In this document: piece after piece, positions 1 to 47,681 of the stretch
How the letters are laid out: each line of letters starts with the position of its first letter
Numbering within the stretch: position 1 is the first letter of the stretch
Source: Chitinophagaceae bacterium
GTDB taxonomy: Bacteria; Bacteroidota; Bacteroidia; Chitinophagales; Chitinophagaceae
Reading direction: 5' to 3'
DNA: 47,681 nucleotides
Assembly (NCBI GenBank): GCA_020847395.1
Contig: JADLCD010000055.1
Location: 1 to 47,681 of the forward strand
Program-made: the position numbers and the translations under genes
The notes under the pieces: generated by a model
The model's database searches: none
What the model saw: the letters and a program-made list of their open reading frames with translations, nothing else
What the model was told of the DNA's origin: nothing

Positions 1-474
1 TAATGCTTTACTGCCAACCGCAACATTCAAAGCCGAAGTAGAAGTAAGCAATGCAGAGTCGCCTACTGCAACATTACCAAAACCGGTAGTATTTGAAAGA
101 AGAGCCGAAGAGCCGACGGCTACATTGATAGTGCCTGTGGTATTGTTGAACAGCGCTTTGCTGCCAAAAGCACTGTTGCCATAACCAGAGCTATTAGCAT
201 TACCTGCAGTTTGCCCCGCAAAAAAATTACTTATACCTGGTGCATAAATAATTCGCGAATTTTTAAGGTAATATTCTGTACCAATATAAATATTTTTCCA
301 ATTTTGAGCAGTGCTACCAAGGTTTAAAGTATTGTTTGTGGCTGGTGTAAGACCTTGATTTATTGCTGTTGGCGAAACAAGATTAGAAAGAGAGGTATTA
401 GCCTGTGAAAAAATTTGCTGATAAAAACCGAGCGATACTATCAATAATACCGCCATGTAAAATTTTGATTTCAT
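1..474 (-). CDS. Secreted beta-roll repeat surface protein, N-terminal part (cut by window edge)
   Basis: The reading frame is open from an ATG at 474 to the window edge, giving 158 residues with no stop. Residues 1-24 form a signal peptide (MKSK, then a hydrophobic stretch ending FSQ), so the protein is probably exported. Residues 100-158 hold three and a half repeats of about 17 residues with the pattern N-x-A-x-G-S-x-A-L-x-x-[NS]-T-[TS]. This is the pattern of YadA-head or tail-fibre-like beta-roll repeats seen in many Bacteroidota surface proteins. The segment before it (about 40-90, with LNLGS and WKNIYIG) resembles the leader region of Bacteroidota tail-fibre-domain proteins, which often end in a self-cleaving S74 chaperone; that end is outside the window. 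It follows the permease array on the same strand after 293 bp. The beta-roll call is firm; the function is not known. Confidence 0.8.
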   Translation of the reverse strand, partial: MKSKFYMAVLLIVSLGFYQQIFSQANTSLSNLVSPTAINQGLTPATNNTLNLGSTAQNWKNIYIGTEYYLKNSRIIYAPGISNFFAGQTAGNANSSGYGNSAFGSKALFNNTTGTINVAVGSSALLSNTTGFGNVAVGDSALLTSTSALNVAVGSKAL

Positions 475-495
475 AATAAAAAATTATTAAAGAAT

Positions 496-522
496 GAAAA
501 GTAATGGATATACTATTTTCAA
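496..522 (-). promoter_or_regulatory. Possible Bacteroidota promoter for the surface-repeat gene
   Basis: On the minus strand a TTG (520-522) lies 16 bp before TACTTTTC (496-503), a seven-of-eight match to the TAnnTTTG -7 element. It is 22 bp upstream of the ATG at 474. The last base of the -7 element and the short spacing are imperfect. Confidence 0.3.
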
Positions 523-767
523 GGGATAAAACTGATTTCTAAAGAGGTGATGTAATATGGATGATATTATGTTGTTTTACCCTGTAAAAAATATAAATAT
601 GCAGGAAAATAATAGCATTTCTGAAAATACTACGCATAGATTTATTTTCATAAAGAAATTTTTAATATTACCGCGAGTACAAATCTGCATTTCTTTTTTA
701 ACAATTACAATCCCTCAAATGAGTTAGATGCAAATCCGTTAATGCCCTTAATCATAGTTCCGGCATT

Positions 768-3164
768 TTACTCTGTTCGCAAACTCTTCACCGGGTTTGC
801 TGTCGCAGCATATATTGCTCTTATCCCAACGCTCAATAATGCTATAAACAAAATAACTCCTGCCGAACAAACAAAAAACCAGCCTTGTATATCTGTACGG
901 TACGCATAGCCCTGCAACCATTTTGTCATTGCCCAATACGACAGCGGTGCGCCAACGATAAAAGAGATAATGATAAGCCAAAGAAATTCTTTACCAATAA
1001 GTACAGTAATAGTTGAAACAGATGCGCCTAAAATTTTTCGGATACCTATTTCTTTTGTTCGCTTGCGAACAACCAAAGAAACAAGACTAAATAAGCCGGC
1101 TGATAACAATACAATAGCGAGACCTGTAAAAATATTAATCAATTGAGTTAATCTTAATTCGGTTGCATACTGAGCTGCAATTGTTTCATCAATAAAAGAA
1201 AAATCAAATTTTTCCCGGGGAAAATATTTCTTATATATGTTACTGATAAAAGAAATACCTGAAGCTGTATTAGCAGCGCTTATCCGGGTGTACGCATGAT
1301 TCAGCGCTGCTCCGCTCGCTTTGTTCCTGATACAGATAAGGGGAGCCTGCGTTTTAAAAGAGGTGCCATTAAAATCTCCGGATACTCCTATAATAGTTCC
1401 TTGCAGAAAAAAATCTTTGGTCAGCATTTTACCAACAGGATCTTTCATTTGCAAAGCATTCACCAGCGCGTTGGTTACAATAATAGGTCTGTTAGGATCT
1501 GCACCAGTCCAATTGGCGCTATCATAATCTACCATGTCTGCCGGATGATTTCTTGAGAACCCCCTCCCCTGCAATATCGGAATCTGAAAGGTTTTCATAA
1601 AATCCATATCTGCTACTATAATTACCGTTGGCAACAAGTTGAAAGAATCAACGGGATTATTTAATGCTGTTGTCATGCTATAGGTATTTCCTATATCAGT
1701 TGATGATAGCGAAACTGCCTCAATATTTGGATTTTGCAGAAGCTCATTCTTAAAAGCTTCAGGGTAATTGTTTGAAAAAGGAAGCTTAAAACTTACAAGA
1801 TTGTATTTATTAAACCCAAGCGGTTTATTATTAAGATAGTTGAGTTGTGAACGAACTATAATGGTGGCAATAATCAATACAACCGAAATGGTTAGCTGTG
1901 CCGTAATCAATATTTTTCTGAAATTGAAATTTAGTCCCGGGTTTTGATAACCTTTTTTGATCGCAACTACCGGGTAAATTTTTGATAAAAACAATGCGGG
2001 GTACAACCCGGATACAAGACATGCAATTATACATACAGCAATAACCGCTGTTATCGTTAATTTATCCAGCATAAAATAAATACCCGCCTGTATATCGCTC
2101 AATAATGTAAACTGTTTCCATGTTGCTATGGCAAGTATAAAAGCAATAACAGCAGCGGCAAAAAAGTACGCACCTGTTTCAACAAGTATTTGCAGAATAA
2201 TTTGTTTCTTTTGTGCACCCATTACTTTGCGTATACCCATTTCCATGGTTCGCTCCATATTGCGGGCAATGGTGAGATTAATGAAATTAATACAGCCTAT
2301 CAACAATAAGAGTAATGCAATACAACCGTAAATGTATACGTATTTAATATCTCCAAGATTGTAATGGGTGTCCTGACCTTTAATATTGGAGGAATAGAGG
2401 TGCATATCAGAAATTGGTTGAAGACTAATTTTTAAATGATTCAAACCAAGTTTACCAGAAAGCTGGTTGATTTTTTGAGTTACTGCTGCAACAGATGCAT
2501 CCCTGTTTAAAAAAATAAAGTCATTTCCTCCATTATACCCTCCTTCCAAATCGGATTTAGTAAGTGCAGGCTTGGGTCGTCTATAATAAAATGCTTCTGT
2601 TTGCAAAAAAGAATTTTGGGGCATATCTTCCGCTATACCGCTAATAATATAAGCATCGTCTTTGGTATTAAATGATTGGCCCACTACCTGCGTAGTATTA
2701 AACAATCTTTTTGCTGCTGATACGGTAAGTACAATACTATTGGAGTTGCTTAGTGCCGTTTTAGGGTTTCCCTGTTCAAATTTTAAATTAAAAATAGAAA
2801 AGAAACTACTGTTTACGCCACTAACTATAATATCACTATACTGATTTTTAATCAATACTTGTTCCTTCCTCGTATCAATATTTGTTTGATCTTTTACTTC
2901 AGGTATTTCGTTTACAATATTTGAACCAAACCCTGATGGCACATCCTCGGTATTGCCATAGTCATGCCGATCATCGTTACTGATTAACCGGTATACCTGG
3001 TTATGATTACTATAACTTTGTTCAAACCGGGTTGAGTAATTAATATACCCGGCAATCAGTATTACAGCTACCAATCCTATTATTAAACTGCTAAGACTTA
3101 TAAGTGTATCAACTTTGTCTTTTTTAAAACTTCTGAATGCAATCAGGAAATAATTTTTGAACAT
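768..3164 (-). CDS. FtsX/MacB-type ABC transporter permease, copy C15
   Basis: This 798-residue inner-membrane permease is the last copy of the array. It has TM1 at about 20-42, a periplasmic MacB-type domain to about 280, FtsX helices to about 405, then a second helix, periplasmic domain (about 455-670) and FtsX block. Coupling motif 1 reads MERTMEMGIRKVMG (near 305-320) and motif 2 KRTKEIGIRKILG (near 700). The tail is NPVKSLRTE. The N-terminus is one of the most divergent of the array: the usual INI-GL-G signature after TM1 is replaced by SLSSLIIGLV. It starts 109 bp after the broken copy and is followed, after 293 bp, by the surface-repeat gene. The substrate is unknown; the family includes MacB and LolCE-like mechanotransmitters that need an ATPase partner. 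Confidence 0.93.
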   Translation of the reverse strand: MFKNYFLIAFRSFKKDKVDTLISLSSLIIGLVAVILIAGYINYSTRFEQSYSNHNQVYRLISNDDRHDYGNTEDVPSGFGSNIVNEIPEVKDQTNIDTRKEQVLIKNQYSDIIVSGVNSSFFSIFNLKFEQGNPKTALSNSNSIVLTVSAAKRLFNTTQVVGQSFNTKDDAYIISGIAEDMPQNSFLQTEAFYYRRPKPALTKSDLEGGYNGGNDFIFLNRDASVAAVTQKINQLSGKLGLNHLKISLQPISDMHLYSSNIKGQDTHYNLGDIKYVYIYGCIALLLLLIGCINFINLTIARNMERTMEMGIRKVMGAQKKQIILQILVETGAYFFAAAVIAFILAIATWKQFTLLSDIQAGIYFMLDKLTITAVIAVCIIACLVSGLYPALFLSKIYPVVAIKKGYQNPGLNFNFRKILITAQLTISVVLIIATIIVRSQLNYLNNKPLGFNKYNLVSFKLPFSNNYPEAFKNELLQNPNIEAVSLSSTDIGNTYSMTTALNNPVDSFNLLPTVIIVADMDFMKTFQIPILQGRGFSRNHPADMVDYDSANWTGADPNRPIIVTNALVNALQMKDPVGKMLTKDFFLQGTIIGVSGDFNGTSFKTQAPLICIRNKASGAALNHAYTRISAANTASGISFISNIYKKYFPREKFDFSFIDETIAAQYATELRLTQLINIFTGLAIVLLSAGLFSLVSLVVRKRTKEIGIRKILGASVSTITVLIGKEFLWLIIISFIVGAPLSYWAMTKWLQGYAYRTDIQGWFFVCSAGVILFIALLSVGIRAIYAATANPVKSLRTE

Positions 3165-3273
3165 AGTTATTGTTTATGATGTGTATTTTAGGTTTCAGCG
3201 TTCAGCTTTCAGTATTCAATGCTCAACTATAATGCATTGATTATTGACTATTGCCTATTGACTGTTCACCACT

Positions 3274-4326
3274 TCACTCCGTTCTCAATGCTTTTACAGG
3301 GTTAGCTGTTGCCACTTTGATTGCCTGGAAACTTATTGTTATTAAGACTAGCAATAGGGTCAATAATCCGGCAATGGCAAACATCCACCAACTGATATTG
3401 ATGCGATAAACAAACTCCTGCAACCATTTATTCATCGCCCACCATGCCACAGGCGAAGCGATAATCAAAGCCATTAAAATAATCCTAAACAACAAAGAAA
3501 TATAGCCAGCGCCGAAAATGCTGATATCAGTTTCGAGGTTTTAATTTCCGCTTTATACATATTAGCAAACTCCTCATCCATAAACGTATATTCAAATGGC
3601 TCTTTTAATTTTAATTTGAATATTTTATTAAAGTCAGCGTCAACAGACAAAGGAGTGAAAGGCTGTTCCTGATTTTCTGCCTTGCCACTCCAACCAATAC
3701 CTCCACCAAAAGAGAAACGCAGGTTCTGAATATTATCACTTGCCAATGTCGTATTTTCAACCGCTCCGATCTTTGTTAATTCATTTTTCAGTGTTTCTCC
3801 CAATACAGCACTCTCTTTATCATCATTTTTATTTTGCCAGGCTGATGGAAGTTTCAGCGAAAAAATCTGGCTACGATTATACCCTTCGTTGTTATAATAG
3901 ATATACTTCATCTGTTTATTCAGGGTCGCTGATAATAATGTCAGACTGTTCATCATCATCTTTATTTGGTGCATCAAATCTTTTTGCATTATTGTTATTA
4001 CCTGCTATCAAAACCTTTGCGTAGTAAATATGGAACTGCGCCACTTTTTCAACGCCCGTAAAACCAGTTTTTATTACTGCTGCCATTGGTTTAGGAACAG
4101 TTGGCTTATAATTTTTGTCGCCGGAGCTTTCCTGCAGCACTGAAACAGCACGGTATATCCATTCTTTGCCAGGATGAAAATCATCGTATGTTAATTCAAA
4201 TTTTGTATCGAGATAAATAATAAGGCAGGCAGTAATGCCAAGCGTAAGCCCTAAAATATTAATAACAGTAACTGTTTTATTTTTTAAAATGTTGCAGCAT
4301 GCGGTTTTGAAATAATTTTTAAACAT
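3274..4326 (-). pseudogene. Broken FtsX/MacB-type permease with three internal deletions
   Basis: About 1.05 kb remains of a gene that should be about 2.4 kb. The ATG at 4326 begins MFKNYFKTACCNILKNK, a normal family N-terminus. Near 3916 the frame reads SDIIISDPE then stop. The +1 frame resumes at once with NKQMKYIYYNNEGYN, which aligns to the start of the second half in intact copies, so about 1 kb has been lost out of frame. A second, in-frame loss of roughly 110-120 residues joins FNKIFKLKL to PFEYTFMDEEF near 3601-3612. A third joins LGLF to ALIIASPVAWW near 3480-3490 and removes coupling motif 2. The end is a normal NPVKALRTE (stop at 3274). It is certainly non-functional as a full permease. 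Its intact ends show that it was once a standard array member. Confidence 0.92.
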
Positions 4327-4417
4327 GACCAAAAAATTTTTACATTAATAAATATTGTTCTTTGGTTAAGTTGGAATTAATATTCTATTCTTAGCTATTA
4401 TCTGCTTATTTACGTTA

Positions 4418-4438
4418 TCACTCCATTCTCAAACTCTT
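4418..4438 (-). pseudogene. Fossil permease tail (KSLRME, stop) displaced by repeat element
   Basis: On the minus strand the codons for K-S-L-R-M-E and TGA stand just downstream of the present stop of copy C14 (4464). They match the normal 3' end of array genes and are separated from it by the 46-bp double-hairpin insertion. Confidence 0.8.
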
Positions 4439-4440
4439 CA

Positions 4441-4486
4441 TCCCGATATGCATCGGGATTCTGTCACTCCGTCCGGAGTGACTTCA
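4441..4486. repeat. 46-bp double-hairpin element in the 3' end of C14
   Basis: The element contains TCCCGATATGCATCGGGA (7-bp arms) and GTCACTCCGTCCGGAGTGAC (9-bp arms). It is bounded by a 5-bp direct repeat CTTCA (4436-4440 and 4482-4486). It lies at the K|S junction of the NPVK|SLRTE codons. The second palindrome itself reads S-L-R-T-E-stop, so the protein end is restored. Confidence 0.85.
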
Positions 4487-6917
4487 CCGGGTTTGCAATG
4501 GCCGCTTTTATAGCCTGAAAACTTATGGTTGCTAATGCAATCAACAATGCTAATACTCCTGCAACCAAAAACACCCACCAATTAACATCAATTCTGTAAG
4601 CAAAACTTTGTAACCATTTGTACATGAAATACCAGCTAAGCGGAACCGCAATAACGAATGCTATTGCAACAAGCTTTACAAATTCTTTTGAAAGCATTTG
4701 CACAATGCCGCTTACGCTTGCTCCTAAAACTTTTCTTATGCCGATTTCTTTTGTTCTTTGTTCAGCTATAAATGTTGCCAGGCCGAACAATCCTAAACAT
4801 GCAATGGCAATAGCAAGCACGGAAAATATTAAAGCTATTTTGCCTACACGTTGTTCTGCATCATACATTTCATTAAATGATTCATCCAGGAAGCGATAGC
4901 TGAAAGGCATAGATGGTGCAAGCGCTTTCCATTTGTTTTCTGCTGCGCTTACAATGTTGCTGACATTTGCTGCATTCACTTTAAATAAAACATAATCACT
5001 GCCGTACTTATTAAGCCGTAAACACAATGAGCCAACATTTTGATGAAGCGATTCAAAATTGAAATTCTTTACCACGCCGATAATGTTATATGCAACCGGC
5101 TTATTGTCATCGCCTTCCAGCCTGTAAATTTTTGTATTAAGCAAGTCTTTCCTGTTCAGCGATTTTGCTGCTGCTTCATTCAGAATTATTGCTGAAGAAT
5201 CGCTGGGAAAATCTTTTGAAAAATTTCTGCCCTGAATAATCTGCATACCCATGGTGGGTATGTAATCTTTATCAACCGTCCAGTCCTGCATATCTAAGCC
5301 ATTCTTTGCATCTGCAGTCGGCTCGGCAAAAAAAACATTATCATTACGGCTGGAATTGCTTACCGGCAGGTACGAGCCTGTTGTTGCCGATCGTACACCG
5401 CTGAGGGTTGAAATTTCATTCTTATAAATTTTTGCGTTATCGCCCAGGCTATATGCATCATTAACAATCAATACCTGGTCTTTATTAAAACCAATATCTT
5501 TTGTTTGAATAAAATGCAGTTGCTTATAAATAACAATGGTGCCGATGATTAAAAAGATGGATGTTGCAAATTGAAATACCACCAATACGTTTCTTAGCTG
5601 CCCGCTTTTACTACCTGTTTTGAGTTTGCCTTTCAATACTTCAACAGGTTTGAATGCGGATAAGAAAAATGCAGGGTAGCTACCCGCAATAAACCCTACA
5701 ATAATGGGCAATAAAACGAGTGACAATAAAATTTCCGGAGAAAAAAGATTGCTGAGAAAAATTGTTTTGTTAGCAATGCTGTTAAAAGATGGCAGTATTA
5801 ACCATACAATAATAACAGCGATTAATAACGACAAACATGCTATTAAAACAGATTCACTTAGAAACTGCAGGATGAGTCCTTTTTTGCCGGTTCCAAGCAC
5901 TTTGCGAATGCCTACTTCTTTTGCGCGTTTGGCAGAGCGTGCCGTAGTAAGATTCATAAAGTTGATACAGGCAATTAATAAAATAAACAATGCTACTGCA
6001 CTGAAAATATACACATATTGAATATTACCGCCGGGAGCTAACTCATATTGATAATCTGAATACAGATGAATTTTGGTAAGCGGAATGAGCGAGTACTTTA
6101 TTTTGTTTCCGCCTTTCTTAAAATCATCTATATTGTTTAGATTAATTATCTGCTGAAGATAAGGAAACACGTAGCGGGTAATATAATCATCAAACTTTTT
6201 TTCAAAAGCTTTATAATCTGTTCCTTTTGCCAGCAGCAAATAAGTATGAAAATTATTACTGGCAAATTGTCCCCATTGATAGCCGGCATTCTTCATCGAA
6301 AACAAAAAATCATAATTAAAATGGCTATTCTTTGGCATGTCTTTAATAACTGCTGTTATTGTATATACATCACCATTTCCATCATAATGATATCCCTGTG
6401 TTTGCGTTTCAATGGTTTTGCCGATAACATCTGTTTTGCCGAAATATTTTTTTGCCGCTGATTCAGTAATAACAACAGTGTTAGGTTCATTTAATGCAGT
6501 ATGTGTATTGCCGGCAATAGCAGGAAAAGTAAACACATTAAAAAAGGTAGAATCAACATTAGCAACATTTCCTTCTTTAATAAAGCTGTTGCCTTTCTTA
6601 ATTAGTTTATACCCGCTGTTGCTATAAATACGTGTGTATTGTTCTACCTGCGGATAATCTTTTCTCAATACCTGGCCCATCATATCCGACGTTTCTGCAC
6701 CGTGAAATTCACTGCCGCCAAAACGGATATCTGCATTGATGCGGTAAATACGGTCTGCATTTTTATTAAACCTGTCGTAGCTCAATTCATTCAGTACATA
6801 CAATGTGATAATTAAAAAACAGGCAAGCCCGGTTGCGAGCCCAACAATATTGATGATGGAAAATGTTTTGTTTCGCAAAAGGTTGCGAAGAATAACTTTG
6901 AAATAATTTTTTATCAT
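4464..6917 (-). CDS. FtsX/MacB-type ABC transporter permease, copy C14
   Basis: An 817-residue double permease. TM1 is at about 21-44 after NKTFSIINIVGLATG. The first periplasmic domain runs to about 300 and contains the family marker IHLYSDYQYELAPGGN (283-298). TM2 is at about 303-323 and coupling motif 1 (RAKEVGIRKVLG) at 331-342. Three helices lead to the second half, whose periplasmic domain has the GRNFSKDFPSDSSAIILNEAA segment. Motif 2 (QRTKEIGIRKVLGASVSG) starts near 719, and the final two helices end in NPVKSLRTE. The second half is closest by eye to copy C5 (28592-31015), sharing the MQ-W-VD-Y-P-GRNFS and VVKNFNF segments, which points to a common duplication. The current stop lies inside the inserted element at 4441-4486. 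No ATPase is nearby. Confidence 0.95.
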   Translation of the reverse strand: MIKNYFKVILRNLLRNKTFSIINIVGLATGLACFLIITLYVLNELSYDRFNKNADRIYRINADIRFGGSEFHGAETSDMMGQVLRKDYPQVEQYTRIYSNSGYKLIKKGNSFIKEGNVANVDSTFFNVFTFPAIAGNTHTALNEPNTVVITESAAKKYFGKTDVIGKTIETQTQGYHYDGNGDVYTITAVIKDMPKNSHFNYDFLFSMKNAGYQWGQFASNNFHTYLLLAKGTDYKAFEKKFDDYITRYVFPYLQQIINLNNIDDFKKGGNKIKYSLIPLTKIHLYSDYQYELAPGGNIQYVYIFSAVALFILLIACINFMNLTTARSAKRAKEVGIRKVLGTGKKGLILQFLSESVLIACLSLLIAVIIVWLILPSFNSIANKTIFLSNLFSPEILLSLVLLPIIVGFIAGSYPAFFLSAFKPVEVLKGKLKTGSKSGQLRNVLVVFQFATSIFLIIGTIVIYKQLHFIQTKDIGFNKDQVLIVNDAYSLGDNAKIYKNEISTLSGVRSATTGSYLPVSNSSRNDNVFFAEPTADAKNGLDMQDWTVDKDYIPTMGMQIIQGRNFSKDFPSDSSAIILNEAAAKSLNRKDLLNTKIYRLEGDDNKPVAYNIIGVVKNFNFESLHQNVGSLCLRLNKYGSDYVLFKVNAANVSNIVSAAENKWKALAPSMPFSYRFLDESFNEMYDAEQRVGKIALIFSVLAIAIACLGLFGLATFIAEQRTKEIGIRKVLGASVSGIVQMLSKEFVKLVAIAFVIAVPLSWYFMYKWLQSFAYRIDVNWWVFLVAGVLALLIALATISFQAIKAAIANPVKSLRTE

Positions 6918-6976
6918 AAAGAAATTGTTATATTTTTTGATGGTTAGGAAACGATCATGATTAAACCTATTTGTTT

Positions 6977-6997
6977 CTATTCCGTTCTCAAACTCTT
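6977..6997 (-). pseudogene. Fossil permease tail (KSLRTE, stop) downstream of C13
   Basis: Minus-strand codons for K-S-L-R-T-E followed by TAG lie just past the present stop of copy C13, cut off from it by the 46-bp element. Confidence 0.8.
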
Positions 6998-6999
6998 CA

Positions 7000-7045
7000 T
7001 CCCAATATGCATCGGGATTCCGTCATTCCGTCCGGAGTGACTTCA
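7000..7045. repeat. 46-bp double-hairpin element in the 3' end of C13
   Basis: Same element and same insertion point as at 4441-4486, bounded by CTTCA at 6995-6999 and 7041-7045. It differs by a few substitutions (one mismatch in the first hairpin, one in the second). It supplies the present SLRTE and stop of C13. Confidence 0.85.
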
Positions 7046-9431
7046 CCGGGTTTGCCAACGCCGCTTTTATCGCCTGGAAACTTATCGTTAACAGTGCAAT
7101 CACCAATGCGGCTAAACCCGCAACAACAAATACCCACCACTCTATATTAACCCGGTACGCAAAATTTTCCAACCATTTATTCATTACATACCATGCAACA
7201 GGAACAGCGATGATTGCAGAAACAAAAACAAGTTTTAAAAAGCCGGTTGACAACATGGCTGTAATACCTGATACACTCGCACCCAACACTTTTCTTATCC
7301 CAATTTCTTTTATTCTTTGCTGCACAGTAAATGCGGCTAATCCAAACAATCCTAAGCAAGCGATGATTAACGAAAGTATCGAGAAATACAAAAAGAATTT
7401 GGAAAACCTGCTTTCAGCAATGTATTGGTCATTGAGTTTCTTATCCATAAAACTATATTCGAGCAGGGCGCCGGGAAAAATTTTTTTCCAGTTATCTGCT
7501 ATCCAGCTAACCGCTTTTTGCGGATCATTCATAGCGATACGTACAGATATTTGTGAGAAACGCTGATTAGGAAAATAAGGCATAATCACAAGCGGCTCTA
7601 CCTGCTGATATAATGAATTAAAATGAAAATCTTTTACAACACCAATTACCCGCCCTTCTTTTCCGGTTGCACTAAAAGGTTTATTAATGGCGTCTTCTGC
7701 ATTTTTCCATCCAAATGATTTTACTGCTGCTTCATTAATAATATATGATGCAGAATCTGCAGCAATATTTGGATAAAAGTTTCTGCCTGCAATCATTTTT
7801 ATTCCGTACACATTAATGTAATTCTCATCAGCTTTTAAATTGTATAAGATGGATGTAATGCGATCGCCATTACCCGAAACAGTAGTAACACCACGATTAC
7901 CTAATCCGCCTGCAAGTATTGTATTAGAAGTAGCAATGCCAGTTACAAATGGCTTAGAAAGAACCGCGTTTTTAAATGCCTGATAGTTTTCGATTACATC
8001 TGTATTACCGTTTGTTTTTAAAGTGAGCAAAGCATCTTTTTTGTACCCAAGATCTTTATGCTGTATATAGGATAATTGAGAATTTACTACGAGTATTCCG
8101 GCAATAAGAATAATCGAAATAGTGAATTGCAGCACCACCAGCAATTTGCGTAATCGTGCACCTCCCGATATTGATGTAAGCTTACCTTTTAAAACTTCTG
8201 CCGGCTTATAGGCTGTTATTAATATTGCAGGATATATGCCTGAGAGAATGCCGAGTGTAAATGTTATCGCAAACAATAAAAGCAATAAATTCAGGGAATT
8301 AAATAATAAAAGTTCTTTGCCGCTTAATTCTTTAAACACAGGTTGCAATACCGCAGCAAGCAAGAGTGCGGCTAAGAAAGAAATGAAAGTAACCACTGAT
8401 GCTTCGGCAAGATGCTGAAAGATGAGTTGTATTTTTTGTGCACCCAATACTTTTTTTACGCCTGTTTCTTTTGCACGTTCGGATGCGCGGGCAGTAGCGA
8501 GATTCATGTAGTTAATGCAGGCAATGAGTAAAATAAGAATACCGATGGTGGCAAAAATGTAAATATTTTCCATGCTGCCTGTTGGTGTAATTTCATACCG
8601 CAAATGAGAATTAAGATGTATAGATGTAAGGGGCTGAACTGAAAAATCCAGATGTGTATTTGTCTCCCGCATATATTTTTCTGTATGTCTTTCCGCAAAT
8701 GCAGGCAACCTGGCTTCTATTTTTTTTATGTCTGATTCATTTCTCAATAAAAGGTAAGTGTAAAAATCATTTTTACCCCATTCAGCAGCGGCTTCAGGTG
8801 CATAGGTTTCAAATGTTTTAAATGAAACAAGAAAATTAAAAGTGAAATGTGCATTCTTTGGTGGATCGGGTATTACGCCTGTTATTTTATAAAGAGCACC
8901 TCTGCCGGTACTATCAAACATATAAATAAGAAATGCTTTTCCGATTGGATCCTCGTTTCCAAAATATTTTCTTGCCATTGACTCGGTAACGATAATATCA
9001 TAAGGGTCATTTAATGCGGTTTTGGCATTACCACGTGAAAGATGATAACCGAAAATATCAAAGAAAGATGGGTCAGTCAGTAGAATTCCGTCTTCATCAG
9101 ATTGGTTGTTGCCAAATTTTACAATTGCATTTCTGTTATCTAAACGAACTGTATTTTCTACTTCCGGAAAGTCTGTTTTAAGTGCATTTGCTAAAGGAGG
9201 TCCGGTAACAGCCTGGTAGAATGTTTCGGAAGGTGTGGTGCTTTTTGAAACTACGCGAACAATTCTGTTTGCCTTCGTGTTGAAAGTATCATAACTTAAT
9301 TCATCTTGTATCCATGAAGCAATAAAAATGAAACAAGTGAGCCCTGCCGCAAGTCCTGCTATGTTTAATAAAGTAAAACCCTTATGCTTTGCAAGATTGC
9401 GAAAAGCAAGAAGTGAAAATTTTTTAAACAT
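7023..9431 (-). CDS. FtsX/MacB-type ABC transporter permease, copy C13
   Basis: An 802-residue double permease with the family layout. The N-terminus is MFKKFSLLAFRNLAKHKG with TM1 at about 20-42. The first periplasmic domain ends with IHLNSHLRYEITPTGSMENIY before TM2. Coupling motif 1 is unusual (RAKETGVKKVLGAQK, threonine and lysine substituted), while motif 2 is canonical (QRIKEIGIRKVLGASVSG, near 704). The helix after it reads LSTGFLKLV instead of the usual LSKEFLKLV. The second periplasmic domain carries GRNFYPNIAADSASYIINEAA and VVKDFHFNSL. It starts 43 bp after C12. The stop is provided by the inserted repeat. Substrate unknown. Confidence 0.95.
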   Translation of the reverse strand: MFKKFSLLAFRNLAKHKGFTLLNIAGLAAGLTCFIFIASWIQDELSYDTFNTKANRIVRVVSKSTTPSETFYQAVTGPPLANALKTDFPEVENTVRLDNRNAIVKFGNNQSDEDGILLTDPSFFDIFGYHLSRGNAKTALNDPYDIIVTESMARKYFGNEDPIGKAFLIYMFDSTGRGALYKITGVIPDPPKNAHFTFNFLVSFKTFETYAPEAAAEWGKNDFYTYLLLRNESDIKKIEARLPAFAERHTEKYMRETNTHLDFSVQPLTSIHLNSHLRYEITPTGSMENIYIFATIGILILLIACINYMNLATARASERAKETGVKKVLGAQKIQLIFQHLAEASVVTFISFLAALLLAAVLQPVFKELSGKELLLFNSLNLLLLLFAITFTLGILSGIYPAILITAYKPAEVLKGKLTSISGGARLRKLLVVLQFTISIILIAGILVVNSQLSYIQHKDLGYKKDALLTLKTNGNTDVIENYQAFKNAVLSKPFVTGIATSNTILAGGLGNRGVTTVSGNGDRITSILYNLKADENYINVYGIKMIAGRNFYPNIAADSASYIINEAAVKSFGWKNAEDAINKPFSATGKEGRVIGVVKDFHFNSLYQQVEPLVIMPYFPNQRFSQISVRIAMNDPQKAVSWIADNWKKIFPGALLEYSFMDKKLNDQYIAESRFSKFFLYFSILSLIIACLGLFGLAAFTVQQRIKEIGIRKVLGASVSGITAMLSTGFLKLVFVSAIIAVPVAWYVMNKWLENFAYRVNIEWWVFVVAGLAALVIALLTISFQAIKAALANPVKSLRTE

Positions 9432-9474
9432 AATTTTTCGTTTTACTGATGAACTAATAGTAATTCACTAATTA

Positions 9475-11871
9475 TCATTCTGTTCTTAAACTCTTCACAG
9501 GGTTTGCAATAGCTGTTTTGATAGATTGAAAGCTAATGGTAGCCAATACCAATAATGTTACTATAATTCCTGTTACAAAAAATATCCGGGCATTCACGTT
9601 TATTCTATATGCAAAATCCTGCAACCATGCATGAGCAGCAATCCAGGCAAGCGGAAAACTAATCAGCATAGCTATTATACTTAGTTTAATAAAATCAATG
9701 GAAAGAAGTTTTAGAATAGATGAAACATTTGCACCTAACACTTTTCGTATGCCTATTTCTTTTGCTTTTAATTGTGTGATGTAATAATTCAATCCAATTA
9801 CACCTCCAATGGAAAGGACAATCGCAATTACCGTGAACAAACTTATTATCCATTGCAGGTTCGTTTCAAATGAATATAAATTGGTTGTGAACTGATCAGG
9901 AAAAGAATACACAAAAGGTGATGCCGCATCAAATTGATTCCATTCATTTTTAACAGCATTCAATACCGACTGAAGATTAGCATTTGATTTAAAATTTATA
10001 GTAAGAAACCGGTACCTGTCCGGTGCGCTGAATACTACCAACGGTTCAATCACATAGTGTAATGATTTAAAATGGAAATCCTGCAATACACCTACTATCT
10101 TACCATGTTTATTGCCCTCTCCGCCTTGCATATCCAAACCTATTGCCTGTTGTGGTGATTGCAAACCCAGCGCTTTACAGGCAGCTTCATTAATAATAAA
10201 GTTGCTGCTATCAGTACCAAAGCTTTTTAAAAAATTTCTGCCTGCAACTATCTTCAGCTCATTTGTATTTGCATAATCTTCATCAGCATTTATACGTTGC
10301 CATGTATAATTTGATGGCGCTTCTTTTGACTTGATAATTTCAAAACCTGATTGATATAACGGCGCTCCTATAAGATGAGATGTTGCGCATACCGACTGTA
10401 GAGAACTGTTTTGCAGCAACCGTGCTTTAAACTGCTCTGCATTGTGCTGCGCATTATCTGACAACAAAGGAATATTAATGATATGTTCCCGCTCATAACC
10501 TAAGGATGCCGATTGAAGAAATGCTAATTGCTTATTTAAAATCAAAGTGGCAATAATCAAAAAAGCAGACACGGCAACCTGGAAAACAATAAGCATTTTC
10601 CAAAGGCTCATGCCGCTTTTTATTTTTACAGTTTTCCCTTTAAAAACTTCTACCACTTTTAAGCTTGCCATAAATACAGAAGGATACACAGAACTTAGGC
10701 AAACAATAAATATCACATAAATAAAGCCTACGCAAACAGGTAATAAAATAATGTTATCATCTGCCTGAAAATTGAGTGGTTTAAAAACAGCGAGCATAAA
10801 GAAAACCATTACCAGGCTGATGATAAATGCAATCAACCCATACAATATATTTTCTGCAACAACGAGTGAAAAGATAGATTTCTTTGAACTTCCGAGCACT
10901 TTACGAATGCCTATTTCTTTTGAGCGATGCTCGGCTCTTGCTATACCAAGATTTACAAAATTGATGCACGAAACAATGAGGATTAATATGCCGATGCAGG
11001 AAAGAATATATATATACATGATGTTGGCGTTTTCACCTAATTCATTCATGAGATGCGAATGCAGATGAATGTCTGTAACACGTTGCAGCGAAGCCCGGAA
11101 GCTGTTACCTTGTGGTAAACTTATATGTTCATGAAACTGTTTGTTGATGAAGTTCTCTGTCGCAGAAACATCTTTTAATGAAGCAAGCCTCACATACGAA
11201 TAAAGAAAACTATTGTTCCAGTCGTGCATGATAGGCTCGCCCCAATTATTTTTCAGCGCAGATAAAGAGCATATAAAATCCGCTTTGAAATGCATGTTGC
11301 CGGGCAGGTTCTTAAACACACCTGTTATTTTAAATACAGAATTAAATGTTACGTTGTTTAAGAGCCTGCCAACCGGGTCTTTGTCTCCAAAATATTTTCT
11401 GGCAGTGCTTTCAGAAATAACAACGCTTGATGGTTCGTTCAATGCAGTTACACTATTTCCTTTTATCATCGGAATAGTAAATACTTTAAACACATCTGCA
11501 TCAGCCCAGAGAAAATTTGGTTCAACATAATTGGTGTGGGTTGATTCATTAACAATTACTGCATCTGACCTGTACCTGAATAATCGTGTGGCAGCTTTAA
11601 TTTGTGAAGAGATATTAATCATTGATGGAATAAGCGCCGGTGTTGTTTGCGCATTATCATATACTTCTGTTGATGAGGAAAATTTACCAACTATTCGATA
11701 TAAATTGTTACTGTCTTCATTTGAACGGTCAAAGCTTAGCTGGTAATTTACATACATTATAATTGCAATGAAAGAAGCAATGCCTGTAGAAAGTCCGAGT
11801 ATATTAAAAACACTGATGACTTTGTTCTTTGATGCTATTTTTAGTATAACTCTTAAATAATTTTTCAGCAT
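9475..11871 (-). CDS. FtsX/MacB-type ABC transporter permease, copy C12
   Basis: A 798-residue double permease. TM1 (about 20-42) follows NKVISVFNILGLSTGI. Residues near 290-310 (NIMYIYILSCIGILILIVSCINF) form TM2. Motif 1 is HRSKEIGIRKVLGSSKK. Motif 2 is LKAKEIGIRKVLGANVSS (near 700), lacking the usual Q-R. The helix before it contains IGGVIGLNYYIT rather than the common CLGLFGL, so the last FtsX block is somewhat divergent. The second periplasmic domain contains GRNFLKSFGTDSSNFIINEAA and LQDFHFKSL. The tail is the normal NPVKSLRTE with no repeat insertion. It is the first permease after the ankyrin gene and its orphan tail. Confidence 0.94.
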   Translation of the reverse strand: MLKNYLRVILKIASKNKVISVFNILGLSTGIASFIAIIMYVNYQLSFDRSNEDSNNLYRIVGKFSSSTEVYDNAQTTPALIPSMINISSQIKAATRLFRYRSDAVIVNESTHTNYVEPNFLWADADVFKVFTIPMIKGNSVTALNEPSSVVISESTARKYFGDKDPVGRLLNNVTFNSVFKITGVFKNLPGNMHFKADFICSLSALKNNWGEPIMHDWNNSFLYSYVRLASLKDVSATENFINKQFHEHISLPQGNSFRASLQRVTDIHLHSHLMNELGENANIMYIYILSCIGILILIVSCINFVNLGIARAEHRSKEIGIRKVLGSSKKSIFSLVVAENILYGLIAFIISLVMVFFMLAVFKPLNFQADDNIILLPVCVGFIYVIFIVCLSSVYPSVFMASLKVVEVFKGKTVKIKSGMSLWKMLIVFQVAVSAFLIIATLILNKQLAFLQSASLGYEREHIINIPLLSDNAQHNAEQFKARLLQNSSLQSVCATSHLIGAPLYQSGFEIIKSKEAPSNYTWQRINADEDYANTNELKIVAGRNFLKSFGTDSSNFIINEAACKALGLQSPQQAIGLDMQGGEGNKHGKIVGVLQDFHFKSLHYVIEPLVVFSAPDRYRFLTINFKSNANLQSVLNAVKNEWNQFDAASPFVYSFPDQFTTNLYSFETNLQWIISLFTVIAIVLSIGGVIGLNYYITQLKAKEIGIRKVLGANVSSILKLLSIDFIKLSIIAMLISFPLAWIAAHAWLQDFAYRINVNARIFFVTGIIVTLLVLATISFQSIKTAIANPVKSLRTE

Positions 11872-11918
11872 ACCTATTCATTTTAATTTATGAATATTCA
11901 TTTCACCATTCACTTTCA

Positions 11919-11939
11919 TCATTCCGTTCTTAAACTTTT
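11919..11939 (-). pseudogene. Fossil permease tail (KSLRTE, stop) beside the orphan tail
   Basis: Minus-strand codons for K-S-L-R-T-E and TGA follow the repeat element at 11942-11987. They show that the lost permease here had itself received the element before the rest of the gene disappeared. Confidence 0.75.
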
Positions 11940-11941
11940 CA

Positions 11942-11987
11942 TCCCGATATGCATCGGGATTCCGTCACTCCGTCCGGAGTGACTTCA
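11942..11987. repeat. 46-bp double-hairpin element in an orphan permease tail
   Basis: Identical in layout to the copy at 4441-4486 and differing by about one base. Bounded by TTCA at 11938-11941 and 11984-11987. It lies at the same K|S codon junction, here in a gene of which only the last 17 codons survive. Confidence 0.85.
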
Positions 11988-12018
11988 CCGGGTTTGCCAG
12001 TGCTTTGATGGATTGAAA
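11965..12018 (-). pseudogene. Orphan 3' tail of a lost permease copy
   Basis: On the minus strand the 54 bases read FQSIKALANPVKSLRTE and stop, a perfect permease C-terminus with nothing before it. It begins seven bases beyond the stop of the ankyrin gene. This is the scar of a permease whose body was lost or replaced by the ankyrin gene. Confidence 0.88.
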
Positions 12019-12024
12019 GCAGTT

Positions 12025-13005
12025 CTATTTCGCTCCTGCCTTTCTTAAAATATTTTCAACTTCAATATGCCCTTTCTTCTTTGCCCATATTAATGGCGTT
12101 GACCACGATGCTCCTGATTTATTTATATCTGCACCTTGCTTCAATAAATATTCGACCATTTCTGTATTTCCCCATCTTGTAGCCAAACCCAATGGTGTTG
12201 ACTGATAAGCTTCATCAATAGTATTTATATCTGCACCATATTTTATTAACAACTCAGCTTTGTCAATAAACCCTTTCTGCGCCATATCATGTAAGATAGT
12301 TACACGCTGCCAGCTCATTGTATTTGGGTTCATTCCTTTTTCCATCATGTATGTTGCACCATCTAATCTTTCGAAATAATAGAACTGTGTCCATTTTAGC
12401 AGCGAAGGAACTTGAGCGCCATAGCCCATTAGCAGGTCAATCATTTCATGATTGTTTCGCTTTGCAGGAAATAACAAGATGCCTTCGCTCCAGCAAAACG
12501 TTTCATCTAATGCAAACTCAGGATGATCTTTTAATATCTGTTCAGTTTTATCCAAATCGTTTTTGCTAACTGCTTTTTCAAATTCATTTTGCAATTCAGT
12601 TCTGTTATAAAATATTTCTCCGTTATCTCCTTTGTATTTATGCCTGCTTGTATCTGCAGCATATTCATTCAGCATATTTTCTATTTCAAAATATCCCCGG
12701 TCGTCTGCTACTGTTTGCAGTGTATCTAAAAAAGGATAAAATTTATAACCAGGGTCATGTGCGCCATTATCTAATAAATATTTTACTAATTCAACATGAC
12801 CTTCTCTTACTGCAAAATGAATAGGAGGCGCATAATTGTATTGTGCATAAATCAAATCTATACATTCATTCACCAATGCTTTTACTTTTTGCAGATCACC
12901 GTCATGACTTGCCAATAATATTTCCCAAACTTTAGTTGTGGTTGAAATAGTGCCGTTTCCAACTTGCATAGGCAGGCTTAATTTTAATTCAGGTGGTTGT
13001 ATCAT
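12025..13005 (-). CDS. Ankyrin-repeat protein
   Basis: A 326-residue protein with no signal peptide or membrane helix, so probably cytoplasmic. Ankyrin repeats are visible at about 60-85 (PIHFAVREGHVELVKYLLDNGA), 236-262 (TILHDMAQKGFIDKAELLIKYGADIN), 269-295 (STPLGLATRWGNTEMVEYLLKQGADIN) and 302-326 (STPLIWAKKKGHIEVENILRKAG). Weaker units lie between about 95-115 and 145-225. Ankyrin repeats bind proteins; no partner can be inferred. The ATG at 13005 is 9 bp after the stop of permease C11, exactly where the next permease should begin. The gene ends against an orphan permease tail. It therefore sits in the slot of a former permease. Confidence 0.88.
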   Translation of the reverse strand: MIQPPELKLSLPMQVGNGTISTTTKVWEILLASHDGDLQKVKALVNECIDLIYAQYNYAPPIHFAVREGHVELVKYLLDNGAHDPGYKFYPFLDTLQTVADDRGYFEIENMLNEYAADTSRHKYKGDNGEIFYNRTELQNEFEKAVSKNDLDKTEQILKDHPEFALDETFCWSEGILLFPAKRNNHEMIDLLMGYGAQVPSLLKWTQFYYFERLDGATYMMEKGMNPNTMSWQRVTILHDMAQKGFIDKAELLIKYGADINTIDEAYQSTPLGLATRWGNTEMVEYLLKQGADINKSGASWSTPLIWAKKKGHIEVENILRKAGAK

Positions 13006-13014
13006 ACTTAACTT

Positions 13015-15450
13015 TTATTCCGTTCTTAAACTTTTCACAGGGTTTGCTACAGAAACTTTCCACGCCTGCGATAAAACAATAATTAAACTGATGATGATTA
13101 ACACTGCAATATTTGCAAACAATACCAGTGGGCTTATGCTTACCCTTGATGCAAAAGCCTGCAACCACATATTATTAACGATAAAAGCGATTGGTACTGC
13201 AATTACAACAGCAATGGCAAGCAAAATCAAATAGCTTTTTGACAACAATACAATCACCTGCCCAACACTTGAACCAAGCACTTTACGTATGCCTATTTCT
13301 TTTTGACGTGTTTTAGCAGTATAAGTTGCCATGCCCAACAAACCCATACAGGAAATTAAAACAGCAAGAAATGATAACAGGCTTATAACAGATGCCATGT
13401 CACCAAGTATTGAATGTGTCACCAATAATTGCTGGTCAAAAAATTGATATTCAAATTTTGTAGAAGGGTTTACTTTTTTCCACGTGTCTTTTAAAAAATC
13501 GAGTGTTGCAGGAATATTATTGCTGCTTATTCTTATGGTAACATAACCAAATCCTTCTTTTCGGTTGCGTAGTATTAATGGCTTATCTTGTTGGGTAACA
13601 TCTGTGAAATGAAAATCTTTTACAACACCAATAATTTCTGCATCATTGCCATCAAGGACAATGTGTTGCCCAACAGCTTCTTTTACAGATGCATACTTAA
13701 AATCATGTACCATCTTTTCGCTCATCAAAACATAATGGTCATTTTTTTCAATTGGAATTTCCGGGAGATTTTTACCTGCAATTAATTGCAATCCCCACAC
13801 ATTCATACAGCCTGCATCAATATCAAGATAATTTGCATTGATACTGTCTTTATGATTTTCTGCTTTGTGTATCATGCTCGTTTGTTCACTGCCTGTTGCG
13901 GGCAAAAACGAACATGCAGAAATAGCAACAATATTTTTGTCAGATGAAACAGCTTGTGCAAAACGGTCATAGTTTTCTGTTTTAAACAACGTGATGTTTA
14001 CAACATTGTCTTTATTAAAACCATAGTCAAAATTCAATGTATGTTTGCCCTGTAAATAAATTAAACTTGTTGTAATGATGAAAATGAGCGACACACAAAA
14101 CTGTGTAACCAACAATACCTTGCGCAAGGTAAGCCGTTTGAAAAGCTTAATGCTGCTGAGACTTTTGAATATATCCACAGGTTTAAAAAGCGAAATATAA
14201 ATAGCCGGAAGCAGCCCTGCAATAAAGCCGACTGCAATGCTGAAGCCGGTAAAAATCAAGTACAGATCAGGGCTGTAAGTAAATGTGATATTGAAAATCT
14301 TATTTAACCACAAGCCGGAGAACAATTTTTGCAGGAACAATAAGATAAGCAGTGAAAATACCAGCGACACCAGTGAAACCATAACAGCTTCTGTAATAAA
14401 CTGTGCAAATATTTGTTTGCGTGTGGCGCCTGCCACTTTACGCACACCAACTTCTTTTGCCCTGGTTAGTAATCTTGCTACGGAAAGATTGGTATAATTT
14501 AAGCACGCAGATAACATTACAACCAGACATAAAATGCTTAACACAGTCAACATCAATATAGGTACGGTAAAACTTGTATTGTTGCTTATTAATTCGCCTG
14601 CAACATCTGTTATCTTTCTGGCTTTAAATGCAAACTGGTCACCTGCGCCTTTCGGGTATTGCTTATCCGAAACTTTGTCCAATACGTTTTGCAAATCGGC
14701 TTGTGTTTTGCCTTTCTGCATCAGCACATAAGTGTGGTTGTTCCATACATTGCTCCAGTCATTTGGAGGAGAATTTAAAATGCTGTCTTTCGTAAGGCTG
14801 TTTAATGTACTTAATGAAGCCAGGAGCTTAAAAGGCAAAATTGTTTTTCCGGGATTAGGCGCTAAAACGCCTGTAATAATAAACTGTCCGTAAGTTGTTT
14901 CCCTGTTACCTGTTTCAGGCCCACCGGGATTAATACCTGTATCATTAAATTTTATTGTTTTGCCAATAGCATTATCATTAGAGAACAACTGCGAAGCAAG
15001 CTCTTCGGAAATTACCAATGAAAAAGGATTTTCCAATGCAGTTTGCGCATTGCCCTGCTTCAGTTTAAAATCCATTACTTTAAACAAATTGCCATCTGTA
15101 AAATAGCCGCCGCCTGATGCAATTTTATCATTGTATACAATATCACCGCCGATTTTTTTCACCAAAGCCGCACTTGCTTCAATGCCTGTATAATTTCTCC
15201 GCAACACATCAGCCAATGGCAAAGCAGATGAAGCTACACGCATTTCATTACCGTTTTTACCAACCGTTTCTATGCGGTAAATACGGTCTTTATTCACATG
15301 AAACCGGTCATAACTTTTTTGGTCTGCAATGATGAGAATAATTAAGAAACATACAGACATGCTAACAGCCAAACCAATAATGTTGATAAAACTGAAAGTT
15401 TTGTTTTTAATGATGTTCCGCCATGCGGTTTTGAAATAGTTTTTTATCAT
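13015..15450 (-). CDS. FtsX/MacB-type ABC transporter permease, copy C11
   Basis: An 811-residue double permease and one of the most divergent members. TM1 (about 20-42) has GLAVSMSVCFLIILII instead of the small-residue-rich GL-G-A. The first periplasmic domain carries an extra loop with NDTGINPGGPETGNRETTY (about 165-185). Motif 1 is LTRAKEVGVRKVAGATRK; motif 2 is TRQKEIGIRKVLGSSVGQ (near 713), followed by LSKSYLILL. The last helices (SPLVLFANIAVLIIISLIIVL) and the end SQAWKVSVANPVKSLRTE also differ from the common FQAIKAA. Its start codon is 41 bp from the oppositely oriented toxin-antitoxin pair, so the pair separates it from C10. Confidence 0.94.
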   Translation of the reverse strand: MIKNYFKTAWRNIIKNKTFSFINIIGLAVSMSVCFLIILIIADQKSYDRFHVNKDRIYRIETVGKNGNEMRVASSALPLADVLRRNYTGIEASAALVKKIGGDIVYNDKIASGGGYFTDGNLFKVMDFKLKQGNAQTALENPFSLVISEELASQLFSNDNAIGKTIKFNDTGINPGGPETGNRETTYGQFIITGVLAPNPGKTILPFKLLASLSTLNSLTKDSILNSPPNDWSNVWNNHTYVLMQKGKTQADLQNVLDKVSDKQYPKGAGDQFAFKARKITDVAGELISNNTSFTVPILMLTVLSILCLVVMLSACLNYTNLSVARLLTRAKEVGVRKVAGATRKQIFAQFITEAVMVSLVSLVFSLLILLFLQKLFSGLWLNKIFNITFTYSPDLYLIFTGFSIAVGFIAGLLPAIYISLFKPVDIFKSLSSIKLFKRLTLRKVLLVTQFCVSLIFIITTSLIYLQGKHTLNFDYGFNKDNVVNITLFKTENYDRFAQAVSSDKNIVAISACSFLPATGSEQTSMIHKAENHKDSINANYLDIDAGCMNVWGLQLIAGKNLPEIPIEKNDHYVLMSEKMVHDFKYASVKEAVGQHIVLDGNDAEIIGVVKDFHFTDVTQQDKPLILRNRKEGFGYVTIRISSNNIPATLDFLKDTWKKVNPSTKFEYQFFDQQLLVTHSILGDMASVISLLSFLAVLISCMGLLGMATYTAKTRQKEIGIRKVLGSSVGQVIVLLSKSYLILLAIAVVIAVPIAFIVNNMWLQAFASRVSISPLVLFANIAVLIIISLIIVLSQAWKVSVANPVKSLRTE

Positions 15451-15462
15451 AACAGAAATTTG

Positions 15463-15470
15463 TAATTTTG
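15463..15470 (+). promoter_or_regulatory. Possible -7 element for the toxin-antitoxin pair
   Basis: TAATTTTG matches the Bacteroidota -7 element TAnnTTTG exactly and lies 21 bp before the antitoxin ATG (15492). No clear -33 TTTG is found at the usual spacing, so the promoter call rests on this box alone. Confidence 0.4.
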
Positions 15471-15491
15471 GAATGAGCTAAATTTTTTACT

Positions 15492-15722
15492 ATGGAACGC
15501 ATTGTAATCCAGGTGGCCGATGATGTTGCCCAAAAATGGCGCGAAACACCCGAAAAGGTGAAAGAACGTTTGAGTGAACTTTTCGAACAACAAATTGATA
15601 CCGTTGCTCATAAAATACGGGTAATGGAATTTCAGACCTTTCTCGATAAAATCGGCACAGAGGCGCAAGCTAACGGGCTTACCGAAGAAATTCTCCAGGA
15701 ACTGCTGAAAGAAGATGAATAA
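15492..15722 (+). CDS. Putative antitoxin of a PIN-type toxin-antitoxin pair
   Basis: A 76-residue acidic protein beginning MERIVIQVADDVAQKW. This resembles the short strand-helix start of ribbon-helix-helix-like antitoxin leaders, followed by a largely helical body and an acidic end (EEILQELLKEDE). I do not recognise a named DNA-binding fold with certainty. The identification comes from position: it overlaps the downstream PIN-domain gene by 8 bp and is transcribed with it, against the direction of the surrounding permeases. In such pairs the antitoxin binds and blocks the nuclease and represses the operon. Confidence 0.75.
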   Translation: MERIVIQVADDVAQKWRETPEKVKERLSELFEQQIDTVAHKIRVMEFQTFLDKIGTEAQANGLTEEILQELLKEDE

Positions 15723-16119
15723 ATTTATTATTGACACCAATCTTCTTGTGAGCGCATTTTTGTTTCCTGTTTCCGTTCCAAGGCAGACATTTGACAAAGC
15801 AGTACAACAAGGACGGATTGTAGCAAGCACTGACACATTTGATGAATTTGCAGAAGTTTTCAGCAGGCCGGGGTTTGAAAAATATGTACCGGACGAGTCC
15901 CGGCAAAAATTAATCACTGATTTAAAGCAGGTGATAGTTTTCGAAACGGTTTCAGTACAAATTACCGACTGCCGTGCCCCCAAAGACAATAAATTTCTTG
16001 AACTTGCCGTAACTGCCAATGCATCCTGCATCATTACCGGCGATAATGACCTGTTGGTACTCCACCCATATCGGGGAATACCCATTATAAATGCCACAGA
16101 TTTTTTGAATACGTTTTGA
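15715..16119 (+). CDS. PIN-domain ribonuclease toxin (VapC-like, COG1569-type)
   Basis: A 134-residue protein that is a single PIN domain. The acidic metal-binding residues can be seen: D7 in FIIDTN, E44 in STDTFDEFAEVF, D91 in APKDNKFLELA, and D110/D112 in CIITGDNDLL. PIN toxins of this type cleave RNA, often tRNA or mRNA, with Mg or Mn ions. The start codon lies inside the end of the antitoxin gene, so the two are translationally coupled. The pair is the only plus-strand insertion in the 42-kb permease array. Its stop is 12 bp from the fossil tail of permease C10, so it was fitted neatly into an intergenic space. A stabilising role for the array is only a guess. Confidence 0.88.
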   Translation: MNKFIIDTNLLVSAFLFPVSVPRQTFDKAVQQGRIVASTDTFDEFAEVFSRPGFEKYVPDESRQKLITDLKQVIVFETVSVQITDCRAPKDNKFLELAVTANASCIITGDNDLLVLHPYRGIPIINATDFLNTF

Positions 16120-16131
16120 TACATATTTTTC

Positions 16132-16152
16132 TTATTCTGTTCTTAATGATTT
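16132..16152 (-). pseudogene. Fossil permease tail (KSLRTE, stop) downstream of C10
   Basis: Minus-strand codons for K-S-L-R-T-E and TAA lie downstream of the present stop of copy C10, in the same reading frame (57 bp away), separated by the inserted element. Confidence 0.8.
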
Positions 16153-16209
16153 ACCCCGATATACATGCGGGGTCTTCGCATTACTCCGCTATTCGCTTCG
16201 TAATGCTGT
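16153..16209. repeat. 57-bp variant of the double-hairpin element in the 3' end of C10
   Basis: This variant has a first hairpin around CCCCGATATACATGCGGGG and a longer second one with arms GCATTAC and GTAATGC around an AT-richer loop. It occupies the same codon position as the 46-bp copies. It changes the C10 tail from SLRTE to TALRSE, the only array member with this altered end. Confidence 0.75.
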
Positions 16210-18582
16210 GACCGGGTTTGCCATCGCCGCTTTTATTGCCTGGAAGCTTACTGTTAATAATGCAATCAACATAATTACTGTAATCGCTAATGCAAACATC
16301 CACCATGATATATTTATTCGATAAGCAAAGCTTTGCAGCCATTTATTCATTGCCCAGTAAGCCAGTGGTGTTGCTATTACCGTTGCGACAATTATCAATT
16401 TCAAAAAATCTTTACTAATTAATTGTACAACGCTGCCAACGCCTGCACCCAGCACTTTTCTGATGCCGATTTCTTTGGTCTTCACCTGTGCCGTATAAGT
16501 GACTAATCCGAATAAGCCAAGACAGGAAATAAAAATAGCGATGGCTGCGAAGGTTGTAAACAAAGTGCCCGTACGCTGTTGCGATTGATAATGCGATTCG
16601 AATGTCTTATCAAGAAAATCGTAAGAGAAAGGTGCGTTGTTTGCATATTTTTTATACTGCAGTTCTACGGCTTTGATGGCTGCCTGTGCGCCTGCACCTG
16701 TTGTGCGTACATACAAAATGTTTTTAAATCCAGAGGTTCTTATTATCAAAGGCGTAACAGGATCTTTCAGCGATTTGAAATTAAAATCTTTTACTACACC
16801 TAATATTTCTCCATCAGCATTTCCATAGCCTATTTTAGTACCGACGTATGGAGGTTTCAAAGCCATAGCTTTCACAGCAGTTTCATTCAAAATATATTTA
16901 TTATCGTCAGAAGGCGTTCCCGTAAAATTTGTTCCTGCAATAAACTGGTACTTCATCGTAGGTATGAAGTTTTTATCTGCCTGTACACGCCAAAGCATAA
17001 ACGGAACATTATCTTTTTTTCCATCCCAAATAATATCTCCTGAAACCTCTGTTACATTTGTAATGTCTGTTGTGCCGCTAAATGAAACATTTAATATGCC
17101 CTTTTGCAATAGCAATTCATTTTCTATTGCATCAGCATTTTTCGTTGCTCCTTTGGGGAATGAAACAGTAAAAACATAATTCTTATCATAACCCAGATCT
17201 TTATTGCTTATATATTCCATTTGCTTTCCCATTACAATTGTGCCAACTAACAATATGAACGAGATTACAAATTGAAGAACGACTAATGATTTTCTAAATG
17301 AAGACGTTTTAATACCCAAAAAACTTTTATCATGCACGGCGCCTAAAGGATTGAATGATGATAATAATATTGCAGGATAAATGCCCGAAATAAGTATTGT
17401 TCCTAACAGTGTGAAAAACCAAATTTCTAACATGGAAAAGTTGGACAGGGAAAGAATTAATTGTTCTCCTGTAATTCTATCATACAATGGCTTCAATAAA
17501 ACAATTAAAGCAATTACGATGATAATAGCAAACATGAATGTCAATACTGTCTCGGTGATGAATTGCAAAAACAATTGCCTTCTTTTTGCGCCGATGATTT
17601 TTTTTATACTTATTTCTTTAATTCTTGTAAGCGCCCGGGCGGTAGAAAGATTTACATAATTAATGCTTGCAATAATCAATATTAATATTGCAACAAGAGC
17701 CATTATTCTTACCTTTTGCAATGCGGAATTATCGCCGTCAATTCCCGTAAGATGAAGGTCTCCTAAGTTTTGCAATTGAAAAGTTGTTGGAGTCTGACCA
17801 TTTTTCATTGCATTAAATAAATGTGTAAGTTTTGTTTCAATAGTTGAAGTATTGGCATTTGGATTTAGCAGAAGGAATGTTCTAAAACTATAATCGTTTA
17901 CATCTTCATCTATTGTTTTCCAACCATGATTGCCGCCATGAGCTGTGAATTGCTGCGCATAATAATCTACCGGGAAGATAGCATCGTATTGCAAAGAAGA
18001 ATTGCGAGGAAAGTCTTGCAAAACGGCGGTTACTGTAAAACTATTTTTATCAAACTGCACAATTTTGCCAACGGCATCATCTGTTCCAAATAATTTTTTG
18101 GCTGTTGATTGTGTGAGTGCAACAGAATATGAATTCGGCAAAAATGCATTGCGGTTACCATGCAATAATTTGTAGCTGAAGAAGTTTAAAAAATTACTTT
18201 CTGCATAAATGATATTGTTGTTGTCAAATACTTTTCTTTGATCAATATTGGATAACACTTTATCAGACAGCGTTGGATTTTCATTCTCACTTACCAATCT
18301 TAAAACAGCAATTACACCTGGAATTTTTTTTGACATTATAGCTAACGGTCCGGGTGCTCCTTGCCAGGCAAGTGATTTAGTTTCTAAAGTAATGTGCGAA
18401 TTTAACTGGTAGATATTTTTATATTGCTGGTTAAATGTATCGTAGCTACATTCATTTTGTACCCAAAGCAGCAGCATAATTCCTGTCGCCAATCCCACAG
18501 CCAGCCCGCTTATGTTGATGGCACTGTAAAATTTATTGGCTTTCAAACTACGCCATGCGATTTTTAAATAGTTTTTAAACAT
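16189..18582 (-). CDS. FtsX/MacB-type ABC transporter permease, copy C10
   Basis: A 797-residue double permease. TM1 follows NKFYSAINISGLAVGLATG. TM2 is VRIMALVAILILIIASINYVNL. Motif 1 is LTRIKEISIKKIIGAKRR, where the conserved glycine of E-[IV]-G is serine and arginine is lysine, a notable departure. Motif 2 is canonical (VKTKEIGIRKVLGAGVGS, near 699). The second periplasmic domain has GTNFTGTPSDDNKYILNETA and VVKDFNFKSL. The C-terminus is NPVTALRSE because of the inserted 57-bp element; the ancestral KSLRTE survives as a fossil. It follows C9 by 34 bp and probably shares its transcript. Confidence 0.94.
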   Translation of the reverse strand: MFKNYLKIAWRSLKANKFYSAINISGLAVGLATGIMLLLWVQNECSYDTFNQQYKNIYQLNSHITLETKSLAWQGAPGPLAIMSKKIPGVIAVLRLVSENENPTLSDKVLSNIDQRKVFDNNNIIYAESNFLNFFSYKLLHGNRNAFLPNSYSVALTQSTAKKLFGTDDAVGKIVQFDKNSFTVTAVLQDFPRNSSLQYDAIFPVDYYAQQFTAHGGNHGWKTIDEDVNDYSFRTFLLLNPNANTSTIETKLTHLFNAMKNGQTPTTFQLQNLGDLHLTGIDGDNSALQKVRIMALVAILILIIASINYVNLSTARALTRIKEISIKKIIGAKRRQLFLQFITETVLTFMFAIIIVIALIVLLKPLYDRITGEQLILSLSNFSMLEIWFFTLLGTILISGIYPAILLSSFNPLGAVHDKSFLGIKTSSFRKSLVVLQFVISFILLVGTIVMGKQMEYISNKDLGYDKNYVFTVSFPKGATKNADAIENELLLQKGILNVSFSGTTDITNVTEVSGDIIWDGKKDNVPFMLWRVQADKNFIPTMKYQFIAGTNFTGTPSDDNKYILNETAVKAMALKPPYVGTKIGYGNADGEILGVVKDFNFKSLKDPVTPLIIRTSGFKNILYVRTTGAGAQAAIKAVELQYKKYANNAPFSYDFLDKTFESHYQSQQRTGTLFTTFAAIAIFISCLGLFGLVTYTAQVKTKEIGIRKVLGAGVGSVVQLISKDFLKLIIVATVIATPLAYWAMNKWLQSFAYRINISWWMFALAITVIMLIALLTVSFQAIKAAMANPVTALRSE

Positions 18583-18616
18583 AATTGTATGTTATAAGTT
18601 TCATTTTCAAGTTGAG

Positions 18617-21010
18617 CTATTCCGTTCTCAAACTCTTCACCGGGTTCGCCATTGCCGCTTTGATGGATTGAAAACAAATTGCGCCGAGTGCAATTAAAAG
18701 CGTAATAAGAGCAGCCATAGCATATATCCACCACACCATATTTTGCCGGTATACATATTGCTCAACCCAACTGTGCAAATACAAGTGTGCCAATGGCAAT
18801 CCAATAACGTTTGCAATCAATATAAGCTTCGCAAAGTTTTTTAAAAGTATAACTGCAATGCTTTTATTAGACGCCCCCAATACCTTTCGAATACCGATTT
18901 CTTTTGTACGATTCGTAATATTTATAGTAACAAGTCCTATTATTCCCAGGCATGCAAGCGCGATTGCGAATGCTGCGGAATATTCCGTTATCTTTTGCCA
19001 GCGCACGTCTTCCGCATAATCTGATTGAAGGGCAGAATCCAATACCTGGTATTCAAATGGTTTACCCGGTGCAACTTTATTCCAGGTGTTTTGAAGAAAC
19101 CCCATAGTACCGGCAATATTATTTGAAGCGGTGCGTACCAATATCCCATCATGTTCTTTCATTGGCAAAATAAGTACAGGTAAGATTTTTTGTTTCAAAG
19201 AAAGAAGATGAAAATCTTTTACAACGCCAACAATTCGCATCCCGTTAAGCACACTATCATTTATTCCGTTAAGCATCATACCTGCGCGGGCTTCTTTTGC
19301 GTTCAGTTGTTTCAGGAAAGCTTCATTCACTATAGCTTCTCCGGAATTACCTGTGAAATTCCTTCCTTCAATAAGGCTTATTTGCAATGTGCTCAAAAAC
19401 GCCGTATCCGCCGGAACAATAACAGTTTGCGCATCTTTGCCCTGGTAAGTAAATTTTTTGAATGAAAACTGCCCGATGCCTGATAAACCTGTGATACCGG
19501 GATGATGCATTGCCTGTATGCGAAACCTTTCTATAAGAGAGGCAGAGCTATCCGGGTAAAACCCTGTACGTGTACGGATATTGACAATGTCCGAAGGATT
19601 GAATAACAGGTCTTTTGACAATATATAATTCATTTGCCGCGACATGCCTATAGTTATCGCTATCAATAACACTGAAAAGCCAAATTGAAAAACGACTAAT
19701 GCCTGCGTAAAAAAATTATTGCCTCTTATCCTGAGCTTGCCTTTCAATACACTTACGGGCTGAAACTTTGATAAATAAAATGCCGGGTAGCTTCCCGCAG
19801 CCATACCTGTAAATACAAGCAAGCCGGTAATGCCGGAAATAATTATTTTATCGGTAATATCACCAAATGAAATATGTGAGGAAAAAAGCTGGTTAAAAAC
19901 AGGTAATAAAAGATTTGCTAACCATATGCCGATAAGCAGCGTAATACTGCATAGTAAAAAGGCTTCAAACAAAAACTGACTAACCAGTTGTTGCATTGCA
20001 GCTCCAAAAACTTTACGTACACCTACTTCTTTTGCACGGTTTGCAGAACGTGCTATGGAGAGCGTTGTAAAATTAACACAGGCAACGATCAATACGATTA
20101 GCGCAATGCCACCAAGCATATAAGAAAACCGGGGATCGCCGGAGGCAAATATGCTACCTTGCACTGCTGTATTAAAATACATTTTTGAAACCGGCAAAAA
20201 CTCGAATGCGTAATCAGTTTTCTTCTCCTCAATCATCTGTTGTTGTTCCCAGAACTTGTTGAGGTAAACATTATACTGATTCATCAAAGCAGCCAATCGT
20301 TGTTTAAAAATTTCTTGTGAAAGCGGCGCTTTAAGCTGGGCAATTAAATTTCCACTTACGGATGTCCAGTTGTTCCTGTTTGCCTGGTATTGCTCATGCT
20401 TTGTATAATGTACGATACAGTCAAATACACCGAGGCTTGAATTTACAGGCATTGTTTTAGCAACGCCTGTTACAAAAAGATTTTCGATTCCCTTTCTTGT
20501 TTCAAAACGAAGCAATTTTCCAACCGGGTTTTCATTACCAAAATATTTTATTGCTATCGCTTCGCTAATAACAATTTCATTCTCCTGCGTAAGGGCTTTG
20601 CCTGGATTACCGGAGACAAATGTTATATCAAACATCTGAAATATATCCTCCGAGGAGAATAATACATGTTCGTTGAATGTCTTATCGCCTGAAGTAATGG
20701 TTGCATTTCCCCATTGTGCAAATGTTAAATGCGCTATTTCAGGAAAAGCATCATATACAAAAGGCATCAGCGCCACCGGCTGTTCAGCAAAGTATCGGTG
20801 ACCATTTTCCGTTGTATTGATCCTGGTGGTAAGCGCATATAATAACTTTGAGTTCCTGTAGTGTGCATCTTTGGACCACTCACTCCTTATAAAAAGCATT
20901 ACCAGTATGCAAAATGCAATGCCGGCTGATAATCCCGCAATATTGATAAGTGAGAAAATCTTATGTTTTATTATGTTGCGCCAGGCAATTTTTAAATAAT
21001 TCTTTATCAT
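18617..21010 (-). CDS. FtsX/MacB-type ABC transporter permease, copy C9
   Basis: A 797-residue double permease of a divergent type. The first periplasmic domain has a charged, glutamine-rich stretch FWEQQQMIEEKKTDYAFE near 250 and lacks the IHL-S marker, with KMYFNTAVQGS in its place. Motif 1 is NRAKEVGVRKVFGAAMQQ. Motif 2 is TNRTKEIGIRKVLGASNKS (near 699) followed by LLKNFAKLI. The last periplasmic turn reads LHSWVEQYVYRQNMVWWIYAM, where other copies have KWLQ-FAYRI. The second periplasmic domain is short before GRNFTGNSGEAIVNEAF and has VVKDFHLLSL. It starts 11 bp after the stop of C8, the tightest junction in the array, so the two are almost certainly co-transcribed. Confidence 0.94.
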   Translation of the reverse strand: MIKNYLKIAWRNIIKHKIFSLINIAGLSAGIAFCILVMLFIRSEWSKDAHYRNSKLLYALTTRINTTENGHRYFAEQPVALMPFVYDAFPEIAHLTFAQWGNATITSGDKTFNEHVLFSSEDIFQMFDITFVSGNPGKALTQENEIVISEAIAIKYFGNENPVGKLLRFETRKGIENLFVTGVAKTMPVNSSLGVFDCIVHYTKHEQYQANRNNWTSVSGNLIAQLKAPLSQEIFKQRLAALMNQYNVYLNKFWEQQQMIEEKKTDYAFEFLPVSKMYFNTAVQGSIFASGDPRFSYMLGGIALIVLIVACVNFTTLSIARSANRAKEVGVRKVFGAAMQQLVSQFLFEAFLLCSITLLIGIWLANLLLPVFNQLFSSHISFGDITDKIIISGITGLLVFTGMAAGSYPAFYLSKFQPVSVLKGKLRIRGNNFFTQALVVFQFGFSVLLIAITIGMSRQMNYILSKDLLFNPSDIVNIRTRTGFYPDSSASLIERFRIQAMHHPGITGLSGIGQFSFKKFTYQGKDAQTVIVPADTAFLSTLQISLIEGRNFTGNSGEAIVNEAFLKQLNAKEARAGMMLNGINDSVLNGMRIVGVVKDFHLLSLKQKILPVLILPMKEHDGILVRTASNNIAGTMGFLQNTWNKVAPGKPFEYQVLDSALQSDYAEDVRWQKITEYSAAFAIALACLGIIGLVTINITNRTKEIGIRKVLGASNKSIAVILLKNFAKLILIANVIGLPLAHLYLHSWVEQYVYRQNMVWWIYAMAALITLLIALGAICFQSIKAAMANPVKSLRTE

Positions 21011-21021
21011 TATTATACTTT

Positions 21022-23400
21022 TTATTCGGTTCGTAATGACTTCACCGGGTTTGCTAACGCCGCTTTAATTGCCTGGAAGCTTACCGTTAATAATGTAATT
21101 ACAACAGATGCAACTATCACCAACGCAAACACTCCAACACCAATATTAATTTTGTACTCATACGAGCTTAGCCAGTTATTCATTAAATACCATGCAACAG
21201 GAACAGCGATTGCACAGGCGATTAAAACAAGTACAACAAAATCTTTTGAAAGCAATTGCCAGATATAAGGCACACTGGCGCCTAACACCCTGCGCACACC
21301 AATTTCTTTGGTGCGTTGTTCTGCCATGTAAGAAGCAAGCCCGAATAATCCAAGACATGAAATAAAAATGGCTATAATAGTAATGATGGCAGCGAGATTA
21401 GCCACCAGTTCTTCGTAATTAAATTTCTTAGCATACGCTTCATCTGCAAACTGGAAGTCGAATTGCGAATTATATTTTTCAAAAATTGGTTTAATAGTAT
21501 TAATCGCTTTTGACATGGAAACACTTGAGTTAACCCGAACAATTAAAGCGTTGACCCAGTCGCTCGCAAATCTAATAATCAGGGGTGCAACAGATTGAAA
21601 AGGCGATTGCATTTGCAAATCAGGCACCACGCCAATTACAGTTATGTTTTGCCCATTATGCTTAATTATTTCGCCAACAGGGTTTTTCAGCCGCATGAGT
21701 TTTACAGCAGACTGGTTTAATAAAACTGCAGTGGAGTCAGTTGCATAACCATTGGAGAAATCTCTGCCCGCAATCATTTTTATACCAAATGTTTTTGTGA
21801 AATTATATTCGGTGGCAATCGTATTAATGCCGGTAGTTTTATCTGTTGGTTTACTTCCCTGCCACTCCCATCCGTTTTGACTGCAACAAATGTCAGTTGC
21901 AGAAGAATTAGATTTACATATAGAATATACTGTACCGGTGGCGATCAAATCATTTTGCAATGCATCGAAATTTTTATTCATGTCTGATGAATAATTCACC
22001 GTTAATAAACCGTTTTTATTATAACCAACCGGTCGGTCTTTACCATGCTGTATTTGCTGATAAATAATGATTGTTCCAACCATCAGCACAACGGCACTTG
22101 CAAATTGAATAACGACCAAAATTTTTCTTGGCAATGCACTTCCTCCTCCGGAATTTGATTTGCCTTTCAGCACCTTTACTGGATTGAATGAAGAAAGATA
22201 TAAAGCCGGGTAACTTCCGGCAGTCAGTCCGGTTAATAATATGAATGCAACTATAACAGACCAAAACAATGGGTTAGTAATGAATAAGCTCATGTTTTTA
22301 TCTGTGAGTTTATTAAAATAGGGTAACACAAAAAATACAATGATGAGTGACAGAAGAAATGCAATAACTGCAATAAGGATTGACTCGCTGAAAAATTGTG
22401 CCACCAATTGTTTGCGCAATGAACCAACTACTTTGCGGATGCCGATTTCTTTTGCCCGCTTTGATGAACGTGCTGTGCTTAAATTCATGAAATTGATGCA
22501 TGCAATAAGCAACACAACAAATCCTAATATGCCAAACAACCTTACGTATTTAATATACCCGCCAGCATTTTTTCCATTTTCAAAGTCCGTGTATAATCTC
22601 CATTTTGATATTGGGAATAATTCTATTTGCGGCTTGGCAGCCTGCATGGTTTTATCATCCGGAAAATGATTCAATACAACATCTTTAATTTTCGCATCCA
22701 CATTTCCGGCAGTTGCATTGTCATTCAATTGAACAAATGTTTGCCATGAATTATTGCCCCACTCGTTTTTATGCTTTTTTGTATCCGGATAAATGCTTTC
22801 CTGCAATTGCCAGGGGAGCAAATAATCAAAAGCAATCGAGCTGTTTTTAGGTTGTTTCGCAACTACGGCTTTAACGGTGAGATTGTGTGCATTGTCAAGC
22901 TTTATTATTTTCCCGACTGCATTCGTTGTATTAAAAAGTGTTTTCGCCGTCTCATCTGTCAATACAATTGAATAAGGGTCGTACAGCGGATTTTTATCGC
23001 CGTCGAGTATATCAAGCGAAAACATCTTCACCGCATCTTCACCAATAAAAAAACCAAACTTCGATAGTTTCTTATCTCCGTTTTCCAACAGATGTGTGCC
23101 TCCTCCATCGCACATTGCCGTTGCTTTGATGTCACTGTATTTTGATTTCAATTCATCACCTAACGCAAAAGGAGTAACCCAACTTGTTGATATTTCTCCT
23201 TCGTTTGACTGATGCATGATTACCTGGTACAGCGAATCATAATTTTTAAAATGTTTGTTTGCAGAGAGTTCATCATACATCCATAGCCCTATAAGCATAG
23301 CAACCGCCATGCCCACAGCCAGCCCGGCAATATTGATAGTTGAATACGCTTTGTTTCTTATGATATTACGCCAGGCAGTTTTGAAATAGTTTTTAAACAT
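21022..23400 (-). CDS. FtsX/MacB-type ABC transporter permease, copy C8
   Basis: A 792-residue double permease that groups by eye with C1 and C7. The three share a TM2 entry of the form [DE]-x-G-x-x-x-G-G-x-I-x-Y-V-[RK]-L-F and a WGN segment in the first periplasmic domain. Motif 1 is KRAKEIGIRKVVGSLRK; motif 2 is QRTKEIGVRRVLGASVPY (near 694), with an uncommon RR. The second periplasmic domain contains an adjacent cysteine pair (ATDICCSQNGWEW), rare in the array and possibly disulfide-forming. It also has GRDFSNGYATDSTAVLLNQSA and VVPDLQMQSP in place of VVKDFNF. Normal tail NPVKSLRTE, 11 bp before C9. Confidence 0.94.
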   Translation of the reverse strand: MFKNYFKTAWRNIIRNKAYSTINIAGLAVGMAVAMLIGLWMYDELSANKHFKNYDSLYQVIMHQSNEGEISTSWVTPFALGDELKSKYSDIKATAMCDGGGTHLLENGDKKLSKFGFFIGEDAVKMFSLDILDGDKNPLYDPYSIVLTDETAKTLFNTTNAVGKIIKLDNAHNLTVKAVVAKQPKNSSIAFDYLLPWQLQESIYPDTKKHKNEWGNNSWQTFVQLNDNATAGNVDAKIKDVVLNHFPDDKTMQAAKPQIELFPISKWRLYTDFENGKNAGGYIKYVRLFGILGFVVLLIACINFMNLSTARSSKRAKEIGIRKVVGSLRKQLVAQFFSESILIAVIAFLLSLIIVFFVLPYFNKLTDKNMSLFITNPLFWSVIVAFILLTGLTAGSYPALYLSSFNPVKVLKGKSNSGGGSALPRKILVVIQFASAVVLMVGTIIIYQQIQHGKDRPVGYNKNGLLTVNYSSDMNKNFDALQNDLIATGTVYSICKSNSSATDICCSQNGWEWQGSKPTDKTTGINTIATEYNFTKTFGIKMIAGRDFSNGYATDSTAVLLNQSAVKLMRLKNPVGEIIKHNGQNITVIGVVPDLQMQSPFQSVAPLIIRFASDWVNALIVRVNSSVSMSKAINTIKPIFEKYNSQFDFQFADEAYAKKFNYEELVANLAAIITIIAIFISCLGLFGLASYMAEQRTKEIGVRRVLGASVPYIWQLLSKDFVVLVLIACAIAVPVAWYLMNNWLSSYEYKINIGVGVFALVIVASVVITLLTVSFQAIKAALANPVKSLRTE

Positions 23401-23474
23401 AGAAGTTGATTTAATAATTTCTGATTAAATGATGCCTGATTCAAATTTTCAAATTGTATCATTTTCAAATTGAA

Positions 23475-25853
23475 TTATTCCGTTCTTAAACTCTTCACCG
23501 GATTCGCCACCGCCGCCTTGATGGATTGAAAGCTTATTGTTAACAGCGTAATCAAAATGATTGACAAGCCTGCAATAAAAAATACATCACCGCTTATTTT
23601 TATATGATAAGCGAAATCATTCAGCCAGTCATTCATTATCCACCATACTAATGGGAATGCAATAAATGCGGCAATTATTACAAGCTTTAAAAAATCTTTT
23701 GATAACATTATAACGACACTGCTTACAGATGCACCTACAACTTTGCGAATGCCAATTTCTTTTTGCCTTCTTTGTGCAGTAAATGCTGCAAGCCCAAACA
23801 AACCGAGACATGAAATAAGAATGGCAATGCCTGCAAAATATTTTGATAAAGCTGCAACGCGGTTTTCTGAATTATATAATGCCTGGTATTCTTCATCAAG
23901 AAATTTGTAATCGAAAACCAGTCCTTTGTTGAAAGAGGTATAAAGTTTTTGTATCTGCGCAATGGTTTGCTTTTCTGTGCCGGCTTTTATTTTTACAACT
24001 ATATTAGGCGCAACAGGAAGCATCTGAAAAAAACACGGCTTTACTATTTCGTATAGAGATTCAAAATTGAAATCTTCGGTAACCCCTACAATCTGCCGTT
24101 CCATTCCCCAGAACTTTACAGTTTTGCCAACAGGATTTTTTAAACCCATGCTTTTTATAGCAGATTCATTAAAGATGATCTCATTTTGAGCATTTGTATT
24201 ATTAGAAAAATAACGACCTTCTTTTATCTTAATACCAACTGTTTCAAGAAACCCATTGCCCATTTCAAGATTTGCAAACGAAATATCTTTTGAAGGGTTT
24301 TTTCCAGGCCATTCAAAGCCACTGATACCTCCATGATCGCCTACCAGGTTATGCGCATGACTTCCGGCACTGACAACACCCGGGATATTCCTGATTTCAT
24401 TTACAAAAGAGAAGGCATTGCGTAAGCTTACAGAATCCGTTGCTAACGGAATAGTAAAGTCAATTATATTATCCCTGTTGTATCCAAGGTTTTTTGATTG
24501 TATATAATTGATTTGCCGGTAAACAATAATAACAGCAATAATGGCAATAACAGATAAAGTGAATTGGGAAACAACCAATCCTTTTCGAACCCATAATTCA
24601 CTAACAGAACTTCTCAGTTTCCCTTTAAGTACAAATGCCGGTTTAAATCCTGAAATATAGAACGCAGGATAACTACCGGCAATAAGCCCGGTAACAAGTG
24701 TAATAGAAATAACAGCAAGAATAAGCTGTGGACTAAAATTAAGTGTAAGCTCTTTGCCGGTAATTGAATTAAACGCCGGAAGTAAAAAAATAATAAGAAC
24801 GATAGCAAGAATCAAAGATAAAAAACTCATAAGCACAGACTCACCGAGGTATTGCAAAATAAGCGTAGTACGTCCTGCACCTACAACCTTTTTTATGCCT
24901 ACTTCTTTTATTCTGCGTGACGCTTTTGCTGTGGAAAGGTTCATAAAATTGATACAGGCAATTACGAGTAAAAAAATTGCGATGACACTGAATAATTTTA
25001 CATATTCAATTCTGCCACCTGCCTGTACACCATCTTTATATTTTGCATAGAGATATTTATCAGAGAATCTTCTTACAAACAAAGTTTTACCGGAGTTTTT
25101 TTCTTTCGATTCAATAAAGCCTTTAATTTTTGCATTAAACCAGTCAATGTTTGTTCCCCTCTTTAACGTGATATAAGTGCTTGGATCACTATTACCCCAT
25201 TTTAACATGCCCGGTCTTTTTTCAACAAAGAGATCAAAGTTGAAAAGCACATCAAATCTTTCCGAAACATTGGAAGGATTTTTTTTAAAGATGCCTGTAA
25301 TAAGATATGAACCATTAAACCCCTCCAGGTCCCAGTCAATCGTCTTACCAACTACATTTTGTGTTGTATGAAATAACCTCGTTGCAAGCTCATCTGAAAT
25401 GGCGATTGAATGTTTATCAGTTGTAATTCGATTCTTATCGCCTGCTAAAAAAGGGCAGTTGAAAATGTTGAAATAATCTTTGCTTATAAATTGCCCTCCT
25501 GCTTTTAAACGTGTGCCACCAAAAGAAATAATGCCTTTATTTGAAAACCATGAAGCGGGAACAACCGTGGCTGCATGCTCTACCTCGGGCATTTCTGTGG
25601 CAAGCGAATTTGCCAGTAAACCCGCAGTATATTCTATGGTTTCGGTTATACCATCGTGTTTAATATTTTGCATTACCTGGTAAAGCTGCCTGTCATTGTC
25701 ATTATATTTATCCATGTTCAGCTCATCATTTATCCAAAGCCAGATAAGCAGTGTGCATGCCAATCCTGTGGATAATCCAACAAGATTCAGAAAAGTAAAC
25801 TGGCGATCTTTTATAAGATTACGCCAGGTAATTTTGAAATAATTTTTAAACAT
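23475..25853 (-). CDS. FtsX/MacB-type ABC transporter permease, copy C7
   Basis: A 792-residue double permease of the C1/C7/C8 subgroup (YAKYKDGVQAGGRIEYVKLF leads into TM2). TM1 follows RQFTFLNLVGLSTGLACT. Motif 1 is RRIKEVGIKKVVGAGRT; motif 2 is RRQKEIGIRKVVGASVSS (near 694), then LSKDFLKLV. The second periplasmic domain has FEWPGKNPSKDISFANLEM, EGRYFSNNTNAQNEIIFNESA and VTEDFNFESL. It is followed by C8 after 74 bp and preceded by a 222-bp spacer filled with dispersed-repeat-like sequence. The adjacency of C7 and C8 and their likeness suggest a local tandem duplication. Confidence 0.94.
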   Translation of the reverse strand: MFKNYFKITWRNLIKDRQFTFLNLVGLSTGLACTLLIWLWINDELNMDKYNDNDRQLYQVMQNIKHDGITETIEYTAGLLANSLATEMPEVEHAATVVPASWFSNKGIISFGGTRLKAGGQFISKDYFNIFNCPFLAGDKNRITTDKHSIAISDELATRLFHTTQNVVGKTIDWDLEGFNGSYLITGIFKKNPSNVSERFDVLFNFDLFVEKRPGMLKWGNSDPSTYITLKRGTNIDWFNAKIKGFIESKEKNSGKTLFVRRFSDKYLYAKYKDGVQAGGRIEYVKLFSVIAIFLLVIACINFMNLSTAKASRRIKEVGIKKVVGAGRTTLILQYLGESVLMSFLSLILAIVLIIFLLPAFNSITGKELTLNFSPQLILAVISITLVTGLIAGSYPAFYISGFKPAFVLKGKLRSSVSELWVRKGLVVSQFTLSVIAIIAVIIVYRQINYIQSKNLGYNRDNIIDFTIPLATDSVSLRNAFSFVNEIRNIPGVVSAGSHAHNLVGDHGGISGFEWPGKNPSKDISFANLEMGNGFLETVGIKIKEGRYFSNNTNAQNEIIFNESAIKSMGLKNPVGKTVKFWGMERQIVGVTEDFNFESLYEIVKPCFFQMLPVAPNIVVKIKAGTEKQTIAQIQKLYTSFNKGLVFDYKFLDEEYQALYNSENRVAALSKYFAGIAILISCLGLFGLAAFTAQRRQKEIGIRKVVGASVSSVVIMLSKDFLKLVIIAAFIAFPLVWWIMNDWLNDFAYHIKISGDVFFIAGLSIILITLLTISFQSIKAAVANPVKSLRTE

Positions 25854-26075
25854 GATACAAGCTTTAAGTTGTAAGTATTACGTCATAAGTTTTTTGCACT
25901 TAGTTTTTGTTCTCTTCGCTGTGTCACTCATTTGTACTTTCTGAACATTGAGCAGCTATTTGAATCACTAAAACTCTAAGACACCATGTTTCACTAAGCC
26001 TTTGTGCTGCTTTATACTCTTTGCGTCTTTGTGGTTAAACTCATTCACAATTGACCATTCACTAATTCACGTTTT
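25854..26075. other. Spacer between C6 and C7 carrying dispersed-repeat-like sequence
   Basis: No gene is seen in these 222 bases. The part around 25970-26040 reads like the short dispersed repeat built on words such as TTTGCGTCTTTGTGGTTAAA that I know from many Bacteroidota intergenic regions. No promoter, terminator or palindrome of the sigma-54 activator type is visible. Confidence 0.5.
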
Positions 26076-28532
26076 TCATTCCGTTCTCAAGCTTTTCACC
26101 GGGTTTGCCATTGCCGCTTTGATTGCCTGGAAACTGATTGTTGCCAAGGCAATAACAACCGATAACACACCTGCAATAGCAAATACCCACCAGCTTATAT
26201 TTATACGATAAGCAAAATCCTGCAGCCAGGTATGCATGGCCCACCATGCAAGGGGGAACGCAACAACCGCTGCTATTAAAACCAGTTTCAAAAAATCAAG
26301 TGATAACATTTTTACGATACTACCCGCTGAGGCGCCTAATACCTTGCGGATGCCAATTTCCCTGGTGCGTTGCTGTGTAGAATATGCAGCTAATCCAAGT
26401 AAACCGATGCACGCGATAAAAATTGCCAGTGATGAAAAGAATGTAAATATCTTTTGGGTTGTTTGTTCTGCGAGGTATTGCGCTTCTACCGTTTTATCCA
26501 AAAATGTATAATGGAAGGGCCGGTCTTTTACAAATTCTTTCCATTTTGTTTCAATCGCTTCCAGGGAGGATTTAAAGTCCGATGCTTTTATTTTTATCGC
26601 GGCAAATCCCATCTGGTCGTTAAACCTTGCTGAGTTTGTAAATATGAGCGGAGTTATTGGCTGGTGCAAAGATTGATAATGAAAATTTTTCAATACACCA
26701 ATAACAGTGTATGTATATATTTCACCATTTCGTCCGTTATAAAATTCATCAGGACTTGTCAGTCTTGCGCCAATGGGATGTTTTAAACCCAATTCTGCAA
26801 CGGCTTTTTCATTCAGTACAATGGCCAGCGAATCGGTTGGAAAATCTTTGGAGAAGAAACGCCCTTCTTTCATTTGCAGGCCAAGAGATTGCTGGTATTG
26901 TTCATCGGTAATTATGCCACGGCCTGTCATCGGTTCTTTATTGCCCAGTATAGCCCAGCTAACACCGAAATAATTTTCCTGGCCGGGCAAAGCGCTGGCG
27001 CTTGTCACATCTTCTACTCCTTTTATGCGCTTTAACTCTGTTTTAAATGATTTTGTTTTATCCTCCAGCAGGTCCGCCCGTTCGATGATAATCGTATTCG
27101 ATTTATTAAATCCCAGTTCACTCCCATTCGTCATGTAATTCATTTGTGTATTGACGACGATGGTACAAATGATCAGCATCACGGAGATGGCAAATTGAAA
27201 AACCACCAAACCATTTCTTAGTGCCAGGCCATAGGATCCTGATTTGAACTTTCCTTTTAATACCTGTATGGGTTTAAAAGAAGAAAGAACAAATGCGGGA
27301 TAAATTCCTGCAACCAAACCTGTAATAACTGTTAGCAAAATCATGATTGTTATATTCTTTGCAGTAAAGAATACGGATAATGCGAGATGCTTACCTGAAA
27401 CCTGGTTAAAGAAAGGAAGCAGCAGGAACACCAGGATTAATGCCAGTATCATACTAAGTATACTCAATATGGTAGATTCGATAAGAAACTGGTTAATCAA
27501 TGACTGCTTTGCCGATCCGAATGTTTTGCGGATACCAACTTCTTTTGCTCTTTCAGTTGACCGGGCCGTTGAAAGATTAATAAAGTTGATACAGGCGATC
27601 AGCAGGATGAAAACAGCTACGATACCGAAAATATAAATTGCTCTCAAACTTCCATTCGGCCTGTACTCTCGTTCTATATTCGAAATGAGGTGTATCTTTT
27701 TTAAGGGCTGCAGGTAATATGTGTAGCCATTGCCGTTAGCCTGGAATTGCTGAAAAGTTTGTGAAAATTGTTTTTCAATATTTCCGGCTGCATATTTTTC
27801 AATAATATGCGGAAACTTCGCTTCGATTGCTTTTTGAGACGCATTCTTATTGACTAAAAGATATGTCCATGCAGCGAAGCCGACATAGTTTTCTGCCTGT
27901 ACAGGCTGGTTTCCTGCGGTTGTTATTAAAAGATCAAAAAGCAAATGAGCGTTTTCCGGCCAGTCTTCTACAACACCCGTAACTTTCAAGGGTTGGTTAT
28001 TATTTCCTTCCGGTTGAAGGATTTTTCCAACCGCCTGGCTCACTGAGCCAAAATATTTTTTTGCGGTCGTTTCATTCAGTACAACCGAATTTATTTCCTG
28101 CAATGCTGTTTCTTTATTACCTGCCAGCATATTTCCGCTGAATACTTTGAAAAAATTCGAGTCAGCAACCAATACTCTTTTTTCTTCAAATGCTTTATCA
28201 CCATATTTTAATTGAAATACACCATCGCCCACAAAATCAAAAACACGTACAGCTTCTTCTACCTCCGGCAATTCCTGCTTCACCGCTTTCGCATAAGATT
28301 GCGGAATGATAGCGTAAGAAGTAGTGCGGCCCGGGTATTGGCGTTTTACAACCATCCTGTAAACAAAATCACCTTTCTCATGCTGCTTATCAAAACTCAG
28401 TTCATCGCTGATGAACAAAACAATCAGCAGGCATATAGCCATACCTGTTGCCAGCCCGAGTACATTAATAATTGTGTACCCTTTTCTTTTTGCAAGGTTG
28501 CGGAAAGCGATTTTAAAATAATTTTTAAACAT
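26076..28532 (-). CDS. FtsX/MacB-type ABC transporter permease, copy C6
   Basis: At 818 residues this is the longest copy. TM1 follows RKGYTIINVLGLATGMA. The first periplasmic domain has KKIHLISNIEREYRPNGSLRAIYIF before TM2. Motif 1 is ERAKEVGIRKTFGSAKQ; motif 2 is QRTREIGIRKVLGASAGS (near 720), then LSLDFLKLV. The second periplasmic domain has EGRFFSKDFPTDSLAIVLNEKA followed by an insertion with SPDEFYNGRNGEIYTY, and VLKNFHYQSL, which explains part of the extra length. The tail NPVKSLRTE is normal with no hairpin element. Expression is probably shared with C5 (59 bp upstream). Confidence 0.95.
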   Translation of the reverse strand: MFKNYFKIAFRNLAKRKGYTIINVLGLATGMAICLLIVLFISDELSFDKQHEKGDFVYRMVVKRQYPGRTTSYAIIPQSYAKAVKQELPEVEEAVRVFDFVGDGVFQLKYGDKAFEEKRVLVADSNFFKVFSGNMLAGNKETALQEINSVVLNETTAKKYFGSVSQAVGKILQPEGNNNQPLKVTGVVEDWPENAHLLFDLLITTAGNQPVQAENYVGFAAWTYLLVNKNASQKAIEAKFPHIIEKYAAGNIEKQFSQTFQQFQANGNGYTYYLQPLKKIHLISNIEREYRPNGSLRAIYIFGIVAVFILLIACINFINLSTARSTERAKEVGIRKTFGSAKQSLINQFLIESTILSILSMILALILVFLLLPFFNQVSGKHLALSVFFTAKNITIMILLTVITGLVAGIYPAFVLSSFKPIQVLKGKFKSGSYGLALRNGLVVFQFAISVMLIICTIVVNTQMNYMTNGSELGFNKSNTIIIERADLLEDKTKSFKTELKRIKGVEDVTSASALPGQENYFGVSWAILGNKEPMTGRGIITDEQYQQSLGLQMKEGRFFSKDFPTDSLAIVLNEKAVAELGLKHPIGARLTSPDEFYNGRNGEIYTYTVIGVLKNFHYQSLHQPITPLIFTNSARFNDQMGFAAIKIKASDFKSSLEAIETKWKEFVKDRPFHYTFLDKTVEAQYLAEQTTQKIFTFFSSLAIFIACIGLLGLAAYSTQQRTREIGIRKVLGASAGSIVKMLSLDFLKLVLIAAVVAFPLAWWAMHTWLQDFAYRINISWWVFAIAGVLSVVIALATISFQAIKAAMANPVKSLRTE

Positions 28533-28591
28533 GTCTGATTTGTTTTACACAATCCCTTTTGTCCTTTAATCTATCCAGGCCCTGGTTCAGG

Positions 28592-31015
28592 CTATTCCGT
28601 TCTCAAACTCTTCACCGGGTTTGCCATCGCTGCCTTTATCGCCTGAAAACTGATTGTTGCCAGCGCAATAAACAAGGCCAGCAAACCGGCCACCACAAAT
28701 ACCCACCAACTGATCGATACACGATAGGCAAAATCCTGCAGCCATTTATGCATTGCCCACCACGCCACCGGAAATGAAATGATGGATGATATTAAGACCA
28801 GCTTTAAAAAATCTTTTGATAACATACCGGCAATATTGCCAACAGAGGCGCCTAAGACTTTGCGGATACCAATTTCTTTTACACGTTGTTCTACTGCATA
28901 TGTTATTAATCCGAATAAGCCCAGGCTGGCAATAAGAATTGCCAGCACGGCAAATGTGATAAATATTTTCCCGGTTCTTTGTTCAGTTGTATATAACCGG
29001 TTGAAATCTTCATCCATAAAGGAGTAATTGAAAGGCTGGCTCGCTGCCATCGATTGCCATTTGTTTTTTATCTGCTCAAGTACAGCATTTGTATTTGCTG
29101 CATTAATCCGTACGGATATATTGCCATTGTCTTTTCCCAGTTTAAGGGCCAGTGGCATTATAACATCACGAAGCGAACTGAAGTTGAAATTTTTAATGAT
29201 GCCGATAACATGCCATTCATTCAACTTTTTGAGGCTTATGTTTTGGATGTTGTATAATTTTTTATTGAGTATGTCTTTTGTAGCAAGGAATTTAGCAGCA
29301 GCTTCATTAATAACAATCGCATTTGAATCAGTCTGGAATTCAGGCGAGAAATTTCTTCCTTCCAGTACTTTTATGCCGAGTGTCGGCACATATTTTTCAT
29401 CCACAAACCAGTTCTGCATTGAAATCGCTGTTTTCTGATCAAGTATAGGGGATGTAAAAAACGCATCATTACTTCTGTAATAATTTACCGGCAGGTAACC
29501 GCTCATCGTAGCATTCTGTACACCGCTAACCTGTAATAATTCATTTCTGAACGTGGCAGCCTGTTCGCCCAATGCAGATGTATTATTAATAATTAATACT
29601 TTATTCCGGTCATAGCCGATGTCTTTAGTATGAATATAATTAAGCTGGTTATAAATAACGACTGTACCAAAAATCAGGATAATAGAAATGGAGAACTGGA
29701 AAACGACTAAAGAATTTCGCAGCCATGAACGTTTGAAACCACCTGCCAGTTTGCCTTTTAATACATCTATAGGTTGAAAAGCGGATAAGAAGAAAGCAGG
29801 ATAACTGCCCGCGAATAAACCCACAACAATTATCAACCCTACCAGTGATAACAGCATCATGGATTGAAATAAAATCCTTGTATTAATTTGTTTCCCCGTA
29901 AGCTGGTTGAAATAAGGAATTAATAACCATGCAATCAATAAAGCAAAAACGAGTGCAATCAGGCTGATGAGCAATGACTCTGTTAAGAATTGTGCAACCA
30001 GGTTTTTCTTCAATGATCCTAATACTTTTCGTACACCCACTTCTTTCGCACGACTAGAAGAACGGGCTGTGGAAAGGTTAATAAAGTTTACGCAAGCGAT
30101 CAATAAAATCAATACCGCGATAGCAGAAAATATATAAACAAACTGCGCACTACCATTCCCATCAATTTCCGCCATTTTATTGGAGTGCAGGTGAATATCA
30201 GTAAGTGGTGTCAGGCTGGCCTTTATATAACCACCACTCTTTTTAAATTCATCCATACCCTGGTTGACCACACTTTTAAGCATAGGGCCGGTGTATTTCT
30301 CCATAAAACCGTTTAGTTGCGGTTCAAGTTTTGCTACGTCGGCATTCTTTCTTAGTAATATATAGGTGTTCCAGTTTTCACTTAACCAGTTGTCGTCCTT
30401 GCTGCCAGGATCTTCAATCATAGGTGCAAAAATGTCAAAATTGAAATGCGATTGTGTGGGAATATTTTCAATAACGGCTGTTATTTTATAGTTGCCTGTA
30501 TCATTAATCAGCATTGTTCTGCCAACCACATCCGTTGTGTTGAAATACTTTTTCGCCACTTTTTCTGTAATCACTAAGGAGTGAGGTTCAACCAAAGCTG
30601 TTTTTGGGTTGCCGGCAATTACCGGTAATGTAAACACATCAAACAAACTGGAGTCTGCATAGGCCACTCTTTCCTCCTGTAAATTTTCGTTTCCTTTTTT
30701 TACGCGTAAACCGCCATACCAGCGCAGGCGGGTATATTGTTCCACTTCGGGAAAGTCCTTCACCATCGTAGTGCCCAGTAATGCCGGGCTTACCGCCATA
30801 TCAAAATGATTCTCGCCAAATTGAACTTCGTTGTTTACACGAAATATTCTTGCCGCATTCTTATTGTATTTGTCGTAGCTCAATTCATCCAGCACATACA
30901 ATAAAATCAGCATACAGGTGGCGAGCCCTGCAGCCAGGCCAATGATATTAATGGAAGAATAGAATTTATTCTTTACCAGGTTTCTAAAGGCGGTTTTCAG
31001 ATAGTTTTTAAGCAT
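28592..31015 (-). CDS. FtsX/MacB-type ABC transporter permease, copy C5
   Basis: An 807-residue double permease close to C14 and C4. TM1 follows NKFYSSINIIGLAAGLATC. The marker TDIHLHSNKMAEIDGNGSAQ precedes TM2. Motif 1 is SRAKEVGVRKVLGSLKK; motif 2 is QRVKEIGIRKVLGASVGN (near 709), then LSKDFLKLV. The second periplasmic domain has MQNWFVDEKYVPTLGIKV, EGRNFSPEFQTDSNAIVINEAA and IIKNFNFSSL. Normal tail NPVKSLRTE. A short run just after the stop (about 28566-28590) resembles stretches after C2/C3 and C4 (AATCC..GGTTCAGGC), another shared 3' sequence. Confidence 0.95.
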   Translation of the reverse strand: MLKNYLKTAFRNLVKNKFYSSINIIGLAAGLATCMLILLYVLDELSYDKYNKNAARIFRVNNEVQFGENHFDMAVSPALLGTTMVKDFPEVEQYTRLRWYGGLRVKKGNENLQEERVAYADSSLFDVFTLPVIAGNPKTALVEPHSLVITEKVAKKYFNTTDVVGRTMLINDTGNYKITAVIENIPTQSHFNFDIFAPMIEDPGSKDDNWLSENWNTYILLRKNADVAKLEPQLNGFMEKYTGPMLKSVVNQGMDEFKKSGGYIKASLTPLTDIHLHSNKMAEIDGNGSAQFVYIFSAIAVLILLIACVNFINLSTARSSSRAKEVGVRKVLGSLKKNLVAQFLTESLLISLIALVFALLIAWLLIPYFNQLTGKQINTRILFQSMMLLSLVGLIIVVGLFAGSYPAFFLSAFQPIDVLKGKLAGGFKRSWLRNSLVVFQFSISIILIFGTVVIYNQLNYIHTKDIGYDRNKVLIINNTSALGEQAATFRNELLQVSGVQNATMSGYLPVNYYRSNDAFFTSPILDQKTAISMQNWFVDEKYVPTLGIKVLEGRNFSPEFQTDSNAIVINEAAAKFLATKDILNKKLYNIQNISLKKLNEWHVIGIIKNFNFSSLRDVIMPLALKLGKDNGNISVRINAANTNAVLEQIKNKWQSMAASQPFNYSFMDEDFNRLYTTEQRTGKIFITFAVLAILIASLGLFGLITYAVEQRVKEIGIRKVLGASVGNIAGMLSKDFLKLVLISSIISFPVAWWAMHKWLQDFAYRVSISWWVFVVAGLLALFIALATISFQAIKAAMANPVKSLRTE

Positions 31016-31159
31016 GTTAAAATTTGATAATTGTTAGACGACTCAATTGTTTAATGGTTACAGTTGTCTGAAACATCCTTCTGTTTAGGAACACTTATAT
31101 CAATCAGTATCTCCCCTTTTTCCGCAAATCCCTGTTCAGGCTTATTCCGTTCTCAAACC

Positions 31160-31217
31160 CTTCATACCGATATGCATCAGGATTCCATCATTACTCACTC
31201 CGTTCGTAATGACTTCA
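31160..31217. repeat. 53-bp variant of the double-hairpin element in the 3' end of C4
   Basis: The insertion (31165-31217) is bounded by CTTCA at 31160-31164 and 31213-31217. The first hairpin is weakened by substitutions. The second has arms TCATTAC and GTAATGA. It lies at the same K|S codon junction; the present C4 stop (31195) lies inside it. The displaced original KSLRTE-like end remains downstream (about 31143-31163). Confidence 0.8.
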
Positions 31218-33609
31218 CCGGGTTTGTCAATGCTGCTTTTATTGCCTGGAAACTTACTGTAATCAATGCGATCAATAATGCAGCAACGCCTGCCACAACA
31301 AATACCCACCAGCTAATATCAATTCTATAAGCAAAACTTTCAAGCCATTTGTGCATACCCCACCAGGCTACGGGGAAAGCGATGAGTGAAGCAATCAACA
31401 CCAGCTTTAAAAATTCTTTTGAAAGCATTTGGGTAACCTGGCTTACACTCGCACCTAACACTTTTCTTATGCCGATCTCTTTTGTACGTTGTTCTGCCGT
31501 ATACGTAACAAGGCCAAACAAACCAAGGCAGGCAACAAGAATAATAAGCACAGAAAAGATGTTAAGTATAATGCCCGTTTTTTGTTCTGCTGAATACGTT
31601 TTGTTAAAAAGATCATCCATAAAGCTGTAAGCAAATGGTTCGCCCGTGTTGTAAGCATCCCAATTTTTTTTCATAGTTGCCAATAAGCCTGCAACATCAG
31701 TTGTTTTTATTTTAAAGATCAATCCGCTTTCAGGATTCAGCGACATGTACAAAGGGCTAATTGCTTCGCGTAATGATTTAAAATTGAAATTTTTCACTAC
31801 GCCAATTACATGAAAAGGAACATTGGTTCCCCTGTTGCTATTTTGCCTGATTATTGTTTTTCCGACAGCACTCATATCGTTCCAGCCGAATGCATGAGCT
31901 GCTGCTTCATTCAGGATAATGCCTGTAGAATCTGTTGCAAACTCTTTAGAAAAATTTCTGCCGCTAACCATTTTCATACCTAATGTGGGAATATAATTTT
32001 CGTCAACATTATATTCATCGCCATTTACAACTAAATTGTCGTTGCCATGCGGATAAGCCAATGCATTATTATAATTGCTCGGCCCTGCAGGTTTATACCC
32101 GGATATAGTTGCATTTACAATGCGCGGGTCCTGCAGCATTTGTTGTTTATATACCTGCTCTTCTTTGCCCAGCGCATAAGAATTTGGAATAGTAAGCAAT
32201 TGCTCTTTGCTGTATCCAAGATCTTTGTTTTGTATGTATTTCATTTGCTGATATACTATAATAGTTCCGATGATCAACCCAACAGAAATAAAAAATTGAA
32301 ACACTACTAAGCCGCTTCGTAAACCAAAACTTTTATGATTGGCAGTAAGTTTTCCTTTTAATACAGCAATGGGTTTAAAAGATGATAAATAAAATGCAGG
32401 ATAAATACCTGCAACAAGGCCAACAAGTAAGCCCAAACCAATAAAAGAAAGAACAGGTTTTACATCAAAGCTTAAATGTTTTCCCGAAATATTATTGAAT
32501 GCAGGTAATGCCAGTTGCACTAATACAAATGCAATAAGCAATGCAAAAAATGTTATCAATATTGATTCTGATAAAAACTGGCTGATGAGCTGCAATTTTC
32601 CGGAGCCTGCAACTTTTCTTATGCCTACTTCTTTTGCTCTTTTAGAAGCGCCTGCTGTTGATAAATTAATGAAATTTATACAGGCAACAATCAGCATAAA
32701 AATAGCAACGCCGCCAAAAATATAAACATACGTTGCATTGCCACCGGGTTCAAATTCTGTAGTTGTGTTTGAGTTAAGATGAATATCTTTTAATGGCTGT
32801 AATGCAAACCCAAGCGAATTACCTTTTGTTATAAATTGTTCCAGGCTCAAACCCATTGCCTGTTGTATTTGCGGGCCCATATATTTTTTAACCATTGCGG
32901 GAAATCTTGCTTCCATTTTCTTTAAATCGGTACCAGGTTTTAGTAAAAGATAAGTGTGATAACCTCCTCCCAGCCATGTATTTGATTTGGCATCCGCCCA
33001 GCTTGTTAAAGAGCCAAACATATCAAAATGAAAATGCGAATTAGCGGGAATACTTTTAATAATACCCGTTACTTTATACACCCGGTTACTATCTGTATTT
33101 ATCTCAATGATTTTACCTATTGCTTCTTTTTTGCCAAAATATTTTTCTGCGGCTTCCCGGGTAAGCACGATGGCGTCAGGTTGTGTCAAAGCAGTTTTGG
33201 CATCGCCTTCTATCATAGGCAAAGTGAATATGCTTAAAAAGTTTGGGTCAACTAATGCAAACCGGTCATCTTTAAAAACTGTATGGTTATAAATAATTTT
33301 TGGTGTACCAAAGTCTGAGATCCTTGTTGCATCCTGTACTTCGGGAAAATCTTTTTTCATAGTTTGTGCAACAGGCGGCATTGCAACGCTTTCATCTATT
33401 TTGCCACCATTAAGATTTGCATGAAAAACTACTCTTGCAATATTGTCAGCATTTTTATTAAAGCGGTCGTAGCTCATTTCATCCTGCACATACAGCATAA
33501 TGATAAAAAAGGTAGAAATGCCAATAGACAAGCCCAAAATGTTGATGAAAGAAAAAAGTTTATTCTTCCTAATATTACGCCATGCGGTTTTGAAATAATT
33601 TTTAAACAT
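31195..33609 (-). CDS. FtsX/MacB-type ABC transporter permease, copy C4
   Basis: An 804-residue double permease. TM1 follows NKLFSFINILGLSIGISTF. The marker KDIHLNSNTTTEFEPGGNATYVYIF precedes TM2. Motif 1 is KRAKEVGIRKVAGSGKL; motif 2 is QRTKEIGIRKVLGASVSQ (near 706), then LSKEFLKLV. The second periplasmic domain has VDENYIPTLGMKMVSGRNF, KEFATDSTGIILNEAA and VVKNFNFKSL, shared closely with C5 and C14. The C-terminus is ALTNPVKSLRTE, its last residues encoded by the inserted hairpin element. The gene follows the orphan tail and the methyltransferase, so it is the first permease after a break in the series. Confidence 0.95.
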   Translation of the reverse strand: MFKNYFKTAWRNIRKNKLFSFINILGLSIGISTFFIIMLYVQDEMSYDRFNKNADNIARVVFHANLNGGKIDESVAMPPVAQTMKKDFPEVQDATRISDFGTPKIIYNHTVFKDDRFALVDPNFLSIFTLPMIEGDAKTALTQPDAIVLTREAAEKYFGKKEAIGKIIEINTDSNRVYKVTGIIKSIPANSHFHFDMFGSLTSWADAKSNTWLGGGYHTYLLLKPGTDLKKMEARFPAMVKKYMGPQIQQAMGLSLEQFITKGNSLGFALQPLKDIHLNSNTTTEFEPGGNATYVYIFGGVAIFMLIVACINFINLSTAGASKRAKEVGIRKVAGSGKLQLISQFLSESILITFFALLIAFVLVQLALPAFNNISGKHLSFDVKPVLSFIGLGLLVGLVAGIYPAFYLSSFKPIAVLKGKLTANHKSFGLRSGLVVFQFFISVGLIIGTIIVYQQMKYIQNKDLGYSKEQLLTIPNSYALGKEEQVYKQQMLQDPRIVNATISGYKPAGPSNYNNALAYPHGNDNLVVNGDEYNVDENYIPTLGMKMVSGRNFSKEFATDSTGIILNEAAAHAFGWNDMSAVGKTIIRQNSNRGTNVPFHVIGVVKNFNFKSLREAISPLYMSLNPESGLIFKIKTTDVAGLLATMKKNWDAYNTGEPFAYSFMDDLFNKTYSAEQKTGIILNIFSVLIILVACLGLFGLVTYTAEQRTKEIGIRKVLGASVSQVTQMLSKEFLKLVLIASLIAFPVAWWGMHKWLESFAYRIDISWWVFVVAGVAALLIALITVSFQAIKAALTNPVKSLRTE

Positions 33610-34219
33610 AAAAAGATATTATGATTTGTGATTTTTTAATGTCTGATTTGGCATTTTCAAATTGAACTATTTTGTTCTCAAATTCTTCGCAGGGCTTGCA
33701 AATAATGTCGTCATTAAAAGCAAGCTTCTGCCCCTCACACATTGACCATAGCAGACAAACCTTGATAATCAGTAAAGAAATCCTACGGATAGGGTTTACT
33801 AAAAAATATGCCGTATTTATTAGGGTCTGATAATCAATAAAATAAATGAAGCAAACATGCGGAGGTGTTCGGATTTGAACAGTTATTGTACGATAATGTA
33901 CATCAACCATTCCGATGAAATAGAACATAATGCAGCTCCTCGCAAAAAACTGCTAAGTGAGTTTGTTATTTAATCCAAATTGTTTAAAGCAGCAATCGCT
34001 CCAGCCAAAGATGAGTATTTCAAATCAGGTAGTTTGTCACCCAACAGCGGTGATTTAAAACCTTGCAGTCATTATTCCAAAAACAGCAGGTGTAGATGAG
34101 TTTAAATTTTCAAGCAGTTTAAAAATTTCATCCCGTTGTAATATGTCGGGAAATTGTGCAATATTTTAAATTCAGAACAATATTAACAACGCAGCTCCCT
34201 TCAGGCTTGCAACAAAACT
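33610..34219. other. 610-bp gene-poor spacer with an orphan permease tail and decayed sequence
   Basis: Only the orphan tail at 33667-33702 is recognisable. The rest has short frames with many stops on both strands. Minus-strand bases 33856-33905 vaguely resemble a tRNA 3' end but do not fold. Plus-strand bases near 34076-34125 give a short readable piece (AVIIPKTAGVDEFKFSS) with no continuing frame. I see no functional gene. Confidence 0.6.
33667..33702 (-). pseudogene. Orphan 3' tail of a second lost permease copy
   Basis: The minus strand reads FASPAKNLRTK and stop, which matches the family end (FANPVKSLRTE-like) at most bases. No permease sequence precedes it. It lies about 520 bp after the stop of the methyltransferase gene. 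It is older than the tail at 11965 because several codons have changed. Confidence 0.75.
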
Positions 34220-34804
34220 TTACATGTTATTTTTTACAGCGATTATAATTCCTGATGACCAGTTTTGTTTTGTTAATAACAGGTCTTTTCTTGCTTCCAA
34301 ATCAGCAATTAATTTTTCAACCTTTTTCTCGTGTCCGTCTGGCCAATTTAATTGCGGTAACATATCATCAATTATATAAAGGCCACCTCTATTAAGCATA
34401 GATAATGTTTCATCTAAAAGAAGGTATTTTCCATGCCATGTATCAGCAAAAATGTAATCAAATTTTTCATTCTTGTTTTTAGTTATCCACGCTTCTCCGT
34501 CTGTTTGTATGAACGTTGCTCTTTTATCAACCGCTAAATACCTTTTGGCTACACTTAGAGATCTGTTGTCATTATCTATTGAAATTAATGTAGAGCTTTC
34601 ATCCATTCCGTCAAGTATCCATGATGTAGCAAGTCCTGTGCCTGTACCAAGTTCAAGAAATTTACCTGATGGTTTAGAGGCTGCCAACACTCTAAGCAGC
34701 GCACAGGCAGGCAGCTCAGATGCCATTGTAAAACCTGATGCTTTCGTCTCTTTGTCAATATCTGTATATGCTTCAGGTAGTGTTTGATTTATTTCTTCTT
34801 TCAT
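34220..34804 (-). CDS. Class I SAM-dependent methyltransferase (O-methyltransferase-like)
   Basis: A 194-residue cytoplasmic protein with the Rossmann methyltransferase pattern: motif I FLELGTGTGLATS (49-61), the acidic residue after strand 2 (ISIDND, D77), a TDGEAW turn (101-106), and FDYIFADTWHGKY (115-127) with D121 at the end of strand 4. IIDDML (144-149) follows. These resemble small O-methyltransferases of the catechol O-methyltransferase type, which use a metal-bound acidic pair; the substrate cannot be told. The start ATG at 34804 is 124 bp after permease C3. The gene is unrelated to the transporters and is followed by an orphan permease tail, so it too may occupy the place of a lost copy. 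Confidence 0.85.
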   Translation of the reverse strand: MKEEINQTLPEAYTDIDKETKASGFTMASELPACALLRVLAASKPSGKFLELGTGTGLATSWILDGMDESSTLISIDNDNRSLSVAKRYLAVDKRATFIQTDGEAWITKNKNEKFDYIFADTWHGKYLLLDETLSMLNRGGLYIIDDMLPQLNWPDGHEKKVEKLIADLEARKDLLLTKQNWSSGIIIAVKNNM

Positions 34805-34905
34805 TCAAAAAAATTTAATCATTCTGATTTATTGATATCTGAGTTTTATTATTCACGATTGACTATTCAACATTCGAGCTCTTCATTCCGTTCTTAAACT
34901 CTTCA

Positions 34906-34951
34906 CCCCGATATTCATCGGGATTCCGTTACTCCGTGCGGAGTGATTTCA
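34906..34951. repeat. 46-bp double-hairpin element in the 3' end of C3
   Basis: Bounded by TTCA at 34902-34905 and 34948-34951. Contains CCCGAT/ATCGGG and ACTCCG/CGGAGT arms. Same codon position as the other copies. The present C3 stop at 34929 lies within it, and the fossil KSLRTE-like codons remain at about 34884-34904. Confidence 0.85.
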
Positions 34952-37337
34952 CCGGGTTTGCCATTGCTGCTTTAATTGCCTGAAAACTGATTGTTATTAA
35001 AGCAATCAATATCGCTGAAAGCCCTGCCAGCAGGAATATCCACCAGCTTATTTCAATCCTGTAAGCAAAACCCCGTAGCCATTTATGCATTGCCCACCAT
35101 GCAACAGGCGAGGCAATTATAAATGCAATCAATACCAGCTTTATAAAATCTTTCGACAGCATGGTTGTAATACCTGCAACACTTGCACCAAGCACTTTGC
35201 GTATACCGATTTCTTTAGTGCGCTGCTCTGCCGTAAATGCAGCCAGTCCAAATAAGCCGAGGCAGGAAATGACAATGCTTAATATCACCAGCACAATAAA
35301 AACTTTTTGGAAATTGGCTTCTGCTTTATAGAGCTGCGTAAAAGTTTCATCTAAAAAAGAATACTGAAACGGCCTGTCCGGCGCAAACTGTTTCCATTTA
35401 TTTTCTATTTGCAGGAGTGTTGAAGAAATATGCTGCTTGGAAAGCTTTACCGTAAGGTTTGATGCTCGTTGGGGACTTGCTACAAAGCCAAAGGGCTTTA
35501 TTTCGTTTTTAAAAGATGCAAAGTGAAAGTCTTCTGTTACACCCACCACTTTCGCATAGTAGCTTGTGTCGCCATTCGTACGCCATAGCAACTGTTTACC
35601 AATAACAGGCGAAGGAATGGCTAATTCTTTCACCGCTTTTTCATTCAGGATAATGCTGCTGTAATCCTGCTCAAGTGTTCCTTTTGAAGCAAAGGATAAA
35701 GTATCTCCGGGAAAAGCAGGAGAAAAATTCCGTCCTTCTTTTACATGAATGCCGAGCACTTTAAGATAGTCATAACCCGTAAATAAAAGATTTACTACCG
35801 CTCCCTTATCAGAACCTTTTACATTAAACCTTGTTGTTCCGTTTATTCCGCCTATTATGCCGCTCGAACCAGCCGCATCCTGCACTTCGTGAATTTGCGA
35901 CAACTCGTTCTGAAATGAAAGTTTGTTGGCATCGGAAAGGCTGTTATAATTACTGATAATTAAAACCTGGTCTTTGTTTAATCCTAACCTGGCTGACCGG
36001 ATATAATTGGTTTGCTGATAAATGATCAATGAACCTGCGATGAATGCAATGGAAATCGTAAACTGCACAACCACCAGCGCTTTACGTAAGTTGAACACAC
36101 TTCTTTCGCTAAACTTTTTACCTTTTAAAACAATGATGGGTTTGAAAGAAGATAAATATGCAGCAGGAAACAAGCCGGCTAATATACCAGTAAGTATAGC
36201 GCCTGACATAAAATAAAGTACAACATAATTACCTGCACTGAACAATGCGAGATGCTTTGCGGTTATATTGTTCACGAATGGCAATAGTAATTGTGTTATA
36301 AGCAGAGCGACAGCAGCAGCAATAAGAGAAGTAATTACAGATTCAAGCAAAAATTGTTGCATCAATGATGTACTGTGAGCGCCTGCAACCTTGCGGATGC
36401 CTATTTCTTTTGCACGAAGTGAGGACCTTGCCGTAACGAGGTTAATATAATTGATAGTGGCAATTAAAATAATGAGCAGGCCCACAATAACAAAAACAAC
36501 GACATATAGCCGCTGGCTGTTGGGTTCTATTTCCCATTTCAAATCAGAATCAAGGTGAATGTTCGTTAAAGCCTGGGTATAGTAAACGTTGTTTTCGTTT
36601 GGCATGTTTCGTTTGTACAACGCCTGTATTTTAGGGTCTACATCTGCAATAGCTACCCCTGGCTGCAGCTTTATATAAGTATAAAATTCATATCCTCTCC
36701 AATTGTCGTCAATATTGTTGGTAAATGTTCTTATCGGAACCAAAAAATCAAAATGGAAATGCGCATTGTCAGGCACATCTTTCAGCACGCCGGAAACCAT
36801 CATATCGCCTAACCCGTCAATGCGCAGCACTTTACCCATCGGGTTTTCAGTTCCAAAATATTTTTGTGCAATAGTTTCTGTAAGTACAACCGAGTTTACT
36901 TCTCTGAATGCGGTCTTTGCATTGCCTTGCATAAAAGGAAAAGTGAATACATCGAAAAAGCTGCTGTCGGCACGAAACAGCTTTTCAGTGTAAATATGTT
37001 TGTCTTTGTAGGTAACCAGGAAATTATTACCCCATCCCGGAAACACTCTTGTAACATGCGCAATGCCGGGGATATCTTTTTGCATTTCGGGCGCAAGCGC
37101 CGGCGGTGTGGTGGCATCAGGCAAGTGACTGCCATCGGAGTTTACAAAATCTTTTACCACGCGGTAAATGCGGTCCGCATCTTTATTAAACCGGTCGTAG
37201 CTTAATTCATCGGCCACAAATAAAAATATCAGCAGGCTGCAAGCCATTCCTGTTACCAATCCAAAAATGTTTATAAAAGACAAACTTTTGTGCTTCCATA
37301 AATTGCGCCAGGCGATTTTGAAATAATTTTTAAACAT
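34929..37337 (-). CDS. FtsX/MacB-type ABC transporter permease, copy C3
   Basis: An 802-residue double permease. TM1 follows HKSLSFINIFGLVTGMACS. The marker TNIHLDSDLKWEIEPNSQR precedes TM2 (LYVVVFVIVGLLIILIATINYINL). Motif 1 is LRAKEIGIRKVAGAHST; motif 2 is QRTKEIGIRKVLGASVAG (near 704), then LSKDFIKLV. The second periplasmic domain has a loop with FASKGTLEQDYSSIILNEKA and VTEDFHFASF. The end SLRTE is encoded by the inserted hairpin element. It lies 76 bp after C2 and is the last permease before the methyltransferase. Confidence 0.95.
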   Translation of the reverse strand: MFKNYFKIAWRNLWKHKSLSFINIFGLVTGMACSLLIFLFVADELSYDRFNKDADRIYRVVKDFVNSDGSHLPDATTPPALAPEMQKDIPGIAHVTRVFPGWGNNFLVTYKDKHIYTEKLFRADSSFFDVFTFPFMQGNAKTAFREVNSVVLTETIAQKYFGTENPMGKVLRIDGLGDMMVSGVLKDVPDNAHFHFDFLVPIRTFTNNIDDNWRGYEFYTYIKLQPGVAIADVDPKIQALYKRNMPNENNVYYTQALTNIHLDSDLKWEIEPNSQRLYVVVFVIVGLLIILIATINYINLVTARSSLRAKEIGIRKVAGAHSTSLMQQFLLESVITSLIAAAVALLITQLLLPFVNNITAKHLALFSAGNYVVLYFMSGAILTGILAGLFPAAYLSSFKPIIVLKGKKFSERSVFNLRKALVVVQFTISIAFIAGSLIIYQQTNYIRSARLGLNKDQVLIISNYNSLSDANKLSFQNELSQIHEVQDAAGSSGIIGGINGTTRFNVKGSDKGAVVNLLFTGYDYLKVLGIHVKEGRNFSPAFPGDTLSFASKGTLEQDYSSIILNEKAVKELAIPSPVIGKQLLWRTNGDTSYYAKVVGVTEDFHFASFKNEIKPFGFVASPQRASNLTVKLSKQHISSTLLQIENKWKQFAPDRPFQYSFLDETFTQLYKAEANFQKVFIVLVILSIVISCLGLFGLAAFTAEQRTKEIGIRKVLGASVAGITTMLSKDFIKLVLIAFIIASPVAWWAMHKWLRGFAYRIEISWWIFLLAGLSAILIALITISFQAIKAAMANPVKSLRTE

Positions 37338-37413
37338 AAAAATGACTTGTGATGTATGATTTAAGTTTTATTAACCCTGTTGATCTATAAATCCTTCCAA
37401 ATCCAGGTTCGGA

Positions 37414-39789
37414 CTATTCCGTTCTCAAACTCTTCACCGGGTTTGCTACACCTGCCTTTAATGCCTGGTATGAGATTGTTAACGCTGCAATTATAAATGA
37501 TACCGCAATGGCGATAATGAATATACCCGCATTGATATTAACCTGGTATGCGAAGCCCTGCAGCCAACTATGCATAATGAAATAGGCGACTGGCGCTGCA
37601 ATCAAGAATGCAATGGCAATCAGCAATACAAATTCTTTAGAAAAGAGCAACAATATATCGCCAAGTGATGCGCCTAATATCTTGCGGATACCTACTTCTT
37701 TAATCCGCTGCGCTGCAGCAAATGCTACTAATCCATAAAGGCCCAGGCAACCAATCAGAATTGCAATTCCTGCAAACAACTTGAAAGCAGTATATTCTTT
37801 TTGCTCCTGCCGGTACCAGTTGGCAATATGTTCATCAAGAAATTCGTAGCTGAATAAATTATCGGGGAATAGAGCAGTCCATGATTCTTCAATACCAGAG
37901 ATAGTTTTAGTCATCGCCGCAGACTGAATTTTTACACTTGCCATAAAGAAAATATCCGGCCGGTAAATCATAGCGCAGGGCCGTATTTTTTTATGCTTCG
38001 ATTCGCTTTGAAAATCCTGCACAACACCAATGATTGTTGTCGCCCAGTTTCCATTCAGAAAAATATGTTTGCCAATTGCCTTTTGCGCATCATGAATACC
38101 TATTTTGCTGATCAATGCCTCATTTACAACAGCACTGTATACGGTGTCATTGGGGTTGGTATTGGTTTTGGAAATTTTCTGCCCCGCTAATAATTTCATT
38201 TGAAACATATCCATATACTTTTCATCGATAAACTTCATTTCGCAAACATCATCTTTAGTCATCCCGTTTTCAGGCGATCTTAGTGGAGTAAAAAAATTGC
38301 TGATCGGCGGCGCACCGGAAGAAAGAGATAATTCTTTTACACCGGGGTTATTGATCAGCTGTTGTTGTAACACATCATTTTTCTTTGAATCCGGAATGCC
38401 TATTGAAACAACCGCCTCTTTATTAAAACCCAAATTGCGGTTCTCAAAAAAATCCATTTGATAAGCTACTACCAGTGTTCCGATGATCATGATCTGCGAA
38501 ATAGAAAATTGGACAACGACAAGACTCTTGCGGAGAGCAAGGCCTTTGAAACCCAGTGACGCTTTGCTTTTAAGCGATTCAACCGGCCGGAATGCAGATT
38601 GTACAAATGCCGGATATAAACCAGCCAATAAAATCACAATACCTGTTGATGCGATGATAGCGATAAGTACGGATGGCTGAAAAAGTTTTGAGGTAGTTAG
38701 TTTTAGTCCCAGCCATGCAGAAAGCTGAGGCACTGATATCGCGACAAACAATAAACCTGATATTAATGCAACTAAAACTAACAGAGTCGTTTCGCCCAAA
38801 AATTGGCGAACCAATTGTGAACGACTTGATCCCAATATTTTTCGTACACCCACTTCTTTAGCACGGCGGATAGCTTGTGCAGTTGCAAGGTTGATAAAAT
38901 TGATACAGGCAATAATGATGATTAATACCGCTACGGCTGACAGTACATAATAGGTTTCGCGGGAAGTAGTATAGCTGATCGTATTGTTTAGGTAGCGTGA
39001 GTCAAAATGAATATCGGTTAATGGTTGTAAAGGTAATCTCGCTTCTTTGGCAAGACTGGTATCCCAGTTCTTCGTTATAAAGCCCGCTATTCGGCTTTGA
39101 ATTTTTGCGATCGGGAAATTTTTTGGTGTAACGATATAAGTGAACCCTCCACCCGGGATTGCATAAAACGCACTCATCATTCCTTTTATACTCTCACGTA
39201 CCGTCTCAAAAGATATCATCATATTAAACGGCAGGTTGGTGTTGCCGGGTAAATCTTTGATGATACCGGTGACCTTTAATGTGTACTGGTTATCATAATT
39301 GACTATTTGTCCCATTGCTTCCTGGTTGCCAAAATATTTCCGGGCATAGCTTTCAGTAAGAACGACACTATTGGGCTCCTTCAATGCCGTTTTCACATTT
39401 CCTTCCAGCCATGTATAATCAAATACGGAAGTGAAATATTCATCAGCGATCAGTATTTTTTTATCATCATATTTGGTGTTACCAATTTTGATCAAACCAT
39501 TTTCACGAAACCAGCATTGAGAAACGGCTTCCAGCTCCGGAAAATCATTTCGCAGGGGCTTTGCCAATGCAAACGAAACGCAGGGATTAAAGTCAATAGC
39601 ATTTAAAGTGACACGATAGGTACGGTCAGCCTTTGAATTGAAGCGGTCATAATTCAATTCATATTGAACGACAAGTAAGATGATCAGGCAGGAAGCAATA
39701 CCCAATGTCAATCCCAATACATTAATAATACTGTAGGCTTTATGCTTACACAGATTACGCCATGCGGTTTTAAAATAATTTTCAAACAT
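37414..39789 (-). CDS. FtsX/MacB-type ABC transporter permease, copy C2
   Basis: A 791-residue double permease. TM1 follows HKAYSIINVLGLTLGIASC. The first periplasmic domain is compact, with TDIHFDSRYLNNTISYTTSRE before TM2. Motif 1 is RRAKEVGVRKILGSSRS; motif 2 is QRIKEVGIRKILGASLGD (near 693), followed by LLFSKEFVLLI, a little different from the usual MLSKEF. The second periplasmic domain ends with VVQDFQSESKHKKIRP and FEFLDEHI-like YEFLDEHIANWY. The C-terminal stretch is SYQALKAGVANPVKSLRTE. It is separated from C1 by a 397-bp spacer, so it may need its own promoter, but none is evident. Confidence 0.95.
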   Translation of the reverse strand: MFENYFKTAWRNLCKHKAYSIINVLGLTLGIASCLIILLVVQYELNYDRFNSKADRTYRVTLNAIDFNPCVSFALAKPLRNDFPELEAVSQCWFRENGLIKIGNTKYDDKKILIADEYFTSVFDYTWLEGNVKTALKEPNSVVLTESYARKYFGNQEAMGQIVNYDNQYTLKVTGIIKDLPGNTNLPFNMMISFETVRESIKGMMSAFYAIPGGGFTYIVTPKNFPIAKIQSRIAGFITKNWDTSLAKEARLPLQPLTDIHFDSRYLNNTISYTTSRETYYVLSAVAVLIIIIACINFINLATAQAIRRAKEVGVRKILGSSRSQLVRQFLGETTLLVLVALISGLLFVAISVPQLSAWLGLKLTTSKLFQPSVLIAIIASTGIVILLAGLYPAFVQSAFRPVESLKSKASLGFKGLALRKSLVVVQFSISQIMIIGTLVVAYQMDFFENRNLGFNKEAVVSIGIPDSKKNDVLQQQLINNPGVKELSLSSGAPPISNFFTPLRSPENGMTKDDVCEMKFIDEKYMDMFQMKLLAGQKISKTNTNPNDTVYSAVVNEALISKIGIHDAQKAIGKHIFLNGNWATTIIGVVQDFQSESKHKKIRPCAMIYRPDIFFMASVKIQSAAMTKTISGIEESWTALFPDNLFSYEFLDEHIANWYRQEQKEYTAFKLFAGIAILIGCLGLYGLVAFAAAQRIKEVGIRKILGASLGDILLLFSKEFVLLIAIAFLIAAPVAYFIMHSWLQGFAYQVNINAGIFIIAIAVSFIIAALTISYQALKAGVANPVKSLRTE

Positions 39790-39914
39790 GATCGACCGGG
39801 ATTTATATGATTAAAAGATTTTGCCGATTTATTTTTTTCTGCATCATGTTAATCCGTTAATCGGGTTAATCATGGTTCAGACATTTTACGTTTAATCAAG
39901 CCTATCTCTCCTTC

Positions 39915-39935
39915 TCTCTTTCCAATGGAAAGAGA
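39915..39935. repeat. Inverted repeat TCTCTTTCC / GGAAAGAGA
   Basis: Nine-base perfect arms with a 3-base loop in the C1-C2 spacer. There is no adjacent T-run on the minus strand, so an intrinsic terminator is not supported. Confidence 0.6.
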
Positions 39936-39942
39936 AGCGGTG

Positions 39943-39998
39943 CTACAGAATAATTCCAAACTTTATCAACTACCACATTTTCTATAGAATAATTCCAA
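39943..39998. repeat. 17-bp direct repeat pair
   Basis: CTACAGAATAATTCCAA (39943-39959) recurs as CTATAGAATAATTCCAA (39982-39998) with one change and a 39-bp period. The role is unknown. Confidence 0.6.
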
Positions 39999-40140
39999 GC
40001 TTGGTGCTTTACATTTTCACACTTTCACATTCCCACATGTTCAAATTAATCTTCACATTCCCACACTTTCATATTTTCCCATTTTCCAATTCACAACCTC
40101 CCGCTCACTGCATTTCATCAACCTGCTTTGAACTTAGGCT

Positions 40141-40170
40141 CCCCTCTTTCCGCCGCGGCGGAGAGAGGGG
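40141..40170. repeat. GC-rich 30-bp inverted repeat downstream of C1
   Basis: Fourteen-base arms (CCCCTCTTTCCGCC and GGCGGAGAGAGGGG, one mismatch) around a 2-base loop, followed by TCGGGGGTGAGGGG. I know this pattern as a common dispersed repeat in Bacteroidota. It begins 16 bp from the stop of C1. No T-run follows, so it is more likely a REP-like element or mRNA 3' hairpin than a terminator. Confidence 0.6.
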
Positions 40171-40186
40171 TCGGGGGTGAGGGGCT

Positions 40187-42562
40187 TTACTCCGTTCGCA
40201 ACGCCTTTACCGGATTTGCCAGCGCTGCTTTTATTGACTGAAAACTGATAGTAACCAAAGCAATCAATATTGCCGCAATACCTGCCGCAATAAATATCCA
40301 CCAACTAATCTCTATCCTGTATTGATAATCCTGCAACCATTTATGCATCATCCACCATGAGATGGGGAAAGCAACAATACATGACACCAATACCAGTTGC
40401 AAAAATTCTTTTGACAGTAAAGAAGCAATACCCGTTACACTTGCGCCAAGCACTTTACGAATACCAATTTCTTTTATCCTGCGTTCGGCAGTATAGGCAG
40501 CCAAACCAAATAATCCCAAACAGGAAATAATAATAGCAAGCATTGCAAACACTCTCGATAATTTACTGATCAATTGTTCATTGCTGAACATCTGGCTAAA
40601 CTGATCATCCACAAAATGATAAGTGAAAGGATAGCTGGGATTATCTTTCCGCAATACCGCTTCAATCTTTTTTAATGAGGCTTCAACATTCGCATCCGGT
40701 TTTAATCGTGCATATATTATGGAGGCGTCTTCAGATTTTACACTGAAAAACATAACAGGGTCAGGCTTGCCATACATATTACCATACATATAATCGTTTA
40801 CCACACCAACAACATGTACAGCAAAAGCATTGCTATCTTTTCCCATACGTAATATTTTACCGACAGCACTTTCACCGCCCATTAATTTTTCCAAAGACTG
40901 GGTGATCATTACGTTCATATTATTTGACTGCACGCTATCTGTATTTACCAAATCCCTTCCATGCAAAATTTTCAATCCACAGGTTTTCATATAGCCGGGA
41001 GAAACATATCGCGTAGATATCAATACCTGGTTATCAGAAGCCTTTCCCTCCCAGGAAAATCCACCGGTATTATTGCCATCATATAAAGTGCTGTAATTAG
41101 ACATTGCAAGATTTTCAATTGCTCCACTATTTAAAAGATCCTGCTGAACAACCGCAAAGTTCTTTTGCATTTCACTGTTCATATCTATCTGCAGCAAATT
41201 ATTCTTATTAAAGCCGAGGCTCCTGCTCTTTACATGCTGTATCTGTTGATAAATTACGACAGTACTTACGATAAGTATAATAGATATAGCAAACTGAAAC
41301 ACAACCAATCCTTTTCTTATAAAAGCAGCGCCACTTGTTTTTATTCTTAACCCTTTTAATACAACCACAGGATTGAAAGAAGATAAATACAATGACGGGT
41401 AACTTCCTGCAATTAACCCGCAAATAATGGTAATGGTTAGAATAGAAAATATATGTAATGGCTCAGATAAACCCATCGACAGATTTTTTTGAACCAATAA
41501 ATTAAAGGCCGGCAAAACCAACGCAATAATTATAACCGCAATTACGGCAGACAAAATGGCCATAAATATCGTCTCACCTATAAATTGAAAAACAAGGCTT
41601 CCTTTACCGGCGCCAAGTACTTTACGCACGCCAACTTCTCTTGCACGCTTTTCACTTCTTGCGGTAGCAAGATTCATAAAATTCACACAGGCAATCAATA
41701 GTATAATCCATGCTATAATGGAAAACAACCGCACATATTCAATTCTTCCGCCGCCGGTTTGAACGCCATTATCAAACTCATCGCGCAAACGCCAGTCTTT
41801 TAAAGGAAATATAAACGGGCGGGCAATGGATCGGTCATCTCTTTTCTGAATAAAATCATACAACAGCTTATTTACAGAAGCAGGATTTACGCCCTGCTTC
41901 AGTTCAACATAGGTTGATAAACAATTATTGCCCCAATATTGTGCCCAGGAGTTTTGATCGTACCAGATTTTAAGAGGCGCTACCCATTCAAATGTTATGG
42001 AAGAATTTTCCGGTATATCTTTTATTACGCCAGATATAATATAATCCTGTTTGTTATCAACACGTACGGTTTTACCAACAACATTTTTATCAGTGCCAAA
42101 AAATTTTTTCGCGGTTGCCTGTGTAATCACCATAGCATATAATTGCGGAAAAGCGCTTTTTGCATTACCCTCCACAAAAGAAAAACTGAACATATCGAAA
42201 AAAGACGAGTCAACATATCCACCACCGGCATACATTGATTTATCGCCAATGCTCATCAGCTTTGTTGAATTTTCTCCACCTATTCTACAGGTATTGGCAA
42301 TACCCGGAATTTCAGCTTGCATAGCCGGCGCTAACGGAGCGGGAGTTGAACCAAATGTGGCCACATAACTATCGTACTTCTGATTCTCTCTTATAAAATA
42401 CAATTGATCCTTCTTTGTATGAAAATTGTCATACGTCATTTCATTTTCTACCCACAAAAAAATCAATCCTGCACAGGCAATACCAATTGCCAATCCAAAT
42501 ATGTTTAAAAAACTATAGCCTTTATTTTTCCAGAGATTTCTGCTGATTGTTTTAAATAACAT
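40187..42562 (-). CDS. FtsX/MacB-type ABC transporter permease, copy C1 (promoter-proximal)
   Basis: A 791-residue double permease, the first gene behind the probable sigma-54 promoter. It lacks the usual leading K-N-Y (MLFKTISRNLWKNKG). TM1 lies at about 18-40, the first periplasmic domain at 41-280, TM2 at about 281-300, motif 1 (KRAREVGVRKVLG) at 305-317, TM3 and TM4 at about 333-352 and 370-395, TM5 at about 420-440, and the second periplasmic domain to about 660. TM6 is at about 668-688, motif 2 (RRIKEIGIRKVLGASVTG) at about 694-711, and TM7 and TM8 follow. The end is NPVKALRTE. It groups with C7 and C8 through DEFDNGVQTGGGRIEYVRLF before TM2. The substrate is unknown. The predicted leader is about 115 nt. 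Confidence 0.95.
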   Translation of the reverse strand: MLFKTISRNLWKNKGYSFLNIFGLAIGIACAGLIFLWVENEMTYDNFHTKKDQLYFIRENQKYDSYVATFGSTPAPLAPAMQAEIPGIANTCRIGGENSTKLMSIGDKSMYAGGGYVDSSFFDMFSFSFVEGNAKSAFPQLYAMVITQATAKKFFGTDKNVVGKTVRVDNKQDYIISGVIKDIPENSSITFEWVAPLKIWYDQNSWAQYWGNNCLSTYVELKQGVNPASVNKLLYDFIQKRDDRSIARPFIFPLKDWRLRDEFDNGVQTGGGRIEYVRLFSIIAWIILLIACVNFMNLATARSEKRAREVGVRKVLGAGKGSLVFQFIGETIFMAILSAVIAVIIIALVLPAFNLLVQKNLSMGLSEPLHIFSILTITIICGLIAGSYPSLYLSSFNPVVVLKGLRIKTSGAAFIRKGLVVFQFAISIILIVSTVVIYQQIQHVKSRSLGFNKNNLLQIDMNSEMQKNFAVVQQDLLNSGAIENLAMSNYSTLYDGNNTGGFSWEGKASDNQVLISTRYVSPGYMKTCGLKILHGRDLVNTDSVQSNNMNVMITQSLEKLMGGESAVGKILRMGKDSNAFAVHVVGVVNDYMYGNMYGKPDPVMFFSVKSEDASIIYARLKPDANVEASLKKIEAVLRKDNPSYPFTYHFVDDQFSQMFSNEQLISKLSRVFAMLAIIISCLGLFGLAAYTAERRIKEIGIRKVLGASVTGIASLLSKEFLQLVLVSCIVAFPISWWMMHKWLQDYQYRIEISWWIFIAAGIAAILIALVTISFQSIKAALANPVKALRTE

Positions 42563-42689
42563 TGTATTAGTTTATTGTTACAGGTTACAAGTTCCAAGTT
42601 TCAGGAGATATCACTTCGTTCATCGGGGTCTTCAACAGGTTACAAGGTGTACCGGCTGATGGCTGAAAGCTGATACCTTAAACTCAACG

Positions 42690-42704
42690 CCAATAGTTAT
42701 GCCA
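42690..42704 (-). promoter_or_regulatory. Probable sigma-54 (-24/-12) promoter of the permease array
   Basis: The minus strand reads TGGCATAACTATTGG, against the consensus TGGCAYRNNNNTTGC: only the last base differs, and a C follows it. The start point would be near 42678, giving a leader of about 115 nt to the ATG of C1. The two palindromes at 42757-42793 would then be centred near -87 and -108, a typical distance for enhancer-binding proteins. Confidence 0.55.
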
Positions 42705-42756
42705 GCATACTAAGTAGCTATAAATAAGCAAATTACAACTAAGCACAACATTTAAG

Positions 42757-42772
42757 TGTTCGAAAACGAACA
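42757..42772. promoter_or_regulatory. Palindromic activator site 1 (TGTTCG-N4-CGAACA)
   Basis: TGTTCGAAAACGAACA is a perfect palindrome with 6-base arms and a 4-base centre, about 53 bp upstream of the -24 element. Its form and place fit a dimeric response regulator of the NtrC type; no such regulator is in the window. Confidence 0.65.
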
Positions 42773-42777
42773 GTGGC

Positions 42778-42793
42778 TGCACGATGACGGACA
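42778..42793. promoter_or_regulatory. Palindromic activator site 2 (degenerate)
   Basis: On the minus strand TGTCCGTCATCGTGCA repeats the TGT[TC]CG-N4-CG[AT]xCA pattern of site 1. It begins 21 bp from it, two helical turns, so both would face the same side of the DNA. Confidence 0.55.
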
Positions 42794-42819
42794 GGGGAGA
42801 TTTGAAATTTGAGTTAAGG

Positions 42820-42854
42820 GTTTATGGTTTATAGTTTATGGTTTATGGTTTGAA
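42820..42854. repeat. Tandem 7-bp repeat (GTTTATG/GTTTATA)
   Basis: About four and a half units of GTTTATG or GTTTATA lie between the end of sdaA and the activator sites. Such short tandem runs are common in Bacteroidota spacers. Confidence 0.7.
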
Positions 42855-42879
42855 ACTGATAACAGCTCATTGCTATCCC

Positions 42880-44307
42880 CTAACACTCACTTAATCCTAA
42901 AGGGATATTTATGGCAAGCCCGCCTTCGGCTGTTTCCTTGTATTTGTGATTCATATCAACGGCTGTATCCCACATCGTTTTTATTACTGCATCAAGAGAT
43001 ACTTTGGCAAAATCAGGTGTGCTTTGTAATGCAAGCTGCGAAGCTGTAATAGCTTTTATAGCACCCATTGTATTTCTTTCTATGCAGGGCACCTGTACCA
43101 ACCCCGCAATAGGATCGCATGTTAAACCCAGATGGTGCTCCATGGCTATTTCAGCTGCCATAAGCGATTGCTTTTGTGTTCCTCCCATAGCTTCAGTGAG
43201 TGCGCCTGCAGCCATAGCAGACGATACGCCTATTTCGGCCTGGCAGCCTCCCATTGCCGCTGAAATTGTTGCGCCTTTTTTAAAAATACTTCCGATTTCC
43301 GAAGCGGTAAGCAAAAAATTTATGATCGATTCTTCATTATCACCATCGCCAAAAATAATGTAGTACATCAGTACCGCAGGTATTACGCCGGCCGCCCCAT
43401 TGGTAGGAGCCGTTACTACCCTGCCGAATGAAGCATTTTGTTCGTTTACAGAAAGCGCAAAACAACTAACCCAGTCAAGCGTATATTTAAAGCCGTTCCC
43501 GCCCTCCCGTATGCTGTTTTTCCAGCTATCAAAATCATGATATTTTTTTTCTCCCAACAATTTTTTATTTAGTACAGAAGCCCGTCGCTTAACAAATAAA
43601 CCGCCTGGTAATACGCCCTGCTCATGGCATCCCCGATAAATACAATCTCGCATTACCTTGTATATATGTATAATTCCCTCTCTTGTTCTACTCTCCTGTC
43701 GCCAGGCATTTTCATTTTCCAAAACTACTTCGTGTATACTTAACCCGGTTTTCATACACCAGTGTAAAAGATCAGATGCGGTATTAACAGGAAAAGGCAG
43801 TGATACAGTATTCCTGCTCAGCTTCTCTTCTCCTTCCTGCTTTACAAAACCTCCTCCAATTGAATAATAGGTTTCAGAAATTCTTTCGTCATTACCTAAA
43901 TCAACCAAAAAACTAACTGCATTTGGATGATAAGGCAACGACTCCTGCATGAGAAAAAAAATATTTGTATAAGGATCAAAGTGGATGTTTTTACTACCAC
44001 CGAGGTTTATTTTTTTACTTAACGCAATATCATTAATTCGTTTATCAATCTCTTCTACAGCAAATGTTTCAGGATCTTCACCACACAACCCTAATTGAAT
44101 TGCCACATCGGTGCCATGACCTTTTCCCGTTTTTGCCAGAGAACCATATAACAAAACAGTAAGTGCAGCAACATCCTGCAATTGATTATGCTTTTCTAAT
44201 TTATTTATAAAAGATTGTGCGGCACGCCAGGGGCCTAAAGTGTGGGAGCTGGAAGGCCCAACGCCGATTTTAAACATGTCGAATACTGATATAGCTTCGT
44301 ATGGCAC
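42880..44307 (-). CDS. sdaA: L-serine ammonia-lyase (dehydratase), single-chain, iron-sulfur
   Basis: The enzyme converts L-serine to pyruvate and ammonia in the cytoplasm with a 4Fe-4S cluster. The beta-domain signature [21 protein letters not shown] stands at the N-terminus. The catalytic alpha part is seen in [14 protein letters not shown]. The cluster cysteines fit C in MGGCQAEIG and the pair in [14 protein letters not shown] (367, 409 and 420 when counted from the ATG at 44343). The ATG at 44343 would add twelve untypical residues and overlap an inverted repeat. A GTG at 44307 gives [11 protein letters not shown], the usual start of the family, and is preferred here. The gene lies in the same direction as the permeases but is separated from them by their own control region. 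A link to the array is not indicated. Confidence 0.92.
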
Positions 44308-44327
44308 AAAAAAATTTGTATAAAGAT

Positions 44328-44364
44328 AAAAGCTTTGACACATATGGTAATGCGCAAAGCTTTT
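44328..44364. terminator. Inverted repeat AAAAGCTTTG / CAAAGCTTTT between FKBP gene and sdaA
   Basis: Ten-base perfect arms with a 17-base loop, followed on the minus strand by TTTTATCTTT. It may be a terminator for the FKBP gene or a leader structure or operator for sdaA. Its position argues against the upstream ATG of sdaA. Confidence 0.45.
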
Positions 44365-44388
44365 TCAAAATAAAATCAAGATAAAAAT

Positions 44389-44910
44389 TTACTGTACTGC
44401 AACTAGCTCTACATCAAAAATTAAAATAGCATTAGGTGGAATAACAACAACTGTATTACCATTCTGGTCTGTTCTTGTGGCGCCTACACTTCCATATGCA
44501 AGGCTTGGAGGAATATACAGCTTAATTTGCCCTCCCCCTTTAATATGTTTCAATCCGGCTATCCAACCGGGTATTAAACTGCCTAATTTCAAAACAATCG
44601 GGGTACCATCAGTTTTATCAAATACACTATCAGTAGTTAATTTACCTGTATAATTAATACTTATTGTAGAACAAACCTCCGGCGTAACCGTTCCGGACCC
44701 TGAGTTTGTGACAATATAATATACCCCGGAGCTATCTTTAAGCGCGTTAATTCCTTTTCCATCAAGATACTCCTTAACCTTTAACACCTCGGCATCAGGC
44801 GCTTTAATTGTAGTTTCCTTATAGGGGCAGCCGCTCGCATCAGCTTTTAAACAAGAGTAAAAAGAAACTGTAATTACACCCAATACACAAAACATCAATA
44901 ATTTTTTCAT
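44389..44910 (-). CDS. FKBP-type peptidyl-prolyl isomerase lipoprotein
   Basis: From the ATG at 44910 this is a 173-residue protein. A lipoprotein signal (MKKLLMFCVLGVITVSFYSC, lipid-modified C20) places it in the periplasm or on the outer membrane. An FKBP domain fills about 60-173: VCSTISINYTG, DSVFDKT, LIPGWIAGLKHIKGGGQIKLYIP, LAYG and IPPNAILIFDVELV are the usual binding-pocket segments. It should catalyse proline cis-trans isomerisation during folding of exported proteins. An upstream start at 44949 would put 13 extra residues before the signal peptide and is unlikely. It lies 73 bp after the small membrane protein gene when measured from the preferred start. Confidence 0.92.
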   Translation of the reverse strand: MKKLLMFCVLGVITVSFYSCLKADASGCPYKETTIKAPDAEVLKVKEYLDGKGINALKDSSGVYYIVTNSGSGTVTPEVCSTISINYTGKLTTDSVFDKTDGTPIVLKLGSLIPGWIAGLKHIKGGGQIKLYIPPSLAYGSVGATRTDQNGNTVVVIPPNAILIFDVELVAVQ

Positions 44911-44983
44911 AATCTTTACATAACATTTATAGGCAATGATACAACACAATAATAAAACGTTGCATCATTCATTATTTTTAATG

Positions 44984-45289
44984 CTATTTTTCTTTTTTGG
45001 TTTTTAACTCATTATACCGCTGTTCGTTCATATCCCACCTGTGTTTTTTATTGAATATGGCAAAAAATGACGCAATAGCCAAAACTGCAATAATTAAAAT
45101 AACAGGGTTAATTTGAGCATTGGCAACCATAGTTGCTCTTTTATTCCATCCCGAAAAAAGGTTTACCAGTATCGGCAAGGTAAAAATCATTCCGAGAGGA
45201 AGACCTATCAGCAACTGCCGCCAGGTATTTTTCTCTTTTTCCCTGTTCGCTTCCCAAAAGATCATAAAATCTTTTTCTTCTTCAGTCAT
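44984..45289 (-). CDS. Small membrane protein with two helices, unknown function
   Basis: About 101 residues from the ATG at 45289 (MTEEEKDFMIFWEANREKEKN). Two hydrophobic helices, QLLIGLPLGMIFTLPILVNLF and INPVILIIAVLAIASFFAIF, are separated by a short polar loop. They are followed by a basic, charged tail ending KTKKEK, so both ends are likely cytoplasmic. I do not recognise the family beyond a Bacteroidota-like small inner-membrane protein. A TTG at 45310 would overlap the probable -7 box and is not preferred. Confidence 0.75.
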   Translation of the reverse strand: MTEEEKDFMIFWEANREKEKNTWRQLLIGLPLGMIFTLPILVNLFSGWNKRATMVANAQINPVILIIAVLAIASFFAIFNKKHRWDMNEQRYNELKTKKEK

Positions 45290-45307
45290 TTTTGCATTAA
45301 TTCGCTG

Positions 45308-45315
45308 CAAATATA
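45308..45315 (-). promoter_or_regulatory. Probable -7 element for the small membrane protein gene
   Basis: The minus strand reads TATATTTG, an exact match to TAnnTTTG, 18 bp before the ATG at 45289. No good -33 box is seen at the usual spacing. Confidence 0.45.
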
Positions 45316-45384
45316 GTTTAGGATCAGGATTTGTACCCTGCTTTTTGTTGTGTATAAATGCTGATAAAAATTAGTTTTCGTAAC

Positions 45385-45412
45385 TTGCCGTTTTTAAAAC
45401 CAATTATCTTTA
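45385..45412 (+). promoter_or_regulatory. Probable promoter of the CCDC81-HU/SPOR gene
   Basis: TTG (45385-45387) and TATCTTTA (45405-45412, seven of eight to TAnnTTTG) are 17 bp apart. Transcription would begin near 45419, leaving a short leader to the TTG codon at 45431 and supporting that start. Confidence 0.5.
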
Positions 45413-45430
45413 AACCATAAAGCACTTATA

Positions 45431-46369
45431 TTGAAAATCGCTCATTTATTAGCGCAGTACCTGTTCCAAAGTAAGAAGATGCATTTGCAGGGCATCGGTG
45501 AATTTTTTCTTGATAATTTTTATGAAAACCCTTTTGAAAATGAAAAAGGGAAAAGCAAGGTTCCTGAAAATACCATTCGCTTTACTGCAGATAAGAAATG
45601 TAGGGAAGATAATGGGCTTATCGAATTTATTTCTGCCAATACAAAAAAAATAAAACCATTGGCAGCCTCTGATCTGGAAGACTTTCTGAACATTGGAAAA
45701 CAGCTCCTGAATGTAAGTAAGCAATTTTATATTGAGGGATTGGGAACACTGATCCTGAATGACAGGGGTGGTCTTGAATTTTTACAGGGAAATGAAATTT
45801 TTGTTTCCCCGGCTGTTGATGAAAATATACTTCCAAAAGCAAAGGCAAAGAAAGAAGAACAACATGAAGATCTTGATTTTGAAAAAAATTACCCGGGCAA
45901 CCGGCCTTCCGGAAATACATTAAAAAAAGTAGTAGTAACGATAGCATTTGCTGCGGGTATATTTATTATCGGCTGGATTGGATGGTATTTTTTTAATCAA
46001 TGGAAAGAGAGTAAAGCTTCCACTCAATCTAATGTTGAAAATATCAAACCGGTATTACCTGCACCTGTTTCACAAACTGATTCACTTACTGCAACAAAAC
46101 AAGTGGCTACAGACTCCCTGAATACGACTGAAATTGTTGACACCGCTGTTAATACCTATAATGTGATTATTGAAACTGCTAACAAAGCGCGGGCATTATA
46201 CAGAAGTGCTGAGCTTAAAAAAATTGGATACCCTGTGCAAATTAGTACACTGGATTCTGTTTCTTTCAATATATACACCACCATTAATGGGCCAATATCA
46301 GATAGCGCTAAAGTATTGGATTCCATCTCAAAATTTTTTGGCAGAAAAGCTAAAATAGCTTCAAAATAA
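45431..46369 (+). CDS. CCDC81-HU-like / SPOR domain membrane protein
   Basis: A 312-residue protein starting at a TTG codon; no in-frame ATG is near, and the family start (KIAHLLAQYLFQSKKMHLQGIG) begins at this codon. Residues 1-125 resemble the two HU-like CCDC81 domains found in Bacteroidota SPOR proteins (second unit from about 78, LAASDLEDFLNIGKQLL, then FYIEGLGTLILN). One transmembrane helix lies at 166-188. A serine/threonine-rich linker follows, then a SPOR-like domain at 242-308, which binds peptidoglycan lacking stem peptides. The arrangement suggests an inner-membrane protein connecting a cytoplasmic HU-like part to the cell wall. The next gene begins 3 bp after its stop. Confidence 0.83.
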   Translation: MKIAHLLAQYLFQSKKMHLQGIGEFFLDNFYENPFENEKGKSKVPENTIRFTADKKCREDNGLIEFISANTKKIKPLAASDLEDFLNIGKQLLNVSKQFYIEGLGTLILNDRGGLEFLQGNEIFVSPAVDENILPKAKAKKEEQHEDLDFEKNYPGNRPSGNTLKKVVVTIAFAAGIFIIGWIGWYFFNQWKESKASTQSNVENIKPVLPAPVSQTDSLTATKQVATDSLNTTEIVDTAVNTYNVIIETANKARALYRSAELKKIGYPVQISTLDSVSFNIYTTINGPISDSAKVLDSISKFFGRKAKIASK

Positions 46370-46372
46370 AAC

Positions 46373-47059
46373 ATGAAACGTGTTACGTTCATTTTATTAT
46401 GTGGTTTTGGCATTACTGCGGTATTGAATATTATTTTTACATATACAGGAAGCGAACCCCGGGGGGTTTTTACAAAAATCTTATTGATGCCTCTATTGCT
46501 ATTTGCATTAGCAACAGAAGCCGGTTTTAAAACCAGCTATGCAAAAGTATTTGCCGCAGCATTGTTCTTTTCGTGGCTTGGAGATATTGCATTGAGTTGG
46601 GATTCATTATTTATTCAGGGGCTTGTAGCATTTTTGACAGCACATATATGCTACCTGCTATTTATGCTTAAAATTAAAGGAGCAAAGGGTTTATTGCAAT
46701 TTCAGCCATTATTCGGGCTGCCCGTCCTGGTATACCTGGTAATACTATTATTTATTTTAGATGATTATCTTGAACAGCTAAAAATACCGGTATACATATA
46801 CGGAATTATTATATGCTCTGTTTGGTTATACTCAATAAATCTCTTTTGGAAAACAGATAAAAAAATAGCAGCGCTACTTTTTTTCGGATCATCACAATTC
46901 GTAATATCCGATTCTATGCTGGCTACGCATAAATTTATATACCCTTTTAACATTTTGCCTCCGCTTATAATGCTTACTTATTGTTCCGCACAATTTTTAC
47001 TTACGTTAGGCGCAATACGGTATTCCAGGCTTGTAAATACAGAACAGCATACCGTATAA
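46373..47059 (+). CDS. YhhN/TMEM86 family membrane protein (lysoplasmalogenase-like)
   Basis: A 228-residue polytopic membrane protein with about eight helices. Family landmarks are visible: TKILLMPLLL (about 34-43), AAALFFSWLGDIALSW (about 61-76) with its conserved aspartate, FIQGLVAFLTAHICYLLFML (about 79-98), and FFGSSQFVISDSMLA (about 170-184) with the second conserved S-D. Animal members (TMEM86B) hydrolyse the vinyl-ether bond of lysoplasmalogens; bacterial activity is less clear. It is 3 bp after the SPOR gene, so the two form an operon. Convergent with the next gene, with 16 bp between stops. Confidence 0.9.
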   Translation: MKRVTFILLCGFGITAVLNIIFTYTGSEPRGVFTKILLMPLLLFALATEAGFKTSYAKVFAAALFFSWLGDIALSWDSLFIQGLVAFLTAHICYLLFMLKIKGAKGLLQFQPLFGLPVLVYLVILLFILDDYLEQLKIPVYIYGIIICSVWLYSINLFWKTDKKIAALLFFGSSQFVISDSMLATHKFIYPFNILPPLIMLTYCSAQFLLTLGAIRYSRLVNTEQHTV

Positions 47060-47075
47060 ATCAGGGGCTTGCCAT

Positions 47076-47624
47076 TTATTCCGCATGCTTTCCTTCTCCA
47101 ATCATTATTAAAGCAAATATGGCGTAATTAATAATGTCATAATAATTGGCATCTATCCCTTCGCTGATTATGGTTTGTCCCTGGTTTGTGAGTATTTGTT
47201 TTATCCGCAACAATTTTGACAAAATAAGATCCGTATAACTTTCCTGGCTCATATCCCGCCATGCTTCACCGTAATCATGGTTTTTATTCATCATGAGTGA
47301 ACGTGCTTTTTCTATTGTTTCATCATACAACCGCTCCACAACCGGCACTTCCAATTCCTGTATTTCATTCAACTTCATGTTAAGTTGTATTAAACCAATT
47401 ACGGCATAGTTCAGAATTCCTTTAAATTCAGACATTATGCTGTCTCCTATTTTAGCTATTTTATTCTCCTGCAATGTACGTATACGTTTTGCTTTAATAT
47501 ATATCTGGTCAACAATAGAAATAGTACGCAATACCCTCCAGGAGGTTCCATAATCTGCTGTTTTCTTAAGAAAAATATCCTTACTTATTTTTACTGCTTC
47601 ATCATATTGCGGTAATGTATTCAT
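47076..47624 (-). CDS. DUF1599 domain protein
   Basis: A 182-residue cytoplasmic, helical protein made of two similar halves. KKTADYGTSWRVLR (about 20-33) in the first half is echoed by MNKNHDYGEAWRDMS (about 112-126) in the second. Each half is followed by a helix with an L-R-I or K-R-I segment and an N-Y-A-[VI] segment (ILNYAVIGLIQL, IINYAIFALIMI). This is the DUF1599 arrangement common in Bacteroidota; its biochemical function is unknown to me. The ATG at 47624 is the only good start. No clear promoter is visible in the 57 bases left before the window edge. Confidence 0.88.
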   Translation of the reverse strand: MNTLPQYDEAVKISKDIFLKKTADYGTSWRVLRTISIVDQIYIKAKRIRTLQENKIAKIGDSIMSEFKGILNYAVIGLIQLNMKLNEIQELEVPVVERLYDETIEKARSLMMNKNHDYGEAWRDMSQESYTDLILSKLLRIKQILTNQGQTIISEGIDANYYDIINYAIFALIMIGEGKHAE

Positions 47625-47681
47625 TGCTTCACTTGATTTTATGCGGTATGAACTTATTTTTGCTGATTATAAACTTTTCAA

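Follow-up and report, generated by a model that had tools for sequence, protein, structure and literature searches.

Short double-hairpin inserts recur at one junction of permease gene ends in a Chitinophagaceae bacterium and restore the gene end

Introduction

Permease genes in a 47,681-nucleotide stretch of Chitinophagaceae DNA (contig JADLCD010000055.1; the whole stretch is called the window here) end in short palindromic inserts, at the same place each time, and the former gene end can still be read behind them. How did such inserts come to occupy one junction in gene after gene, and how do the proteins keep their normal ends? A preliminary description of the sequence had counted one double-hairpin element, inserted six times in six permease 3'-ends and rebuilding the SLRTE tail, and had offered three accounts: the element targets this sequence, it was copied between paralogues, or only tail-restoring insertions survived.

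Results

Six inserts re-encode the permease tail

All six inserts were found where first reported, with lengths of 46, 46, 46, 57-58, 53 and 46 bp; they and their fossil tails lie on the reverse strand. The permease tail reads AACCCGGTGAAGAGTTTGAGAACGGAATGA, with the junction GGT^GAAG. At 4441-4486, a class A element of 46 bp with two hairpins gives SLRTE-stop (4464-4481) to the permease at 4464-6917, next to the fossil of the original tail, TGAAGAGTTTGAGAATGGAGTGA (4418-4440). Elements of the same class and length at 7000-7045 and 34906-34951 provide SLRTE-stop (7023-7040 and 34929-34946) to the permeases at 7023-9431 and 34929-37337, the fossils being at 6977-6999 and 34883-34905. The copy at 31165-31217 is a class A variant of 53 bp (hairpin 1 TCATTAC...GTAATGA) which supplies SLRTE-stop (31195-31212) for the permease at 31195-33609, with its fossil at 31142-31164. 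Intact ADOP/FtsX-type permeases host five of the six inserts, but the remaining 46-bp class A copy, at 11942-11987 (fossil at 11919-11941), lies within a permease-tail remnant of 12 codons, FQSIKALANPVK, downstream of an ankyrin-repeat gene (12025-13005). The idea of a single element likewise holds for five copies, class A or its variant, but not for that at 16153-16209, which belongs to a separate class (B; 57-58 bp, hairpin 1 GCATTACG...GTAATGC) and gives ALRSE-stop (16189-16206) to the permease at 16189-18582; its fossil is AAATCATTAAGAACAGAATAA (16132-16152).

As the preliminary description had it, every insert re-encodes the tail (S/A-L-R-T/S-E-stop) and leaves a KSLRTE-type fossil behind, with slight decay at 4441 (T to M) and 31165 (S to G). 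A plain duplication of the fossil tail was rejected as the origin of the new one, since the codon sets differ (e.g. serine TCA versus AGT); both therefore look shaped as coding sequence. For comparison, a tail without insert at 21022-21039, also on the reverse strand, is partly palindromic (TCATTACGAACCGAATAA). No known Rfam family was matched in the window.

Architecture, fold and junction

The elements (46-67 bp) consist of a 4-base foot, hairpin 1, a linker of 4-5 bases and hairpin 2. The feet are GAAG, CGCA, CAAA, GGAG and others, not GTAG. The 5'-arm of hairpin 1 doubles as the codons (S/A)LR(T/S)E-stop. The protein loses little by insertion, since a perfect DNA palindrome can spell SLRTE-stop: ACG GAG TGA (T-E-stop) has TCA CTC CGT (S-L-R) as its reverse complement. 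Hairpin 2 shows compensatory changes. When compared with shuffled sequences, five window elements fold into two hairpins better than expected by chance (z = -4.4 at 4441, -4.4 at 11942, -4.0 at 16153, -2.4 at 34906 and -2.0 at 7000), but that at 31165 does not on its own (z = -1.0; 32 of 200 shuffles fold equally well). A third hairpin (class C), unrelated in sequence to A/B, occupies about the same place; it was found five times, always in tails, and reads SLRTE-stop.

Over all copies, the junction on the coding strand is AACCCGGT^GAAG, the left edge having been preset at GGT by the script used for the comparison; the right flank is GAAG in 10 of 25 elements and a near form in most of the others. 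The CTTCA or TTCA repeats previously noticed on both sides are the ambiguous ends of this junction. In class A, TGAAG makes the ends ambiguous, while the class B copy at 16153 has four bases of its own and no direct repeat. Class B fits the IS200/IS605-like trait of hairpins near both ends, a fixed short site and no target duplication; for class A the ambiguity of the ends stands.

Whole copies lie in permease tails

Three further inserts were found in the 5.17-Mb genome from which the window comes, likewise in permease tails. Complete pattern scans of this genome allowing up to two mismatches placed hairpin 1 at five sites and hairpin 2 at six, all of them tails, and a covariance model with which 150 of 594 first-look candidates were scored gave ten places at E<=0.01, again all permease tails (one of them, C47:83155, a palindromic tail without insert). 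A dispersed whole element was thus rejected, since the scans and the model gave tails only and revealed no whole copy elsewhere.

In genus mates and three other genera, inserts occupy the same AACCCGGT^GAAG junction. Among other genomes, the class A model (97 candidates scored per genome) placed 17 of 22 matches at E<=0.01 in tails, 16 of them carrying an insert and one, G006 C108:10318, being a palindromic tail without one; the remaining five score weakly (E 2.6e-4 to 4.4e-3), one of them corresponding to hairpin 2 only. The class B model (18 candidates scored per genome) matched tails in 16 of 16 cases, within the genus and in three further genera, and the exact class B hairpin, sought among 84,980 named species, gave 12 matches, every one at a permease tail. 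In the fetched arrays, 31 of 32 matches at E<=0.001 were tails and the other was a second tandem copy on a tail. Two exact patterns had no match in viral contigs. These searches could miss non-restoring copies, because only intact tails entered the tail collection and tail codons are part of both covariance models. The carrier counts refer to the fetched arrays, for part of the permease matches listed, rather than to whole genomes; at least two of the 210 tail-pattern matches are not permeases.

All whole copies identified with confidence are at this junction, and carriers show a preference for AACCCGGT (26 of 30 versus 69 of 124; p = 0.0015), which supports the earlier suggestion that the element targets the tail sequence. 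Just 3' of the stop, 48 of the 193 tails have another hairpin repeat.

Hairpin 2 alone, as opposed to whole copies, occurs at other sites too. In eleven genomes it was found at 37 places, the contexts of most of which were inspected: seven tails, nine anticodon arms of tRNAs or tRNA-like sequences, three D-loops and 18 others. The D-loop cases are in a damaged tRNA copy adjoining an intact tRNA. In our reading, the cases in tRNA loops reflect kinship of hairpin 2 and do not prove movement.

The genome contains two ORFs of the RAYT type of transposase, for which the preliminary description had suggested looking (both above the NCBIfam NF047646 cut-off), but they are located away from the inserts. 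No A, B or C hairpins were found beside the Y1 loci L006-L010 of this genome, where only single motif words of 6-7 bases occur (ATCGGG in L007-L009, ATTGCGA in L006).

Inserts were gained many times

A FastTree gene tree was built from 190 of the 193 permeases (three of <=400 residues, one a class B carrier, were dropped; nine of the 193 class labels were assigned by hand). On it, the 35 carriers need 33 state changes, and 200 label shuffles need 32.6 on average. In one orthologue pair, a 62-bp insert is present in one gene and absent from the other between well-aligned flanks (94% identity over the upstream 308 bases; 193 of 241 columns downstream); this is the one pair of seven in which both edges are clean. 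Another pair has class A in one species and class B in the other. These three observations indicate that the inserts are many separate gains and not, as the preliminary description had considered, a single insertion spread by gene duplication. The comparisons show insertion to be recurrent, independent of gene descent and gene-end restoring, and to be precise in the single orthologue pair in which both flanks are readable.

Elements of one class resemble each other more within a genome than between genomes (0.83 versus 0.75; 2 of 2000 permutations), do not track gene distance and are up to 97% alike even where their genes are separated by more than 3 substitutions per site. This comparison covers 27 of the 30 A/B carriers, with three G076 elements entered by hand and G002_L085_10860 (mixed form), G007_L108_2964 (end unplaceable) and G004_L093_979 (not in the tree) left out. 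Carriers showed no clustering in arrays. Segmental duplication is rejected by the random carrier state, the differing orthologues and the likeness of elements within a genome.

Discussion

The sequence comparisons point, with about an even chance of being right, to a non-autonomous small mobile hairpin element of permease tails that restores the gene end. It would insert between GGT and GAAG at the conserved 3'-end of ADOP/FtsX-type permease genes, the arm of hairpin 1 completing a new gene end and the former end turning into a fossil. Its movement may be in trans and as folded single-stranded DNA, possibly through an HUH (Y1) enzyme of the RAYT/IS200 kind. Any copy failing to restore the tail would be lost, and the earlier proposal that only tail-restoring insertions survived is compatible with the data; the up to about 30 homologous tails in array genomes would let the element persist. 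Several observations weigh against such mobility: the window has 111 occurrences of CCGGT by itself, yet whole copies were found in permease tails only, while IS200/IS605 elements, which use four-base targets (PMC6006769), would scatter; no A/B/C hairpin adjoins the Y1 genes of the genome; and edges are clean in just one orthologue pair.

A strong rival is copying from one paralogous tail to another under the guidance of homology, which we consider plausible if rather less than even in probability. A cassette of tail plus hairpins would have had few origins, in hairpin repeats landing beside a permease stop, and would then have passed from paralogue to paralogue through ectopic gene conversion or template switching, using the ~20 bases shared on each side. 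Such copying accounts for the confinement of whole copies to a single gene family and for the AACCCGGT preference. AGY serine is frequent in the fossils (14 of 18 classifiable, out of 24, versus 48 of 120; p = 0.004), and carriers resemble one another slightly more over the 40 bases immediately upstream (p = 0.026); both traits weigh against mobility, as homology-guided copying would also give them. Such copying also suits the mixed or shortened forms (G002 L085:10860, the tandem copy on contig 75, hairpin-1-only tails), two G003 permeases in which a dispersed repeat is followed by a second tail with different codons, and a first fossil codon unlike that of the orthologue in two of seven pairs, as though the right arm had been carried over. 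However, there is no long converted stretch upstream, the flanks of the 62-bp insertion stayed as in the orthologue, carriers are scattered through the arrays, and near-identical elements occur in very distant genes. Of the earlier idea of copying between paralogues, the likeness of same-genome copies stands, but segmental duplication and long-tract conversion do not.

Selection for RNA hairpins at gene ends, protecting or terminating the mRNA without any mobile element, seems improbable. The hairpins do overlap or follow the stop, compensatory changes are present, palindromic tails without insert exist (as at C47:83155) and the further hairpin repeat past the stop would fit; exact insertion with a fossil tail is nevertheless left unexplained, and an intrinsic terminator was rejected, its pattern being absent from the four elements scanned (window positions 1-20000). 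A single ancient insertion, inherited through gene duplication and lost repeatedly, would explain the common site, and deletion through the TGAAG repeat would return class A sites to the empty state, but it is very improbable given a carrier state random on the tree, close orthologues differing in presence and class, elements alike within a genome whatever the gene, and a class B with no direct repeat to delete through.

Integrative elements at tRNA and similar sites restore the end of their target gene, and are kilobases long with an integrase. The inserts described here resemble them in bringing a gene end and leaving the old one as a fossil, and differ in measuring 46-67 bp. REP hairpins of the GTAG family are common at gene 3'-ends and their GTAG ends often supply the stop codon (PMC3733652), and RAYT subclass 2.6, chiefly of Bacteroidetes, has atypical hairpins (PMC6006769). 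As in REP/RAYT systems (GTAG and CGTC families), short hairpins lie at gene 3'-ends in a genome with RAYT genes, and their 4-base feet may correspond to those of REPs; unlike REPs, which are dispersed and mostly intergenic, whole copies here were found only in the last codons of one family, which they encode, they lack the GTAG foot, and none was found beside a RAYT gene. With IS200/IS605 ends, whose hairpins have a 4-base guide at the foot (PMC6006769), they may share hairpins, a foot and a fixed short site, class B also lacking target duplication; they differ in having no transposase inside and a site that appears longer than four bases. Rickettsia palindromic elements are also palindromic inserts within protein-coding genes (PMC10969869), but they are ~150 bp and add a peptide to unrelated genes, while the present elements restore the normal end of one family. 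In the literature we found no description of a tail-restoring double-hairpin insert.

More tentatively, the inserts could be selfish DNA with a new lifestyle: a minimal element homing to one junction of a multigene family, hidden as C-terminal codons, on which at least two unrelated lineages (A/B and C) would have converged, helped by the palindromic SLRTE-stop. The inserts are a recurrent natural example of an element whose own hairpin holds the missing codons of its target. Differences between permease gene ends may also stem from inserts and not from point changes, which calls for caution in comparing them. Since a genome may offer as many as about 30 homologous sites and sister species are numerous, gains are countable, and the movement of REP-like hairpins without a dedicated transposase therefore becomes a testable question.

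The inserts of the window and their structure

Re-reading of the window bore out the positions proposed in the preliminary description for six short two-hairpin inserts (named here by their starts: 4441, 7000, 11942, 16153, 31165 and 34906), and the fossil tail that it placed downstream of each, i.e. the displaced original gene end, was found in all six cases. Its assignment of all six to permease 3′-ends holds for five, insert 11942 being associated with a 12-codon remnant and no whole permease. The host genes specify ADOP/MacB-like permeases of ∼800 residues in which FtsX and MacB_PCD exceed the Pfam cut-offs; ADOP is the top NCBIfam match, but lies under its cut-off. At 11965-13005, an ankyrin-repeat gene is flanked by an intact permease tail and the 12-codon remnant, an arrangement suggestive of either the loss of a permease or insertion of the ankyrin-repeat gene. 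At 3279-4332, two intact permeases enclose a disrupted permease remnant that has a tail of its own (NPVKALRTE*).

On the coding (minus) strand, class A inserts read ...AACCCGGT / GAAG TCACTCCGGACGGAGTGA CGGA ATCCCGATGCATATCGGGAT / GAAG AGTTTGAGAACGGAATGA...; hairpin 1 shares bases with the restored S-L-R-T-E-stop codons, while hairpin 2 lies 3′ of the stop. Insert 16153 belongs to a second class, B (CACA GCATTACGAAGCGAATAGCGGAGTAATGC GAAG ACCCCGCATGTATATCGGGGT), and encodes A-L-R-S-E-stop. Relative to shuffled sequences, the fold showed a clear excess at 4441, 11942 and 16153 and a moderate one at 34906 and 7000; that of 31165 was no better than the shuffles. In hairpin 2, two base pairs show compensatory C-G to U-A changes (11 cells), which support a kept hairpin and no more, because the shuffles leave relatedness in. 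No intrinsic-terminator pattern was found at the four elements within window positions 1-20000.

The reverse complement of ACG GAG TGA is TCA CTC CGT; S-L-R and T-E-stop can therefore be mutually complementary, which allows the entire tail to be specified by one perfect palindrome. Since insert-free palindromic tails exist, such a palindrome does not by itself make an insert. Self-complementarity over 18 bases was 73% in class A tails of the genus versus 37% in tails lacking an insert (best such tail, 89%).

Occurrence of the element

A covariance model built from the six window copies was used to search the complete 5.17-Mb genome, of which the window is one contig; with 150 of 594 candidates scored, it matched ten places at E ≤ 0.01, all permease tails: the six of the window, a tandem pair at a single tail of contig 75, a decayed one (contig 47) and an insert-free palindromic tail. 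Complete pattern scans of this genome (≤2 mismatches) located hairpin 1 at five places and hairpin 2 at six, every one a tail. Across 58 genomes (this one included), the same model gave 22 matches outside it, namely 17 tails (one insert-free) and five weak matches elsewhere, one of which (G006, contig C82) is hairpin 2 alone. A class B model run on 294 family genomes (again including this one) found matches in seven; all 16 outside this genome were tails, from this genus plus three further genera, although with only 18 candidates scored per genome the search is no proof of absence. Elements of genome G076 bear a different hairpin 2, ACCACGTCTTTAGCGTGGT. The exact class B hairpin pattern, sought in 84,980 named species, matched 12 times in 11 stretches (Terrimonas, Agriterribacter, Parafilimonas and Chitinophagaceae MAGs), always at permease tails. 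Both models and this pattern favour restoring copies, because all three include tail codons. Viral contigs gave no match to the element patterns.

Hairpin 2 alone occurred at 37 places in eleven genomes, and thus extends beyond tails: seven were tails, nine anticodon arms of tRNA or tRNA-like sequences, three D-loop double hairpins inside a damaged tRNA copy, and 18 others. Double hairpins with this hairpin 2 (ATCCCGATGAACGAAGTGATATCGGGAT or a close variant) and a GTTTTTC...GAAAAAC 5′ hairpin were seen in fetched stretches L165 (G007), L166 (G006) and L168 (G002), the damaged copies lying directly 5′ of an intact tRNA (Met, Phe and Asn). Stretches L146 (G003) and L151 (G006, near tRNA-Ala) hold tandem 90-93 bp repeats of tRNA-like sequence (GGGGGTTTAGCTCAGCTGGCTAGAGCGTCCCGATGGAAATCGGGA...), in which ARAGORN called no tRNA.

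Insert classes among the permeases

A C-terminal query gave up to 33 matches per genome within the genus among the matches listed, and none in two genus mates. Fetched arrays yielded 210 tail-pattern matches, 193 of them on long open frames, and a tree of 190 permeases contained 35 carriers of an insert (8 A, 21 B, 5 C and 1 E). The sequence of class C (AGCCTTCGCACCGAATAGCTACGGCTCTCAAAGAG) bears no relation to A or B and encodes S-L-R-T-E-stop; its right edge is ill-defined, its fold weak (z -1.5), and its five occurrences in 12 genus genomes are all in tails. In the two type E cases, both in G003 (L088 ∼10780-10870; L089 ∼3960-4080), the tail is followed by a dispersed REP (GTCATTGCGATNCGCCGCGGCGGAGAAGCAA, a repeat with 13 copies in G004) and then by a second, differently coded tail fragment, KAA[VI]ANP[VI][EQ]SLRTE*, mostly synonymous. 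Another dispersed repeat (CCTCACCCCCGGCCCCTCTCC plus a hairpin) begins a few bases from the stop of many permeases in L083-L111; it was labelled on 48 of the 193 tails, lies at 40162-40182 in the window, and with ≤3 mismatches occupies 11 places on 10 contigs of this genome. Tails with hairpin 1 and no clear hairpin 2 or fossil (L102 7785-7826; L108 2913-2957) can be read as either remnants or precursors of the element.

Independent gains

Carrier state required 33 changes on the tree, as against an average of 32.6 in 200 shuffles (minimum 28) and 32.2 when shuffled within genomes; the insert therefore does not track gene descent. Of seven orthologue pairs compared, one was clean on both sides: a 62-bp insert is present in L094 (G004) and absent from L085 (G002), the upstream flanks being 94% identical across 308 bases and the downstream ones matching in 193 of 241 columns. 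The L094 fossil is the tail of the orthologue itself. In the other pairs the post-tail sequence was too divergent, or of too low complexity, for the right edge to be located. Orthologues L093 (G004) and L100 (G005) differ in class (A and B), and in two pairs (G004 L096 and G003 L087) the first fossil codon is unlike the orthologue's. Insert 31165 (53 bp) forms a clean gap against L101 (G005) over the tail; no clean gap was seen against L104 (G007), and the downstream flanks had no match.

Mobilisation or copying between paralogues

The insert may be spread by a mobilising factor, or be copied between paralogous tails guided by short homology, for which the strongest argument is its restriction to paralogues. 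Same-class elements were more alike within genomes (0.83, 31 pairs) than between them (0.75, 168 pairs), a difference reached in 2 of 2000 permutations. Carriers prefer AACCCGGT, and AGY serine is enriched in their fossils (14/18 versus 48/120 in tails, excluding six fossils and four tails as unclassifiable). The five windows compared in the upstream flanks revealed no long converted stretch (p 0.026 for -40 to 0; 0.06 to 0.15 for the other four), and carriers were not close together in arrays (p 0.15 to 0.87, four distances). These data fit a mobilising factor with a long target or short-homology-guided copying alike. Nevertheless, we favour a candidate mobilising factor, because the flanks of the clean pair are untouched and element likeness is unrelated to gene distance.

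The genome has five Y1_Tnp matches, two being parts of one stretch, and two ORFs score above the cut-off for REP-associated transposases; no A, B or C hairpin was found beside its Y1_Tnp matches. The portions consulted of one study report CGTC-type REPs without association to transposase genes (PMC3733652), so a missing neighbour is compatible with mobilisation in trans. The portions consulted of PMC3733652, PMC6006769 and PMC10969869, from searches covering few subscription journals, describe no element both confined to and encoding the tails of one gene family. Recurrent tail-restoring insertion is well supported as a real and unusual phenomenon.
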